Shown piece after piece: positions 1-54,292 of a stretch of 54,292 nt of DNA. Under the pieces are notes generated by a model that saw nothing but the letters and a program-made list of their open reading frames with translations, ran no database searches and was not told the DNA's origin. The stretch lies in the NCBI RefSeq assembly GCF_014610845.1, contig NZ_JABTCG010000010.1, forward strand, positions 1-54,292, given 5' to 3'. Both the position numbers and the translations under genes were made by a program. The number at the start of each line of letters is the position of its first letter. Position 1 is the stretch's first letter. The stretch comes from Maribacter arenosus (GTDB lineage Bacteria > Bacteroidota > Bacteroidia > Flavobacteriales > Flavobacteriaceae).

Positions 1-42
1 GGCACTCCGTGCTGAAAATCAACAAAAGAAAACTTCACATTC

Positions 43-79
43 AAAAAAACAAAAGCAAGCTATGTTTTTTAGCCTGCTT
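43..79 (-). terminator. Intrinsic terminator after tRNA-Arg
   Basis: On the minus strand a 10-bp stem (AAGCAGGCTA / TAGCTTGCTT, one G-T pair, 7-nt loop) is followed by a T-rich tract. It lies about 30 nt past the 3' end of tRNA-Arg and would end that transcript. Confidence 0.75.
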
Positions 80-107
80 CGTTTTCAACTTTTTGTTGAT
101 TTATTCG

Positions 108-181
108 TGATCGCGACAGGATTCGAACCTGTGACCGTCTGCTTAGAAGGCAGATGCTCTATCCAGCTGAGCTACGCGACC
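108..181 (-). tRNA. tRNA-Arg (anticodon TCT)
   Basis: A 74-nt cloverleaf can be drawn by hand. The acceptor arms GGTCGCG / CGCGATC pair fully (one G-U), the T-arm holds GGTTCGAATCC, and the anticodon stem TCTGC/GCAGA closes the loop CTTCTAA with anticodon TCT (reads AGA). No CCA is encoded. It lies 66 nt downstream of tRNA-fMet, with a terminator-like hairpin between the two genes. Confidence 0.95.
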
Positions 182-207
182 ATATTTACCGAGTATTTTG
201 GCCTTAA

Positions 208-237
208 ACAAAAAAGCTTCAAGTTTCCTTGAGGCTT
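208..237 (-). terminator. Hairpin with T tract between the two tRNA genes
   Basis: On the minus strand AAGCCTCAAG-GAAA-CTTGAAGCTT forms a 10-bp stem with one mismatch and a GNRA-type loop, followed by six T. It fits an intrinsic terminator after tRNA-fMet. It may be leaky and feed tRNA-Arg, because I see no clear separate promoter for tRNA-Arg. Confidence 0.65.
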
Positions 238-247
238 CTTTATGTAG

Positions 248-303
<56 letters not shown>

Positions 304-320
<17 letters not shown>

Positions 321-536
321 ATGTATCGTAAAAGTACTACTAAAAGCACTATATTTTAATTTTTTCCCTCAATCCAAGTAGGTACCCTGTCCTGAGCTTA
401 GTCGAAGGGTACTGCTCTACCCCGCGATGTATCGTAAAAGTACTACTAAAAGCACTATATTTTAATTTTTTCCCTCAATCCAAGTAGGTACCCTGTCCTG
501 AGCTTAGTCGAAGGGTACTGCTCTACCCCGCGATGT
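304..536. repeat. 106-bp tandem duplication carrying tRNA-fMet 5' fragments
   Basis: Two identical 106-bp units (304-409 and 410-515) and a 21-nt partial third (516-536). Each unit starts with the first 17 nt of tRNA-fMet plus its 5' flank. It then has an AT-rich spacer and an imperfect palindrome with arms GTACCCT / AGGGTAC around CCTGAGCTTAGTCGAAG. That core resembles short interspersed palindromes I recall from flavobacterial genomes. The array lies between the tRNA promoter and the intact tRNA gene. Confidence 0.95.
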
Positions 537-542
537 GGACGG

Positions 543-573
543 CAAATATACAACGGTTTTTTAGATCTATCAA
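543..573 (-). promoter_or_regulatory. Flavobacterial-type promoter for the tRNA transcript
   Basis: On the minus strand TTG, 20 nt, then TATATTTG, matching the Bacteroidota -33/-7 consensus (TTG and TAnnTTTG). The rRNA promoter near the right edge has exactly the same spacing and -7 box. The expected start point falls just before the first truncated tRNA-fMet copy. Confidence 0.75.
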
Positions 574-650
574 AACTTGGGCAAAGATTATTTTTTCTTC
601 TCAACTCTCATAAAATACTTAAAATCCATACCTTCGGATTTTAATAGCGC

Positions 651-2015
651 ATGGAGCTTATCAATGATTTTATCGCCAAGATGTTGCCTTATACAGAATG
701 GCCCATGTTCATTTTGCTGATTCTTGGCGGACTTTTTTTAGTCTTTTATTCTAGATTCTTACCCTATCGGTTTTTTGGGCACGCCATAGCTATAACTGCT
801 GGTAAGTACGATAATGCGACTGCCAAAGGCGATGTTAGCTCTTTCCAGGCGCTTTCTGCTGCTGTTGCGGCAACGGTCGGGTTAGGTAATATATCGGGTG
901 TGGCCATAGCCATACATGACGGTGGACCAGGGGTTGTTTTTTGGATTTGGATGACCGCCTTAATTGGTATGTGTATTAAATTCTATTCGTGCAGCTTGGC
1001 TATAATGTTTAGGAGTACCGATGCCAATGGTAACCTCCAAGGGGGTCCTATGTACTATATAACTCAGGGTTTGGGCGAAAAGGCCAGGCCATTGGCTATT
1101 TTTTTCGCTATTTGCGGATTATTTGGCTTTCTGGGGGTGTTTACGGCCAATCAGTTCACAGAAACATTTATGAACGTGGTAACGCCTTCTGAGACCATTT
1201 ATGAAATGAGCGATAGTAATTGGAAATGGACTATAGGCCTTGTATTGGCAGTAGTTACCTCATTGGTTATTTTTGGAGGACTGACTAAAATTGCTAAAGT
1301 GGCTTCTGCTATCGTACCTTTTATGGTGGCTATTTATTTTGTCGCTGTAATTGTGGTCATGGCCCTGAATACTTCAGAGATTATACCTTCCCTCAAGATG
1401 ATTGTCACCGAAGCATGGAATTTTAATACGGTCGTTACTGGTGGTTTTTGGGGCTTGGTGATTATTGGCGTACGCAGGGCCATGTTTTCCAATGAGGCCG
1501 GTCTTGGTAGTGCACCTATGTATCACGGACAAAGCAAGACCGATAATCCTATCAAGGAAGGTTTGGTTGCTATGCTAGGCCCTTTTATTGATACAATTAT
1601 GGTCTGTACCTTTACAGCAGTGGTTATTATTCTTAGTGGTGCATATCTCGAAGATGGAAGTGGTATCGTAATGACCTTGTCGGCTTTTGAAAAGACACTT
1701 TTCGGCTATGGGGATGATTTATTGATGCTGATTGTTACCGCTTTTGCCTTATCTACCTTATTTACCTATTCGTATTATGGTGTAAAGTGTCTTTCGTTCT
1801 TGACCAATGCGAAAGTGGGTAAGCTTTATAATTGGTACTTTGTGATCATGATAGTTTTTGCTGCCGTTGCCTCATTGGAATTAGTTAAGAACCTGATCGA
1901 TCTTTCTTATGCATTAATGGTGATTCCAAATATGATCGCAGTACTTTTATTGGCGCCCAAAGTAAATAAGGCGGCGAAGGAATATTTTAAAAGTTTGAAG
2001 AATGGTAGAGCATAA
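651..2015 (+). CDS. Sodium:alanine/glycine symporter family (AGCS) transporter
   Basis: Inner-membrane protein of 454 aa with many hydrophobic segments. Family motifs visible are ATVGLGNISGVAIAI near residue 75, GGPGVVFWIW near 91, GGPMYYI near 130 and FSNEAGLGSAP near 280. AGCS carriers import small neutral amino acids with Na+. The exact substrate (alanine, glycine or other) cannot be read from sequence. The 3' end overlaps the start of era by 14 nt, so the two are probably co-transcribed. A near-consensus -7 box (TACCTTCG) lies about 15 nt upstream of the ATG. Confidence 0.9.
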   Translation: MELINDFIAKMLPYTEWPMFILLILGGLFLVFYSRFLPYRFFGHAIAITAGKYDNATAKGDVSSFQALSAAVAATVGLGNISGVAIAIHDGGPGVVFWIWMTALIGMCIKFYSCSLAIMFRSTDANGNLQGGPMYYITQGLGEKARPLAIFFAICGLFGFLGVFTANQFTETFMNVVTPSETIYEMSDSNWKWTIGLVLAVVTSLVIFGGLTKIAKVASAIVPFMVAIYFVAVIVVMALNTSEIIPSLKMIVTEAWNFNTVVTGGFWGLVIIGVRRAMFSNEAGLGSAPMYHGQSKTDNPIKEGLVAMLGPFIDTIMVCTFTAVVIILSGAYLEDGSGIVMTLSAFEKTLFGYGDDLLMLIVTAFALSTLFTYSYYGVKCLSFLTNAKVGKLYNWYFVIMIVFAAVASLELVKNLIDLSYALMVIPNMIAVLLLAPKVNKAAKEYFKSLKNGRA

Positions 2016-2889
2016 AGCCGGATTCGTCAATATTATCGGAAATCCCAATGTGGGAAAGTCTACATTGATGAACGCCCTTGTAGGGGAAAGGCTCTCTATA
2101 ATTACCTCAAAGGCGCAAACCACACGACATCGTATTCTCGGTATTGTCAATGGGGATGATTTTCAGGTGATTTTATCAGATACCCCCGGTATAATTAAAC
2201 CGGCATATGAGTTGCAATCCTCTATGATGGACTTTGTTAAATCTGCCTTTGAGGATGCCGATGTACTTTTGTATATGGTTGAGATAGGTGAAAAGGCTCT
2301 CAAGGATGAGCAGTTTTTCGAGAAGATAAAGAATAGTAAAATTCCCGTACTCTTATTATTGAATAAGATTGACGCTTCTACCCAAGAACAATTGGAAGAA
2401 CAGGTCCAATACTGGCAAAAACAATTGCCTATGGTTGAAATACACCCGATTTCGGCCTTGAATAATTTTAATATAAAAGGGGTGTTCGAACGTATTTTAG
2501 AATTGCTTCCAGTCTCACCTCCCTACTATCCCAAAGATCAATTGACCGATAAGCCTGAACGTTTTTTCGTCAATGAAACCATACGTGAAAAAATACTACT
2601 TTTTTACAAAAAGGAAATTCCGTATTCCGTTGAAATCGAGACCGAGGAGTTTTTTGAAGACCCGGAAATAATCAGAATGCGAGCCGTAATTATGGTGGAA
2701 CGCGATTCCCAAAAAGGGATTATCATAGGTCATAAAGGCAGTGCCTTAAAACGAGTTGGCGTTGAGGCCCGCAAGGATTTGGAGAAATTCTTTGGCAAAC
2801 AGGTGCATCTCGAATTGTATGTTAAGGTGAACAAGAATTGGAGGAGCGATGCCCGTCAATTAAAACGTTTTGGGTATAATAAAAAATAG
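2002..2889 (+). CDS. era: GTPase Era
   Basis: Ribosome-assembly GTPase that binds the 3' end of 16S rRNA. The G domain shows G1 GNPNVGKST (residues 13-21), DTPG near 60 and NKID near 120. The C-terminal KH domain carries GIIIGHKGSALKRVG. At 295 aa it has the usual length. The ATG lies inside the upstream transporter gene (14-nt overlap), giving tight coupling. Its stop is 4 nt from the convergent gene on the other strand. Confidence 0.97.
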   Translation: MVEHKAGFVNIIGNPNVGKSTLMNALVGERLSIITSKAQTTRHRILGIVNGDDFQVILSDTPGIIKPAYELQSSMMDFVKSAFEDADVLLYMVEIGEKALKDEQFFEKIKNSKIPVLLLLNKIDASTQEQLEEQVQYWQKQLPMVEIHPISALNNFNIKGVFERILELLPVSPPYYPKDQLTDKPERFFVNETIREKILLFYKKEIPYSVEIETEEFFEDPEIIRMRAVIMVERDSQKGIIIGHKGSALKRVGVEARKDLEKFFGKQVHLELYVKVNKNWRSDARQLKRFGYNKK

Positions 2890-2893
2890 TGGT

Positions 2894-3385
2894 TTACCTA
2901 CCCAACCTTTTATTCATGAACTGGTTCAACTCATGCATTTGTGGCTTTCCTTTACTTCTTCCGGCGCGTCCAAAAGCATAAAGAACAAACCATAGAATCA
3001 CCATAAAAACCATTAATCCAACTTGTAGGCCATAATCCCTGCCTAATGCAACCGAGGAGTAGGCCCAGACGCCCAGCCCAATAAAAATTGTGGCCACCCC
3101 AAAATGAAGAAACATAAAAAAGGACCATAATGTAGGATTTGGGCCAAACAATCCGTAAAGCTGACTACCTCCTTCATCAAGATCATTAATTTCCAAATGT
3201 AATTGGGGCGACCAAAAATGAACCTCCTCTTTATTGAATTTTATGAATACATGATCATCAATTCGTTTGACTTCAAAAGGAGGCTGATCTACACCTTCGA
3301 ACGATTTTAGAACCAGATCTTTGGTTTGATCCAATTGTAGTTGAAACCTAGGGCGTAATACTATCTCATTGGGTAAAAGACTCAT
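2894..3385 (-). CDS. Conserved membrane protein of unknown function
   Basis: 163 aa. The N-terminal half is soluble and strand-rich (residues about 1-85). Two membrane helices follow, around 88-112 and 120-140, and then a basic tail (GRAGRSKGKPQMHELNQFMNKRLGR). No domain recognised. It sits alone on the minus strand between era and der, convergent with era. The only firm statement is that it is probably an inner-membrane protein. Confidence 0.75.
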   Translation of the reverse strand: MSLLPNEIVLRPRFQLQLDQTKDLVLKSFEGVDQPPFEVKRIDDHVFIKFNKEEVHFWSPQLHLEINDLDEGGSQLYGLFGPNPTLWSFFMFLHFGVATIFIGLGVWAYSSVALGRDYGLQVGLMVFMVILWFVLYAFGRAGRSKGKPQMHELNQFMNKRLGR

Positions 3386-3631
3386 TAATCTTCGGTTTTG
3401 ATGGAATTATAATAAATATAGCAAAACATTTTAGTCATCTAGTATCTTTTTTATGTTCGAAACATTGATCAGGTGTTCAATTTCATCGAAGAAAGGCCAA
3501 TAAACCTTATTTATCATTACAAAGACCTTTGATATTTCCAATGGTAAAATCCATGGCCAGCAATTTTTAGGTAAGGTCTTTTCTCCACTAAGACAAGAGC
3601 AACTTCCGTTTTTAGATCTTCGGTATCCTTA

Positions 3632-3658
3632 TTGGCAGTTTAAATAGTACTACCTTTG
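3632..3658 (+). promoter_or_regulatory. Probable der promoter
   Basis: TTG, 16 nt, then TACCTTTG, ending 17 nt before the der ATG. The -7 box matches TAnnTTTG exactly. The spacing is slightly shorter than usual. Confidence 0.6.
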
Positions 3659-3675
3659 CGGCAAAATTTAGACGT

Positions 3676-4980
3676 ATGGGTGCTATTGTGGCTATTGTTG
3701 GAAGACCTAATGTAGGGAAATCGACCTTGTTTAATCGAATGATCCAGAGGAGGGAAGCCATTGTAGATGCCGTAAGTGGGGTGACCCGTGACCGGCATTA
3801 TGGTAAGAGTGATTGGAATGGCAAGGAGTTTTCTTTGATCGACACGGGCGGATATGTTCTAGGCAGCGACGATGTCTTTGAGCAACAAATCGATAAGCAG
3901 GTCGAATTGGCCATTGAAGAGGCGGATGCCTTGATATTTATGGTAGATGTTGAGACCGGTATTACCGGTATGGATGAGGACGTGGCCAAATTATTGCGCA
4001 GGGTAAACAAACCCGTGTTTTTGGCCGTGAACAAGGTAGATAATGCCAAACGGGCAGAGGATGCAGTAGAATTTTATGGATTGGGATTAGGGGAGTATTA
4101 CCCTTTGTCAAGTATCAATGGAAGTGGTACCGGCGAGTTGTTGGATGCCTTGGTTGCCGTATTGCCTGAAAATGAAGAGGAAGAGAGTGATCTGCCACGG
4201 TTTGCGGTTGTGGGCAGACCCAATGCAGGGAAATCTTCTTTTATCAATGCGCTGATCGGTAAGGAAAGATATATCGTAACCGATATTGCCGGGACGACCC
4301 GTGATAGTATTGACACCAAATACAATCTTTTTGGTTTCGAGTTCAATCTGGTGGATACTGCCGGGATAAGACGAAAAGCGAAGGTCAAGGAAAACCTTGA
4401 GTTTTACTCGGTTATGCGTTCCGTTCGCGCTATCGAGCATAGTGATGTTTGTCTTATATTGTTAGATGCTTCTAGGGGTTTTGATGGGCAAGTGGCGAAT
4501 ATATTTTGGCTGGCACATCGAAATAACAAAGGTATTGTGATCTTGGTGAACAAATGGGATTTGGTCAAGGATAAGGAAACCAATACCATGAAGCATTTTA
4601 CTCAAAAAATAAAGGAAGCCATAGAGCCTTTTACAGATGTCCCCATTCTTTTTATCTCGGTTTTGAACAAGCAACGTATTTATAAGGCCATAGAAACGGC
4701 TGTTGAGGTCTATAAAAATCGAAGTAAAAAAATAGTGACTAGAAAATTCAACGATATTATGCTTCCGATCATTGAATCAAATCCCCCGCCTGCCTATAAA
4801 GGTAAATATGTGAAAATCAAGTTTTGTACACAATTGCCAACACCATATCCTCAATTTGCATTTTTCTGTAACCTGCCACAATACGTGCGGGAACCCTACA
4901 AACGATTTCTCGAAAATAAACTTAGGGAGAATTTTGACTTTACCGGAGTACCGATTACAATTTTTATGCGGAAGAAGTAA
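3676..4980 (+). CDS. der: Ribosome biogenesis GTPase Der (EngA)
   Basis: Double-G-domain GTPase for 50S subunit assembly, 434 aa. The first P-loop is GRPNVGKST (residues 9-17) and the second is GRPNAGKSS (around 180). Each has its own DTxG and NKxD motif (NKVD, NKWD), and a KH-like C-terminal domain follows (from about 345). It is monocistronic, with its own promoter, and is followed immediately by the 7-bp tandem repeat. Confidence 0.97.
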
Positions 4981-4983
4981 TTT

Positions 4984-5098
<115 letters not shown>

Positions 5099-5253
5099 GG
5101 TCGGAAAAGAGTAGTAGGTAATTAATGGTTCAGGGTTGTTGACCCCTTTTGTTAAGCTTACAATCGGTTTGCCAAAACCCAGATTCCCGTATTTTAGAAC
5201 AGCTAATAGCTAAGATTTAACGCCTAGCAGCAAGTATCCATCAGCATCAAAAA

Positions 5254-6057
5254 CTACCATCCGCCGGAAGCACCGCCTCCACCAAAGCCACCTCCGCCAA
5301 AGCCACCACTAAAGCCTCCACCTCCACCGAAACCACCACTGGAACGACCTCCTCGGCCAAAGCCCCCACGACCCATATTACTTAGTATGATAACATCCCA
5401 AAGATCTAGACCTGACTTTTTACCACCCCCTTTGCCACCCCCGTTTCTTCGGTTGCGACTTGAAAGTATGATCATAATGACAATAAAAATGATTATGGGC
5501 AAAAATGTTTCAAAAGGAAAACCTGTATTGTCATTAAATGTCCGTTCTTCTTGGAACTCACCACTCAAAACTTGAAAAATGGCATCCGCCCCGTTATTCA
5601 ATCCAGCATAATAATCGTCTTCTTTAAATTTTGGAATGATGACATTTTCGATAATCCTCCTTGACATGGCATCTGTTAAGGTAGCTTCGACCCCATAGCC
5701 CGTATTGATGGCAATTCTACGATCATCCTTGGCCAAAAGCACTAAAATACCATTGTCTTTTTCAGCCTGTCCTATTCCCCATTTTTTACCCCATTGCGCA
5801 CCTAAATACGTAATGGCCTCGCCTTCGGTGGAACTGATAATGGCTATTACGATTTGTGTGGAAGTACTATCAGAATACCGGATTAGTTTTTGCTCCAAAC
5901 CTTGTTTCTGACTTTCGGTCAACAGGTTGATGTAGTCATAAACACTGGTTTGCACCGCCGGCTTTTCCGGAATCTGGAATTGGGCGTACGTACTTGTACA
6001 CCAAAGTAGAATCCCTAGGAGTAAACTAATTTTTAGATATCTCATTGCTAAGTTCAT
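5254..6057 (-). CDS. TPM-domain protein with glycine-rich tail
   Basis: 267 aa. Signal peptide (cleavage near TYAQ), then a TPM (TLP18.3/Psb32/MOLO-1) domain over residues about 35-160 (VYDYINLLTESQ, DNGILVLLAKDDRRIAI, GYGVEATLTD). A membrane helix around 185-200 and a Gly-rich C-terminus ending GGGGASGGW follow. This is the YgcG-like layout. The ATG lies inside the upstream TPM gene (32-nt overlap); a Met at codon 5 is an alternative start. It is the last gene of a five-gene operon with LemA, the usual partner of TPM proteins. Biochemical function is unknown; such proteins act at the envelope. Confidence 0.85.
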   Translation of the reverse strand: MNLAMRYLKISLLLGILLWCTSTYAQFQIPEKPAVQTSVYDYINLLTESQKQGLEQKLIRYSDSTSTQIVIAIISSTEGEAITYLGAQWGKKWGIGQAEKDNGILVLLAKDDRRIAINTGYGVEATLTDAMSRRIIENVIIPKFKEDDYYAGLNNGADAIFQVLSGEFQEERTFNDNTGFPFETFLPIIIFIVIMIILSSRNRRNGGGKGGGKKSGLDLWDVIILSNMGRGGFGRGGRSSGGFGGGGGFSGGFGGGGFGGGGASGGW

Positions 6058-6463
6058 TTACATCGCCATGGCGCCATGGAAAATGGGCTTCCAATTCCTT
6101 GCCGGCTTTCAATATGCCCTCGATGAGACCTTGTTTAAACTCCCCTTTTTTAAAATGTGATTCTATGGTATCCCTTGTAGTATCCCAAAATTTTTCAGGA
6201 ACCACCTTGTCAATACCACGATCACCGTAGATGCAAAATTTTTTATCATTTACGGCAACATAGATGAGTACCCCGTTTTCTTCCTTGGTATTATCCATCT
6301 TGAGTAGATGGAATACTTCCTTGGCCCTCTCAAGAAGTGCCTTTCTTGTATGTGCCTCTAAATGAACACGAATCTCACCTGAAGTATTCTTTTCGGCATC
6401 GAGGATAGCCTGGATAATTTCCTGTTCTTCCTTTGTGGTCAAAAAATCTTCTACCCTCGACAT
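6026..6463 (-). CDS. TPM-domain protein, short form
   Basis: 145 aa, consisting of little more than one TPM domain (SGEIRVHLEAH, ENGVLIYVAVNDKKFCIYGDRGIDKVV, FKQGLIEGI). It has no signal peptide or clear membrane helix, so it is either cytoplasmic or held by the neighbouring membrane TPM protein. It sits 7 nt after lemA and overlaps the next TPM gene, so it is translated as part of a lemA-TPM-TPM module that recurs in Bacteroidota. Confidence 0.85.
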   Translation of the reverse strand: MSRVEDFLTTKEEQEIIQAILDAEKNTSGEIRVHLEAHTRKALLERAKEVFHLLKMDNTKEENGVLIYVAVNDKKFCIYGDRGIDKVVPEKFWDTTRDTIESHFKKGEFKQGLIEGILKAGKELEAHFPWRHGDVNELSNEISKN

Positions 6464-6470
6464 GATATGA

Positions 6471-7070
6471 TCACTCGAAGTTAAACTCTACATCCGGGGC
6501 CTGTTCCGACCCTGGATCTGCCTTATATCGTGCCATTTCTTTAAACCCGAACAATCCTGCCAAGAGCTTACCTGGAAACTTTGTGGTATGAATATCGTAC
6601 TCATTGACTTTTTCGTTGAAATTATTTCGTTCAACATTAATCCTGTTCTCGGTGCCTTCCAGTTGGGATTGCAATTCCAAGAAGTTTTGGTTTGCCTTCA
6701 GTTCTGGATATCGTTCAACCACGACCATTAATTTACTTAATGCGCCAGTGAGTCCACTTTGGGCCTCTTGGAAAGCGGCCATATTATCGGCAGTAAGATT
6801 ATTGGCATCGATTGTTGTTGAAGTGGCTTTTGCCCGTGCTTCGATAACATCGGTCAATGTACCCCGTTCAAAATCGGCGGCGCCCTGCACCGTTTTGACC
6901 AAATTGCCAATCAGGTCGTTTCTACGTTGATAGGCACTTTCTACATTCGACCAGGCGGTTTTTGCTTTCGCTTCATACTCAACCGCAGTGTTGTTAAAGC
7001 CTACGGCCCATTGATATAATCCAAAAACGATTACCGCCAATATGATCAATGTAATCAACCATTTTTTCAT
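6471..7070 (-). CDS. lemA: LemA family protein
   Basis: 199 aa. One N-terminal membrane helix (residues 4-22), then a long helical domain with the LemA pattern: AWSNVESAYQRRNDLIGNLVKTVQG, LMVVVERYPELKANQNFLELQSQLEGTENRI (split here by other residues), and YN-type motifs before FPGKLLAGLFGF. LemA proteins are membrane-anchored helical bundles of unclear role, often paired with TPM proteins as here. It lies 22 nt downstream of the MerR gene in the same operon. Confidence 0.93.
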   Translation of the reverse strand: MKKWLITLIILAVIVFGLYQWAVGFNNTAVEYEAKAKTAWSNVESAYQRRNDLIGNLVKTVQGAADFERGTLTDVIEARAKATSTTIDANNLTADNMAAFQEAQSGLTGALSKLMVVVERYPELKANQNFLELQSQLEGTENRINVERNNFNEKVNEYDIHTTKFPGKLLAGLFGFKEMARYKADPGSEQAPDVEFNFE

Positions 7071-7092
7071 GATAGTGTGTGTTAGAAGTTAT

Positions 7093-7422
7093 TTATAGTT
7101 GTTCTTTTATCTTAACAAGCTCATTCTTGATATATTCCAATTTTTGAATGATATCAAAATTCGATAAGGTCTTCTGCTTTTCTTCTCTTAAGTGTATTTT
7201 GGCACCTTCTAGCGTAAAGCCTCTTTCTTTTACCAAATGGTAGATCAACTGAAGGTTTTTTATATCCTGTGGAGTGAATTTGCGATTGCCTTTCGCATTT
7301 TTCTTAGGTTTCAAAGCGTCAAACTCCTTTTCCCAAAAGCGGATTAAAGAGGTGTTTACCCCAAATGCCCTGGCGACTTCGCCAATGCCATAATATCGCT
7401 TTTCAGGTAAATCTATTTGCAT
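7093..7422 (-). CDS. Small MerR-family transcriptional regulator
   Basis: 109 aa. A winged helix-turn-helix spans residues 9-75 (YYGIGEVARAFGVNTSLIRFWEKEF, then FTPQDIKNLQLIYHLVKERGFTL). A short coiled tail follows instead of an effector-binding domain. There are no cysteines for metal binding. Its start codon shares a base with the stop of the M23 peptidase gene (TAATG), so it is translationally coupled and may regulate this envelope operon; its target is unknown. Confidence 0.88.
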   Translation of the reverse strand: MQIDLPEKRYYGIGEVARAFGVNTSLIRFWEKEFDALKPKKNAKGNRKFTPQDIKNLQLIYHLVKERGFTLEGAKIHLREEKQKTLSNFDIIQKLEYIKNELVKIKEQL

Positions 7423-8399
7423 TAATCCAGGGATTGATTTTCTTGGTTGGCATATTTGAGCATGTTCTCAAATTCTTCCGCTGTTAAACTGCCATAATAG
7501 AAGTTTATCGGGTTGATCCTGTCCTCGTCTTTCCATACTTCATAATGTAGATGGGGAGCCTCGGAACGGCCCGTATTACCTACGAAACCAATAAGGTCGC
7601 CCCGTTTTACTTTTTGACCTTTCTTCACATTGTAATTGCTTAAATGGGCATATAGGCTCATATAGCCATAACCATGATCGATACGAATATGCTTGCCATA
7701 ACCTGAAGCATTATTGTCCGCTCTAGTGACCTCACCATCACCGGAAGCATATATGGGCGTACCTTTCGGCGCGGTGAAATCCATACCCCAATGCTTTTTC
7801 CGAGCCTTGGTGAAAGGATCGGAGCGCCACCCATAACCTGAGGCCATTCGGGTTAGTTCTTCATTGTTTATAGGCTGTATAGCCGGTATGGCAGCCAATA
7901 ATTTTTCCTTCTCCTCGGCCAATTTGGTAATTTCATCCAAGGATTTGGACTGTATTGCCATTTGTTTTTTGATAATGTCGAGTCGCTTGGTCGTGGCGAT
8001 CACCATTTCCGAATTATTGAAGCCTTCCAAGGCCTTATATCTATTTATCCCTCCAAATCCTGCACGACGTTGTTCTTCAGGAATGGGATTTGCTTCAAAA
8101 TACAACCTGTAAATATTGTTATCACGATCTTCAACATTGGCCAAAACATCCTCGATTTGCTCCATTTTTTTATTGAGAAGCTCAAATTGTAATTCATAGT
8201 TCTTTACCTCGCGTTGCAAGGAAAGCTCTTTCGGGGTGTTTATTAAGTTGGTGTTCAAAAGAAGGATCAACGAAAGTAATCCAAAAAGAAATGAGCCTAA
8301 AAAGAAGAATGCAATGTTGCGGTATCGCCTAGATTTTTTCGGCTCTATCTTCCGGTATGAAAGTGTGTCCGGATCGTAATAGTACTTTACTTTAGACAT
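7422..8399 (-). CDS. Membrane-anchored M23 family metallopeptidase
   Basis: 325 aa. A basic N-terminus, one membrane helix (residues 29-50), a coiled-coil region (about 60-170) and a LytM/M23 domain (about 185-300). Zinc ligands H203 and D207 (HWGMD) and H285 (HLHYEV) are present, so the protein is probably an active peptidoglycan endopeptidase. It is the first gene of the M23-MerR-lemA-TPM-TPM operon. A TATATTTG box lies about 50 nt upstream. Confidence 0.92.
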   Translation of the reverse strand: MSKVKYYYDPDTLSYRKIEPKKSRRYRNIAFFFLGSFLFGLLSLILLLNTNLINTPKELSLQREVKNYELQFELLNKKMEQIEDVLANVEDRDNNIYRLYFEANPIPEEQRRAGFGGINRYKALEGFNNSEMVIATTKRLDIIKKQMAIQSKSLDEITKLAEEKEKLLAAIPAIQPINNEELTRMASGYGWRSDPFTKARKKHWGMDFTAPKGTPIYASGDGEVTRADNNASGYGKHIRIDHGYGYMSLYAHLSNYNVKKGQKVKRGDLIGFVGNTGRSEAPHLHYEVWKDEDRINPINFYYGSLTAEEFENMLKYANQENQSLD

Positions 8400-8445
8400 G
8401 AATGGATTTTATCCTATTTTTGTGCTTTCGTTTTAACATAACAAA

Positions 8446-8453
8446 CAAATATA
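8446..8453 (-). promoter_or_regulatory. -7 box for the M23/LemA operon
   Basis: TATATTTG on the minus strand, about 47 nt before the M23 start codon. It is a perfect TAnnTTTG match. A TTG lies only 14 nt further upstream, shorter than normal, so the -33 part is uncertain. Confidence 0.5.
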
Positions 8454-8503
8454 AAAATTGTTTTGCACAATTTGTTAAAATTAATAAAACCTTACCATTT
8501 TAG

Positions 8504-11131
8504 ATGAATTCCAAGGAAATCAGGACCCAATTTTTAAACTTTTTCAAGGAAAAGAAACATAAGATCGTACCCTCTGCGCCAATGGTCATTAAAGATGACC
8601 CTACGTTGATGTTTACCAATGCGGGAATGAACCAATTCAAGGAGTACTTTTTGGGCAATAGTATAGTTAAGAATAAACGTGTGGCAGATACCCAAAAGTG
8701 TCTCCGGGTTAGTGGTAAGCATAACGACCTTGAAGAAGTGGGCAAGGATACCTATCACCATACCATGTTCGAAATGCTTGGCAATTGGAGTTTTGGGGAT
8801 TATTTCAAAAAAGAGGCCATTGAGTGGGCCTGGGAATTATTGACCGATAGATTAAAGATCGATCAGGAAAGTCTTTATGTTTCGGTATTTGAAGGTAGCA
8901 GTGATGCCGATAATCTCGAAAGGGATGAGGAAGCTTATAATTTATGGAGTTCCATAGTTCCCAAAAACCGGATTATTTTAGGCAACAAGAAAGATAATTT
9001 CTGGGAAATGGGCGATCAAGGCCCTTGTGGGCCCTGTTCGGAAATCCATGTGGATATTCGGTCGGCAGAGGAAAAAGCCAAGATTCCCGGGGCAACTTTA
9101 GTAAATAAAGATCATCCATTGGTTGTCGAGATATGGAATCTCGTTTTTATGCAGTACAATCGCAAGGCAGACGGAAGCTTGGAGTCACTACCTGAAAAGC
9201 ATGTGGATACCGGGATGGGATTTGAACGGTTATGCATGGTGTTACAAGGGGTTCAATCGAACTATGACACAGATGTCTTTACTCCGATAATTCGGGAGAT
9301 CGAGGCCATAACAGGAAGGGATTATGGCGTTTCCGAAGATTCGGGAGAGCAAACAGATATTGCAATTCGGGTCATTGCAGACCATATACGTGCCGTAGCA
9401 TTTTCAATAGCGGATGGTCAATTGCCCAGCAATACGGGAGCAGGTTATGTGATTCGCCGCATTCTAAGGCGGGCCATTCGCTACGGGTTCACTTTTCTCG
9501 ATATGAAGGAGCCTTTTATGCACCGTTTGGTAAAAGTCCTTACCAATACCATGGGTGAAGCCTTTCCGGAGTTGAAAAAGCAACGTCAATTGATCGAGAA
9601 TGTGGTCAAGGAAGAAGAACATTCTTTTCTGCACACCCTTGAACAGGGGTTGGTTTTGTTGGATAATGTAATGAAACAGACCAAAGGCAAGGAAGTGTCT
9701 GGTAGAAAAGCTTTTGAATTGTATGACACCTATGGTTTCCCAATAGATCTTACCGCCTTGATTCTTGAGGAGAAGGGTTTTACACTTGATGGAAAAGGGT
9801 TTCAAGAGGCTATGCAGGAACAGAAAAATCGATCTCGTTCAGCTTCTGAAATGGCCAAGGAGGATTGGGAGATTATCTCTACGGATAAGGAACAGGAGTT
9901 CGTGGGTTATGATGTTTTGGAGACCGCTGTAAAAGTGGTAAAATACCGCAAGGTAACCTCAAAGAAAGAAGGGGAGCAGTATCAAATGGTATTTAATTTA
10001 ACACCTTTTTATCCTGAAGGCGGTGGGCAAGTAGGTGATAAGGGTTATTTGGAAGCCCCAAATGGGGATGTGGTCTATATTTTGGATACCAAAAAGGAAA
10101 ATAACGAGATAGTACATTTTGCTAAAAACTTGCCTAAAAACATCACTGATACGTTCAAGGCGGTGGTCGACAAAAAACAACGACAGCGAACGGCAGCCAA
10201 TCATACGGCTACCCATTTGTTGCATCAGGCCTTGCGGGAGGTATTAGGGCCTCATGTTGAACAAAAAGGCTCTGCCGTGCATTCAAAATATCTGCGTTTC
10301 GATTTTTCACACTTTGCTAAACTGACCGTTGAAGAACTACATGAAGTTGAAAATTTTGTGAATGCTAGGATTGAAGGGCATCTGCCTTTACAGGAGAATC
10401 GGAATGTGCCCATGGAAATAGCCATGAAAGAAGGGGCCATGGCCTTATTTGGCGAGAAATATGGGGATTCCGTACGTACTATCCGCTTTGGCAAGTCTAT
10501 AGAATTATGTGGAGGTACCCATGTTGAAAACACAGGGGATATCTGGCATTTTAAAATAAGGTCCGAAGGAGCCGTTGCAGCCGGAATACGCAGAATTGAG
10601 GCCATCACTTTGGATGCGGTCAAGGATTTCTATTATCAAAATAACCGAAGGCTATACGAAATCAAGGATTTACTGAACAATGCACAGGATCCGGTAAAAG
10701 CCGTGGAGGCCCTGCAACTGGAAAATGCCAAATTAAGGAAAGAGGTCGAAGCGTTGTTGAAGGACAAGGCCAAAAATCTCAAGGGTGAATTATTTGGAGA
10801 ATTGGAAGAAATCGATGGGGTCCGATTTTTGGCCAAAAAAGTGGATTTGGATGCATCAGGCATCAAAGACCTTTCCTTTGAAATGGGAAATGGCATTGAT
10901 AATCTATTCTTGTTGTTCGGCACAACACAAGGGGGCAAGGCACTGCTATCCTGTTATATTTCAAAAGAATTGGTAGCCTCCAAAAACCTGAATGCCGGGA
11001 CCATTGTCCGTGAGTTGGGTAAATTCATCCAGGGTGGTGGGGGCGGACAACCATTTTTCGCCACAGCAGGTGGTAAAAATCCGGACGGGATTGATGAAGC
11101 ACTGGCAAAAGCCAGGGATTATCTAAGTTGA
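8504..11131 (+). CDS. alaS: Alanine--tRNA ligase
   Basis: Class II synthetase of 875 aa, the usual length. In order: the aminoacylation domain (N-terminus through [19 protein letters not shown]), the editing domain with zinc-binding HTATH and [11 protein letters not shown] motifs, and the C-terminal DHHA1-like domain ending in [17 protein letters not shown]. It charges tRNA-Ala and hydrolyses mischarged Ser/Gly. It is divergent from the M23 operon and followed 4 nt later by the GSCFA gene, so the two are probably co-transcribed. Confidence 0.98.
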
Positions 11132-11135
11132 ATCC

Positions 11136-12098
11136 ATGAAACTCCAGACCCAAATACCGCTACAAAAAGCACATCGTCAAATTGACTATACGAGTCAAAT
11201 TTTGCTGCTTGGGTCTTGTTTTGTTGAGAATATAGGAAGAAAGTTAAACCACTTCAAATTTCCGTCCCTCCAAAACCCATTTGGTATTCTATTTCACACG
11301 ATTGCGATAGAAAACCTTGTTTCAAAGGCTGTTCGACAGGAATCCTACTCCGAAGCGGATGTCTTTTTCCTTAACGATCGTTGGCATTGTTTTGATGCGC
11401 ATTCCGATTTGAGTAATGCGTCCCAAAAACATTTACTTAAAAACCTTAATGACGGACTGGGTGCGACCCGTGAACAACTATCCAAATCTACCCATATAAT
11501 TATTACTTTGGGAACATCATGGGTCTATAGGAATATAACGAACGGCAATATAGTTGCCAATTGCCACAAGGTGCCACAAAAAAAGTTTTCCAAAGAATTA
11601 TTATCTATTGATGAAATTACGGATAGTTTACAAAAAACGATGGATTACATTCGATCGGTCAATGAAAATACCCAAGTCATTTTTACCGTTTCCCCTGTAC
11701 GCCATTTAAAGGACGGATTCATTGAAAATCAAAGAAGCAAGGCACATCTGATAAGTGCAATTCATCAAATCATCGAAAGTCCGAAACTTGGACCCCACAC
11801 CTCATACTTTTTTTCTTATGAAGTCATGATGGATGAACTAAGGGATTACCGTTTTTACAAGTCGGATATGGTGCATCCCAATGGTTTGGCCGTGGATTAT
11901 ATCTGGGAGAAATTCAAGGAAGTATGGATTTCTAAAGAATGCTATGGGACTATGGATCAAGTTGAAGCCATTCAAAAAGGATTGGAGCACAAACCTTTTA
12001 ATCCGGATTCAAAAGAACATAAAGTATTTTTGAAATCACTGAACTCCAAAATTACGTATCTTCAACAGGCGTATCCTTTTATGGAATTCAAGTCATGA
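11136..12098 (+). CDS. GSCFA domain-containing protein
   Basis: 320 aa. The domain-defining stretch LLLGSCFVENIGRKL (residues 27-41) is present, followed by NPFGILFHTIAIENL, TLGTSWVYR and DMVHPNGLAVDYIWEKF. The GSCFA domain resembles SGNH/GDSL hydrolases (a GS nucleophile block near the start, a D-x-x-H block near the end: DMVHP). The substrate is unknown. There is no signal peptide, so it should act in the cytoplasm. It starts 4 nt after alaS, an association I recall from other flavobacteria. Confidence 0.88.
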   Translation: MKLQTQIPLQKAHRQIDYTSQILLLGSCFVENIGRKLNHFKFPSLQNPFGILFHTIAIENLVSKAVRQESYSEADVFFLNDRWHCFDAHSDLSNASQKHLLKNLNDGLGATREQLSKSTHIIITLGTSWVYRNITNGNIVANCHKVPQKKFSKELLSIDEITDSLQKTMDYIRSVNENTQVIFTVSPVRHLKDGFIENQRSKAHLISAIHQIIESPKLGPHTSYFFSYEVMMDELRDYRFYKSDMVHPNGLAVDYIWEKFKEVWISKECYGTMDQVEAIQKGLEHKPFNPDSKEHKVFLKSLNSKITYLQQAYPFMEFKS

Positions 12099-12204
12099 AT
12101 GTGTTGTTTTAAAGGGGGGTCAGACCTATATGGGGCGCCTATAAGATAATGTCGACTCCGTAGGTTTATATTTATTATATATCCAATTATTCAATGAACT
12201 TTAT

Positions 12205-12819
12205 ATGAAACGAATATTAATAGGTGTGATCGGTACGCTCGTAGTCGTTCTGGTCGTCCAATGGTATTGGACCAATAAAAATGAGAAATCGATTCTTGAG
12301 GAGAATTCCATGCTCATCGAACAACAGATAGAAAATGTTTCTAAATTGATCGTTTCCGAAGGGCATTTTGCGGAAGTATATAATTATAGGGATTCACAGG
12401 CACTTTTTGGTCCATTTTTGATAGCAAGTAAAAAAGCCTTGGTGGTTGTGAATGCGGAGGTTACCGTGGCATATGACTTAAGTAAAATTGTATTTGAGGT
12501 TGATAAGGAGAACAAAACCTTACAAATAGTAAGTATTCCGGAACCTGAAATAAAGATCAATCCAGATTTTGAATATTATGATGTTACGGCAGATTACCTT
12601 AATCAGTTCAATGCACAGGATTATAATAAGATCAAGAAAAATGTAAAGGCCTCCTTATTGCGAAAAGTGGAGGGGTCATCCTTAAAAGGAAATGCCCAAA
12701 ATAGATTGATCAGTGAGCTGCAGAAATTTTATATCCTTACAAATTCAATGGGATGGACCCTCCAATACCAAGGTCAACCCATATCTGGAAATCTTGCTGA
12801 ACGACTATTCAACGATTGA
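12205..12819 (+). CDS. DUF4230 domain-containing protein
   Basis: 204 aa. One N-terminal membrane helix (residues 4-22, with an ITG/VVVLVVQWYW run), then an extracytoplasmic alpha/beta domain of the DUF4230 type (AEVYNYRDSQ, KKALVVVNAEVTVAYDLSKI, PEPEIKINPDFEYYDV). Function unknown. It is convergent with the aromatic amino acid hydroxylase gene, with only 28 nt between the stops and no clear terminator there. Confidence 0.8.
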   Translation: MKRILIGVIGTLVVVLVVQWYWTNKNEKSILEENSMLIEQQIENVSKLIVSEGHFAEVYNYRDSQALFGPFLIASKKALVVVNAEVTVAYDLSKIVFEVDKENKTLQIVSIPEPEIKINPDFEYYDVTADYLNQFNAQDYNKIKKNVKASLLRKVEGSSLKGNAQNRLISELQKFYILTNSMGWTLQYQGQPISGNLAERLFND

Positions 12820-12847
12820 TGTGAAACTTCAGGTAAAGTAGGGTTGT

Positions 12848-14611
12848 CTAGTGTACCAAACTTCTGGAGGCCAGATTTGAACCATCATCTATAAGATGGC
12901 CTACTTCCGGATTATTTTCTTTAACCACTTCCAAATGGGCTTTTATTTCAGAAGCAAAATCCTGTTCCTTTTGGTTTTGGTAGCCCTTCATGGCCAACTC
13001 ATATAATTCAACGCATAAAAGCCAATCTTCGGGAAACTGGATAGCTACCTCCCGAAATACTTTATTTCGGGATATGGTGGTATTTTTGCCTTCCCTGAAA
13101 TCCCTGATTTGTTGATATAATTGTTCTAATTTGCTACGTCGTGCATCTTTTGGCCGTTTAATAGTGGTTTCGGTGATCTTATGTGATACCAATTCAAAAC
13201 TGTTTAGATCCGCAGGCCCATTAAAAGCTGAAACTATCTTTTGACCAATGGCCATATTATAAAGCCCGTCTTCAGATTCAAAGAGAATCGTATCCTTGTG
13301 GGTAACCATGCAATTTCTGAAGGTCACAAGTATGATTTCGCCCTTTAGGTTGCGGGTGCCTGTAAGAATTTCGCCCTTGATGGTAATACCGCCTTCAAAT
13401 TCCAAGGAAATGGTTTTTCCTTCATAGATATTGTATGCTTTTAAGTCCCGTGGACTCATATCTTCAATAGCGAGATTGATCCCTTTTAACTTGCCTATGG
13501 GAGAACCAAAGCCATTGTGATGATGTGCAGTGCTATGCCCAACGAGTTCTTTCTCGCGATAGGCAAGTGCCGTAGGACCTTCGGTTTGGAAAAATACCGG
13601 CATATTATCATGGGCTATTACCTTTTTGAAATTTCCGGAAATCTGTAATCCCGTACTTAGTTCAATGGTGCCCAATTCTTTCGATTCGATGAGCTTATTA
13701 ATTCCGGTCAATCCCCCTTGGCGGAGGGCCATGGTATTCGCAAATTCTTCCAGGACCTGGCTCAAAAAGGCGAAATCAGGGGTTACGAATAATTGGGGTT
13801 GTGGTTTTGTAATGTCGAATGCGGTACGTGCCGCTTCAATTGAATAGGGGATTTTTTTTACTTTATCGGTCATGCACCAAGCACTTTCCCCAATCGAAGA
13901 TAAAAGTCCGGCTCCATAAATCTTCGGATTTTCGATTGTACCTATTAAGCCGTATTCCACCGTCCACCAATGTAAATTCCTAATGAGGGCAATCTCACTG
14001 GGTGCTCCCATGTTCTGTTGCAGTTCCTCAATGTGACGCTCCGCTATTTTAATCTCACTCTCAGGTGTTCCCGAAGCTTCTTTGATTATGGAAAGATGGC
14101 GTACCGCTTCGTAAAGTTCATAATCTTTTGCATTCGAAATAGCCTTACTTCCTATTTCACCGAAACGCCTAAGATATTCAGCGTATTCAGGATTGGCGAT
14201 AATAGGGGCATGTCCGGCTCCTTCATGGATGATATCCGGGGCGGGGGTATATTCAATATGTTCCAATTGGCGAATATCCGAAGCTATGACCAACACATTA
14301 TAAGCCTGGAACTCCATAAAAGCCGAAGGAGGTATAAAGCCATCAACGGCAACCGCGGCCCAACCAATATCCTTAAGGATCCGGTTCATACCATACATGT
14401 TCGGGATGTGTTCTATTGAAATACCCGTTTTTTTCAATCCTTCCAGGTAGGACTCATGTGCAACGGTGCTGAGGTAGTCGATATTTTTTCGCATTACATA
14501 GCGCCATACAGCTTGGTCGATGGCCGTGTATTCCCCATAATCCTGGGGCTTTATATACTGCCGCAAATGATCGGGGAGTTTGTCCAATATGGGGTTGCTC
14601 TCGTATACCAC
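12848..14611 (-). CDS. Aromatic amino acid hydroxylase (phenylalanine hydroxylase-like)
   Basis: 587 aa pterin-dependent, non-haem iron monooxygenase. The iron-binding triad is visible: H129 and H134 in HEGAGH, and E219 in TVEYGL. The catalytic domain fills roughly residues 30-330. The remaining 250 residues are an extension seen in the long Bacteroidota form and absent from the ~290-aa proteobacterial PhhA. Phe to Tyr is the likeliest reaction, but Trp or Tyr cannot be excluded. Translation appears to start at GTG. A near-consensus -7 box (TAACTTTA) lies about 25 nt upstream. Confidence 0.9.
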   Translation of the reverse strand: MVYESNPILDKLPDHLRQYIKPQDYGEYTAIDQAVWRYVMRKNIDYLSTVAHESYLEGLKKTGISIEHIPNMYGMNRILKDIGWAAVAVDGFIPPSAFMEFQAYNVLVIASDIRQLEHIEYTPAPDIIHEGAGHAPIIANPEYAEYLRRFGEIGSKAISNAKDYELYEAVRHLSIIKEASGTPESEIKIAERHIEELQQNMGAPSEIALIRNLHWWTVEYGLIGTIENPKIYGAGLLSSIGESAWCMTDKVKKIPYSIEAARTAFDITKPQPQLFVTPDFAFLSQVLEEFANTMALRQGGLTGINKLIESKELGTIELSTGLQISGNFKKVIAHDNMPVFFQTEGPTALAYREKELVGHSTAHHHNGFGSPIGKLKGINLAIEDMSPRDLKAYNIYEGKTISLEFEGGITIKGEILTGTRNLKGEIILVTFRNCMVTHKDTILFESEDGLYNMAIGQKIVSAFNGPADLNSFELVSHKITETTIKRPKDARRSKLEQLYQQIRDFREGKNTTISRNKVFREVAIQFPEDWLLCVELYELAMKGYQNQKEQDFASEIKAHLEVVKENNPEVGHLIDDGSNLASRSLVH

Positions 14612-14682
14612 CTTGTCTGAAATTTAGTTTTGACTTAAAGTTACGAAAATGAACGTATGTGTAAAATTTACGGTAGCATATT

Positions 14683-14720
14683 AAAAAACCGCCCTGAGGA
14701 CAAGGTCAGGGCGGTTTTTT
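14683..14720. terminator. Strong bidirectional-looking terminator
   Basis: A perfect 15-bp stem (AAAAAACCGCCCTGA / TCAGGGCGGTTTTTT) with an 8-nt loop. It lies 3 nt after the stop of the DUF4136 gene, which it terminates on the minus strand, and isolates the hydroxylase gene downstream. Confidence 0.9.
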
Positions 14721-14723
14721 AAA

Positions 14724-15311
14724 TTATTTGGAAGTAGTTTGTACAGAAGAAGTATTCCCTGGCGGGTATTGAGACATTATTTCTGAAACAAACTCCCTTA
14801 TACGTTGTTCTTTCTTTTCAATATTTTTAGTGTTGTTCAACGTGCCGACACCTTTTCCTTGCCATACAAGTTCTTTATTTTTGGCATCGATCAAATCAAT
14901 ATAGAGTGAACCTTGGGTGCGTGTACTAACTGCGGGACTGTTCCATCCCCAACCAGGACCATAACCACCCCAATACCAAGGACTCCAACCCCAGCCAAAA
15001 CCACCGCCCCAGTAGTTATTGTACACATCGACTTGCTCACGTTCCTTAGTGAAGATACTGACTAAAATGTCCGGGTTTTCAGATTTCACCATACCCCTGG
15101 AGCTCAATTCCGCATCAATGGACTTTAAGATTCTCTTTTTATCCAAATCGGATATATGGGCTTTATCGATGCCTGTTTTATAAAAGGCATAGGTCGTATA
15201 ACTATTGAAGTCGGCTTCTTTATCATAATCTGATAACACACGAACCGAAACGCAGGAACTTAAAAAAACCAATGCCATCAGTGGCAGAGCGATAATTTTC
15301 ATTGTTTTCAT
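14724..15311 (-). CDS. DUF4136 domain-containing lipoprotein
   Basis: 195 aa. Lipoprotein signal (MKTMKIIALPLMALVFLSSC, lipobox ending at Cys20), then a DUF4136 domain (SDYDKEADFNSYTTYAFYKTG; DILVSIFTKERE; LYIDLIDAKNKELVWQGKGVGTL). A Trp/Gly-rich loop (GGGFGWGWSPWYWGGYGPGWGW, split here by position about 103-124) lies in the middle. It is presumably outer-membrane anchored; function unknown. Monocistronic, with its own strong terminator. Confidence 0.87.
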   Translation of the reverse strand: MKTMKIIALPLMALVFLSSCVSVRVLSDYDKEADFNSYTTYAFYKTGIDKAHISDLDKKRILKSIDAELSSRGMVKSENPDILVSIFTKEREQVDVYNNYWGGGFGWGWSPWYWGGYGPGWGWNSPAVSTRTQGSLYIDLIDAKNKELVWQGKGVGTLNNTKNIEKKEQRIREFVSEIMSQYPPGNTSSVQTTSK

Positions 15312-15388
15312 AGCTTAATGTTTTTGGAATTAATGCAATTAGTCTTGTAAAAAATAAAGCTCAAAAATCGTGCCGAACGTCTTACATT

Positions 15389-15613
<225 letters not shown>

Positions 15614-15719
15614 TTAAGATAAATGGCCAATAATTATCAGGTTTTCGCCAAAAAATGTTCATTAATCGAATTTGTTGGTAACAAAACCTAATTCGTAAAA
15701 CCAGTTTAATTTTAACAAT

Positions 15720-15727
15720 TATCTTTG
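15720..15727 (+). promoter_or_regulatory. -7 box before the HExxH membrane protein gene
   Basis: TATCTTTG, a perfect TAnnTTTG match, ends 27 nt before the ATG at 15755. It overlaps the upstream TTG that would otherwise be taken as the start, which argues for the ATG. Confidence 0.6.
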
Positions 15728-15754
15728 AATAGAGGCGTTTTAAATCCAAAAAGT

Positions 15755-16078
15755 ATGATTCTGGTGTTCAAACATTTTTTCTATAAGAATTACGTAGGTT
15801 TATCCTTGTGGCCTTTCATATTTCTTAAGAATGATACCTTAAAAAAGGATAAATACCTTATTAACCACGAGCGTATCCATCTTCAGCAACAGAAGGAATT
15901 ATTGATCATCCCATTTTATATTTTATATATCTCCGAATGGCTTCTTCGATCGTTATATTATTTCGATAGTTATAAGGCGTACCAAAATCTGAGTTTTGAA
16001 CGCGAAGCCTATATCAACGAAAAAAACTTGGAATACATTACAGAACGTTCGACTTTCAGCTTTATTAAATATCTTTGA
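15755..16078 (+). CDS. Small HExxH-motif membrane protein (putative metallopeptidase-like)
   Basis: 107 aa from the chosen ATG. A longer frame from TTG (117 aa) would start inside the -7 box. The protein has a hydrophobic N-terminus, then NHERIHLQQQKEL, which contains a HExxH zinc signature. A membrane segment follows (IIPFYILYISEWLLRSLYYF), then FEREAY, whose Glu could be a third zinc ligand as in M48/M56-like gluzincins. It is far shorter than known peptidases of those families, so activity is uncertain. It is followed 17 nt later by the PLP enzyme gene. Confidence 0.65.
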   Translation: MILVFKHFFYKNYVGLSLWPFIFLKNDTLKKDKYLINHERIHLQQQKELLIIPFYILYISEWLLRSLYYFDSYKAYQNLSFEREAYINEKNLEYITERSTFSFIKYL

Positions 16079-16095
16079 AGCCGAATTGCTGACGG

Positions 16096-17001
16096 GTGCA
16101 CACTGAAAATCAAGAAGTAGACCTTCCAATATTAAAAGAAAAAAAAGTATCGCTCTATATAAAAAGAGAGGATAGCATACACCCTTTGATCTCGGGAAAT
16201 AAGTATCGTAAGCTCAAGTACAATACGCTTAAGGCCAAAAGTGAGCAGTATGATACCCTATTGACTTTCGGAGGGGCATATTCCAATCATATAGCCGCTA
16301 CTGCCTGTGCCGCAAATGAAAATGGACTACGCAGTGTGGGTATCATACGTGGCGAGGAGTTGGCTTTTAAATGGCACGAAAACCCCACTTTGTCGTTGGC
16401 CTTCGAATTGGGAATGGAGCTCAACTTCGTTTCAAGGAATGATTATAGAAAAAAACATACGGAACACTGTTTGGAGTGCCTAAAATCTGAATTCGGCCGT
16501 TTTTACCTGTTGCCTGAAGGGGGTACCAACGATTTGGCGGTAAAAGGATGCGAAGAGATTTTGACAGGGACGGACAGTGCCTTTGACATTATCTGCAGTT
16601 GTGTGGGTACGGGGGGGACAATCGCTGGTATCATCAATACAGCTGGACCAAAACAACAGGTCTTGGGATTCCCTGCCTTGAAAGAAAATTTTTTAAAGGA
16701 AGATATTCGTAAATTTGCAGCGAATGGAAATTGGGATTTAATAAGGGACTATCATTTTGGAGGATATGCCAAGGTGTCAACAGCACTGATACATTTTATA
16801 AATGAGTTCAAAAAGAAAACCCGAATTCCATTGGATCCCGTATACACCGGAAAAATGTTGTATGGCATAATCGATATGGTGAAAAGGGATCGTTTTGTAC
16901 CGGGCACAAAAATACTAGCTGTTCATACCGGGGGATTGCAAGGAATTTCGGGGATGAACGCCAAATTGAAAAAGAAGAATCTACCATTGATCGAACTATG
17001 A
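16096..17001 (+). CDS. PLP-dependent 1-aminocyclopropane-1-carboxylate deaminase / D-cysteine desulfhydrase family enzyme
   Basis: 301 aa tryptophan-synthase-beta fold enzyme. The PLP lysine lies in SGNKYRKLKYN (residues about 33-43). FGGAYSNHIAATA and the glycine loop SCVGTGGTIAGI (phosphate binding) are present. The family includes ACC deaminase and D-cysteine desulfhydrase; in flavobacteria D-cysteine desulfhydrase-like activity is the more usual guess. Translation starts at GTG. The TGA overlaps the next ATG by 4 nt, so the gene is coupled to the glucosaminidase. Confidence 0.87.
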   Translation: MHTENQEVDLPILKEKKVSLYIKREDSIHPLISGNKYRKLKYNTLKAKSEQYDTLLTFGGAYSNHIAATACAANENGLRSVGIIRGEELAFKWHENPTLSLAFELGMELNFVSRNDYRKKHTEHCLECLKSEFGRFYLLPEGGTNDLAVKGCEEILTGTDSAFDIICSCVGTGGTIAGIINTAGPKQQVLGFPALKENFLKEDIRKFAANGNWDLIRDYHFGGYAKVSTALIHFINEFKKKTRIPLDPVYTGKMLYGIIDMVKRDRFVPGTKILAVHTGGLQGISGMNAKLKKKNLPLIEL

Positions 17002-17837
17002 TAAAAAGACTCGTTTTAATCACGGTTTTAGGCACTTTTCTAATGGGTTGCAAAGCCAAGAAGCAAACTACCTATTCGAGTAGGTCTAACCAAGAAACTA
17101 CGGCTACCAAAGAAAAAACCAAAGGCAAATACGATTCAAGAGGACTTTATCCACTTCCAGAGGATACGGGAAAATTCCATAGATTCTCGATTGCCTCGGT
17201 TGAGGAATACATACAGACCTTTTCGGATATTGCCCAATATGAAATGAGGGCCTATGGTATTCCCGCAAGTATTACCTTGGCCCAAGGCCTGTTGGAAAGC
17301 GGATTGGGTAAAGGGGAATTAGCAGTTAAGACCAATAATCATTTTGGGATAAAATGCCATACGGGTTGGCAAGGTGATTATGATTTTCACGATGATGATG
17401 AAAAAGGGGAGTGTTTCAGAAAATACAACCACCCGATGTATTCTTATCGGGATCATAGTGAGTTTTTATCGAGCCGTGCCCGGTATTCATTTTTGTTTGA
17501 TTATGGAAGTACCGATTACAGACGATGGGCCAAAGGACTTCGTGAAGCGGGTTATGCCACCGACAAAAGATATCCCCAAAAGCTGATTTACCTTATTGAA
17601 GAACATCGACTGCATAAATTTGATTCGGATGTTCAACAAAACAGCGGAATAGCCATCGCGGAACCCAAACAATATGAGAATAAGGTTCATGTGGTACAGA
17701 GAGGGGATACGCTTTATTCCATTTCAAGAAGGTATTTTATCTCTGTTGATGAGCTTAAACGAATGAATAATTTAAATTCCAATAATTTGGCGATAGGGCA
17801 GAAGATTGCCGTGAAGTCCGAATTAACAAAGAAATAG
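16998..17837 (+). CDS. Lipoprotein glucosaminidase (GH73-like) with LysM domain
   Basis: 279 aa. Lipobox at LMGC (Cys18). A mannosyl-glycoprotein endo-beta-N-acetylglucosaminidase/FlgJ-type domain covers residues about 65-205 (ASITLAQGLLESGLGKGELAVKTNNHFGIKCH; catalytic Glu probably in LLESGLG). One LysM repeat sits at the C-terminus (VHVVQRGDTLYSISRRYF). It probably cleaves peptidoglycan glycan strands at the outer membrane. It overlaps the preceding gene by 4 nt and abuts hemL directly, so all three are one operon. Confidence 0.92.
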   Translation: MIKRLVLITVLGTFLMGCKAKKQTTYSSRSNQETTATKEKTKGKYDSRGLYPLPEDTGKFHRFSIASVEEYIQTFSDIAQYEMRAYGIPASITLAQGLLESGLGKGELAVKTNNHFGIKCHTGWQGDYDFHDDDEKGECFRKYNHPMYSYRDHSEFLSSRARYSFLFDYGSTDYRRWAKGLREAGYATDKRYPQKLIYLIEEHRLHKFDSDVQQNSGIAIAEPKQYENKVHVVQRGDTLYSISRRYFISVDELKRMNNLNSNNLAIGQKIAVKSELTKK

Positions 17838-19127
17838 ATGATCTATAAAAGAAGCAGTGCCTTATTTGTCGAGGCCAAGAAATATATTCCGGGAGGCGTA
17901 AATTCCCCTGTTCGAGCCTTCAAAGCAGTAGGTGGGGATCCCATATTTGTAAAAAAGGCCAAAGGAGCTTATCTATATGATGTAGACGGTAACAAATTGA
18001 TAGATTACATCGCTTCATGGGGCCCTCTTATTTTAGGACATGCCTATGAGCCGGTCATCAATGCCGTAATAGAAAGGGCCAAGAAAGGAACCTCGTTCGG
18101 TATGCCGACCGAGATTGAGACCGAATTGGCGAAATTGGCGGTATCCATGGTTCCGAACATAGATAAAATACGTTTTGTAAACAGTGGAACGGAAGCCTGT
18201 ATGAGTGCCGTACGTTTGGCACGTGGCTACACAGGTAAGGATAAGATCATAAAATTCGCAGGTTGCTATCATGGCCATTCCGATTCCTTTTTAATCCAGG
18301 CCGGTAGTGGGGCCGTTACCTTTGGTAGCCCAAATAGCCCTGGTGTTACCCAAGGTACAGCGAAGGATACTTTATTGGCCGGATATAATGATCTGGAGAG
18401 TGTACGGGAACTGACTGTAGCCAACAAGGGTGAAATTGCGGCAGTGATCATAGAGCCGGTAGCAGGGAATATGGGTTGTATAATCCCACAGGAAGATTTT
18501 ATCAAGGGCCTACGTGCACTATGTACACAAGAAAACATTTTATTGATTTTTGATGAGGTAATGACGGGTTTTCGATTGGGAAAAGGTGGGGCTCAAGAAG
18601 CCTTGGGTATAGCTGCCGATATTGTCACCTTTGGAAAGGTCATTGGCGGGGGTCTGCCCGTGGGTGCCTTTGCCGCTCGTGAAGATATTATGGACCATTT
18701 GGCACCTGATGGCCCTGTGTATCAAGCAGGGACATTAAGCGGGAATCCCTTGGCCATGAGCGCCGGTTTGGCTATGTTGACTGAACTGGACAAAAATCCG
18801 GGAATTTTTAGAAGCTTGGCAGAAAAAACTTCGTATCTGCATGAGGGCTTGGAAGACGTTTTGGTCAAAAATGATATTCCCCATCAAATAAACCGGTTTG
18901 GAAGTATGGTTTCGATTCACTTTACCGACGAACCCGTTATAGATTTTAAAACTTCAGCAAAAGGAAATAATGATACATTTAAAAAATATTTCCATGGAAT
19001 GTTGGATCATGGGATTTATTTACCACCTAGTGCTTTTGAAAGTTACTTCTTGAATGATGCCCTAAGTTATGCCGATTTGGATAAAACTATTTTGACATTA
19101 CAGCATATAGCGGCTGACCTAAAATAA
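17838..19127 (+). CDS. hemL: Glutamate-1-semialdehyde 2,1-aminomutase
   Basis: 429 aa, usual length. PLP enzyme that makes 5-aminolevulinate from glutamate-1-semialdehyde in C5 haem biosynthesis. Visible signatures are [15 protein letters not shown] at the N-terminus, [33 protein letters not shown] and the PLP lysine in [16 protein letters not shown] (about residue 265). The ATG directly follows the previous stop codon. An intrinsic terminator begins within the last codon. Confidence 0.97.
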
Positions 19128-19152
19128 AAAAGGCGCGATAAGCGCCTTTTTT
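19126..19152. terminator. Bidirectional terminator between convergent genes
   Basis: An 11-bp perfect stem AAAAAAGGCGC / GCGCCTTTTTT with a 5-nt loop. It serves hemL on the plus strand and the DUF4890-like gene, whose stop is 9 nt away, on the minus strand. Confidence 0.92.
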
Positions 19153-19160
19153 GTTTCTAT

Positions 19161-19607
19161 TTATCCTTGTTTTTTTCCTTTGGAGCGATTTCCTTTGTCT
19201 TTACGATGCTCCCCTCTTTTTTTATGGTGCATTTCCCATTTCGCAAATTGTTCCTCGTTTAGGATTTTTTTAAGTTCGGCCTTATGGGCTATCGCAGCAT
19301 CCAAACGTTCTTGTTTCATTGCAAAACGCTCATCACTCGTTAGCGCTTTTGCTTCTCCTGATTCTTTTTGGGCCTTGCGTGCTTCCATTTGAGCTTTCCG
19401 TTTTTTGGCATTTTCCAAGTTCAAAGCTTGGACTTTTGTTTGCTGGGCTTGGGTCAAATCAAGGTCCAAGGTCATTTTTTTGGTTTGAAGTGTTGCCATT
19501 TGTTCGGCAGACATATTTTTATACTCCCCCCTTTGACCTCTTTCACCTTTTTGAGCCATGGCGGTAAACCCAGCCATAAGTACGACTAATAAAATTACTT
19601 TTTTCAT
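19161..19607 (-). CDS. Small secreted Spy/DUF4890-like protein
   Basis: 148 aa. Signal peptide (MKKVILLVVLMAGFTAMAQ), then a helical, highly charged mature part. It has the pattern of DUF4890 and Spy/CpxP-type periplasmic chaperone-like proteins: MTLDLDLTQAQQTKVQALN early, LDAAIAHKAELKKILNEEQFAKWE late, and a Lys/Gly-rich tail. It may act in the periplasm as a stress or metal-responsive chaperone; this is by family resemblance only. Confidence 0.75.
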   Translation of the reverse strand: MKKVILLVVLMAGFTAMAQKGERGQRGEYKNMSAEQMATLQTKKMTLDLDLTQAQQTKVQALNLENAKKRKAQMEARKAQKESGEAKALTSDERFAMKQERLDAAIAHKAELKKILNEEQFAKWEMHHKKRGEHRKDKGNRSKGKKQG

Positions 19608-19703
19608 GTTATTTGTTTTATGATTTTGGTACTAAGACACAAGATTGACATCAAGGTTTAGTGACGGTATTTGATTTAAGTTTAGTTTAACAATATTCAA
19701 CAC

Positions 19704-19739
19704 AAAAAAGGGCAAGAAATAGATTCCTTGCCCTTTTTT
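19704..19739. terminator. Orphan terminator-like hairpin
   Basis: A 13-bp stem (AAAAAAGGGCAAG / CTTGCCCTTTTTT, about 10-nt loop) lies about 100 nt upstream of the Spy-like gene and 590 nt past the hemL terminator. No recognised gene ends here. It would stop a leftward transcript coming from the gene-poor stretch 19.74-20.47 kb. Confidence 0.7.
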
Positions 19740-19998
19740 AAAACCTTTCGATTTTATTTTGAACTTTTAATACAGATTTTAATATTGAATAGTTTAATTC
19801 TATTTGAAACTCGACTTAATGGTTATAGTGAAAGTATACTTTAAAAATAAACATTAAGATCAAGTAGGTACCTAAGGCTATGAAATAAGTCATACTATTT
19901 GGGGGTTTTTGATTACGTTATCAAAGATAGCAACAGAAGTACTATGAAATTCCCGATTGTTGCCAACTCAACATTTTATATGGTGAAATATCCTATTT

Positions 19999-20097
19999 AT
20001 GATGTTTAAGGTTTTCGGATATCGGATTTATATGCTTTTGGTCGCAGGGCTTACCTTTTTAGGTAAAACTTCTGCGTACGTGGCAACTAAAAACTAG
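19999..20097 (+). CDS. Possible small hydrophobic peptide
   Basis: This 32-aa frame is the only coding-like thing I see in the gene-poor stretch 19,608-20,503. It starts at a double ATG (MMFKVFGYRIYMLL..), has a hydrophobic run ending SAY like a signal peptide or single membrane helix, and stops at TAG. A terminator-like hairpin follows 89 nt later. No homolog recognised and no clear promoter box, so it may be chance. The rest of the stretch is AT-rich and featureless except for two hairpins. Confidence 0.25.
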   Translation: MMFKVFGYRIYMLLVAGLTFLGKTSAYVATKN

Positions 20098-20185
20098 GAA
20101 ATTTGGAGGATGGTGTAACATTATAGGAAAATTACAGTCATATAAGTAGAGAATTTTCATTTTTCAATTTTCGAATTAGTCTATA

Positions 20186-20216
20186 AATAAAGCTGTTGCT
20201 ATGCAATGGCTTTATT
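20186..20216. terminator. Terminator-like hairpin in the gene-poor stretch
   Basis: Arms AATAAAGCTGTTGC / GCAATGGCTTTATT match at 12 of 14 positions around a 3-nt loop. T-rich DNA flanks both sides. It could terminate a rightward transcript covering the small frame at 19,999. Confidence 0.5.
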
Positions 20217-20472
20217 TTATTCGTGTATTTCCCATGTATTTCACCGATAAAAGGCACTTCTAACGGTAGTTAACATAAATATAACACTAAATAGTCGATT
20301 TACTTCCTTCCTAAATTTCAGCTTTAAAATTTGCCTCGCAGATAAACCAGACAACCTAATAATGCTAAGTTGATAATTTAGTAAGACAGTTTTTGTCGAA
20401 TTGATTTTCACCGACCAGTGAATACCCCTTAACCGAACATCCCAATACAATAATAACTGCTCGAATGTGTTA

Positions 20473-20480
20473 TACCTTTG
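20473..20480 (+). promoter_or_regulatory. -7 box for the acidic secreted protein gene
   Basis: TACCTTTG, a perfect TAnnTTTG match, ends 23 nt before the ATG of the downstream gene. No convincing -33 TTG at the expected distance. Confidence 0.5.
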
Positions 20481-20503
20481 CTTAGAAATTAACCTTTAGC
20501 GTT

Positions 20504-20914
20504 ATGAATAGAAAAACAATTTTACTAGGTTTTATAGCAGGTCTACTGTTTGTGAACGGGATGTTCGCAAATGACCCAAGAATAGAAAATGATGATTTAG
20601 ATTTAAATACCATTGAGTACGTCGAAGATGACATAGACTTTGACCTTGGTTTTAATACGGCGGATTATCTTCCAGAAGATTTTGATCCCAATCAAGTTTA
20701 TTTCAACATTAATTCTATTGATTATATAAAAGAGGAATGGGTATTACAAATAGATACGAAAAAATATCTGCCCAAAGGATTTGATCCGTATGCCTACCCT
20801 TCGGATGTAGAGAGTATTAATTATATCGATGAAAATGATGCGTTCGAATTTAATTTGGATTCGACGTCAATTTTCGTTAACGGTTTCAACTCAAATACAA
20901 ATCTTTCAAAATAG
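20504..20914 (+). CDS. Small acidic secreted protein with internal repeat
   Basis: 136 aa. Signal peptide (MNRKTILLGFIAGLLFVNGMFA), then a very acidic mature chain. Two copies of an imperfect unit are visible: YLPEDFDPNQVYFNINSIDY followed by IKE, and YLPKGFDPYAYPSDVESINY followed by IDE. A weaker earlier half (NTIEYVEDDIDF) and later half (STSIFVNGFN) suggest more degenerate copies. No family recognised. It is probably periplasmic or surface exposed. Monocistronic, with its own -7 box and terminator. Confidence 0.75.
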   Translation: MNRKTILLGFIAGLLFVNGMFANDPRIENDDLDLNTIEYVEDDIDFDLGFNTADYLPEDFDPNQVYFNINSIDYIKEEWVLQIDTKKYLPKGFDPYAYPSDVESINYIDENDAFEFNLDSTSIFVNGFNSNTNLSK

Positions 20915-20939
20915 AAATTTAATTATCCGATTCACTTAT

Positions 20940-20968
20940 AAACCCCCGTTCTAAACGGGGGTTTCGTT
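20940..20968. terminator. Bidirectional terminator
   Basis: A 10-bp stem AAACCCCCGT / ACGGGGGTTT with a 5-nt loop and a T-rich tail, placed between the stops of the convergent acidic-protein and SLC13 genes. Confidence 0.85.
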
Positions 20969-20969
20969 T

Positions 20970-22400
20970 TTAAAATAAGAGTGGAACAATAAATTGAAAT
21001 AGTATCACCAACAAGGCAACGGAAATCAAATTCAAAATAAGGCCCACTCGGGCCATTTGATGCACTTTTATATACCCACTGGCAAATACAATAGCATTAG
21101 GCGGCGTAGCCATGGGAAGCATAAAAGCACAGCTACTGGCTATGGTCACGGGAATCAGTAAATAAAGAATGGGTATCTCCAAACCAATGGCAATACCCGC
21201 CACAACAGGAGCTAAAACAGCTACCAATGCCACATTGCTCATCAATTCGGTCATAAATAACATTAAGATGATCAAAAGGATGGCCGTAACTAAAATACTG
21301 ATCTCACTTGACGCAATGCCATTAGCTACAAGATCCACAATTCCACTAACATTCATACCTTTTGCCAAAGCCAATCCACCACCAAAAAGAATGAGAATAC
21401 CCCATGCCAATTTATGGGTGTCACCCCAATGGATCAAGAAATCGCCTTTTTTGAGGTTATAGGGTATTGTGAACAGAGAAATTGCCGCTAACATGCTTAT
21501 TATCGTATCAGATAATCCCAAATCCGGTAGTATCTTATTGATGAGGGTTCTGAAAATCCAAAGAAAGACAGTTACTCCAAAAATGATAAGAACCATTTTT
21601 TCCTTTCCGCCCATGGGGCCTAATTTTGTAAGTTCATCCTTTATGACATTCTTTGATGCAGCGAACTTTAATTGCCCGCTAGGGAACATCCATTTTACTA
21701 GGACCAAATAACTGATGACTATCATTACCGCTGAGAATGGAACACCGATCACCATCCATTTTAAAAAGGAGATTTCAATATTATATTCATTTTCCAACAA
21801 TCCTATCATCACAGAATTTGGCGGCGTACCTATTACTGTTGCAATTCCCCCTGCGTTGGCTGAAAATGCTATACCCAACATGACACTCAGTGCAAAGTTG
21901 CTATCTTTCTTGGTAAAGCCATCTTCGTCGTATAAGAGCAAATCAATAACCGACATCGCAATGGGTAACATGACTACGGTACTTGCTGTATTGCTGATCC
22001 ACATACTCAATGCTGCAGTAGCGATCATAAAGCCTAGGACTACTTTGTCAGGTGTTGTTCCCGTAATATTGATAATGGTTAAGGCAATACGTTTATGCAG
22101 ATTCACTTTTTCAAGCGCCAAGGCCATTACAAAACCTCCAAAGAATAGGAAGATTATCGGACTACCGTAGTTAGCCCCTACTTCTGCAATGGGTAGGATA
22201 TCCAAAAGAGGAAAAAGTAGCAAGGGCAATAAAGCCGTCACCGAAATGGATACCGCTTCGGTAATCCACCAAATAATCATCCATATGGCAATGGCTATGA
22301 CCGCATCCCCTTTCTCCGAAATTAGGGCACTTGGTAGATTGCTGATTATCAGGAATAAAATTGGCCCAAGGAATAGCCCCAATTTTCTGCTTAGGTTCAT
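20970..22400 (-). CDS. SLC13 (DASS) family sodium-coupled dicarboxylate/anion transporter
   Basis: 476 aa, about 12 membrane segments. Family features include the paired SNT-type motifs WISNTASTVVMLP (about residue 135) and TELMSNVALVAVLAP (about 385), and MLPMATPPNAIVFASG near the C-terminus. DASS carriers move succinate, malate, citrate or sulfate with Na+. The presence of SNT and PPNAIVF-type motifs favours dicarboxylates. It follows lysS on the same strand after a 186-nt gap and has a terminator downstream. Confidence 0.9.
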   Translation of the reverse strand: MNLSRKLGLFLGPILFLIISNLPSALISEKGDAVIAIAIWMIIWWITEAVSISVTALLPLLLFPLLDILPIAEVGANYGSPIIFLFFGGFVMALALEKVNLHKRIALTIINITGTTPDKVVLGFMIATAALSMWISNTASTVVMLPIAMSVIDLLLYDEDGFTKKDSNFALSVMLGIAFSANAGGIATVIGTPPNSVMIGLLENEYNIEISFLKWMVIGVPFSAVMIVISYLVLVKWMFPSGQLKFAASKNVIKDELTKLGPMGGKEKMVLIIFGVTVFLWIFRTLINKILPDLGLSDTIISMLAAISLFTIPYNLKKGDFLIHWGDTHKLAWGILILFGGGLALAKGMNVSGIVDLVANGIASSEISILVTAILLIILMLFMTELMSNVALVAVLAPVVAGIAIGLEIPILYLLIPVTIASSCAFMLPMATPPNAIVFASGYIKVHQMARVGLILNLISVALLVILFQFIVPLLF

Positions 22401-22586
22401 TGGATGTTGATTAGAACCCCTAAACTATACTTTTTCTTTTAATTATGGCGTGGGTTAATTGAAATACAAGATTCCAGGTGAAATCAAGAACACCAAGAAA
22501 ATAAAGCCAACCATGATTTGTAAAGCTTTAAACAGATTATCAATGGCTAAACCTCTTTGGAGAATGTATAACCGTTTAGATGCGGG

Positions 22587-24278
22587 TTAGGATGTGAGTT
22601 GCACTGTTTTGGAGTCACCCACGACCTCAACCTTAAGTAAATCATGTCTAGAAAGGGCTTTCATTGATTTATCCCATTTCTTTCCGCTTAGCCCAGCTTT
22701 GTTTTTTAGGTCTTCCAAGGCCATTTGGCCATTCGATTTCAATAAATCCAAAATCATTTTCTCTTCCTCTGATAATTCAACCTGTTTTTTCTCAGGTCGC
22801 ATTTGTGGGAAGAACAATACTTCTTGGATCGAAGAGTTATTGGTCAAAAGCATCACCAAACGGTCAATACCAATGCCAATTCCTGAAGTGGGGGGCATAC
22901 CATATTCCAAGGCCCTTAAGAAATCCTGGTCTATGAACATGGCTTCATCATCCCCTTTTTCCGAAAGTTTTAACTGCTCCTCGAAACGTTCGCGTTGTTC
23001 TATGGGATCGTTAAGCTCTGAATAGGCATTTGCAATTTCCTTACCATTGACTATTAGTTCAAAACGCTCGGTCAATGCTGGGTTTGTGCGGTGTTCTTTC
23101 GTTAACGGACTCATCTCTTTAGGATAGTCAATAATAAAGGTAGGTTGAACGTAATGGTGTTCGCATTTTTCCCCAAAAATCTCATCGATTAATTTTCCGA
23201 TGCCCATGGTTTCATCTACCTCAATACCTAATTTTTTGGCGGTTTCACGTAATTTTTCCTCGTCCATCCCAGCGACTTCTACCCCAGTATGGATTTTTAT
23301 GGCCTCCAAAATAGGTACTCGAGCGTAAGGTGCCTTAAACTCAATTTCGTTCTTACCGACGGTCACTTTGGAGCTACCATTGGCGTCAATGGCCACTTTT
23401 TCCAAAAGTTGTTCTGTAGTTTCCATCATCCAATTGTAGTCTTTATAGGCCACATAGAGTTCCATAACGGTAAATTCAGGATTATGGGTACGGTCCATGC
23501 CCTCGTTTCTAAAATCCTTTGAAAACTCATATACGCCATCAAAACCACCAACAATCAATCTTTTCAGATAAAGCTCGTTGGCAATTCTTAGATATAATGG
23601 CATGTTCAATGCATTATGGTGAGTTAAGAAAGGACGGGCGGCAGCCCCACCAGGGATGGGTTGTAAAATAGGGGTCTCGACCTCTAAATAGCCTTTTTTA
23701 TTGTAGAATTCCCGTATGCTATTCGTGATTTTTGTACGCTTGATAAACGTTTCCTTTACCGACGGATTCACCACCAAATCAACATAGCGTTGACGATACC
23801 GGAGTTCAGGATCATTGAATTCGTCATGCACATTCCCTTCAGCATCTTTTTTTGGCAAGGGTAGCGGGCGTAATGCCTTGCTAAGCATGGTAAAGTCTTT
23901 GACCATAACGGTCTTTTCACCGACTTGAGTGGTGAACAATTCACCTTCAACACCAATGATATCCCCTATGTCCAACAATTTTTTATAGATTTCGTTGTAC
24001 TTGGATTTATCCTCATCAGGGCAAATGACATCGCGATTAAAATACAATTGAATTCTTCCTGCACTGTCCTGAAGCTCGGCAAAAGATGCTTTCCCCTGAA
24101 TCCTACGGGACATCAATCTGCCAGAAATAACAACTTTCTTCCCTTCAACGTATTCATTTTTGATACTTTTTGAAGTCCCATCCACGGGATAGAGGGCTGC
24201 CGGATAAGGGTTGATTCCCATTTCCCTCAACTTGGTTAATTTTTCGCGACGTATAATTTCTTGTTCTGAAAGCTGCAT
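22587..24278 (-). CDS. lysS: Lysine--tRNA ligase (class II)
   Basis: 563 aa. An N-terminal OB-fold anticodon-binding domain ([33 protein letters not shown] split over residues 44-76), then the class II catalytic core ([35 protein letters not shown]). The C-terminal extension ([31 protein letters not shown]) is typical of Bacteroidota LysS and gives a longer protein than E. coli (505 aa). After the stop the same frame stays open for a further 43 codons (see findings). Confidence 0.97.
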
Positions 24279-24528
24279 TAGGATTTTTTTTAAAGCCCAA
24301 ATTTACATTTTTTAATAAAGAGGAAAGATACTTTTTGATTATTACCCTTAATTCGAGTGATCCTTTTGGTTAACATGACAAAAATCATAGATTCATCAGT
24401 CCTTCTATAGTTGTTTTGTAAGGTCAAAGACGGCCTCTATTTCTTTGGGTTCCATACTTTAGTTTCTGAAGCTTATAATTTGACAGGTAGTAGGTTCTAG
24501 TTGTACTAATAATTAAATCTCTAATAAA

Positions 24529-25425
24529 ATGAAATCTATTTTAATAAGCATTCTAACAGTATTATGTTTTGGCTTTGGTGTAAAAGGTCAAGAATTGTCA
24601 CCTTACATTAAGATCGGGGAGACCAGTGAGACCATTCAACAGGCTTCTGATAACGTTGTTAAAGTTTTAAAGGAAAATTCCTATTCAATATTGGGCTCCT
24701 ATAATCCTATGAACAATAGTGGTTATAAAGTCGTCGTATTTACAAATAACGATTTAAGAAACACGGTGGTCAAAATTAAGGATAGAGGTGCATTGGCTGC
24801 TGCATTCAAAGTTGGTTTTGTCAGTAAAAATGGAAAAATCACTATTTCGTATACCAACCCGGATTATATTTTAAGAGCTTATTTAGGGGATAATTACGGG
24901 ACTTACAAAAGTACTTTCGAAAAGTTCAGCGCCGATTTGAAAACGGCTTTTTCTTCAATTGGTGATGAATTCAAACCTTTTGGTGGAACCGTTGAAGCTA
25001 ATAAATTAAAAAAATACCACTATAAGATTATGATGCCCTATTTTTCGGATCCTGTTGAATTGAATGAGTTTTCTTCTTTTGAAGAAGGTTTGGCGATAAT
25101 CGAAGGTAATCTGAAATCGAAAAAAGGCAATACGGTTCAAGTCTATAAATTGGTTTATCCGGATAAAGAGGTTGCCGTTTTTGGCGTGGGATTAAGTAGC
25201 AAGGAAGATGGGGAATCACATTTTTTACCAAAAATCGGGACCGATCATGTAGCAGCATTACCTTATGAACTAATATTACAGGGAAACAAGGCAACAATGC
25301 TGCATGGTAAATATAGAATAGCCTTGCATTGGCCAGATTTGACCATGGGTACATTTATGAAGATCATGAGTACACCTGGCGATATTGAGGATGCTCTAGA
25401 AGGGCTCTGTATAAACGAAAATTAA
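24529..25425 (+). CDS. Secreted protein of unknown function
   Basis: 298 aa. Signal peptide (MKSILISILTVLCFGFGVKGQ), then a globular mature domain with conserved-looking blocks: EKFSADLKTAFSSIGDEFKPFGG (split), KYHYKIMMPYFSDPVELNEFSSFEEG, AVFGVGLSSKEDGESHFLP and MLHGKYRIALHWPDLTMGTF. I do not recognise the family. It has its own region and terminator, so it is a stand-alone gene, probably periplasmic. Confidence 0.7.
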   Translation: MKSILISILTVLCFGFGVKGQELSPYIKIGETSETIQQASDNVVKVLKENSYSILGSYNPMNNSGYKVVVFTNNDLRNTVVKIKDRGALAAAFKVGFVSKNGKITISYTNPDYILRAYLGDNYGTYKSTFEKFSADLKTAFSSIGDEFKPFGGTVEANKLKKYHYKIMMPYFSDPVELNEFSSFEEGLAIIEGNLKSKKGNTVQVYKLVYPDKEVAVFGVGLSSKEDGESHFLPKIGTDHVAALPYELILQGNKATMLHGKYRIALHWPDLTMGTFMKIMSTPGDIEDALEGLCINEN

Positions 25426-25484
25426 TTTTATACTATTTTAAAAATCCCCCATGTCTTGTTGTAAGACGCATTATTTTTTTAAAG

Positions 25485-25516
25485 AAAAGGGCCTTCAATA
25501 TTGAAGGCCCTTTTCA
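25485..25516 (+). terminator. Intrinsic terminator
   Basis: A 14-bp perfect stem AAAAGGGCCTTCAA / TTGAAGGCCCTTTT with a 2-nt loop, 60 nt after the stop of the secreted protein gene. Confidence 0.88.
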
Positions 25517-25586
25517 ATACTAAGAATTGTAACAAATTGGATAATTTAGCGTCATATTATTACATCAATCAATAAATCCTACTACA

Positions 25587-25742
25587 ATGAGTTTTATTCG
25601 TGTGCTTTTGGCAATTATCTTCCCTCCCTTGTCCGTCATCGGAAAAGGTTGTGGGTCGTTCCTAATTGTCTTACTTTTGACGTTTTGCGGCTGGGTACCG
25701 GGCGTTATTGCGGCCTTGGTCATCCTCAACAATCCTAATTAA
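25587..25742 (+). CDS. YqaE/Pmp3 family small membrane protein
   Basis: 51 aa: two membrane helices with the family pattern LLAIIFPPLSVIGKGCG, then LLTFCGWVPGVIAALVIL and a short NNPN tail. Pmp3/UPF0057 proteins sit in the inner membrane and are often induced by salt or osmotic stress. The position between a terminator and the next lipoprotein gene fits a real gene. Its stop is 7 nt before the start chosen for the next gene, suggesting an operon. Confidence 0.9.
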   Translation: MSFIRVLLAIIFPPLSVIGKGCGSFLIVLLLTFCGWVPGVIAALVILNNPN

Positions 25743-25749
25743 GTATAAT

Positions 25750-26487
25750 ATGTTCAAATTACGTTATTGGTCATTACTACTCGTTGTGGCCCTAGTAGCT
25801 TCATGCAATTTTACAGAGGAAATTTATCTTAATGATGATGGTTCAGGGAAACTGTCGATCAATTTCGATGGTTCGGAAATGATGGATATGGCTGGGGATG
25901 AAATGATGAAAAGTGGGGAGAAGGCCATAGATTCGGTTATTTCGTTCAAGGCATTTTTAGAGGAAAAAAAGGATAGTATTGCAACATTATCTGCCGCTGA
26001 ACAAGCTAAATTGAAAAAACTTGAACCTTTTAAGCTTCATATGGTTATGAACCCAGAAACCAAGGAGATGAAGTTCGATATGTTCAGTGAGTTCAAGAAT
26101 ATAACAGAAGTAAGTGATGCCTTTAATACCTTTCAAGAAGCCAGTAGTATTGGTCCAGGAGGTAATAACCAAGCCACACCTGCCGGAATGGGGAATCAGA
26201 GTACCGAAGTGGAATATTCCTTTACAGCGAACACTTTCAAACGAACGGCTAAAATTATCGATAGTCTTTTACAACAACAAAGCGTGGATAGTTTAGCTGG
26301 GGCCGAAATGTTTCTTTCAGGCTCCATGTATAAGTTAAAATACCACTTCCCTAGAAGAGTAAAATCTTCGTCTATTGAAGCGGCTACCTATAGTGCAGAT
26401 GGTAAGACCTTATTTTATGAAATCGATTTTCTTTCCTATATGAAAAATCCGGATACCTTGAATATCGAGGTTGAGTTGGAAGACTAA
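25750..26487 (+). CDS. Lipoprotein of unknown function
   Basis: 245 aa from the Met that begins a good lipoprotein signal (MFKLRYWSLLLVVALVASC, Cys19). An upstream frame would begin inside the YqaE gene and bury the signal, so I reject it. The mature part starts NFTEEIYLNDDGSGKLSINFDGSEM, a pattern seen in flavobacterial lipoproteins, with a Gly/Asn/Gln linker around 145-160. Function unknown. It lies just after YqaE and 32 nt before lipB. Confidence 0.78.
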   Translation: MFKLRYWSLLLVVALVASCNFTEEIYLNDDGSGKLSINFDGSEMMDMAGDEMMKSGEKAIDSVISFKAFLEEKKDSIATLSAAEQAKLKKLEPFKLHMVMNPETKEMKFDMFSEFKNITEVSDAFNTFQEASSIGPGGNNQATPAGMGNQSTEVEYSFTANTFKRTAKIIDSLLQQQSVDSLAGAEMFLSGSMYKLKYHFPRRVKSSSIEAATYSADGKTLFYEIDFLSYMKNPDTLNIEVELED

Positions 26488-26519
26488 CCGTCTATAATGG
26501 ACTTTGTATCTTAGATGTG

Positions 26520-27221
26520 ATGAACAAGAAGGTTGAACTACAGGATTTAGGTCTAAAGGACTATAAGGAAACCTGGGATTTTCAAGAGGAATTATTCCAG
26601 AAAACCTTAGCCATCAAGATCAAGAATAGACGGGAAGAAACACAAGTTTTAACACCAAATCATTTTCTTTTGGTAGAACATCCCCATGTATATACGTTGG
26701 GAAAAAGCGGGGATATTGACAATCTGTTGGTCGATGAAAAAGTCTTGGCCGAAAAAGGAGCGAAATTCTACAAAATAAATAGGGGAGGGGATATCACCTA
26801 TCACGGACCTGGACAAATCGTAGGGTATCCTATATTGGATTTGGACAATTTTTTTACCGACATTCATAAATACCTTCGACTGTTGGAGGAAATGGTCATT
26901 CTGACTTTGGCCGAATACGGGGTAAAAGCAGAACGCTCCAAAGGGGAAACTGGGGTCTGGTTGGATGTAGGCACCCCGTTTGCCCGAAAAATCTGTGCCA
27001 TGGGTGTACGCGCCAGCCGGTGGGTAACCATGCATGGTTTTGCCATGAACGTGAATGCCGATCTGGGGTATTTTGATCTGATGATCCCTTGCGGTATCAA
27101 AGGCAAGGCGGTCACCTCTTTAAATGTAGAATTGGGGAAAAAAGAAGTTCCCATGGCCCAAGTCAAAGAGAAATTATTGAAACACTTCTCACAGCTATTT
27201 GAAGCGGAGATCATAAACTAA
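26520..27221 (+). CDS. lipB: Lipoyl(octanoyl) transferase LipB
   Basis: 233 aa from ATG; an in-frame GTG one codon earlier is possible. It transfers octanoate from acyl-carrier protein to lipoyl domains. Motifs: the substrate-binding loop NRGGDITYHGPGQIVGYPILDL and the catalytic Cys/Lys block MIPCGIKGKAVTSL. An N-terminal extension of about 20 residues is usual in Bacteroidota. A bidirectional terminator begins within the stop codon. Confidence 0.95.
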   Translation: MNKKVELQDLGLKDYKETWDFQEELFQKTLAIKIKNRREETQVLTPNHFLLVEHPHVYTLGKSGDIDNLLVDEKVLAEKGAKFYKINRGGDITYHGPGQIVGYPILDLDNFFTDIHKYLRLLEEMVILTLAEYGVKAERSKGETGVWLDVGTPFARKICAMGVRASRWVTMHGFAMNVNADLGYFDLMIPCGIKGKAVTSLNVELGKKEVPMAQVKEKLLKHFSQLFEAEIIN

Positions 27222-27249
27222 AAAACCGAGGCTTAAACCTCGGTTTTTT
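27220..27249. terminator. Bidirectional terminator between lipB and the collagen-like gene
   Basis: A 12-bp perfect stem AAAAAACCGAGG / CCTCGGTTTTTT with a 6-nt loop, between convergent stop codons. Confidence 0.93.
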
Positions 27250-27270
27250 GTTTTCAATATAACGGGAGTG

Positions 27271-27876
27271 TTAATAGTCAAGTCCAAAATAATCCATAAC
27301 GGCGTAGTAGTCATTAATATCGACTCCTGCTGATTTCAATGACTCACGAATACTTTCTTTTCCGCTTTTACCTGTAGTTGTATTGGTCGATTCGGCAATA
27401 ACGATTTTAAGTTTTCCCAATTCTACACTAGTTACATCCATGAATGTCTGTGTACCAACCTGATAAAAATGAACCCAATATTTTCCTACTGCAATATCAA
27501 CGGCAATATCATAGAATCCACCAGTGCCATTCGGCCAGACACTTGCAGGCACTGGGTAATAGGTGCCACTACCTGCCCCATTTTGTAGATAGCCGATGAT
27601 AAGATCATTATCGATGACCTCTTGAGTGAGTTCGGGTAAATCTACAGGAATGGAGTTTCCAGATTCGGAGGAAAGGTCAAATACATAGGTATTAACATTG
27701 GCATTGCCATCTTCGCCATTCTGGCCATCGGCCCCATCTTGTCCGGCCGGTCCTTGTACACCCTGTGGGCCTATGGCACCATCCATACCATCTTCCCCGT
27801 CTTTGGAACAGGAGAAAGCCATAATTAGCATTAGGGTCATCAATACATACTTTGTTTTGGTCATTACATTTTTCAT
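27271..27876 (-). CDS. Collagen-like lipoprotein A
   Basis: 201 aa. Lipobox MAFSC (Cys23), then directly a short collagen-like run of Gly-X-Y triplets (DGMDGAIGPQGVQGPAGQDG and on, to about residue 53). A globular domain of unknown type follows (NTYVFDLSSESGNSIPVDLPELTQEVI, KYWVHFYQVGTQTFMDVT). The tail GVDINDYYAVMDYFGLDY resembles that of the next protein. It is presumably exported to the cell surface. Upstream is one copy of the shared two-part element. Confidence 0.85.
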   Translation of the reverse strand: MKNVMTKTKYVLMTLMLIMAFSCSKDGEDGMDGAIGPQGVQGPAGQDGADGQNGEDGNANVNTYVFDLSSESGNSIPVDLPELTQEVIDNDLIIGYLQNGAGSGTYYPVPASVWPNGTGGFYDIAVDIAVGKYWVHFYQVGTQTFMDVTSVELGKLKIVIAESTNTTTGKSGKESIRESLKSAGVDINDYYAVMDYFGLDY

Positions 27877-27905
27877 GATTAAGAATTTTAAGTTTATTAT
27901 GTTCT

Positions 27906-27935
27906 TATTTATAGCCTTTAATGAAAAAGGTTAAC
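27906..27935 (-). promoter_or_regulatory. Shared element copy 1
   Basis: On the minus strand GTTAACCT, 15 nt, ATAAATA; it ends 29 nt before the ATG of collagen-like lipoprotein A. The left half is identical in nine of the ten copies. Layout suggests a -35/-10 pair for an alternative sigma factor. Confidence 0.7.
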
Positions 27936-27988
27936 ATTTAAATATGAAAAATCGAGGTGTGAGGGGCTCGGTTTATTGATTATTACGC

Positions 27989-28627
27989 TTAATGGTTAAG
28001 ATTAAAATAGTCCATTACCTCTTCATAACTCATTTTCGAAAAGTCGATTCTAGATTTACCTGAAATATTGGAAGGAATCGCAATATATCTGAATATATTC
28101 CCCGTAGTAGAAAATGACCATGTATCAGCGGGTCCTTCCTGTCGATATCTGATTTTCAGATTCGTGGGAGAGAAATAATAGGTGTAAATATGCTCGGTAG
28201 TTCCACCACTAATAGTCACAGGTAATTGTGCACTATGATCTGAAGGCCAAACCTCTGAAACGAAATTTGAAAATTTACCATATACCAGTAGCGTTCCATT
28301 TTCGTATAACCCAGCATCAATACCAGTTATATCCTTATCAAATTCGGCATATTTTGTATACCCATTGACTACAAAAGTTTGCCCAACAGGACCAAACCAA
28401 TCAGAAGCGATTACATTGGCATTGCCGTCTTCCCCATCTTGTCCATCAACCCCATCAACTCCGTCAATACCATCTGTTCCATCGGACCCATCTATCCCTG
28501 GGGGTCCTTGAACCCCATCAATGCCATCGAGCCCATTCGCACCGTCAGCCCCATCTTTTGAGCAAGATGTAAACGCAAGTGCACATATTACTAAACCCAA
28601 GGCTAAAAATTTTAATGTAGTTTTCAT
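27989..28627 (-). CDS. Collagen-like lipoprotein B
   Basis: 212 aa. Lipobox AFTSC (Cys22), then a collagen-like run rich in Asp (DGLDGIDGVQGPPGIDGSDG and on, about residues 27-72). A globular domain (VIASDWFGPVGQTFVVNGYTKYAEF, EHIYTYYFSPTNLKIRYRQ) and a tail MSYEEVMDYFNLNH follow. The tail matches MDYFxL in its neighbour, so the two are probably paralogs. It has its own shared element; only a weak hairpin follows its stop. Confidence 0.85.
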   Translation of the reverse strand: MKTTLKFLALGLVICALAFTSCSKDGADGANGLDGIDGVQGPPGIDGSDGTDGIDGVDGVDGQDGEDGNANVIASDWFGPVGQTFVVNGYTKYAEFDKDITGIDAGLYENGTLLVYGKFSNFVSEVWPSDHSAQLPVTISGGTTEHIYTYYFSPTNLKIRYRQEGPADTWSFSTTGNIFRYIAIPSNISGKSRIDFSKMSYEEVMDYFNLNH

Positions 28628-28653
28628 AATTTCTTGTTTTTATATCATTTGCC

Positions 28654-28683
28654 TTTTAATGGTTTTGGGTTTAAAAGGTTAAC
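28654..28683 (-). promoter_or_regulatory. Shared element copy 2
   Basis: GTTAACCT, 15 nt, ATTAAAA on the minus strand, 26 nt before the ATG of collagen-like lipoprotein B. It begins about 10 nt after the terminator of the preceding gene, so the left half is the outermost promoter part. Confidence 0.75.
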
Positions 28684-28692
28684 AATGGTGCA

Positions 28693-28721
28693 TAAAAAAA
28701 ACCGAAGTAGGTACCTCGGTT
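28693..28721 (-). terminator. Intrinsic terminator after the LRR lipoprotein gene
   Basis: A 10-bp stem (AACCGAGGTA / TACTTCGGTT, one G-T pair) followed by a run of T on the minus strand. Confidence 0.85.
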
Positions 28722-28754
28722 TAAATGCTATTTAATAGGTGTGTCCTTATTTCG

Positions 28755-30263
28755 CTAATCGCAGCTAACACCTTCGTCTTTGTAAATTAGGGTGCCATGA
28801 TCAGTTTCCAGGTCACAAACAACTTGAGGGATTGAGGTAAAACTATTAGTACGCAAATCCAACTCATCCAAGTTTATTAGTTCTCCAATGGAAAAGGGAA
28901 GGGTGCTAATGTTATTGTTTGATATATTTAATTCTATCAATGTAGTAAGTTGTCCTATTTTATTGGTTAGCGATGAGAAATTGTTACTGCCTATAGAGAA
29001 ATACTCAATACTTTCTAAATCCCAAATTGATTCGGGAAGATTGGTCAATTCATTGTCAGTAGCATAGAAATATTGCAGGTTTGTTAGCTGACCTATTTCT
29101 TGTGGTAGGGTTTCAATTTTGTTGGAACTGAAATTTAAATAGGTCAATTGGGCCAAGTTCCCAGTTTCAGCCGGAAAGGACTGCAAATTATTGTTGGAGA
29201 TATTAAGTTGTCTTAAATTTATTAGGGCGCCAACTTCGCTCGGTATGTAGGTTAAATTATTGTTGTTTAAACTTAAATTCCGAAGCTCCGTAAGTGTCCA
29301 AAATGCTGCTGGTAATGCCTCAAGCATATTATTGTCCACATAAAAACTTGATAAGTAGGTTAGTGATCCTATCTCTTCAGGAATAAAATCAATATTGTTA
29401 TTGGAGAGTTTTAGGAAGCTCAAGTACTTAAGTTCACCTAAGGCTGCGGGTATTACCTTTATGCCCTTTCCAGAAAGGTCTACCCAATGTATTTCTCCAG
29501 TTTCCCAGGTATTTACGCCCTCCAAAGTACTTAAATCCGGGGTGTTTAAGTCCCATCCCAAGGTATTTTCGGGATTCGTACTTAAGATATCCTCCAACAC
29601 CTTTTTTTGTTTGGTAGCAAGGTTGGTTAGATGGACCTCGTAGATATTGGAAGAACCGTCCTCAGCGGTTATAGTGTAGTTCACTTTTTCCGTGAAATTT
29701 TGGACTCCATTAAGGTCTATTGTGGCTCCAGGGGATAGTCCAATACTGGGGGTTATGGAGGACAGGTCTACATTATTGGGAATAGTTGCGGTAATCAATT
29801 TTAAATCTTCTTCAATCGTACAAACTACAATGGCCGTAAGTGATGGGTTGTCGGTAGGTGTAAAATTGAAATATGTTATTTTCTTTTCAGTGCTTTTGGT
29901 AATTAGGACCGTTACTTCATAAGCTGCCGTAGTTTTATCCTCAGCGGTAACCGTGTAAATTACAGTGTTACCAAAATCTTGGCTTGCCTTCGGGTCTATG
30001 GATGCCTTTAATGATACTTGAATACTGGGGACAAGACCATTTAAGTCAGTGCCAATTGGAGCCATTGCGACTATGGTTCTTGTGTCCTGATCAATAGTGC
30101 CGATAATATCCTGGGTCAAAGAAGGATTTTCAGTTTTTAATATTTTGAAGGCTGTTATTTGTTTGGCATCACTTAAATAAATGGTGCTGTCATCATCTTT
30201 CTGGCAGCCTATTGTTATTGTAAGTAGTATTAAAATTCCCAAGATTGAATTATAGATTTTCAT
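28755..30263 (-). CDS. Leucine-rich-repeat lipoprotein with two DUF5018-like domains
   Basis: 502 aa. Lipobox TIGC (Cys20). Two similar ~85-residue beta domains follow (ITAFKILKTENPSLTQDI..IYTVTAEDKTTAAYEVTV, and ITYFNFTPTDNPSLTAIV..NYTITAEDGSSNIYEVHL), of the DUF5018 kind. From about residue 250 to the end there are about ten leucine-rich repeats of the LxxLxLSNNNIxxIPxEIGxL type. LRRs of this kind bind proteins or glycans, so a surface recognition role is likely. It has its own shared element and terminator. Confidence 0.88.
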   Translation of the reverse strand: MKIYNSILGILILLTITIGCQKDDDSTIYLSDAKQITAFKILKTENPSLTQDIIGTIDQDTRTIVAMAPIGTDLNGLVPSIQVSLKASIDPKASQDFGNTVIYTVTAEDKTTAAYEVTVLITKSTEKKITYFNFTPTDNPSLTAIVVCTIEEDLKLITATIPNNVDLSSITPSIGLSPGATIDLNGVQNFTEKVNYTITAEDGSSNIYEVHLTNLATKQKKVLEDILSTNPENTLGWDLNTPDLSTLEGVNTWETGEIHWVDLSGKGIKVIPAALGELKYLSFLKLSNNNIDFIPEEIGSLTYLSSFYVDNNMLEALPAAFWTLTELRNLSLNNNNLTYIPSEVGALINLRQLNISNNNLQSFPAETGNLAQLTYLNFSSNKIETLPQEIGQLTNLQYFYATDNELTNLPESIWDLESIEYFSIGSNNFSSLTNKIGQLTTLIELNISNNNISTLPFSIGELINLDELDLRTNSFTSIPQVVCDLETDHGTLIYKDEGVSCD

Positions 30264-30289
30264 GGTCGTATATTTATATGAATTATAAA

Positions 30290-30319
30290 CTTTAATGGAA
30301 AATCAATTGATAGGTTAAC
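30290..30319 (-). promoter_or_regulatory. Shared element copy 3
   Basis: GTTAACCT, 15 nt, ATTAAAG on the minus strand, 26 nt before the ATG of the LRR lipoprotein and 11 nt after a terminator stem. Confidence 0.75.
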
Positions 30320-30330
30320 ATTTGTACATA

Positions 30331-30360
30331 AAAAAACCACGGTACTAGCCGTGGTTTTTT
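30331..30360. terminator. Intrinsic terminator after the Kelch-like gene
   Basis: A 12-bp perfect stem AAAAAACCACGG / CCGTGGTTTTTT with a 6-nt loop, 20 nt after the stop. Confidence 0.93.
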
Positions 30361-30380
30361 ATTTTATGATGTGTTTATTT

Positions 30381-31430
30381 CTAATCTACACTCCAAATAT
30401 TATTGCTTAGAATACTTACCATGGAGCCATCGAGCCTATATCCACCGAATACCCAGAGTTTGTCGTCGTAAACTAAGCTCTCATGACTTTGTAGGCCTTT
30501 GTAGAAGGGTGGTTTTCCGTCATACTTTGACCAATATTTCATATTTGTGGAGTACCAAATATCCCCATAAAAAGTACGTGAACCCGAGGTATCCCAACTT
30601 TCTCCTCCCACAACCCAGACCTTTCCATCAAATACAGTGGCCGTATGGTTAATTCGAGCGTCAAAAATAGCGTCGGCCGGTCTCTTTTGATACCAATAGC
30701 TTCCGTCCGGACTTGCCCATACTTCATTTGTCAATTCACCTCCGCGGATTAACCCACCATAGACATAGATAAACCCATTAAAAACAGCTGTTTTATAATG
30801 ACTCCTAACAGGGAAGGCATTGTCTGTTTCCATGCGCCAGTTGCTTCCATCCGAAGTAGACCAAACTTCCTGATTCGTGCGGCCATTCCCGCGAAAAACG
30901 TATATTCTATCATTAAATACTACGGAACTGTTTTGATCAATGTCCAGTAGGGGATTCAAATAATTTATGCGGTTCCAATGAATACCATCTTTTGTATTCC
31001 AAATATCGCTCAATACCTCCCCGTCATTGTTGATGCCACCGATCAGCCACATTTTATTTTTGAATACGATCAGGGAATGATTCCTGCGTTCATCGAAGAG
31101 GTTTGAAGTAACGAGTTTCCAGTCTATACCATTGGGACTTCTCCATACCTCTGAATTCGAGGTCCATGGTGGGGTGTTACCATTATCCCCACCCACTAGC
31201 CAAAGGTAGCCATTGAAAAAGGTCATGGCCTGCCCTGCAAATCCCCCCATTTTACTAGTTGAACTTTCAAGATTGAAATTTAATGAGATACTTGGGTACA
31301 GTGAGGTTCTTCCGGTGACTGCCTTATTATCAGGTAGATCATTGATCGGTTCAAGAAATAGTTCTTCTTTTTGACAAGACCATATCGTAAATGTCAAAAT
31401 GGTCAATGTAATTAATTTTGATAGTTTCAT
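30381..31430 (-). CDS. Kelch-like beta-propeller lipoprotein
   Basis: 349 aa. Lipobox IWSC (Cys19). The mature part is a series of about six ~45-residue repeats of the kind FNGYLWLVGG..SEVWRSPNGIDWKLV, FKNKMWLIGG..SDIWNTKDGIHWNRI, FDGKVWVVGG..and FYGDIWYSTNMKYWSKY. This pattern is that of Kelch-type propeller blades. Such propellers bind proteins or sugars; the ligand cannot be told. It carries its own shared element and a strong terminator. Confidence 0.85.
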   Translation of the reverse strand: MKLSKLITLTILTFTIWSCQKEELFLEPINDLPDNKAVTGRTSLYPSISLNFNLESSTSKMGGFAGQAMTFFNGYLWLVGGDNGNTPPWTSNSEVWRSPNGIDWKLVTSNLFDERRNHSLIVFKNKMWLIGGINNDGEVLSDIWNTKDGIHWNRINYLNPLLDIDQNSSVVFNDRIYVFRGNGRTNQEVWSTSDGSNWRMETDNAFPVRSHYKTAVFNGFIYVYGGLIRGGELTNEVWASPDGSYWYQKRPADAIFDARINHTATVFDGKVWVVGGESWDTSGSRTFYGDIWYSTNMKYWSKYDGKPPFYKGLQSHESLVYDDKLWVFGGYRLDGSMVSILSNNIWSVD

Positions 31431-31461
31431 AGGTAGTGGATTTTAACTGTTTTTCTTTTAT

Positions 31462-31491
31462 ACTTAATGCTGGTTCCAAATGAAGGTTAAC
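31462..31491 (-). promoter_or_regulatory. Shared element copy 4
   Basis: GTTAACCT, 15 nt, ATTAAGT on the minus strand, 31 nt before the ATG of the Kelch-like lipoprotein. Confidence 0.7.
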
Positions 31492-31529
31492 ACTATCATT
31501 CATTTTTTTAATAAGATTTCAAAAAGGAA

Positions 31530-31561
31530 AAATCCCTTACTTTGAAATTGGCAAGGGATTT
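31530..31561 (-). terminator. Intrinsic terminator after collagen-like lipoprotein C
   Basis: A 9-bp stem AAATCCCTT / AAGGGATTT with a 14-nt loop; the minus-strand 3' side is T-rich. Confidence 0.7.
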
Positions 31562-31573
31562 GACTTTGTATTA

Positions 31574-32707
31574 TTAGGGCAAGTCAACTTTTAGAAGTTT
31601 ATGGGTATTTCCTTCCCAAGATTCAGCACTTAACCAAAAATTGGTGCCATCATGGGTAACTCCATCAATGCTATGACCTTTGACCTCATAGGTTTCCAGA
31701 GCTTTAAATTCGGGTGTGGTCTGGCATTTGTGTATATAATTTCTTTCTGTGATATAGAGGTAGCCATTTCTATAATCAAGTCCGCCAGGCTGTATATCAA
31801 GAGGAATGGTTTCTAAAATTTCACCGGGAGATAAGGATCCATTTGATTTATATTGGTATAATGATTCCGCACTTGAGCTGGAAACCCAAAGTAATCCGGG
31901 TTCGATTGAAGCAATACCCCGAATCCAACTTCCAAGATTTTCAGAAGTGTAATACAAACTGTTAGAGGAATAGATATAGGAGTAGAAATTGGAACTACCA
32001 TTACTGCTCTGGAACAACTGTCTTGTAGGTGCGTCCGATTTTTCAATTTCAACGGCGTACGCAGCACGGGTGGTAGGAATGTTATCGACAATTGAAAAAT
32101 CATCGGGGTTGATCCGTAAAATATCACCTTCATTTTCATTGAACCCCAAAAGATATTCGCCATCAAAGGTTATATCTACATCCCTTTCCCAAGGTACTAC
32201 CCCCTCAGCTAGAATGGTCAGGGATTTGACCCATTCAGAAGGGTTTGGTCCATTTTCAATTTTTTGCAGCACTGTAGGTTCGGCTTCTCCCGGAGGAAAT
32301 ATGGTCAATATGTCATTATCCAATATATAATTGTTAATGGAGACTCCATAAGATTCGCCACTCATTGTAATCTGCTCTGAAGTTACCGTTATATTGGTAG
32401 TATATGCCCTTTTAAAGCCCATTTGATCCTCGGATAGAATATTTAGGGTGTTGTCCTCATTTATATAAAGTAATTTAGATGCATCAACACCTAATTGTCC
32501 CTCGATAACTTCCCATTGTCCAAATACTGCCATCTCTTCAACCTGGGCATTATCCCCGGGATCTCCTTTTGGCCCTTGTTCGCCCTGTGGGCCTTGGGCA
32601 CCAATGGCTCCGTCCAGGCCATCTTCACCATCTTTGGCGCATGAGGCCCCTAGTACCATTGCCAATACTACGACTATGTTCATTGATTTGTAAAATAAAT
32701 TTTTCAT
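31574..32707 (-). CDS. Collagen-like lipoprotein C with beta-propeller
   Basis: 377 aa. Lipobox LGASC (Cys23), then a short collagen-like stretch (DGLDGAIGAQGPQGEQGPKG and on, to about residue 51). A lipocalin-like strand region follows (FGQWEVIEGQLGVDASKLLYI, about 60-150). The C-terminal half looks like a beta-propeller (DITFDGEYLLGFNENEGDILRINPD; GLLWVSSSSAESLYQY; YLYITERNYIHKC; FWLSAESWEGNTHKLLKVDLP). It is divergent from the sigma gene, 234 nt away, and has its own shared element. Confidence 0.83.
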   Translation of the reverse strand: MKNLFYKSMNIVVVLAMVLGASCAKDGEDGLDGAIGAQGPQGEQGPKGDPGDNAQVEEMAVFGQWEVIEGQLGVDASKLLYINEDNTLNILSEDQMGFKRAYTTNITVTSEQITMSGESYGVSINNYILDNDILTIFPPGEAEPTVLQKIENGPNPSEWVKSLTILAEGVVPWERDVDITFDGEYLLGFNENEGDILRINPDDFSIVDNIPTTRAAYAVEIEKSDAPTRQLFQSSNGSSNFYSYIYSSNSLYYTSENLGSWIRGIASIEPGLLWVSSSSAESLYQYKSNGSLSPGEILETIPLDIQPGGLDYRNGYLYITERNYIHKCQTTPEFKALETYEVKGHSIDGVTHDGTNFWLSAESWEGNTHKLLKVDLP

Positions 32708-32731
32708 ACTATTTTGTTTTAAAGGTATATT

Positions 32732-32761
32732 CCTTTATAGTTCAGATTGGGATAGGTTAAC
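32732..32761 (-). promoter_or_regulatory. Shared element copy 5
   Basis: GTTAACCT, 15 nt, ATAAAGG on the minus strand, 24 nt before the ATG of collagen-like lipoprotein C. Confidence 0.7.
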
Positions 32762-32912
32762 ACGCCGATTACGTTTTTTTTGAAAAAAGCCAAAATCAAA
32801 TATTCTAGAAAAGTTATTGTAATACGATTACTACAGAAACCCGACATAACTACAATTGTCATAAAAGAAGTGGGCATAAGGGCATAAAAATGTTAAATTA
32901 GCTTAGTGAGTA

Positions 32913-32942
32913 GTTAACCTTTTTCATCCTGAACCATTAAAG
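32913..32942 (+). promoter_or_regulatory. Shared element copy 6, at the sigma factor gene
   Basis: GTTAACCT, 15 nt, ATTAAAG on the plus strand, so it points at the sigma gene. The right half runs into the GTG counted as start. If this is a promoter for the sigma gene, translation must begin further in, or the element has another role here. Its presence suggests autoregulation. Confidence 0.65.
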
Positions 32943-33511
32943 TGCAAGAAGAGCAAATACAAATAACGCTGGAAGAACTCAAGAAAGGTTCCGATAAGGT
33001 ATTGCGGAAGGTGTATGAGGAAAATCGAGATAAGTTTTTGAATTTTGCCCGCAGATACAATTTATCTGACGAAGAATATATTGATGTCTACCAAGATGCT
33101 TATATTATATTCTATGACAACATTATGACCGGAAAGATCGAAAGCTTCACTAGCAGTGTTTCTACCTATCTTTTTAGCATTGGCAAATACTTGATTTTTG
33201 ACAGGATGAAGAAAAACAAGAAAAAAACGAGTTCTGAATTCAATCTATCCTTGGTAGGCAAAGAAGATGAATTTATTACGGGCATTGAGCTTAATGAACC
33301 GGAAATGAGCCATGAACAAAAGTTGTTACAAAAGTATTTTGGAACGCTTGGAAAACAATGTCAAGAACTATTGACCCTTTTTTACTATCGCGGATTTACC
33401 ATACAGGAGATTATGGAGGCTGAAAATTATAATAGTGAAAATGTGGTTAAAAGTGCCAAGTCGCGCTGCATGAAAACGCTGAAAGAACGTATCCAAGCAC
33501 AAAAGGATTGA
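32942..33511 (+). CDS. ECF-type RNA polymerase sigma factor
   Basis: 189 aa from GTG. A sigma region 2 (residues about 25-95: ENRDKFLNFARRYNLSDEEYIDVYQDAYIIFYDN, then YLFSIGKYLIFDRMKK) and a region 4 helix-turn-helix (about 130-185: LGKQCQELLTLFYYRGFTIQEIMEAENYNS, then NVVKSAKSRCMKTLKERI). There is no region 1 or 3, hence the ECF class. Start uncertain: the GTG overlaps the right half of the shared element. CTG at 32969 or GTG at 33011 would give the leader length seen at the other copies or a longer one. It is followed 3 nt later by the TPR membrane protein gene. Confidence 0.9.
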   Translation: MQEEQIQITLEELKKGSDKVLRKVYEENRDKFLNFARRYNLSDEEYIDVYQDAYIIFYDNIMTGKIESFTSSVSTYLFSIGKYLIFDRMKKNKKKTSSEFNLSLVGKEDEFITGIELNEPEMSHEQKLLQKYFGTLGKQCQELLTLFYYRGFTIQEIMEAENYNSENVVKSAKSRCMKTLKERIQAQKD

Positions 33512-33514
33512 TTC

Positions 33515-34249
33515 ATGGATAAGGAAGAATTATTATATAAGTTTTTTTCAAACCAACTCACAAGTGAGGAGGAAAAAACGTTCCAAGAATTGTTGGAGAC
33601 CGATAAGGAGTTCAAAGCCCAATTCGAATTTGAAAACGATTTAAAGCGTGTTATTAAAAAAAATGAGAAGGAAAATCTAAAGCATAAATTGATTGGTTTT
33701 GAAAAGGAGATCAACGCGAAGGACAAAAATAACCCTTCAAAATGGACCTTTAAGAATTGGTCGATTGCGGCTTCCATAGCGTTGTTAGTTGGTTTGGGAT
33801 GGATTGCCTACAACACTTTTTCTGGACCGGATTACAACAAATTGTATGCGACCAATTTTGAAGCTTACCCTAATACGGTTTACACGATCACTAGAAGTGA
33901 TGGTGACCAATCCCTAGAAAGGGATGCTTTTGCAGCCTACGAGGCCAGTAATTATGAAAAAGCGGTCACTGCTTTTTTGGAACTAAAAATCGAGGGCAGC
34001 TCTACCCATACCGACTTTTACCTGGCACAATCTTATCTGTATTTAGGAAAGGATCAAGAGGCTATCGAAGCATTGAAAAGCACTATTTTAAACGACGCGG
34101 AATTTAAAGCCGAAGCCCATTGGTATCTGTCCTTGGCCTATCTTAAAAGTAAGAATAAGGAAAAGGCCATAGCTACCTTAAAGGGCCTTATTGAAAATTT
34201 CGATTACAATAAGGAAAGGGCACAGGCGCTTCTCAAAGCATTGGACTAG
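33515..34249 (+). CDS. Putative anti-sigma factor: membrane protein with TPR domain
   Basis: 244 aa. A charged N-terminal region (residues 1-80, DKEELLYKFFSNQLTSEEEKTFQELLETD) of the type found at the cytoplasmic end of FecR/anti-sigma proteins. One membrane helix (83-100) follows, then an outside part with about three TPR units (RDAFAAYEASNYEKAVTAFLEL; YLAQSYLYLGKDQEAIEAL; YLSLAYLKSKNKEKAIATL). Its place 3 nt after an ECF sigma gene and this layout suggest an anti-sigma factor that senses through TPRs; this is inference. Its stop shares CTAG with the CHAT gene stop. Confidence 0.75.
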   Translation: MDKEELLYKFFSNQLTSEEEKTFQELLETDKEFKAQFEFENDLKRVIKKNEKENLKHKLIGFEKEINAKDKNNPSKWTFKNWSIAASIALLVGLGWIAYNTFSGPDYNKLYATNFEAYPNTVYTITRSDGDQSLERDAFAAYEASNYEKAVTAFLELKIEGSSTHTDFYLAQSYLYLGKDQEAIEALKSTILNDAEFKAEAHWYLSLAYLKSKNKEKAIATLKGLIENFDYNKERAQALLKALD

Positions 34250-37008
34250 GTATTTCTTTTTCGGATTTTGAGGTAGAAAAATATACCCACAAGCAGAACA
34301 ATTACACCAATCAATAGCCAGGACCAATTATAGGTAGATGATAGGGGAGCGGTATTTCCTGAAATCACAAAACCGGACCAATAATACGGATGTGAAAAAC
34401 TGTTTTGTCGGTTGACGTTTAAAAATTCGACCTGTGCTTTTTGTAAAGCTACATCCTTGGCATCTCCCTTGGAAAGATTTTTATAGAAACCATGCATTAA
34501 ATCGGTAGTACTGGCATCGTTGATCTTCCACAAAGTACTGGCAATGCTCGCCGCCCCGCTATAAAAGAATCCTCTTGCCAAGCTCATAAAACCTTCGCCC
34601 CGTTTAAGATCCCCTATACCACTTTCACACGCACTCAAGGTTACTAAATCGGCATCTACTTTCAGGTTGTACAGGTCGGCAACATAGAGCAGGTTTTCCA
34701 TTGCGTTTTCGCTCTGTGAAAAGGCCAAATAGGAATATTCCGGAGCCCTGTCGTCAAAAATGGCATGTGTGGCCAAATGAACGATCCCAAAAGAGGATAG
34801 ATGGGATTTAAAGTTTAAGAGGGACGCCTCTTTATCGATAAAGGAACGGCCGTTGAAAGAAGTCAATATCTGCGCCACTTCTTTTTTATTGTTTGGCAAA
34901 GGCAGTAATTTTCCCCGGTCCGCATTGCTCACATTTACGGTACCATCAAAACTTGGGGCAAAGGCCAAAACAGTATGTTGCTTTGGCTGCCGTTGTCGTA
35001 ATTCCGAAAGCAGTGTGGCCGAATTGACATAGCTGATGGCATGTTTTTCGGCCAAATAGCTAACGTCTTCGGGTGACGTGTTCAAAGCGGCGAAAGGGAT
35101 ATAGTTCAAGAGGCCATCGGTAATGATGATAAGTTTCCTTTGGTCTTCAGATGTTAAGATGGGTTCTAGCAAGCGCGCATATAATTCATAGGTGGCACTG
35201 CCCAATGCTGCTACATTTGATTTTGGATTGGAAAGCATTCGATGAATCGATTTGAGCTTATTTTCAAAGGCTGCATCAATCTCTATTTTTTCAATTCGCG
35301 ATGCATTTTTGTCGACAACTAATGTATAAATGGCTTCATTTCCATAAAAATAGCTGATGAGCAATTCGTCCCTATCTAGCGTTTTTTTAAAATCATCTAA
35401 ATCGGTCGTATTGCGACCGTATCTTAAACGATAATATTCAGGATACGTTTTGGACATCGATTCCATAAGGTTTCTCTGTTGCTCTGTTAAATCAAAAATT
35501 GTACTCCTAAGTGGCTCTTTTTCATTGGACTCGATTAGCAATTCCTTTTTCAATGTGGTAATCTCAGAACGGAGTATGCGTTCTTTCTCCAAAAGCGAAT
35601 CGGGTACCTGCGCAAATTTGTCAGCTTTAGCGGCCATTAGGGCTTCTAACAACAAGACCGATTTGCTTTTTTCCATAAAAAAAAAGGCTTTTGTAACATG
35701 TTCTGCTTTGCCAGTTTTTTTGAATAATGAATAATTGGCCTCAAGGGCTGATTCAAACAAGGGAAAAGTCTTTTCTATCAGGTTGATCTTATCTGAACTA
35801 TATTGGTAATCGGATTTAAGACTGTCTAATGTGCTAACTGCTAATAATGACACCGTGTTAACCTCATTGTGTTTTTTCATATTGAGCAATGAGTTCGTTT
35901 TTAGGGCCATTAACTCCAGATAGGTCGTGCCAAATTTACTTGGTAAGATTTCCAGTCCTTGATCAGCCGCCATAAGTGCGTTTTTAAAATCTTTGGCAAA
36001 AACCAGAATATTTCCTCTTTCAAGATATATGTTGGCCAATGTCTCACTGTTCGTTTGTTCAGTGTGCTCAAGATAGGCATCAAAGGCAGAGTCAATTTCG
36101 CTCAAGGCACCTTCTATATTATTGCTTTCGTACTCCAACTTAGCACTTGTTCGGTGAAACAATTCTTTAAAGTGTGGGCTTCTATCCAAATGTATTTCCA
36201 TTAATGCCAAATAGTAGCGTGCACTGTCTTTCTTTGAAAGTACCAAATAGTTATCAGCCAAGTTATTGGCAACATTTATGATTCTGTTCGGGTTGTTGTT
36301 TAGCTTTAAGGCATCTGTGAGTGTCATTTTCAAATAGGAGTTGGCCTGCTTATAATCTCCTTGTTCGGTAAGAACTTCTGCCAACAATGCATAGTTGATA
36401 TTTAAACTGTTGAGATTTTCAGGAGTTACCTTCTTTATCAATGTTATTATTCTAAGGTAGTAGTCCTTTGCCAGGTCGAACTTGTCCTCTAACTGATATA
36501 TTTTAGCCAAGAAACTTATCGAATTAGAAAGTAGTTCAAAATGATCCGTTGTAAGTGATTCAGGCGAGTAATTTTGATAAGAGTTCTTTATTTCATTGAA
36601 ATAGGACTTTGCCCTGTTATTGTTTCCTAGTTTAAAATAATAATTACCCTTATCGGCTCGTATTGAATTACGGTATAAAAGTGCATCTTCTAGGTTTTGC
36701 AAGAATGAGGATTCTTCCTTTGCAATTTGATCAATTTTTTGAAGATTTTTCCGAATGCCGTTAAGGTCATAAAAATATCCCAGATGCCGGTTTGAAGTGA
36801 TTAGCATGTCAAGAACGGTCAGGGTATCCTTTTCGTCCAAAGCTAGTTGTTCTATTTTTTTGAAATAGTATTGTCCGGAGTCTTTTTGTACGCCATAATG
36901 GGTATAACCTTTTTCCAAGAGCATATTGATCTTGTTTTTATACGCGTTTTGCTGACCTAGCGTGGCAAAAAAAGACAATAATATAGGGATGATAAGTAAG
37001 CGCCTCAT
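34246..37008 (-). CDS. Membrane-anchored TPR-CHAT (caspase-like) protein
   Basis: 920 aa. Signal peptide (MRRLLIIPILLSFFATLGQQ), many TPR-like helices (residues about 20-480), a coiled linker, then a CHAT domain (about 560-890). The caspase-type dyad is present: H748 in LATHAIFD and C794 in TLSACESGIGD. A single helix near the C-terminus (WSWLLIGVIVLLVGIFFYL) with a basic tail should hold it in the inner membrane with the peptidase outside. CHAT proteins are caspase-clan peptidases. The sigma/TPR operon is convergent. A shared-element copy precedes it. Confidence 0.92.
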   Translation of the reverse strand: MRRLLIIPILLSFFATLGQQNAYKNKINMLLEKGYTHYGVQKDSGQYYFKKIEQLALDEKDTLTVLDMLITSNRHLGYFYDLNGIRKNLQKIDQIAKEESSFLQNLEDALLYRNSIRADKGNYYFKLGNNNRAKSYFNEIKNSYQNYSPESLTTDHFELLSNSISFLAKIYQLEDKFDLAKDYYLRIITLIKKVTPENLNSLNINYALLAEVLTEQGDYKQANSYLKMTLTDALKLNNNPNRIINVANNLADNYLVLSKKDSARYYLALMEIHLDRSPHFKELFHRTSAKLEYESNNIEGALSEIDSAFDAYLEHTEQTNSETLANIYLERGNILVFAKDFKNALMAADQGLEILPSKFGTTYLELMALKTNSLLNMKKHNEVNTVSLLAVSTLDSLKSDYQYSSDKINLIEKTFPLFESALEANYSLFKKTGKAEHVTKAFFFMEKSKSVLLLEALMAAKADKFAQVPDSLLEKERILRSEITTLKKELLIESNEKEPLRSTIFDLTEQQRNLMESMSKTYPEYYRLRYGRNTTDLDDFKKTLDRDELLISYFYGNEAIYTLVVDKNASRIEKIEIDAAFENKLKSIHRMLSNPKSNVAALGSATYELYARLLEPILTSEDQRKLIIITDGLLNYIPFAALNTSPEDVSYLAEKHAISYVNSATLLSELRQRQPKQHTVLAFAPSFDGTVNVSNADRGKLLPLPNNKKEVAQILTSFNGRSFIDKEASLLNFKSHLSSFGIVHLATHAIFDDRAPEYSYLAFSQSENAMENLLYVADLYNLKVDADLVTLSACESGIGDLKRGEGFMSLARGFFYSGAASIASTLWKINDASTTDLMHGFYKNLSKGDAKDVALQKAQVEFLNVNRQNSFSHPYYWSGFVISGNTAPLSSTYNWSWLLIGVIVLLVGIFFYLKIRKRNT

Positions 37009-37013
37009 AATAG

Positions 37014-37086
37014 TAAGTGCGACTTAGATCTTTAATCATTGAATTAGTATGAAGTTAAATTCAACGATTTTTCTAAGTCGCACTTA
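37014..37086. repeat. 15-bp perfect inverted repeat around the CHAT promoter region
   Basis: Arms TAAGTGCGACTTAGA (37,014-37,028) and TCTAAGTCGCACTTA (37,072-37,086), 43 nt apart. Shared-element copy 10 lies inside the loop. It fills the gap between the CHAT start and the next gene. There is no T tract, so a plain terminator is unlikely. Confidence 0.85.
37030..37059 (-). promoter_or_regulatory. Shared element copy 10, variant, before the CHAT gene
   Basis: TTTAACTT, 15 nt, ATTAAAG on the minus strand, 21 nt before the ATG. The spacing and right half match the other copies exactly; the left half differs at two positions. It may be a weaker site. Confidence 0.5.
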
Positions 37087-37109
37087 AGATAAATAAAATA
37101 CTTCTCTAT

Positions 37110-37715
37110 CTATTTAACTAAATAGTTTCTTTCTTCTATTCCTTGAGAATTAAAGGCCTGCACTTGAATAGCAGCAACTGAACCTTGTTGACCATTTATC
37201 ATAAGCTTGCTGAAATTGATTTGGCCTGCACTATCAGGCAGAGTGCTCAAGTCATCAATTGTTCCTCCACCAATTGTGTTACCATTATCATCCAAGAATA
37301 TAATACGTATTTTTTCAACAGAAACGTCTGTAAGAATATATTCCAATCCCGAGAAATCACAGTTGCGCGGTCTGGGACAGGGAGGGGGTGGTGGTGGAAG
37401 TCTAAGACCAACTTGTTCCAATGAAAATACGCCTTGTAGTTCATCATTTAGCATGATACGTTGCTCTTTTGCAGCTTCAAGATCAGTCTGGGTGTTCTGG
37501 TCGCCTTGGTTGTTGTTAATGATATCTTCGAGTTCTTGAATTTTTATATCCAAAATTTCAATTTCATCATCGAGATATATACTATAAAGGTCACCTTCAT
37601 AGACGTAGTTTTTTTCGGTAAAATTAATGTCATGACCGCCATGACCATGGAAGTCTTTTATACATGAAGAAACTAAAAATGTTAAGAGGACTCCAAATAA
37701 TAATTTTGTTTTCAT
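37110..37715 (-). CDS. Lipoprotein with coiled coil and proline run
   Basis: 201 aa. Lipobox VSSC (Cys18), a His-rich stretch (HGHGGH), a coiled-coil segment (EIEILDIKIQELEDIINN, about 50-95), seven prolines with two cysteines (PPPPPPPCPRPRNC), then a beta-type C-terminal domain (IRIIFLDDNGNTIGGGTIDD). No family recognised. It is the gene just upstream of CHAT on the same strand, but the inverted repeat and promoter-like element between them suggest separate transcription. Confidence 0.72.
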   Translation of the reverse strand: MKTKLLFGVLLTFLVSSCIKDFHGHGGHDINFTEKNYVYEGDLYSIYLDDEIEILDIKIQELEDIINNNQGDQNTQTDLEAAKEQRIMLNDELQGVFSLEQVGLRLPPPPPPCPRPRNCDFSGLEYILTDVSVEKIRIIFLDDNGNTIGGGTIDDLSTLPDSAGQINFSKLMINGQQGSVAAIQVQAFNSQGIEERNYLVK

Positions 37716-37876
37716 AATTCAAGTTTTAATGGTTAATATTAATGATTAAGTTTTTAGCTATTGATTATTATATTTTTTAATGTTGAATAATTAAGATAGT
37801 GATATGTTCTTCGTTGTGACCTAGGTTTAAGTGATGGCATGGCCATGTCTACATCTTAAAAATGACTGTTTGGTAT

Positions 37877-38329
37877 TCATGGTTTGGTGCTGATTTTTTC
37901 TTTTTCAACTTTAATCGTTATAAAATATTTCCCTTTCTTACGGTATTCTGTTTTTTGATTATAAGATACCCCTTTTAAATATATTTTATAGTCTAAATAG
38001 GTAGCTGTATCGGTCAAGGGTATTTCGTTTCTGCGGAATAAGTCGCCATGGCTAAGCATAAATGATCTGGCTTTATCGACTTTTAATTCAATGGTGGCGC
38101 GTCCTGCCCAAATACAAGTTGCTCTAGGGGGGCATCTTGATTCTTCGATTAAATCGGCGAATTGAAATACCAATATAGTTCCCTTATCATTAAGCGTAGC
38201 CAGGCTATCGAAGGGAATACTGACTTCTTCACCGAGCTTAAAACTTTGGTTCTCTTTTTTGCTTGTTGGCACCGAAATAGTAAAAACAACCATGCTTAAA
38301 AGAAAGTAACTGAGTTTCATAATTTTCAT
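37877..38329 (-). CDS. Small secreted protein with CP..C.WAG motif
   Basis: 150 aa. Hydrophobic N-terminus acting as a signal peptide, then a beta-rich domain with ESRCPPRATCIWAGRATIEL. This Cys-Pro/Cys-x-Trp-Ala-Gly block occurs in many small bacterial secreted proteins that I know only as hypothetical. The Cys pair probably forms a disulfide. The start may be the second Met (codon 4). Function unknown. It lies 43 nt downstream of the OmpA gene on the same strand. Confidence 0.7.
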   Translation of the reverse strand: MKIMKLSYFLLSMVVFTISVPTSKKENQSFKLGEEVSIPFDSLATLNDKGTILVFQFADLIEESRCPPRATCIWAGRATIELKVDKARSFMLSHGDLFRRNEIPLTDTATYLDYKIYLKGVSYNQKTEYRKKGKYFITIKVEKEKISTKP

Positions 38330-38372
38330 TTTTTAGCGTGTACTCCCAACTGAAGTATAAGCAATACATTAA

Positions 38373-40025
38373 TTAATAAGGCGTCACCAAAATCTCTACC
38401 CTTCTGTTTTTTGCCCTATTTTTCTCGGAATCGTTTTCTACCAATGGTTTTTCTTCCCCATGGCCCCGCTCTTTCCATTTAAAATTCTGGCTTGGCAAAA
38501 GTTTCTTTAATTCCGCAGAAACGCTTTTGGCGCGAGCCAGGGACAGTTTTTTATTGCTTTCTGCACTGCCCACATTATCGGTATGACCTTCGACGATGAC
38601 ATTGCCTTTTTTAAGCACGGAAATGCTTTCTACCAATTTTTTCAATGCTTCCATACCTTCAGGCTTTAATTCCGATTTGCCGGTATCAAAAAGTACCTGA
38701 CTGTCCAGATTCAAGCGTACGGCCGATCCGATAGCTGCAATGGCATCCACGTCTGCCCCGGGGATTCCACTTGAAGTCTCAAGGTCAGTCAACCTAACAT
38801 AATAGTAAAGTTCATCACGCTCTACAAAATCATGGATATCGACCTCGGCGACCCCTCCTGATATTTTGCCGACAGTGATCCAAGTTTTGCCATCTTTAGA
38901 AATGTCAAGATTGGTGGGTTCAATTTGCCCCAGTTCAAATATATAGAGATCTGGGCCGTTCACATCGACCAAGGCATTGTCTTCGAACTTTACCACGAGC
39001 CTTCCTTTTAGTCCCATGCTGTGGACATTCATTGCTGAATTCATCCCCGTAGTATAGGCATCGGGTTCGCCTAGACTGAAGGTAGCGGTTTTTTTATTTT
39101 CGGGATGATACATATCAATAACCTGATCGGCAAAGGAGAGTTTACCCAGGGGTAAATACACAGCCTTTCCCCTGTTGCCAAAGTAGGTCATGCCTACTTC
39201 ATCTCCAAAATAAAGGTCTGGATTCATTTTTTCAAAGGATTGCTTTGCGTTGGTAACTTCCTGTTTCTTGGTTGCCCAGCGTTTTTTGATCCTTTCAAAT
39301 TCATTGCCCTGCATTTGGGCATACTTATACGTGATCTTATTTTCGGCCGCCATTTTTTCGAGGTCGCTACTTTCTATCATCTGTTGCAATTTGTCCAGTT
39401 CCGCTGTGTTGTGTAGATTGCTGTTGGCTTTTGTAAAGGCCCGCATCATCTCCATTTCTTCATCGGTCATCTTCCCTTTTGGGGGCAATTCTTTTTTTGG
39501 ACTGGCTTTCTTTGTAGTTTCCGTCATCTTGTCGATGGTTTCCTGGTCTATATCCAGCACCTGAAAACTATTCTGACCGGTTATGGAATCTACTTTCTTT
39601 AGTTTGCCTATGGTGGCCTCTACCCCCGATTCGGCATTGAGTTTTTGAAAAGCGGCGGTAAGGTCGTCCATGTTGCCGCTCAATCTTCTATGGCGTTTTT
39701 CCTCTGCTTTGCCTTCCATTTTTTCCCGTTGAATGGCCTCGGCCATCAAGGCCTCCAGCATCTTTACCATACCCGATGAATCGGCGGGCATATTTTCCAT
39801 TTCCTTTAATTTTTGCAGGTATTCCGCCTTTAGCTCTTCATCGGCACCGACAGATTCCAGGAATGCCTCGGTGGTTTCGCCAAAGGTATTTGGCGCTTGT
39901 CTTGGTGTGGTCGTTTCTTCGGTCACCTTGGTAGTTGTATCCGTAACGTCTTTGCCCTGCTCCTTGGGATCGGGTTTGCATGAGGAAAGTAATAAGGCCA
40001 GGCAAAATAGTATTCGATATTTCAT
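38373..40025 (-). CDS. OmpA-family lipoprotein with middle binding-type domain
   Basis: 550 aa. Lipobox LSSC (Cys15), a long helical, Lys/Glu/Met-rich region (about 20-275), a beta domain (about 285-430: YFGNRGKAVYLPLGKLSFAD, DGKTWITVGKISGGVAEVDI, GADVDAIAAIGS) similar to galactose-binding-like folds, and a C-terminal OmpA domain (about 440-550: VIVEGHTDNVGSAESNKKLS, RAKNRRVEILV) that binds peptidoglycan. Its ATG shares one base with the stop of the preceding gene (TAATG), so the two are coupled. Confidence 0.88.
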   Translation of the reverse strand: MKYRILFCLALLLSSCKPDPKEQGKDVTDTTTKVTEETTTPRQAPNTFGETTEAFLESVGADEELKAEYLQKLKEMENMPADSSGMVKMLEALMAEAIQREKMEGKAEEKRHRRLSGNMDDLTAAFQKLNAESGVEATIGKLKKVDSITGQNSFQVLDIDQETIDKMTETTKKASPKKELPPKGKMTDEEMEMMRAFTKANSNLHNTAELDKLQQMIESSDLEKMAAENKITYKYAQMQGNEFERIKKRWATKKQEVTNAKQSFEKMNPDLYFGDEVGMTYFGNRGKAVYLPLGKLSFADQVIDMYHPENKKTATFSLGEPDAYTTGMNSAMNVHSMGLKGRLVVKFEDNALVDVNGPDLYIFELGQIEPTNLDISKDGKTWITVGKISGGVAEVDIHDFVERDELYYYVRLTDLETSSGIPGADVDAIAAIGSAVRLNLDSQVLFDTGKSELKPEGMEALKKLVESISVLKKGNVIVEGHTDNVGSAESNKKLSLARAKSVSAELKKLLPSQNFKWKERGHGEEKPLVENDSEKNRAKNRRVEILVTPY

Positions 40026-42244
40026 TATTTGTTCCTTTTATATTTATCCTTCATAAATGAATAATAGATAAAACCGGCATTGCTATACCAATTTTCAAAA
40101 CCGAGCATGGTCTCGCATCTATCTATTTCAAGGAGGATTTCATAGAGATCGGCTATCATTTCTTCATATTTTTGTTCATAAGTGATATCAAATCTCTGCA
40201 TTGCCTTAAGAACTTTAATTTTCTCATTCTGCCAAGTCAGACCAACCACCCCATGGATGGATGAAACATCATCACCATATTTTATTTTATAATCTGTATA
40301 ACGGTCCAAGTTTGCTGTAATTATTCGCAATTGTTCCAGCAGGAATCTTCTTTCGTCTAATTGGGCATAGGCTTTTTTTAAGCACTCACAACCTGCCTTT
40401 TTATTGGCATCATTCCTGTCCCTTGGTCCTCTTGAACTTCCCGGGCCTCCAGAACCCGGACCATTCCCATCTCCTGGGTTTCCCGGTCCTCCTGCTTCTC
40501 CGGGACCAGGACCCTTGCCCTCTTCAGGGTTTCTTGATCCTCCTGAACCGCCAGTATTACTAGGGTTGTTGTTGGACATGGAAGAGGAGCCGGCTGCGCC
40601 TCCATTTCCTGAACTGCTAAAGTCATTGTCTATTTCGTTTGTTGTCGCGTTTTGAGATTGCTCTTTCGGCTCCCCGGGCCTTGAAGATCCTTCAGAAGAT
40701 CCACCGGTAAATGGGTTTTGTAATGGTGCATTGGCATCAATTTTTCTTGGATCTATTTTTGATGGTGCATTAGGATAATCACCAGCATCTATAAGGGTTC
40801 CATTTTTATCGTACAGTGGTTGTTTTATGGATTGTGGTCCTTGCTGTTGCTGCCCTTGCATAACAGGCCGCATTATTGGTAAACCTGTGTTGAGGTCAAT
40901 TTTTCGTGGCGCATCAGGAAATTCCTCGGGATATTTTAAATGCCCATTACGATCATAAGTCGGATTTGATTGGCTGGAATTAGCACCATTATCTATATAG
41001 GGATTTTTGGCATTCCCTTTACCAGAGGTGCTAATATGGGTTGGTGCTTTGGGAAAGTCCCCAGCATTTATTAAATTTCCATTTTGGTCGTAACGAGGTA
41101 GCTGTAAGCTTTCCTTTTCGGAGGATGGCATTTCTCCCGGTCCATTATCAGGTTTGTCATTGGAATTATCTCCAGCCGCATCCATAGGTTGGAATTCATC
41201 CTGATTTTTTGACCCTTCGTTGGATTCATTTCTAGAATTAGGATTATCATTCCCATTCCGATCATTACCATTACCAGAGGAATTGTTTTCATTTGGATCT
41301 CTATTTGTATATGAGCTTAGGCAAGAGGAAGGTAATCTGGGTTGACCAGCAGGATCCATATCGACGTCCGAACCTTTTTCCATTTCATCCAGATAATTTT
41401 TCATATCATCCATTCCTTGTTGAAGTGCATTCAATGCACTGGCATAATCATCCATTTTGAAGATTACCTCCATAAATTCATCGCTATTTTTCATTGCATT
41501 CACTATGGCTTGTTGAAAACCCGCGGAATTTGATCTTCTGGCATTGCTATAAATCACTGTTTGGCTTAAAAAAAATATGATTAATAGCAGAGTACTTTTG
41601 TTGGATTTCTTTTTTATTAAAATAAAGAGCAATAAAATGGCTATTATTGCCAGTAATCCTACTATGTAGTATAGCATATTATGATTTTCCTGACTTCCAT
41701 TACTTTCAACCAATTCAGCGCCATCACTTGATTTTAATGAGGTATTTGCAATTGAATTTGTGTTATCTACTGCATAAAAGATATCTGATTTTGGCATCAA
41801 TGCACCACTTGTCCATACAGCTAGATTAAATGGCACATTGACTTCCGAACTGGTGAGTATTATGCCGAATTTTTCAGCGGTATCAAATGAGATTTGATAA
41901 ATACCATTTGAGGTCTTGCCACTTCTTTTAACATCCTTCCAGTTGTTTTTTACGATGTCTATTTTTATTTCTTGACCTGGATCTTCGGTTATTACCGTCA
42001 CCATAATTCGCTCAACAACTTTTGATATTTCAGCCTTGAATCTTAGACTATCCGGCTCTGTTTCCCCCTCCATATAGGCAGAAATGACTTTTTCATTTTG
42101 GGGATCGGGCGAGAAGATTAAGTTATAGGTGTTTTTCTTTACATCTAACTCAGGAATAATTATTTTGTCATTTTGAGAAAAAGCGCTTGATGAAAACACA
42201 AAAACCAGTACCGTGCCAATCCAAAATTTTATGATCTCTTTCAT
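40025..42244 (-). CDS. Large low-complexity membrane protein with three internal repeats
   Basis: 739 aa from the Met that gives a clean signal peptide (MKEIIKFWIGTVLVFVFSSS); a Met six codons earlier is weaker. An N-terminal strand domain is followed by two membrane helices (about 195-240), then a long Asn/Ser/Gly/Pro-rich region. That region contains three imperfect copies of YDxNGxLIxAGDYPxAPxKI and a Gly-Pro-rich tract. The C-terminal domain is helical (CECLKKAYAQLDERRFLLEQ). No family recognised. It is coupled to the OmpA gene. Confidence 0.72.
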   Translation of the reverse strand: MKEIIKFWIGTVLVFVFSSSAFSQNDKIIIPELDVKKNTYNLIFSPDPQNEKVISAYMEGETEPDSLRFKAEISKVVERIMVTVITEDPGQEIKIDIVKNNWKDVKRSGKTSNGIYQISFDTAEKFGIILTSSEVNVPFNLAVWTSGALMPKSDIFYAVDNTNSIANTSLKSSDGAELVESNGSQENHNMLYYIVGLLAIIAILLLFILIKKKSNKSTLLLIIFFLSQTVIYSNARRSNSAGFQQAIVNAMKNSDEFMEVIFKMDDYASALNALQQGMDDMKNYLDEMEKGSDVDMDPAGQPRLPSSCLSSYTNRDPNENNSSGNGNDRNGNDNPNSRNESNEGSKNQDEFQPMDAAGDNSNDKPDNGPGEMPSSEKESLQLPRYDQNGNLINAGDFPKAPTHISTSGKGNAKNPYIDNGANSSQSNPTYDRNGHLKYPEEFPDAPRKIDLNTGLPIMRPVMQGQQQQGPQSIKQPLYDKNGTLIDAGDYPNAPSKIDPRKIDANAPLQNPFTGGSSEGSSRPGEPKEQSQNATTNEIDNDFSSSGNGGAAGSSSMSNNNPSNTGGSGGSRNPEEGKGPGPGEAGGPGNPGDGNGPGSGGPGSSRGPRDRNDANKKAGCECLKKAYAQLDERRFLLEQLRIITANLDRYTDYKIKYGDDVSSIHGVVGLTWQNEKIKVLKAMQRFDITYEQKYEEMIADLYEILLEIDRCETMLGFENWYSNAGFIYYSFMKDKYKRNK

Positions 42245-42423
42245 AGTAAATTGATTTATCATATATGTTTTTTCAATAAATAAATTGTAGATCCAATCAT
42301 TATTTTACCTGGTTTGATTTTTTGCTGTTATGTTCATTGATAAAGAAATGTTAGGATCTGGTTTATTAAGTACCACCACCGGCAAAAGTGCAGGGGTTTT
42401 TTCTCAATACAGTCTTTAAAGTT

Positions 42424-43041
42424 CTATTTCTTGAGCATTTTTTTTAGGTCGTCCGTATCGGAGTAGGGCACCTCCGAAAAGTTAAGATCGGAAACGGTGA
42501 TCAATAGATCCTGCGGGTTGCCCAATTTGTCTTTTTCAAAGTCGTTCTGTACCGTGAAAACGGCTTTGCCGGCCGCTACCCGTTCATCTTCGTCCAGGGA
42601 TACGGTGCCTGACATACTGGCTTCGGGATTTCTATCCAATCGGTTGGCCGCTTGGTTGTAGAAGTTGGTGAACAAATTGCCGTCCTTATCGGGGCGTTTT
42701 AGCTCTGCCAGGACACGGGTAAGGGTATTGGTGTCCACATCATATTCGAGCTGTACGGCCTCACTGCCTTTTATAAGTTTTTTTTCAAAAGTAATCGTGG
42801 CCGTGCGCACCTTGGTTGAGCTATTGCGCGATACCAAGCCGCTTGCTGAGGTATACCCCCAATCTTCCCCGTTGATCCTGCACAAAAAGGTGGTGTTATC
42901 GGCGTTTTTGGCCGTTGTCTTTTCCTTGTTTTCCAAGGAGATTTCTGTTGCGCTTTCCGCAGTGTCCTGTGCTTTTTTAGGGGTCTCCCCACAGGAGATT
43001 AAAAGGGCTAGGAAGAAGATACTGCCAACGAATTTTTTCAT
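42424..43041 (-). CDS. Lipoprotein of unknown function
   Basis: 205 aa. Lipobox LISC (Cys17), a Lys/Thr/Glu linker, then a beta-rich domain (FLCRINGEDWGYTSASGLV; ASMSGTVSLDEDERVAAGKAVFTVQND; DLLITVSDLNFSEVPY). The pattern of a short N-terminal INGEDW block is common in flavobacterial lipoproteins that bind the envelope, but no family is certain. It starts 25 nt after the next gene upstream, so both probably belong to one transcript led by shared-element copy 7. Confidence 0.72.
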   Translation of the reverse strand: MKKFVGSIFFLALLISCGETPKKAQDTAESATEISLENKEKTTAKNADNTTFLCRINGEDWGYTSASGLVSRNSSTKVRTATITFEKKLIKGSEAVQLEYDVDTNTLTRVLAELKRPDKDGNLFTNFYNQAANRLDRNPEASMSGTVSLDEDERVAAGKAVFTVQNDFEKDKLGNPQDLLITVSDLNFSEVPYSDTDDLKKMLKK

Positions 43042-43066
43042 GGGAAATTTTTTAAATGAACGTCGA

Positions 43067-43414
43067 TTATTTTATACTATCTTTTTTTGTTTTGAGCAGC
43101 AGTTCTTGGGACATGGCCGTCTGCAGGGAATCCTTACCCTGGGCATCCAACGCTTGGGAATAGCGATGATAGGCATCCCTTAAATCTTGTTTATCGGCCT
43201 CGGGCATATCGCTTTTGTTCACCAGATCCATATAGTTGTTCACCTCTCCATTGCCACCTGTTAGCTCCTCGCCAAAAATGTCCCCTAAGGTGCTTGCCTG
43301 CAGATCCAAAAAGTTATTGGTGACTGGGGATTCCGGTTTGGGATCGGTCTGTGCCTGAGCGAATGTAAGGCCGCCTAAAAAGATTAATACTAGCAGTGTT
43401 TTTAATGTTTTCAT
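43067..43414 (-). CDS. Small secreted protein, paralog 1
   Basis: 115 aa. Signal peptide (MKTLKTLLVLIFLGGLTFAQA), then a helical domain with NNYMDLVNKSDMPEADKQDL, RDAYHRYSQALD and KDSLQTAMSQELL. The gene just upstream encodes a protein with the same pattern (SYLDLVEQANFPPDIKKTIL, LYELSLDPRKKDSL), so the two arose by duplication. Function unknown. Shared-element copy 7 sits 34 nt before the ATG. Confidence 0.75.
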   Translation of the reverse strand: MKTLKTLLVLIFLGGLTFAQAQTDPKPESPVTNNFLDLQASTLGDIFGEELTGGNGEVNNYMDLVNKSDMPEADKQDLRDAYHRYSQALDAQGKDSLQTAMSQELLLKTKKDSIK

Positions 43415-43448
43415 AGTTCTCGTTTTAAGATTTTTACGTGTTGTTACC

Positions 43449-43478
43449 CTTTAATGGAAAGCAATGAAAAAGGTTAAC
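43449..43478 (-). promoter_or_regulatory. Shared element copy 7
   Basis: GTTAACCT, 15 nt, ATTAAAG on the minus strand, 34 nt before the ATG of paralog 1 and beginning 1 nt after the stop codon of paralog 2. Confidence 0.75.
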
Positions 43479-43479
43479 A

Positions 43480-43890
43480 TTAGTTTTGTTCTGCCATCGA
43501 TTTGGCCATGGCTTCATTCAGTTTTTCATTGAAGATAAGTTTCAGGGAATCTTTTTTTCTAGGATCTAGACTAAGCTCATAAAGTTTATATTGATCCAGA
43601 ATGGTTTTTTTGATATCGGGCGGAAAATTCGCTTGTTCTACGAGATCAAGATAGCTGTCCACATCTTTCAGTGCCCTCCCTTCTTCGGTATCCACATTCC
43701 CTAAAACCTTAGAGAGTATTTTAGCCTGTTCATCCAAAAGGTTCATCTGTTTCATGGTATCTTTATTGGTTATTGCTTCCTCAACTTTGGGTACTTCTGC
43801 CTCTTCTGGTTTTTTTGCATTGGTATTTCCACAACCTGTAAGGACAATAGAAAGGACAGAGGCAACTAATATTATTTTTAAAGTGTACAT
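43480..43890 (-). CDS. Small lipoprotein, paralog 2
   Basis: 136 aa from the Met that begins the lipoprotein signal (MYTLKIILVASVLSIVLTGC, Cys20). A frame starting eight codons earlier would overlap shared-element copy 8 and bury the signal, so I reject it. Mature part: Lys/Glu/Pro linker, then a helical domain homologous to its downstream neighbour (DLVxxxxxP, KDSL blocks). Unlike paralog 1 it is lipid-anchored. Confidence 0.78.
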   Translation of the reverse strand: MYTLKIILVASVLSIVLTGCGNTNAKKPEEAEVPKVEEAITNKDTMKQMNLLDEQAKILSKVLGNVDTEEGRALKDVDSYLDLVEQANFPPDIKKTILDQYKLYELSLDPRKKDSLKLIFNEKLNEAMAKSMAEQN

Positions 43891-43913
43891 GGTATATTTT
43901 TCTTTTGTTTGCA

Positions 43914-43943
43914 TTTCTATGTTATCGCTGTAAAAAGGTTAAC
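43914..43943 (-). promoter_or_regulatory. Shared element copy 8
   Basis: GTTAACCT, 15 nt, ATAGAAA on the minus strand, 23 nt before the chosen ATG of paralog 2. Confidence 0.65.
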
Positions 43944-44120
43944 ATTAACTAACCCTTTTTATAGGGTATGTGAAATCGATCTACACAATATTCCATTTTA
44001 TTTTCAATACGCGTCTTACTTTACCTTTTACATCCTATAAAAGTTGTGTTCTCTTCCTATAATGCTATGAGCGAAAAAATATTTTCCCGACAATTATGAT
44101 TAAAATAATAAGCATTTCTT

Positions 44121-45656
44121 CTAATAACCCTCGTTTCTCATACACTCTGCAAATGAATCTTCCATGCCCATGGCGACCATCTGTTCGCAAATTACCTGCG
44201 ATTTTTCTTTGCGTAAGTCTTCCAGCTGGGCATTTTTGACATCAATACAACGGGCATTCATACAGCGTTTCTTTTCCCTTTCTACGGTTTGCCTTCGTAT
44301 ATCGATACTTCGTAACCTGGCTTCTAATTCATCCATTTTTGCGAAGGCCGCCGTACCGTAATCGCCACCTATGGTCAGCGGATTGTACCCGGCACCATCA
44401 AAGGTGATGCCCATAGGTTTGATTGAGAGCAACTCGGTTTCCATAACATCACCACTACCTTCACCACCGATATTAACCCTGTTATAAACCACCAAACGAT
44501 TGCATTTTGCCTCGCGGGCATCTTTAAGCACCCCTACCATAAAGCCCATCATAATACAGGAAGTTTTTATGGGCGTGGGGGTGGAGTCAAAATAAATGTT
44601 CCATGTGTTTTCAATGCCCGTAGGTCCTTCGATTAACTTTCCTTTGTAGCCTTGGACCATCCCATCCCATTGTACGTGTGTGGGAAGGGGGTCGGCATGC
44701 TCGGCCAACGCTTCGGAAGAACTAAAAAACTGCATCATGTTTAAATAGTCGCTACCCCACTTCCCTTCGGCCGTCTGAATGCTTTCCCTTGTAACGGCAA
44801 CATTCCGGTCTTCCTCGGCATCATATCCATAGACTACCATTTGCCCGTTGGCCAGCCAAATGGCCCCATCAACCCTACCAAATCGATCGGAATACCTAAA
44901 ATTAGTCTTGAAAAAACCAAAGGGCCCTCCTGGGAATAGCATACTCCCGTCTGCCGAATTAACGTAATACTCCAATTTTAATTGGGTGGGATTACCACGG
45001 GAGTATTCCGGACTAAATCCATCCATGTCCGACATCTGAAAGTCTAGCAATGCCTCTATCTTATAATCAAACTTGAAAACCCCGTTTATTTCATCAACCG
45101 GATTGGCAGGCATGCTGCTTTCCGCATCCACGGGAGCAAGACATTCGCCACTTGCCGAGGACGTACCGCTGCCACTTCCAACAATGACAGACTGCCCGTC
45201 ACCATCGTCCTCATCGTCCGGGTCGTCCGTTACATTTCCGTCCCCATCGGTGTCAACCCCATTGTTAGGCACACTATCATAATCCAAGAGATTACTTGAT
45301 ATGACCTCCGCCAGATTGGTATGGTCCCCAGAGGCTTTTACTGCAGCCGATATGGTCAAGATAGCAATTGCACCATCTCCCAATGCCCCAATATTCCATA
45401 CACCGCTGATTTCATTGTAGTTACCCGCGGCCGTATTGGCACCCTCAAAGTCATATCCCGAGGGCAATCTGTCCATAACCTGTACCCCGGTAGCCATATC
45501 GGGACCGTCATTGGTAACAATAATAGTAAAGGTTACCGTTTGTCCTATGTCAACTAAATTGTCATCTACACTAAGATCCAAACTTAAATCCGCCGATTGT
45601 GAAATAACCCCAATAGACCAGAGAAGACAACATAAGAAATGTCCAAGTTTCTTCAT
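44121..45656 (-). CDS. DUF11-domain secreted protein
   Basis: 511 aa. Signal peptide, then a DUF11 beta-sandwich domain (residues about 22-130: VDIGQTVTFTIIVTNDGPDMATGVQVMDRLPSGYDFEGA). An Asp-rich calcium-binding-like linker (NNGVDTDGDGNVTDDPDDED) follows, then a ~300-residue domain of unknown type (YSRGNPTQLKLEYYVNSADGSMLF; VQWDGMVQGYKGKLIEGPTG). The C-terminal helical segment has five Cys (KKRCMNARCIDV, SQVICEQM, SFAECMRN). DUF11 domains are usual in surface and adhesin-type proteins. Its upstream region holds only a poor match to the shared element. Confidence 0.82.
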   Translation of the reverse strand: MKKLGHFLCCLLWSIGVISQSADLSLDLSVDDNLVDIGQTVTFTIIVTNDGPDMATGVQVMDRLPSGYDFEGANTAAGNYNEISGVWNIGALGDGAIAILTISAAVKASGDHTNLAEVISSNLLDYDSVPNNGVDTDGDGNVTDDPDDEDDGDGQSVIVGSGSGTSSASGECLAPVDAESSMPANPVDEINGVFKFDYKIEALLDFQMSDMDGFSPEYSRGNPTQLKLEYYVNSADGSMLFPGGPFGFFKTNFRYSDRFGRVDGAIWLANGQMVVYGYDAEEDRNVAVTRESIQTAEGKWGSDYLNMMQFFSSSEALAEHADPLPTHVQWDGMVQGYKGKLIEGPTGIENTWNIYFDSTPTPIKTSCIMMGFMVGVLKDAREAKCNRLVVYNRVNIGGEGSGDVMETELLSIKPMGITFDGAGYNPLTIGGDYGTAAFAKMDELEARLRSIDIRRQTVEREKKRCMNARCIDVKNAQLEDLRKEKSQVICEQMVAMGMEDSFAECMRNEGY

Positions 45657-45853
45657 GATTTCCTATTTTTAGTAATGGCTTCTATATTCTTAGAACTATG
45701 GCCATATCAATTAACTAAATCATATCTATCTAATAAATCAATTCATAGGATAAATGGTCGATACCACATAGGTAACCATCCAAGTACCATAAGTCAAATG
45801 CCAAAAAATTCATCAAACCCCATTCTCGGGCGAACTTTAAGGGATATGTTTAG

Positions 45854-46525
45854 CTATTCCGTAAAGCTTGTCAGTACACTTTTCCCAATTAGCGCTCCTT
45901 TTTTATTATAGGTTTCAGACTTTACCATACCAAAACCTTCCGAAAGCCAAAGCTTATTGCTATTGGTCATTTTAAAGCCCATTTTGGCCTCACTGTCATA
46001 GGTGATCACATAACAATCGAAAGTACCGGCCGGCGTCGTAACGGATTCATTGCCTTGAACTTTCCGATTATAAAAATTCATATTCATTTTCATATTCATT
46101 GGAGGCATTTTAACGGTCATCAACACATCGGCATCGGGTAATGACTGGCCCACACTAAGATTATTCGGATATAAAAGGTCTGTACCGCTCATTTCTACCT
46201 CCATATCCTCGTATTGCCCCAATATCTCTGGAGACATCATAGAGCTGAAATCAATGGTGACCCCATCATTGGTGCAAGTGACCCCATATTCTGAACTGGT
46301 TATCATTTTTCCTTTGTCGTCATGCATTTCGTAGAACATGGTAGCGGTATTTCCACTAACTTCCTTAACAACGTAATCTATTACCGCAGATGCCCTATCT
46401 TTTTTGTCATAATTGGTAATTTGAAATTTGGTGCCCTCATCCATCGGAAAGTATTTGCTGCAATCCTGTGAAACGACAGTAGTAGTGATGCAAAATAGGG
46501 CAAATACAAGAGTTGTTGTTTTCAT
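45854..46525 (-). CDS. TapB-like (DUF3108-related) secreted protein
   Basis: 223 aa. Signal peptide (MKTTTLVFALFCITTTVVSQ), then a single beta-rich domain: YFPMDEGTKFQITNYDKKDR at the start, TPAGTFDCYVITYDSEAKMG and KLWLSEGFGMVKSETYNKKG at the end. This order resembles TapB/DUF3108-like proteins, beta-clam folds of the periplasm. It starts 39 nt after the OmpA gene upstream and so probably shares its transcript and element copy 9. Confidence 0.75.
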   Translation of the reverse strand: MKTTTLVFALFCITTTVVSQDCSKYFPMDEGTKFQITNYDKKDRASAVIDYVVKEVSGNTATMFYEMHDDKGKMITSSEYGVTCTNDGVTIDFSSMMSPEILGQYEDMEVEMSGTDLLYPNNLSVGQSLPDADVLMTVKMPPMNMKMNMNFYNRKVQGNESVTTPAGTFDCYVITYDSEAKMGFKMTNSNKLWLSEGFGMVKSETYNKKGALIGKSVLTSFTE

Positions 46526-46564
46526 AATGTTATAGTTAAAGTGTTATTGATTATCGATTAATTC

Positions 46565-47893
46565 TTATTGTTTTATAAACTCTACCCTTCTGTTTTGGGC
46601 CTTGCCATCAGGGGTGCCGTTATCACCTACCGGTTCCGATTCCCCTTTGCCTTCGGTTGAAAGCCGAACACCGTCAATATTGTACACATTTACCAGGGCA
46701 TTCTTAACGGCTTCAGCGCGTTCTTTAGACAATCTCATATTAGATTCATCAGACCCATCGGCATCTGTATGCCCTACAATCTTAAGATTCATCCCTGCCT
46801 CCTGTTGCAGTACCTGCGATATTTGCAAGATAATCCCCATCGATTGGGGTTGGATATTGGCGGAACCTGAATCAAAGAGGATGCCATTGGTGGAAACCGA
46901 TCCTTCGGAAATTAGTTTTCTTCGCAAGTCTACCCCTCCTTCTGCGACTTTTAAGTTTTTAATGAACATTCGCTCCTTGCTATCCTTAAAATAAAGCAAT
47001 TCAAATTTCAGGGTGGTCATCCTCGGGTTTTGCGGAACGAACCTGGGAATATCTATATATTTGTTTTCGTTTACCCATAGCCGGAAGCGCTCTTTGTTTA
47101 CCGCCACCGAGATATGCGGTTGTGCTAGCACGTCTTGCCGAATATCTCCCTGTATCGTATTACTGATATCGCCTGGCCGATTATGTACCAGGAAACCGAC
47201 GGGATGGTACTGGCAAAATGGGATATAAGCCCTGGCATAATTCCCCCATTTAAACGACTTGTCATCTGACAGAACCACAGCGAGTCTGGCAGTGGAAGCC
47301 GTCTTGGGGTCGAGCCCGGTGGCCATGATATCAAATTCAATCGTGTATTCTTCAGGGAGGGTTGGCACGTCTGGGATGTAAAAGGTAGAATGCCCTGCGA
47401 TGATTTCAAACCACTTTTCAGTGCTGTTGTTTATGGTAACCACTTCGCCAGAACCATTCGTATTCCATTTGGAGGGGAAATCACCGATAAAATCGTTGGA
47501 GAAATCATCAAAGAAAATAATGTTGTCACCCGGCACAAAGTCAAACTTACTATATACCTGTATGCTTTTAGGGCCGCCTGAAACCGTAGGGGTTGCAGTG
47601 GGATTGGTTCCTTGACCACTTGTGCCAGTAGGGGATGGTGTCTGTGGTGGGGTAGGTGTGCTTATTTGTGGATCTGTTGGATTCTGCTTGGAGCCTGGTT
47701 CTAAAATGCTATCTAATACCTGATCCGTTTTTTTTGAGGTTTCCCTATCTACCCTTCGTTCTACCGTACGTTCTGCAGCTCTTTCTGCCCTTTTACCAAG
47801 CTTTTTCAAGAGTTGCCCGTTTGCGTTTAGGGTAAAAGCAAAAATAAAGAGTAGGGACGTAAAAAATCGAATTAAAGTGTTTGAAGTTTTCAT
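46565..47893 (-). CDS. OmpA-family protein with glucanase-like middle domain
   Basis: 442 aa from ATG; an in-frame TTG two codons earlier is possible. Signal peptide (ending NANGQ), a basic amphipathic stretch (LLKKLGKRAERAAERTVERR), a Pro/Thr-rich linker (about 75-110), a beta-sandwich domain (about 125-320: FFDDFSNDFIGDFPSKWNTN, EYTIEFDIMATGLD) that resembles concanavalin-like folds, and a C-terminal OmpA domain (ILFDSGSANIQPQS; IVGHTDADGSDESN; GKAQNRRVEFI). The layout is known from other flavobacteria. It is led by shared-element copy 9. Confidence 0.88.
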   Translation of the reverse strand: MKTSNTLIRFFTSLLFIFAFTLNANGQLLKKLGKRAERAAERTVERRVDRETSKKTDQVLDSILEPGSKQNPTDPQISTPTPPQTPSPTGTSGQGTNPTATPTVSGGPKSIQVYSKFDFVPGDNIIFFDDFSNDFIGDFPSKWNTNGSGEVVTINNSTEKWFEIIAGHSTFYIPDVPTLPEEYTIEFDIMATGLDPKTASTARLAVVLSDDKSFKWGNYARAYIPFCQYHPVGFLVHNRPGDISNTIQGDIRQDVLAQPHISVAVNKERFRLWVNENKYIDIPRFVPQNPRMTTLKFELLYFKDSKERMFIKNLKVAEGGVDLRRKLISEGSVSTNGILFDSGSANIQPQSMGIILQISQVLQQEAGMNLKIVGHTDADGSDESNMRLSKERAEAVKNALVNVYNIDGVRLSTEGKGESEPVGDNGTPDGKAQNRRVEFIKQ

Positions 47894-47981
47894 GATCAAT
47901 CTTTCAAGTGTTAATTAAATGATGGAAATTATCTAAATGATATGGCCAAAAGCCGGCATTTGTTTCCAATACTTACTACCA

Positions 47982-48011
47982 TTTTAATGGTTTTACAGAA
48001 TAAAGGTTAAC
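47982..48011 (-). promoter_or_regulatory. Shared element copy 9
   Basis: GTTAACCT, 15 nt, ATTAAAA on the minus strand. It lies 88 nt before the OmpA start, a longer leader than at the other copies. The rest of the gap up to 48,157 holds nothing else I can name. Confidence 0.65.
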
Positions 48012-48157
48012 ATATTGCCTTAAATTCAGATCTAACGCATTTGTGTTATTGTATACAATATAATAATGCTAATTACCATTTAGAAATAGAATGATGTATC
48101 TGACAGGCAGTTCTGTGTGTATGGTAATTTATTGAGTATATGTGGTAAACCGGCCAA

Positions 48158-50620
48158 TTAATTCAATTGGTACACAATAATCGAATTCTTCTGGTCTTGG
48201 GCGACCACTTCAAGCTTTCTATCATTCTCCATATCGGTTAAATCAATGGGAGAAGAACCGAAAACGGGAAAATCGGATATGGGTACGGCCTGACTGTCGA
48301 ACAAATAGACCTTTTGATTTTGGATATCGGTGACTCCCACATATATCTTATCGTAGATATAAAATATTTTGGGTTTGGAATACACCCCGAAGTCGAGGGT
48401 TACCCTTTTTCCCCTTATGCTCAATATATTATCGTTCATATAAACAAATGTATTGCTAGTGGCATCGATACCGTGGTCTTGGTTCAATCGCAGTGCGGTG
48501 GTATTCATATTGCCGTTCGTGGCAATTTGGTAGAAGACCCCTTTTTTATCGGTCAATACGAACTTGTTCTTGTATAATAACACATCATTCATCGAGAAAT
48601 CAATAGTCCCTTTCACCTTTGTTCTTACATTGCCCACTCTATTAAGGATTTTTAAATTCCCATTGTCCAGCATGAAGACCAAATAATCCTTTCCGGAAAT
48701 CGCCATATGCTTAGGGGCTCTCAAAATTGAACTTTCGGCTTGGGTGTATTTAAAGCCTTTGACAATGGCTCCTTTGTTGTTGTACATATTTACTTTATTC
48801 CCTTGGGTTACCACAAAGCGATAATCCTTTCTTTTTTCGTAATCAAAGACAGCCAACCCGTTAAGATTTCCCCCTTCGAACTTTTTAGTAAAGGGCGGTA
48901 CTTCTTTTCCGTTCCGGTCCAAGATCAAAAATTGATTGTTGGTCGTAAAAGCAAGCTGCAACCTTCGGTTTTTATAAAGATCGACTTGATGTATTTTTCC
49001 CTGGACCTGACCTTCCAATTGTTTTTTCCAAAGTACTTTCCCATTAGTTGATATCAAATAGAGGTTGTTGTCCTGGTCTTGTACAACAATCTCTTTTTTA
49101 TTGGTTCTATGATTGGTGACGAATTGTGGATGGGTGGCCAAATCGGCATCCAATGGTACGGTGAAGAGGGTAGAAACCGTATTTATTTTTGATTTTCTGC
49201 CTGTTTGCTGAATGACCACATTGGTGTGAAAAAAACCTTGATCGGCCACGACCTGGGCGGCAAAGGTATTTTTATCGAAGTTGGCCTTTTTGAAATCGGC
49301 CATTATCCCATTCGAAAAATCTTCTTCCATGATGTTGCCCAAGCCTTTTGAATCGGAAACAAAAAGTATGGATGATTCTTCTGCGAGTGCATCCATGGCC
49401 GAAGCAAAAACATCGGTTTTCACAAAGGTAGATCCGCTCTTATAGCTGTTGATGATCGATTGTACGGACTCTTTTTTTTCGGCAAAAACAAATGCATTTT
49501 CTAATATCGTACAGAAATTTGCATTAAAATTATGGAGAAGGGGATTTAAATAAAGATTTAAAAAATGGGGCTGACTTAATGCCATTATCTGATTACCTTG
49601 ATACTCCGTTTCCGATTTTTTGATACCCGTAAGGTACTCTGAAAGTTTTTCAGCACCATAGGTATTCAGTAGCACGGTTTTCTCCCCATTCCGATAAATA
49701 AAACCAACCTCTTCGAGTGTATTCAATAAAGAATCTTTTGGTGCATCTTGGGTTAAATATTCCTGTTGGTTTAAAGCGAATGTTCTGTAGTCATCAAACG
49801 TATAGGACAAAATTGCATCGGCGTCCCTAGGGGCGAATGTAGGGGTGGTATTCGCCAAAGGATTGGTGTTCTTGAATAAGTTCAAATAGTTCGTAACGGA
49901 ATCTTTGGCCAAAGAAATCCCGTTCAAATGTAGATGGTTCTGATTGGCATCAATATCAAGAAGCATCCAATCGGAAAAACTAGATAGTTTCAATCCAGAA
50001 TTCCCTTTCAACAAGGATTTCGACAAAGATGCGCTTTTGTCGAGATCGATCAATAAAGAGGCATTTTTGGTCGAACTTGCAATTTCATATAGTTTCTCCA
50101 GTTCAATAGACGGATGGGTTTGCCCATAATATTTTATAAGATTTTCTAAAATTACTTTTGAAGAAGTCAATATTACCTTGCTATCCAAGAACAGGCTATA
50201 TACAACCTTTTCATCTACATTATATGTATTGATTTTTTTTCCTTCAACTGAAATCGATTCCTTTCTAACGTTAGGAACGCTGTCTAACGTAAACATGCTG
50301 GTAGAATCGATGGTCACAAAGGTGAATTCATGTGCATCCTTACCAACTTCGGAAAAAGCCAAAATCGATTCGGTTTCAGTCGTAATTTTGTCTAAAAGTT
50401 TCAGTTCATCCAAAACCGATTTGTAGGCACCAAAAGATTCCAATTGGGTAAGAAAATCATTGCTGTTCAAATCACTTCTAAAACCATTTAGATTATTGAT
50501 TTTAACAACGATACTGGCGTTTTGGGGAATGAAATCGAGTAGGGAAGAAGCCTTTTTTTGCTGTTGGGAACAGCCAACGATCAATAAAAATAAAAGGCCA
50601 ATAATAAATCTGGAATTCAT
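48158..50620 (-). CDS. Large lipoprotein with C-terminal propeller-like region, rnhB-linked
   Basis: 820 aa. Lipobox LIVGC (Cys17). The first ~470 residues form a mixed domain beginning FIPQNASIVVKINNLNGFRS, resembling DUF3352-type periplasmic domains. From about residue 490 there are short repeated strands (NNLYLISTNGKVLWKKQLEG, NQFLILDRNGKEVPPF, NKVNMYNNKGAIVKGF, GNLKILNRVGNV) like PQQ/WD propeller blades. Function unknown. It follows rnhB by 29 nt, a pairing I recall from other flavobacteria. A TAACTTTA box lies 12-20 nt upstream. Confidence 0.75.
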   Translation of the reverse strand: MNSRFIIGLLFLLIVGCSQQQKKASSLLDFIPQNASIVVKINNLNGFRSDLNSNDFLTQLESFGAYKSVLDELKLLDKITTETESILAFSEVGKDAHEFTFVTIDSTSMFTLDSVPNVRKESISVEGKKINTYNVDEKVVYSLFLDSKVILTSSKVILENLIKYYGQTHPSIELEKLYEIASSTKNASLLIDLDKSASLSKSLLKGNSGLKLSSFSDWMLLDIDANQNHLHLNGISLAKDSVTNYLNLFKNTNPLANTTPTFAPRDADAILSYTFDDYRTFALNQQEYLTQDAPKDSLLNTLEEVGFIYRNGEKTVLLNTYGAEKLSEYLTGIKKSETEYQGNQIMALSQPHFLNLYLNPLLHNFNANFCTILENAFVFAEKKESVQSIINSYKSGSTFVKTDVFASAMDALAEESSILFVSDSKGLGNIMEEDFSNGIMADFKKANFDKNTFAAQVVADQGFFHTNVVIQQTGRKSKINTVSTLFTVPLDADLATHPQFVTNHRTNKKEIVVQDQDNNLYLISTNGKVLWKKQLEGQVQGKIHQVDLYKNRRLQLAFTTNNQFLILDRNGKEVPPFTKKFEGGNLNGLAVFDYEKRKDYRFVVTQGNKVNMYNNKGAIVKGFKYTQAESSILRAPKHMAISGKDYLVFMLDNGNLKILNRVGNVRTKVKGTIDFSMNDVLLYKNKFVLTDKKGVFYQIATNGNMNTTALRLNQDHGIDATSNTFVYMNDNILSIRGKRVTLDFGVYSKPKIFYIYDKIYVGVTDIQNQKVYLFDSQAVPISDFPVFGSSPIDLTDMENDRKLEVVAQDQKNSIIVYQLN

Positions 50621-50649
50621 TAATAATGATTTGCGGTAAAGTTAGTTTA

Positions 50650-51246
50650 TTAAAGTTTCAGTGTCAACTGTTCTGGCAATTGTCTAAAGCTTTTTCTGTG
50701 GTATTTTGTAATTCCGTATTCGCGGATGGCTTCTCTATGTTCTAGGGTAGGGTACCCTTTGTTTTTCTTCCAATTGTACATGGGAAATTCTTCGTGCAAT
50801 TCGGCCATATAAGCGTCACGATAGGTTTTAGCCAAAACGGATGCGGCCGCAATACTCATATATTTACCATCACCTTTCACTATACATTCAAAAGGCACGT
50901 TCTTATATGGTTTAAACCGATTCCCGTCAACGATGATATATTTTAGGTTCCCGATCAGCTGATCAATGGCCTTATGCATGGCCAATATCGAGGCATTTAG
51001 GATGTTTATTTTATCGATTTCCTCTGGATAGATATGCGCCACACCAAAACATAAGGCACTTTCCTCGATTATCGGTTTCAAATTATCCCTTTTAGATTCT
51101 GAGAGTTGTTTGGAGTCGTTGAGGAGGGGGTTCTTGAAATGTTCGGGTAAGATTAGCGCTGCCGCGGTAACCGGCCCGGCAAGACATCCGCGCCCCGCTT
51201 CATCGGTTCCCACCTCATCGAATGAATGGTAAAATCTTTTAAGCAT
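50650..51246 (-). CDS. rnhB: Ribonuclease HII
   Basis: 198 aa, usual length. It removes RNA from RNA-DNA hybrids and single ribonucleotides from DNA. Active-site residues are visible: D15 and E16 in [14 protein letters not shown], the Asp of IIVDGNRF (about 108), and the KTYRDAYM block (about 140). It is the first gene of a pair with the large lipoprotein gene. Confidence 0.97.
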
Positions 51247-51373
51247 CCTTGGTCGATCTCATGGTAAACAAAGTTAATTTTTTCGGTTTAAATCATGGGT
51301 GAATACGTCGTAAAGTATCGCCTTATTGTTATTTGTTGTAAAAACTTTCACATTTTATTCTAAACAAAAAAAT

Positions 51374-51381
51374 TAACTTTG
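51374..51381 (+). promoter_or_regulatory. -7 box for the putative porin gene
   Basis: TAACTTTG, a perfect TAnnTTTG match, ends 16 nt before the ATG. No TTG at the usual distance; the region upstream is AT-rich. Confidence 0.6.
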
Positions 51382-51397
51382 CGCTGTAAGCTATCAT

Positions 51398-53386
51398 ATG
51401 AAATACGTTTTCTTACTGCTATTTGTATTTTGTTGCCCATTGCTCAATGCACAGGTAGATTCTATTCCGTCCCGGAAAAAAATCGATTCCACCAGATTTA
51501 AAATGATGGCCAAAAAGAAATTGCCTTCAGAGGCTGTTCAGGAAATCACCATTAAGGATTATAAGATCATCTCTTTTGAAAGGGATACAACCTACCTCGA
51601 TACCACCCTAACGATACAAAAAGAATACAAATACAATTATTTAAGAAAGGATGACTTTGAACTAATCCCTTTTGCCAATGTAGGCCAACCCTACAACAAA
51701 TTGGGGGTTGATTTTGAAAGAAGACAAATGTTTCCCAGATTGGGGGCAAGGGCCAAGCACGACAACTATTTCGAGGTTGAGGATATTGACTATTATAATG
51801 TAGCCACTCCAATGTCCGATTTGTTTTTTAAGACCACTTTTGAACAGGGACAACTGTTAGATGCCCTGCTTACCTTAAATACATCAAAACGTTTTAATGT
51901 TTCCTTGGCATTCAAAGGGTTTAGATCTCTGGGAAAATATCAATTAAATCAGGCTGAATCCGGTAATTTTAGATCTACCGCAAATTATGTAACCGAAAAT
52001 GGGCGCTATAGTCTAAGATCCCATATCGCCGCTCAAGATGTGGAAACCGAGGAAAATGGAGGATTGATCAGTAAGGTAGAACAGTTTGAGTCTGGTGACC
52101 CCGACTTTACGGATAGGTCCCGTGTAGATACCCGTTTCTCATCATCCGATATGGGAGAGAATAAGATTTTGGGCAAGCGGTATTTTTTAGAGCATCAATA
52201 TAAGATGCTCAGAACACAGAAAGATTCGAGTATGGTGGAAAAGACGTCTTTGGCGATTGGGCACATCTTTAACTATGAAACCAAGTACTATCAGTTTAAA
52301 CAGGATGCTTCAAATGAATATTTTGGTGCTACTTTCGATTCTCCCATTAATGACAAGGCACATCTTAAAACGATGTATAATGAGTTTTATGCCGAGTTTT
52401 ATAATGCCACTTTAGGCAGATTGCAGGGTAATATAAGCCTGTATAATTATAACTATTATTTCAATAGTTTGTTGGTAACTGCCAATGGACAACAGATTCA
52501 AAGTCAATTAAAAGGTGATGAAATAAGTCTTGGCGCCAAATATTCCAAACATATTGGCGGATTTCTGGTGAAAGGGGATGCCAAATACAATCTTTCCGGG
52601 GATTTAACCAGCAATATTTTAGATGCTTCGGCGAGTTACAGGTTCAATGAGAATAACAACGTAGAGTTTTCATTACACTCATCGGCACGAATGCCAGACT
52701 TCAATTTCCTATTATACCAAAGCGACTATGAGAATTATAACTGGCAGAACACTTCTAATTTTGAGAACCAAAAAGTTAATAGCCTACAATTTCAGCTTTT
52801 TTCAAAAAAATGGGGTAATCTATCAGCAAAATATAGCAGTATAGATAACTATACCTATTTTAGTGAGGATCCAACACAGGAGTTGGTCGAAAATCAAGAA
52901 CAGGCAACCATCAGGCCATTTCAGGAAACCAATAGTGTAGGTTATATTAAGGTAAAGTATAATAAGGAGTTTAAATTGGGTGGTTTCGCATTGAACAATA
53001 CCGTAATGTATCAAAATGTATCCCAAAGCAATGAGGTGCTCAACGTACCGCAATTGGTGACAAGGAATACCCTATACTTTTCCTCTGATGTTTTTAAAAA
53101 GGCGATGTATCTACAGACGGGTATTACCTTTAAGTATTTCACTTCTTATACTATGGATGCCTACAATCCGCTGCTAGGGGAGTTCTATAGCCAGAATACC
53201 GAAAAACTTGGAGGCTTCCCTATGCTAGACTTCTTTATTAATGCCAGGGTACAACAAACTCGTATCTATTTAAAAGCAGAACATTTCAATTCTTCATTTT
53301 CGGGCTATAATTTTTATGCCGCCCCTAACTATCCTTATCGTGACTTTGTAATTCGATTTGGATTGGTCTGGAATTTCTTCTCCTAA
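51398..53386 (+). CDS. Putative porin (outer-membrane beta-barrel)
   Basis: 662 aa. Signal peptide (MKYVFLLLFVFCCPLLNA), a short N-terminal plug-like region, then alternating strands rich in Tyr, Asn and Phe to the end. It closes with FVIRFGLVWNFFS, an aromatic C-terminal strand as expected for a barrel. The blocks PFANVGQPYNKLGVDFE and YYNVATPMSDLFFKTTFEQGQ are typical of the flavobacterial putative porin family (Porin_10). Substrate unknown. Monocistronic, with its own promoter. Confidence 0.87.
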   Translation: MKYVFLLLFVFCCPLLNAQVDSIPSRKKIDSTRFKMMAKKKLPSEAVQEITIKDYKIISFERDTTYLDTTLTIQKEYKYNYLRKDDFELIPFANVGQPYNKLGVDFERRQMFPRLGARAKHDNYFEVEDIDYYNVATPMSDLFFKTTFEQGQLLDALLTLNTSKRFNVSLAFKGFRSLGKYQLNQAESGNFRSTANYVTENGRYSLRSHIAAQDVETEENGGLISKVEQFESGDPDFTDRSRVDTRFSSSDMGENKILGKRYFLEHQYKMLRTQKDSSMVEKTSLAIGHIFNYETKYYQFKQDASNEYFGATFDSPINDKAHLKTMYNEFYAEFYNATLGRLQGNISLYNYNYYFNSLLVTANGQQIQSQLKGDEISLGAKYSKHIGGFLVKGDAKYNLSGDLTSNILDASASYRFNENNNVEFSLHSSARMPDFNFLLYQSDYENYNWQNTSNFENQKVNSLQFQLFSKKWGNLSAKYSSIDNYTYFSEDPTQELVENQEQATIRPFQETNSVGYIKVKYNKEFKLGGFALNNTVMYQNVSQSNEVLNVPQLVTRNTLYFSSDVFKKAMYLQTGITFKYFTSYTMDAYNPLLGEFYSQNTEKLGGFPMLDFFINARVQQTRIYLKAEHFNSSFSGYNFYAAPNYPYRDFVIRFGLVWNFFS

Positions 53387-53501
53387 GAATCTCCTTTTTA
53401 GTTACCTTGGGCTACAAGGGGCCATACTGGATGGCTTGAACTATTCAATACACATTAAGGAGGTTATTTCTTAGACCGTAAATAGCGCCAATTTGGGGGT
53501 C

Positions 53502-53576
53502 TGCCACCAAGGTGGCACCGGGCTTTCACCACTCGCTTTTTATAAGATGAAAAAATAGAAAGGCTATCTTATAAAA
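53502..53576. repeat. Two inverted repeats upstream of the rRNA promoter
   Basis: TGCCACC-AA-GGTGGCA (53,502-53,517) is followed by arms TTTTATAAGAT / ATCTTATAAAA (53,538-53,548 and 53,566-53,576). The stretch 53,387-53,690 carries no gene. Its local composition (GC-rich patch, then paired arms) looks like a small interspersed element. The remainder up to the rRNA promoter is featureless. Confidence 0.7.
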
Positions 53577-53693
53577 GAGCTCAAACAAAAGGTTCAATCC
53601 CTGACCCGATTTTTTTTTCACCGTCTGGGTTCTTGCTATTCAGGGGGTTATGAAAACTTTAGCAAAAAGGTTGCAAAAAAATCGATTTAGGTA

Positions 53694-53724
53694 TTGTGTA
53701 AAGAAAAAAACCATCTTATATTTG
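53694..53724 (+). promoter_or_regulatory. rRNA operon promoter
   Basis: TTG, 20 nt, TATATTTG on the plus strand, about 195 nt before the mature 16S end. The arrangement is identical to the tRNA-fMet promoter at the left edge. The leader that follows contains a CCGGG/CCCGG hairpin. Confidence 0.8.
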
Positions 53725-53918
53725 CACCCGCTTTGGGGCCATGGTCTTGGGGTTCGATCGCCGGGGGATTTATCCCGGTAGTCGTTTGAAGTTCATTGGA
53801 ATATTGTAAAGACAGCGTATTTGGTGCATATTTCGTGCATCATATATATAAGAATTTGAATCGAGAGACGGGGCCGGGAAGGCTATTTCGGTCGTTGGTG
53901 GAATATATTTAAGAATCA

Positions 53919-54292
53919 ACGATGAAGAGTTTGATCCTGGCTCAGGATGAACGCTAGCGGCAGGCCTAACACATGCAAGTCGAGGGGCAGCATGGATTGC
54001 TTGCAATCCGATGGCGACCGGCGCACGGGTGCGCACCGCGTATGGAACCTGCCTTTTGCAGGGGAATAGCCCAGGGAAACTTGGATTAATGCCCCGTAGT
54101 ACCATTATGCAGCATTGCATTTTGGTTAAAGCCTTCGGGCGGCAAGAGATGGCCATGCGTCCCATTAGCTTGATGGTAAGGTAACGGCTTACCATGGCTA
54201 CGATGGGTAGGGGCCCTGAGAGGGGGATCCCCCACACTGGTACTGAGACACGGACCAGACTCCTACGGGAGGCAGCAGTGAGGAATATTGGA
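53919..54292 (+). rRNA. 16S ribosomal RNA, 5' part (cut by window end)
   Basis: The universal 5' sequence GATGAAGAGTTTGATCCTGG, GATGAACGCTAGCGGCAGGC and, near the edge, CTCCTACGGGAGGCAGCAG are present. The mature 5' end is placed by analogy with E. coli numbering and may be off by a few bases. Only about the first quarter lies in the window. The bases GGCAGGCCTAACACATGCAAGTCGAG are Bacteroidota-like (split by position). An open frame on the opposite strand here is an artefact. Confidence 0.98.

Follow-up and report, generated by a model that had tools for sequence, protein, structure and literature searches.

ECF sigma factors are mostly described as self-amplifying. Positive autoregulation was among the hallmarks first drawn for these factors, about 55% of which are predicted to be autoregulated, and the list of defining features was subsequently reduced to domain content (PMC8103513). 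In the sigH-rshA system of Corynebacterium glutamicum, the sigma gene is reported to be read from housekeeping promoters, as proposed here, while a sigma-dependent promoter lies within the sigma coding sequence and serves the anti-sigma gene only, with a transcript of about 370 bp that most likely carries rshA alone (PMC3489674). The locus described below belongs to another phylum and differs in regulon and promoter sequence. Here the site lies across the start codon of the sigma gene, as it does in 79 of 80 related loci (chosen as the best of 103). In Streptomyces coelicolor, the ECF factor sigma-E is proposed to act as a repressor where its site overlaps another promoter; the cases described in that source concern other genes rather than a site conserved at the factor's own gene (PMC10771440).

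A TPR-CHAT protease, an ECF-like sigma factor and an inhibitor are also encoded together in the Craspase/CASP-sigma system of type III-E CRISPR, for which cleavage of the inhibitor is proposed to lift inhibition (PMC10028731). In the present locus, where we infer such a cleavage, both the inhibitor and the protease look membrane-anchored, and a Pfam scan of 20 window proteins revealed no Cas domain or CRISPR effector. A further likeness is to DdvA, a transmembrane anti-sigma factor of Myxococcus xanthus (PDB 8rw5, 8rot) that is the cognate anti-sigma of the ECF factor DdvS (PMC4374960). DdvA is the first-ranked fold match of the CHAT model (E 3.7e-12), a weak match with a TM-score of 0.39 and 11% identity, and many unrelated TPR proteins match as well; moreover, anti-sigma and CHAT are separate genes here. 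Among the open-access papers listed for ECF factors with CHAT proteins in Bacteroidetes or for sigma promoters over start codons, none mentions this locus in its listing.

A repeated element around an ECF sigma gene

The window, that is, the whole stretch of DNA analysed, comprises positions 1-54,292 (54,292 nucleotides) of contig NZ_JABTCG010000010.1 of Maribacter arenosus (assembly GCF_014610845.1; genome 4.17 Mb). It contains a repeated two-part element (Table 1). The original prediction listed ten copies, and reading back the positions found the expected sequences at all ten; a scan of the window confirmed that the left half, GTTAACCT, is the same in nine. Eight of these nine precede genes, as had been claimed for every copy. 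The ninth, taken to be an ordinary promoter ahead of the sigma gene, overlaps its GTG start codon instead. The claim that several copies lie just behind terminators is borne out at two sites (28654 and 30290), which directly follow hairpins with a T run. The proposed usual distance of 21-34 nt to the ATG does not extend to the OmpA-like gene, where about 88 nt separate the end of the motif from the likely ATG. The small lipoprotein gene at 43480-43914 probably has its true start (MYTLK...) 8 codons inside.

The explanation that best accounts for the locus as a whole, to which we assign a probability of about 0.7, combines a sigma-read motif, a local regulon, a promoter (P2) that beheads the sigma message, negative feedback and a CHAT protease as candidate for release. 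The ECF sigma factor encoded at 32942-33511 would read GTTAACCT-N15-cATWAAa as its -35/-10 promoter and thereby control a local set of genes for surface lipoproteins and secreted proteins, several of which carry collagen-like repeats. The sigma factor itself would be made from an upstream housekeeping promoter (P1). At P2, sigma-loaded RNA polymerase would begin inside the sigma ORF, and because P2 straddles the start codon, the sigma-dependent transcript would lack that codon and yield no normal sigma factor, but would keep the anti-sigma gene. Polymerase occupying P2 should get in the way of P1 as well. Active sigma would thus raise its inhibitor and not itself, forming a negatively wired, self-limiting switch, unlike the hallmark of positive autoregulation. 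The TPR-CHAT protease, probably anchored outside the inner membrane, would be the best candidate for freeing sigma by cutting the membrane anti-sigma. Recognition of the motif by this sigma factor, the start within the sigma ORF, the negative feedback and the cleavage of the anti-sigma by CHAT are all steps that we infer.

If this is true, this promoter position, locked over the sigma start in dozens of lineages, would offer a clear and conserved case of wiring opposite to self-amplification. The locus would also yield a predicted promoter code for part of the Flavobacteriaceae and a defined surface-protein regulon, and the CHAT protease would gain an obvious candidate substrate in the putative anti-sigma. 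More tentatively, and at somewhat less than even odds, the locus may represent a conserved self-limiting switch of Flavobacteriaceae in which a membrane-anchored TPR-CHAT protease sets the sigma factor free, and which is a non-CRISPR cousin of the Craspase circuit and governs a coat of collagen-like surface proteins.

Table 1. Features of the window; scores are from the matrix of relatives' sites described in the text.
Feature	Position	Strand	Target gene or remark	Score
Promoter-like motif, one mismatch	27906..27935	-	collagen-like lipoprotein gene 27271-27876	27.2
Promoter-like motif	28654..28683	-	collagen-like lipoprotein gene 27989-28627	42.1
Terminator-like hairpin	28722-28699		motif 28654..28683 directly behind	
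Promoter-like motif	30290..30319	-	LRR/DUF5018 lipoprotein gene 28755-30263	31.5
Symmetric hairpin	30331-30360	+ (as listed by scan)	T run seen on - strand; motif 30290 behind	
Promoter-like motif	31462..31491	-	Kelch-repeat lipoprotein gene 30381-31430	17.6
Promoter-like motif	32732..32761	-	lipoprotein gene 31574-32707, short collagen-like stretch	20.4
P1, TAAATTAG	32894..32901	+	one base off housekeeping -7 box TAnnTTTG; 19 nt before GTTAAC	
P2, GTTAACCT-N15-ATTAAAG	32913..32942	+	across sigma GTG start	20.8
ECF sigma factor, 189 aa, GTG start	32942..33511	+	TIGR02937 above cut-off	
Putative anti-sigma factor, 244 aa	33515..34249	+	helices, synteny, sub-threshold profile hits	
TPR-CHAT protein, 920 aa	34246..37008	-	PF12770; convergent with anti-sigma gene	
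Promoter-like motif	43449..43478	-	small secreted-protein gene 43067-43414	39.5
Promoter-like motif, right half ATAGAAA (one mismatch)	43914..43943	-	small lipoprotein gene 43480-43914	20.9
Promoter-like motif	47982..48011	-	OmpA-domain protein gene 46565-47899	32.3

The motif across the sigma start codon

The sigma protein matches TIGR02937 with 57.5 bits over residues 21-183 (cut-off 42.9), and also Pfam sigma-70 region 2. The lipoprotein gene at 31574-32707 is divergent from the sigma gene. The right half of P2 (32936-32942) overlaps the GTG at 32942-32944, and transcription from P2 would start at about 32948-32950, inside the sigma ORF. Transcription from P1, as judged from the housekeeping -7 box and its position given in PMC9723704, would start near 32906.

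The 80 loci in which the overlap was counted (79 of 80) are the best of 103 retrieved with patterns built on close homologs, and they share common descent. Among 200 shuffled motifs, start overlap averages 0.59 of 80 loci; 2 of the 200 decoys exceed 10 of 80, the largest reaching 74. The overlap occurs in 61 of 62 rough clusters of loci, and it is kept in four register/codon combinations and at two spacings; no overlap was found at the sigma gene of locus L198. A canonical in-frame start lies 21-39 nt upstream of the overlapping start in 9 of 79 loci, so the motif there may sit inside the ORF and not across its start.

Ordinary targets are spaced differently. Their start lies 15-39 nt beyond the motif in 194 of 227 cases (240 sites, less 13 without a start within 120 nt). 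Thirteen of the 227 start at less than 15 nt, of which four are sigma genes and nine, by our own reading, have a second in-frame ATG in the first 10 codons. A hydropathy rule is passed by 216 of the 227 targets, but it is a loose rule that also passes 10 of 18 ORFs taken from the window as background.

A housekeeping-like box distinguishes the sigma sites from the target sites as well. The form TAnnTT[TA]G is found upstream of 50/78 sigma sites, at a distance of 17-20 nt, compared to 3/214 target sites; a looser form is found at 58/78 compared to 5/214, and the strict TAnnTTTG at 11/78 compared to 2/214. The relaxed forms were picked after inspection of the sequences, and the search was for the -7-like box alone.

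It could be argued that P2 is a roadblock only, shutting P1 without giving a useful transcript. We consider this rather unlikely, although it overlaps the preferred explanation and the odds of the two are not exclusive. P2 lies among the first bases that P1 is predicted to transcribe, and S. coelicolor sigma-E is reported to repress directly at sites where its motif and others overlap (PMC10771440). However, both halves of P2 fit the degenerate pattern perfectly in 70 of 79 loci, so P2 should fire, and no other site scores above 8 between sigma and anti-sigma in the window, which makes P2 the only candidate seen for feedback through the anti-sigma.

Less probable still is positive autoregulation by P2, in which a working sigma factor would still come from a message that is very short or leaderless, or from an internal start. 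Sigma binding at its own gene is what positive autoregulation predicts, and this is a listed hallmark of ECF factors, about 55% of which are predicted to be autoregulated (PMC8103513). The overlap of the motif with the start codon argues against it, as transcription beginning about 7-8 nt behind the -10 would fall inside the ORF. Behind the overlapping start, 76 of 79 loci lack a further canonical in-frame start up to codon 12, and in no locus does an ATG follow before codon 19, while the N-terminal sigma residues are conserved in the alignment. In addition, leaderless messages make up 5.5% of those mapped in F. psychrophilum, as reported in PMC9723704.

Motif and sigma gene across genomes

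In the genus, the sigma gene is present in 4 of 12 genomes, and the same four carry 6-7 exact motif copies; all eight genomes without the gene have no exact copy, three of them being only 68-83% complete. Three genomes of the genus that lack the sigma gene encode homologs of the OmpA-like target (67-70% identity), and the motif precedes none of the three. In the family, 67 of 397 genomes have a sigma match. By counts made by eye from the table, all 24 genomes with at least 3 exact copies fall among these 67, no genome without a match has more than 2, and the remaining 43 matching genomes, mostly with more distant homologs, have 0-2. Where sigma identity is at least 58%, 22 of 25 genomes have at least 3 exact copies (also counted by eye). 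Few exact copies are found in some close sigma carriers (G397, 1; G101, 1; G305, 2) and less similar ones (G228, G241 and G359, 1 each; G187, 0). As motif presence follows sigma presence, the comparison gives good support to the proposal that GTTAACCT-N15-ATWAAR sites are promoters of the local ECF sigma, and the factor encoded at 32942-33511 would be the one that recognizes them.

Binding of the motif by a conventional transcription factor and not by a sigma factor is highly improbable, even if GTTAAC is palindromic like many repressor sites. The two boxes lie 15-16 nt apart, in -35/-10 geometry: in 32 related loci plus the window, ATWAA follows at spacing 15 in 147 of 245 half sites and at spacing 16 in 24, while each other spacing from 3 to 30 accounts for at most 10. 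Five permuted half sites used as control gave 1/443 at spacing 15 and at most 9 at any spacing. Two window sites stand directly behind the terminator-like hairpins, which leaves little room for another promoter. The tracking of the sigma gene by the motif and the strong conservation of sigma region 4 in the alignment likewise speak against a transcription factor. The AAC hallmark of ECF -35 boxes is present in the GTTAACCT of nine window copies; the CGT hallmark of the -10 box is absent from the matrix, which reads cATWAAa, and this departure from classical ECF promoters counts against the preferred explanation.

Seven exact matches to GTTAACCT-N15-ATWAAR occur at 28.6-48.0 kb of the window, with none in 100 shuffles, and they are the only ones in the whole 4.17-Mb genome. 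Allowing one mismatch gives nine in the window (shuffle mean 0.14, largest 1); the listed copies at 27906 and 43914 carry one mismatch each. A further perfect GTTAACCT at 35857 on the + strand lacks a right half at the required distance. In a matrix built from 96 sites of relatives, nine window sites score above 17, no other exceeds 8 and none does so in the reversed window; the training sites had been picked with the motif pattern, so the matrix does not amount to de novo discovery. Chance resemblance in AT-rich spacers is excluded by these counts and by conservation across genera, although looser versions of the pattern run at background, both at three mismatches in the window (27 against 32 expected) and at two genome-wide (178 against 445 for the reversed control).

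Twelve sites outside the window were read, eleven with one mismatch and one with two. Seven of the eleven fall within reading frames, with scores of 16.6 and 18.4 for two of these, which makes looser matches uninformative; the window copies came through the proposed comparison of matches upstream of genes with those inside them. Site L211 (score 18.3) precedes a 66-aa ORF without a signal. None of these three one-mismatch sites has a secreted target, yet their scores of 16.6-18.4 are on a level with the weakest sites of the window. L202, L204 and L212 score below 0. One of the twelve (L201), before a 280-aa lipoprotein gene (G000:C1:729343), is likely to mark another target.

The putative anti-sigma and TPR-CHAT genes

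An anti-sigma-like gene adjoins sigma in 79 of 80 loci and CHAT is found in 78 of 80 (best 80 of 103); here the former begins 3 nt behind the sigma stop. All three genes occur together in 36/36 loci of an overlapping set, of which 23 share a sigma gene with the best 80, so the two sets are not independent.

The second gene is putatively an anti-sigma, by synteny, helices and sub-threshold profile hits. Its product has N-terminal helices, a hydrophobic helix at about 80-103, C-terminal TPRs and a conserved YPNTVYxITR segment. The AF2 model (pTM 0.58) places helices within 3-69 and 80-103, followed by TPRs, and Foldseek matched it only to TPR structures. NF052375 matches 19 of 45 sequences at E up to 1, and is below cut-off for the window protein.

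The TPR-CHAT protein has a signal-like N-terminus, TPRs, a CHAT domain with His748/Cys794 (PF12770, E 4.4e-66; a predicted protease) and a C-terminal hydrophobic segment. Loss of the cysteine in some orthologs, suggested by a regular expression, was overturned by alignment, in which the His and Cys columns are kept in 37/37. Predicted fold matches of the CHAT model include Craspase and separase, in a model of low confidence just behind the Cys. Sequence searches of the PDB with the CHAT profile and domain gave TPR or chance matches only, and PADLOC on the three module proteins gave nothing.

The tenth listed copy, a variant at 37030, did not hold up. It scores below 8 with the relatives' matrix and lies within a perfect 15-bp inverted repeat, and as a CHAT gene promoter it was rejected because 0/67 relatives have the motif within 200 nt of the CHAT gene. 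The motif does occur on the CHAT strand up to 1.6 kb upstream in 33/67 relatives, with two decoy patterns giving 0, and in relatives the CHAT gene may belong to the regulon through an upstream operon.

Motif copies in the window and genome

The ten two-part elements listed at 27906-48011 were all found in place. The window contains 7 exact matches to the motif GTTAACCT-N15-ATWAAR, compared to 0 in 100 shuffles, and 9 matches with at most one mismatch (shuffle mean 0.14). A whole-genome scan had been proposed with the original prediction; in 4,168,565 bases the exact motif occurs only at the same 7 window sites, and at two mismatches the scan returned background only. A matrix was then derived from 96 target sites of relatives, picked with the motif pattern and with the window left out. 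It scores nine window sites above 17 and all others at 8 or less, and finds no site on the reversed window. These nine are the very copies for which a perfect left half had been noted. The consensus of the motif is tGTTAACCTTtt-N-cATWAAa. Three one-mismatch sites elsewhere in the genome, which were not counted as targets, score 16.6-18.4, so that the weakest window sites are not set apart by score alone.

Related loci were fetched as 36 stretches of 17-20 kb around sigma homologs, 32 of which were used for a spacing count. In these 32 and the window, ATWAA lies at 15 nt in 147 of 245 half sites and at 16 nt in 24, while 1 of 443 permuted half sites has ATWAA at spacing 15. In addition, a GTDB genome scan gave 103 loci, of which the best 80 were kept; these come from Arenibacter, Maribacter, Zobellia, Kriegella, Lacinutrix, Bizionia, Winogradskyella, Aquimarina, Polaribacter and others, with many uncultured records. 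The best 80 contain 240 non-redundant motif sites, and an ATG-started ORF lies no more than 120 nt from 227 of them; the ATWAA-to-ATG distance is 15-39 nt in 194 of these 227. By a simple rule, 144 of the target ORFs look lipid-anchored and another 72 have a hydrophobic signal-like segment, the hydropathy part being loose enough that 10 of 18 background ORFs also pass. Collagen-like triplets occur in 53 target ORFs.

The block is bracketed by lipB-type and rnhB-type genes. Within the fetched stretches of the 36 related loci, lipB homologs are found in 25, rnhB homologs in 23 and both in 19. The module is thus often found at one fixed position in the chromosome, with different lipoprotein genes in it. 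A likely remote target in the window's own genome (L201) is an intergenic one-mismatch motif with a matrix score of 22.2, 36 nt ahead of a gene for a 280-aa lipoprotein. A perfect 15-bp inverted repeat, its arms 43 nt apart, flanks the motif variant at 37030-37059, which was rejected as a promoter of the CHAT gene, and no further copies were found in the window at up to two mismatches.

Features of the sigma locus and its surroundings
Feature	Position	Detail
lipB-type gene	window 26517-27221	
Upstream housekeeping-like box	window 32894-32901	TAAATTAG
Motif at the sigma gene	window 32913-32942	
Right half of this motif	window 32936-32942	ATTAAAG
Sigma start codon	window 32942-32944	GTG
ECF sigma factor gene	window 32942-33511	+ strand
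Putative anti-sigma gene	window 33515-34249	+ strand
TPR-CHAT gene	window 34246-37008	- strand
Inverted repeat, arms	window 37014-37028, 37072-37086	15 bp, perfect
rnhB-type gene	window 50650-51246	
L201, remote target	G000:C1:728000-729900	motif at C1:729343-729371

Motif copies and the ECF sigma factor

The sigma gene product matches TIGR02937 above cut-off. Region 4, with which a sigma factor recognises the -35 box, shows strong conservation across 12 homologs. A sigma homolog at 70% identity or more is present in 4 of 12 genomes of the genus, as is the anti-sigma gene, and the exact motif occurs in these four and in no other, with 6-7 copies per genome inside a 20-kb stretch; of the eight genomes without sigma, three are only 68-83% complete. 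At E 1e-30 or better, 67 of 397 family genomes have a sigma match. By-eye counts place all 24 family genomes with at least three exact copies among these 67, and give at most two copies in genomes without a match. At least three copies are present in 22 of the 25 genomes whose sigma has 58% identity or more (exceptions G397, G101 and G305), compared to only two (G060 and G145) of the other 42, which have more distant homologs. Three of the same-genus genomes without sigma have the OmpA-like target gene (67-70% identity), and it lacks the motif in all three, with only about 175 nt of upstream sequence covered in one (L103). This co-occurrence across genus and family supports the original prediction that the elements are promoters read by the local ECF sigma factor, a reading to which we assign a probability of roughly 0.93.

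Two same-genus genomes have a second sigma homolog at 44-45% identity (L077, L012 and L013), accompanied in L077 by anti-sigma and CHAT homologs. Neither L077 nor the two 3.5-kb loci, L012 and L013, showed the GTTAACC motif, and this homolog therefore presumably reads a different promoter. Sigma homologs at 48-50% identity in L076 and L079 also come with anti-sigma and CHAT homologs, and the GTTAACCT motif is absent there. Inspection of L079 by eye shows a variant, GTTTACCT-N15-ACTAAT, at the sigma start codon, which suggests that promoter specificity has drifted among these homologs.

A motif across the sigma start codon

Each copy had been predicted to precede its gene. This holds for eight of the nine copies with a perfect left half; at the sigma gene itself, the right half runs into the GTG start. 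It is established that the motif overlaps the sigma start codon in 79 of the best 80 of 103 loci (at most one mismatch, spacing 15 or 16), compared to a mean of 0.59 of 80 for shuffled motifs. After rough clustering, the overlap is found in 61 of 62. Spacing is 15 in 65 loci and 16 in 14, and 70 of the 79 motifs have no mismatch and 9 have one. The sole locus without overlap at its first sigma gene is L198, a MAG contig; a second sigma-like gene there (L198:10800-10900) has the motif across its start codon. The register is ATTAA-ATG in 37, ATTAAA-GTG in 22, one base earlier with ATG in 16, and GTG right behind ATWAA in 4; the overlap has evidently been kept while its detail changed. In 9 of the 79 there is also an in-frame canonical start 21-39 nt upstream, and the motif may there lie within the ORF.

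Many sigma genes, but few targets, have a second box 17-20 nt upstream of the motif. The form TAnnTT[TA]G occurs at 50 of 78 sigma sites versus 3 of 214 target sites (shuffles expect 4 of 78) and a looser form at 58 versus 5, these relaxed forms having been chosen after the sequences had been inspected; strict TAnnTTTG occurs at only 11 of 78. It is similar to the housekeeping box of flavobacteria, given as TAnnTTTG at -12 to -5 in PMC9723704. Full-length sigma would be made from this upstream promoter. If the start-codon motif is read as at other targets, its transcript would start about 7-8 nt behind the -10 element, within the ORF for sigma. In 76 of 79 loci a canonical start comes no earlier than codon 13, and in all 79 an ATG comes no earlier than codon 19, so this message would be unable to make normal sigma. 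It would continue into the anti-sigma gene, which in the window begins 3 nt behind the sigma stop. The sigma-dependent site would also lie within the first transcribed bases of the upstream promoter, and the two would compete. Active sigma would thus reduce the synthesis of sigma while increasing that of its inhibitor. With decapitation and occlusion considered jointly, the arrangement of these sites makes such negative feedback likely.

A review (PMC8103513) counts positive autoregulation, with exceptions, among the hallmarks of ECF factors and gives about 55% of them as predicted to be autoregulated. In C. glutamicum, the anti-sigma gene rshA is the sole gene driven by a SigH-dependent promoter inside sigH (PMC3489674). 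Sigma-E of S. coelicolor is reported to repress directly where sites overlap (PMC10771440). The open-access material found on ECF factors with CHAT proteins in Bacteroidetes and on sigma promoters over start codons contained no report on this locus.

Putative anti-sigma and TPR-CHAT partners

Synteny and profile hits below threshold (in 19 of 45 members) mark the second gene as a putative anti-sigma gene. Its model has N-terminal helices, a hydrophobic helix at 80-103 and TPRs (pLDDT 85.9, pTM 0.58), and a YPNTVYxITR segment behind that helix is strongly conserved. The third gene, convergent in the window, encodes a TPR-CHAT protein. The His/Cys pair is kept by all 37 aligned homologs, and 35 of 37 have a hydrophobic segment at the C-terminus. 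The model of the TPR-CHAT protein (pLDDT 82.6, with low values directly after the Cys) matches DdvA, a transmembrane anti-sigma factor, in first rank, then Craspase TPR-CHAT chains and separase, then many TPR proteins. The CHAT protein may cut the putative anti-sigma factor, and release of sigma in this way is a tentative proposal, slightly more likely wrong than right. In type III-E CRISPR systems, a sigma-factor inhibitor is cleaved by a TPR-CHAT protease (PMC10028731). Sigma, anti-sigma and CHAT genes occur together in 36 of 36 fetched related loci, with CHAT identity down to 26% and CHAT not convergent in some. Among the best 80 of 103 loci, anti-sigma is present in 79 and CHAT in 78, L162 and L188 being short contigs, and CHAT is convergent and close in 70.
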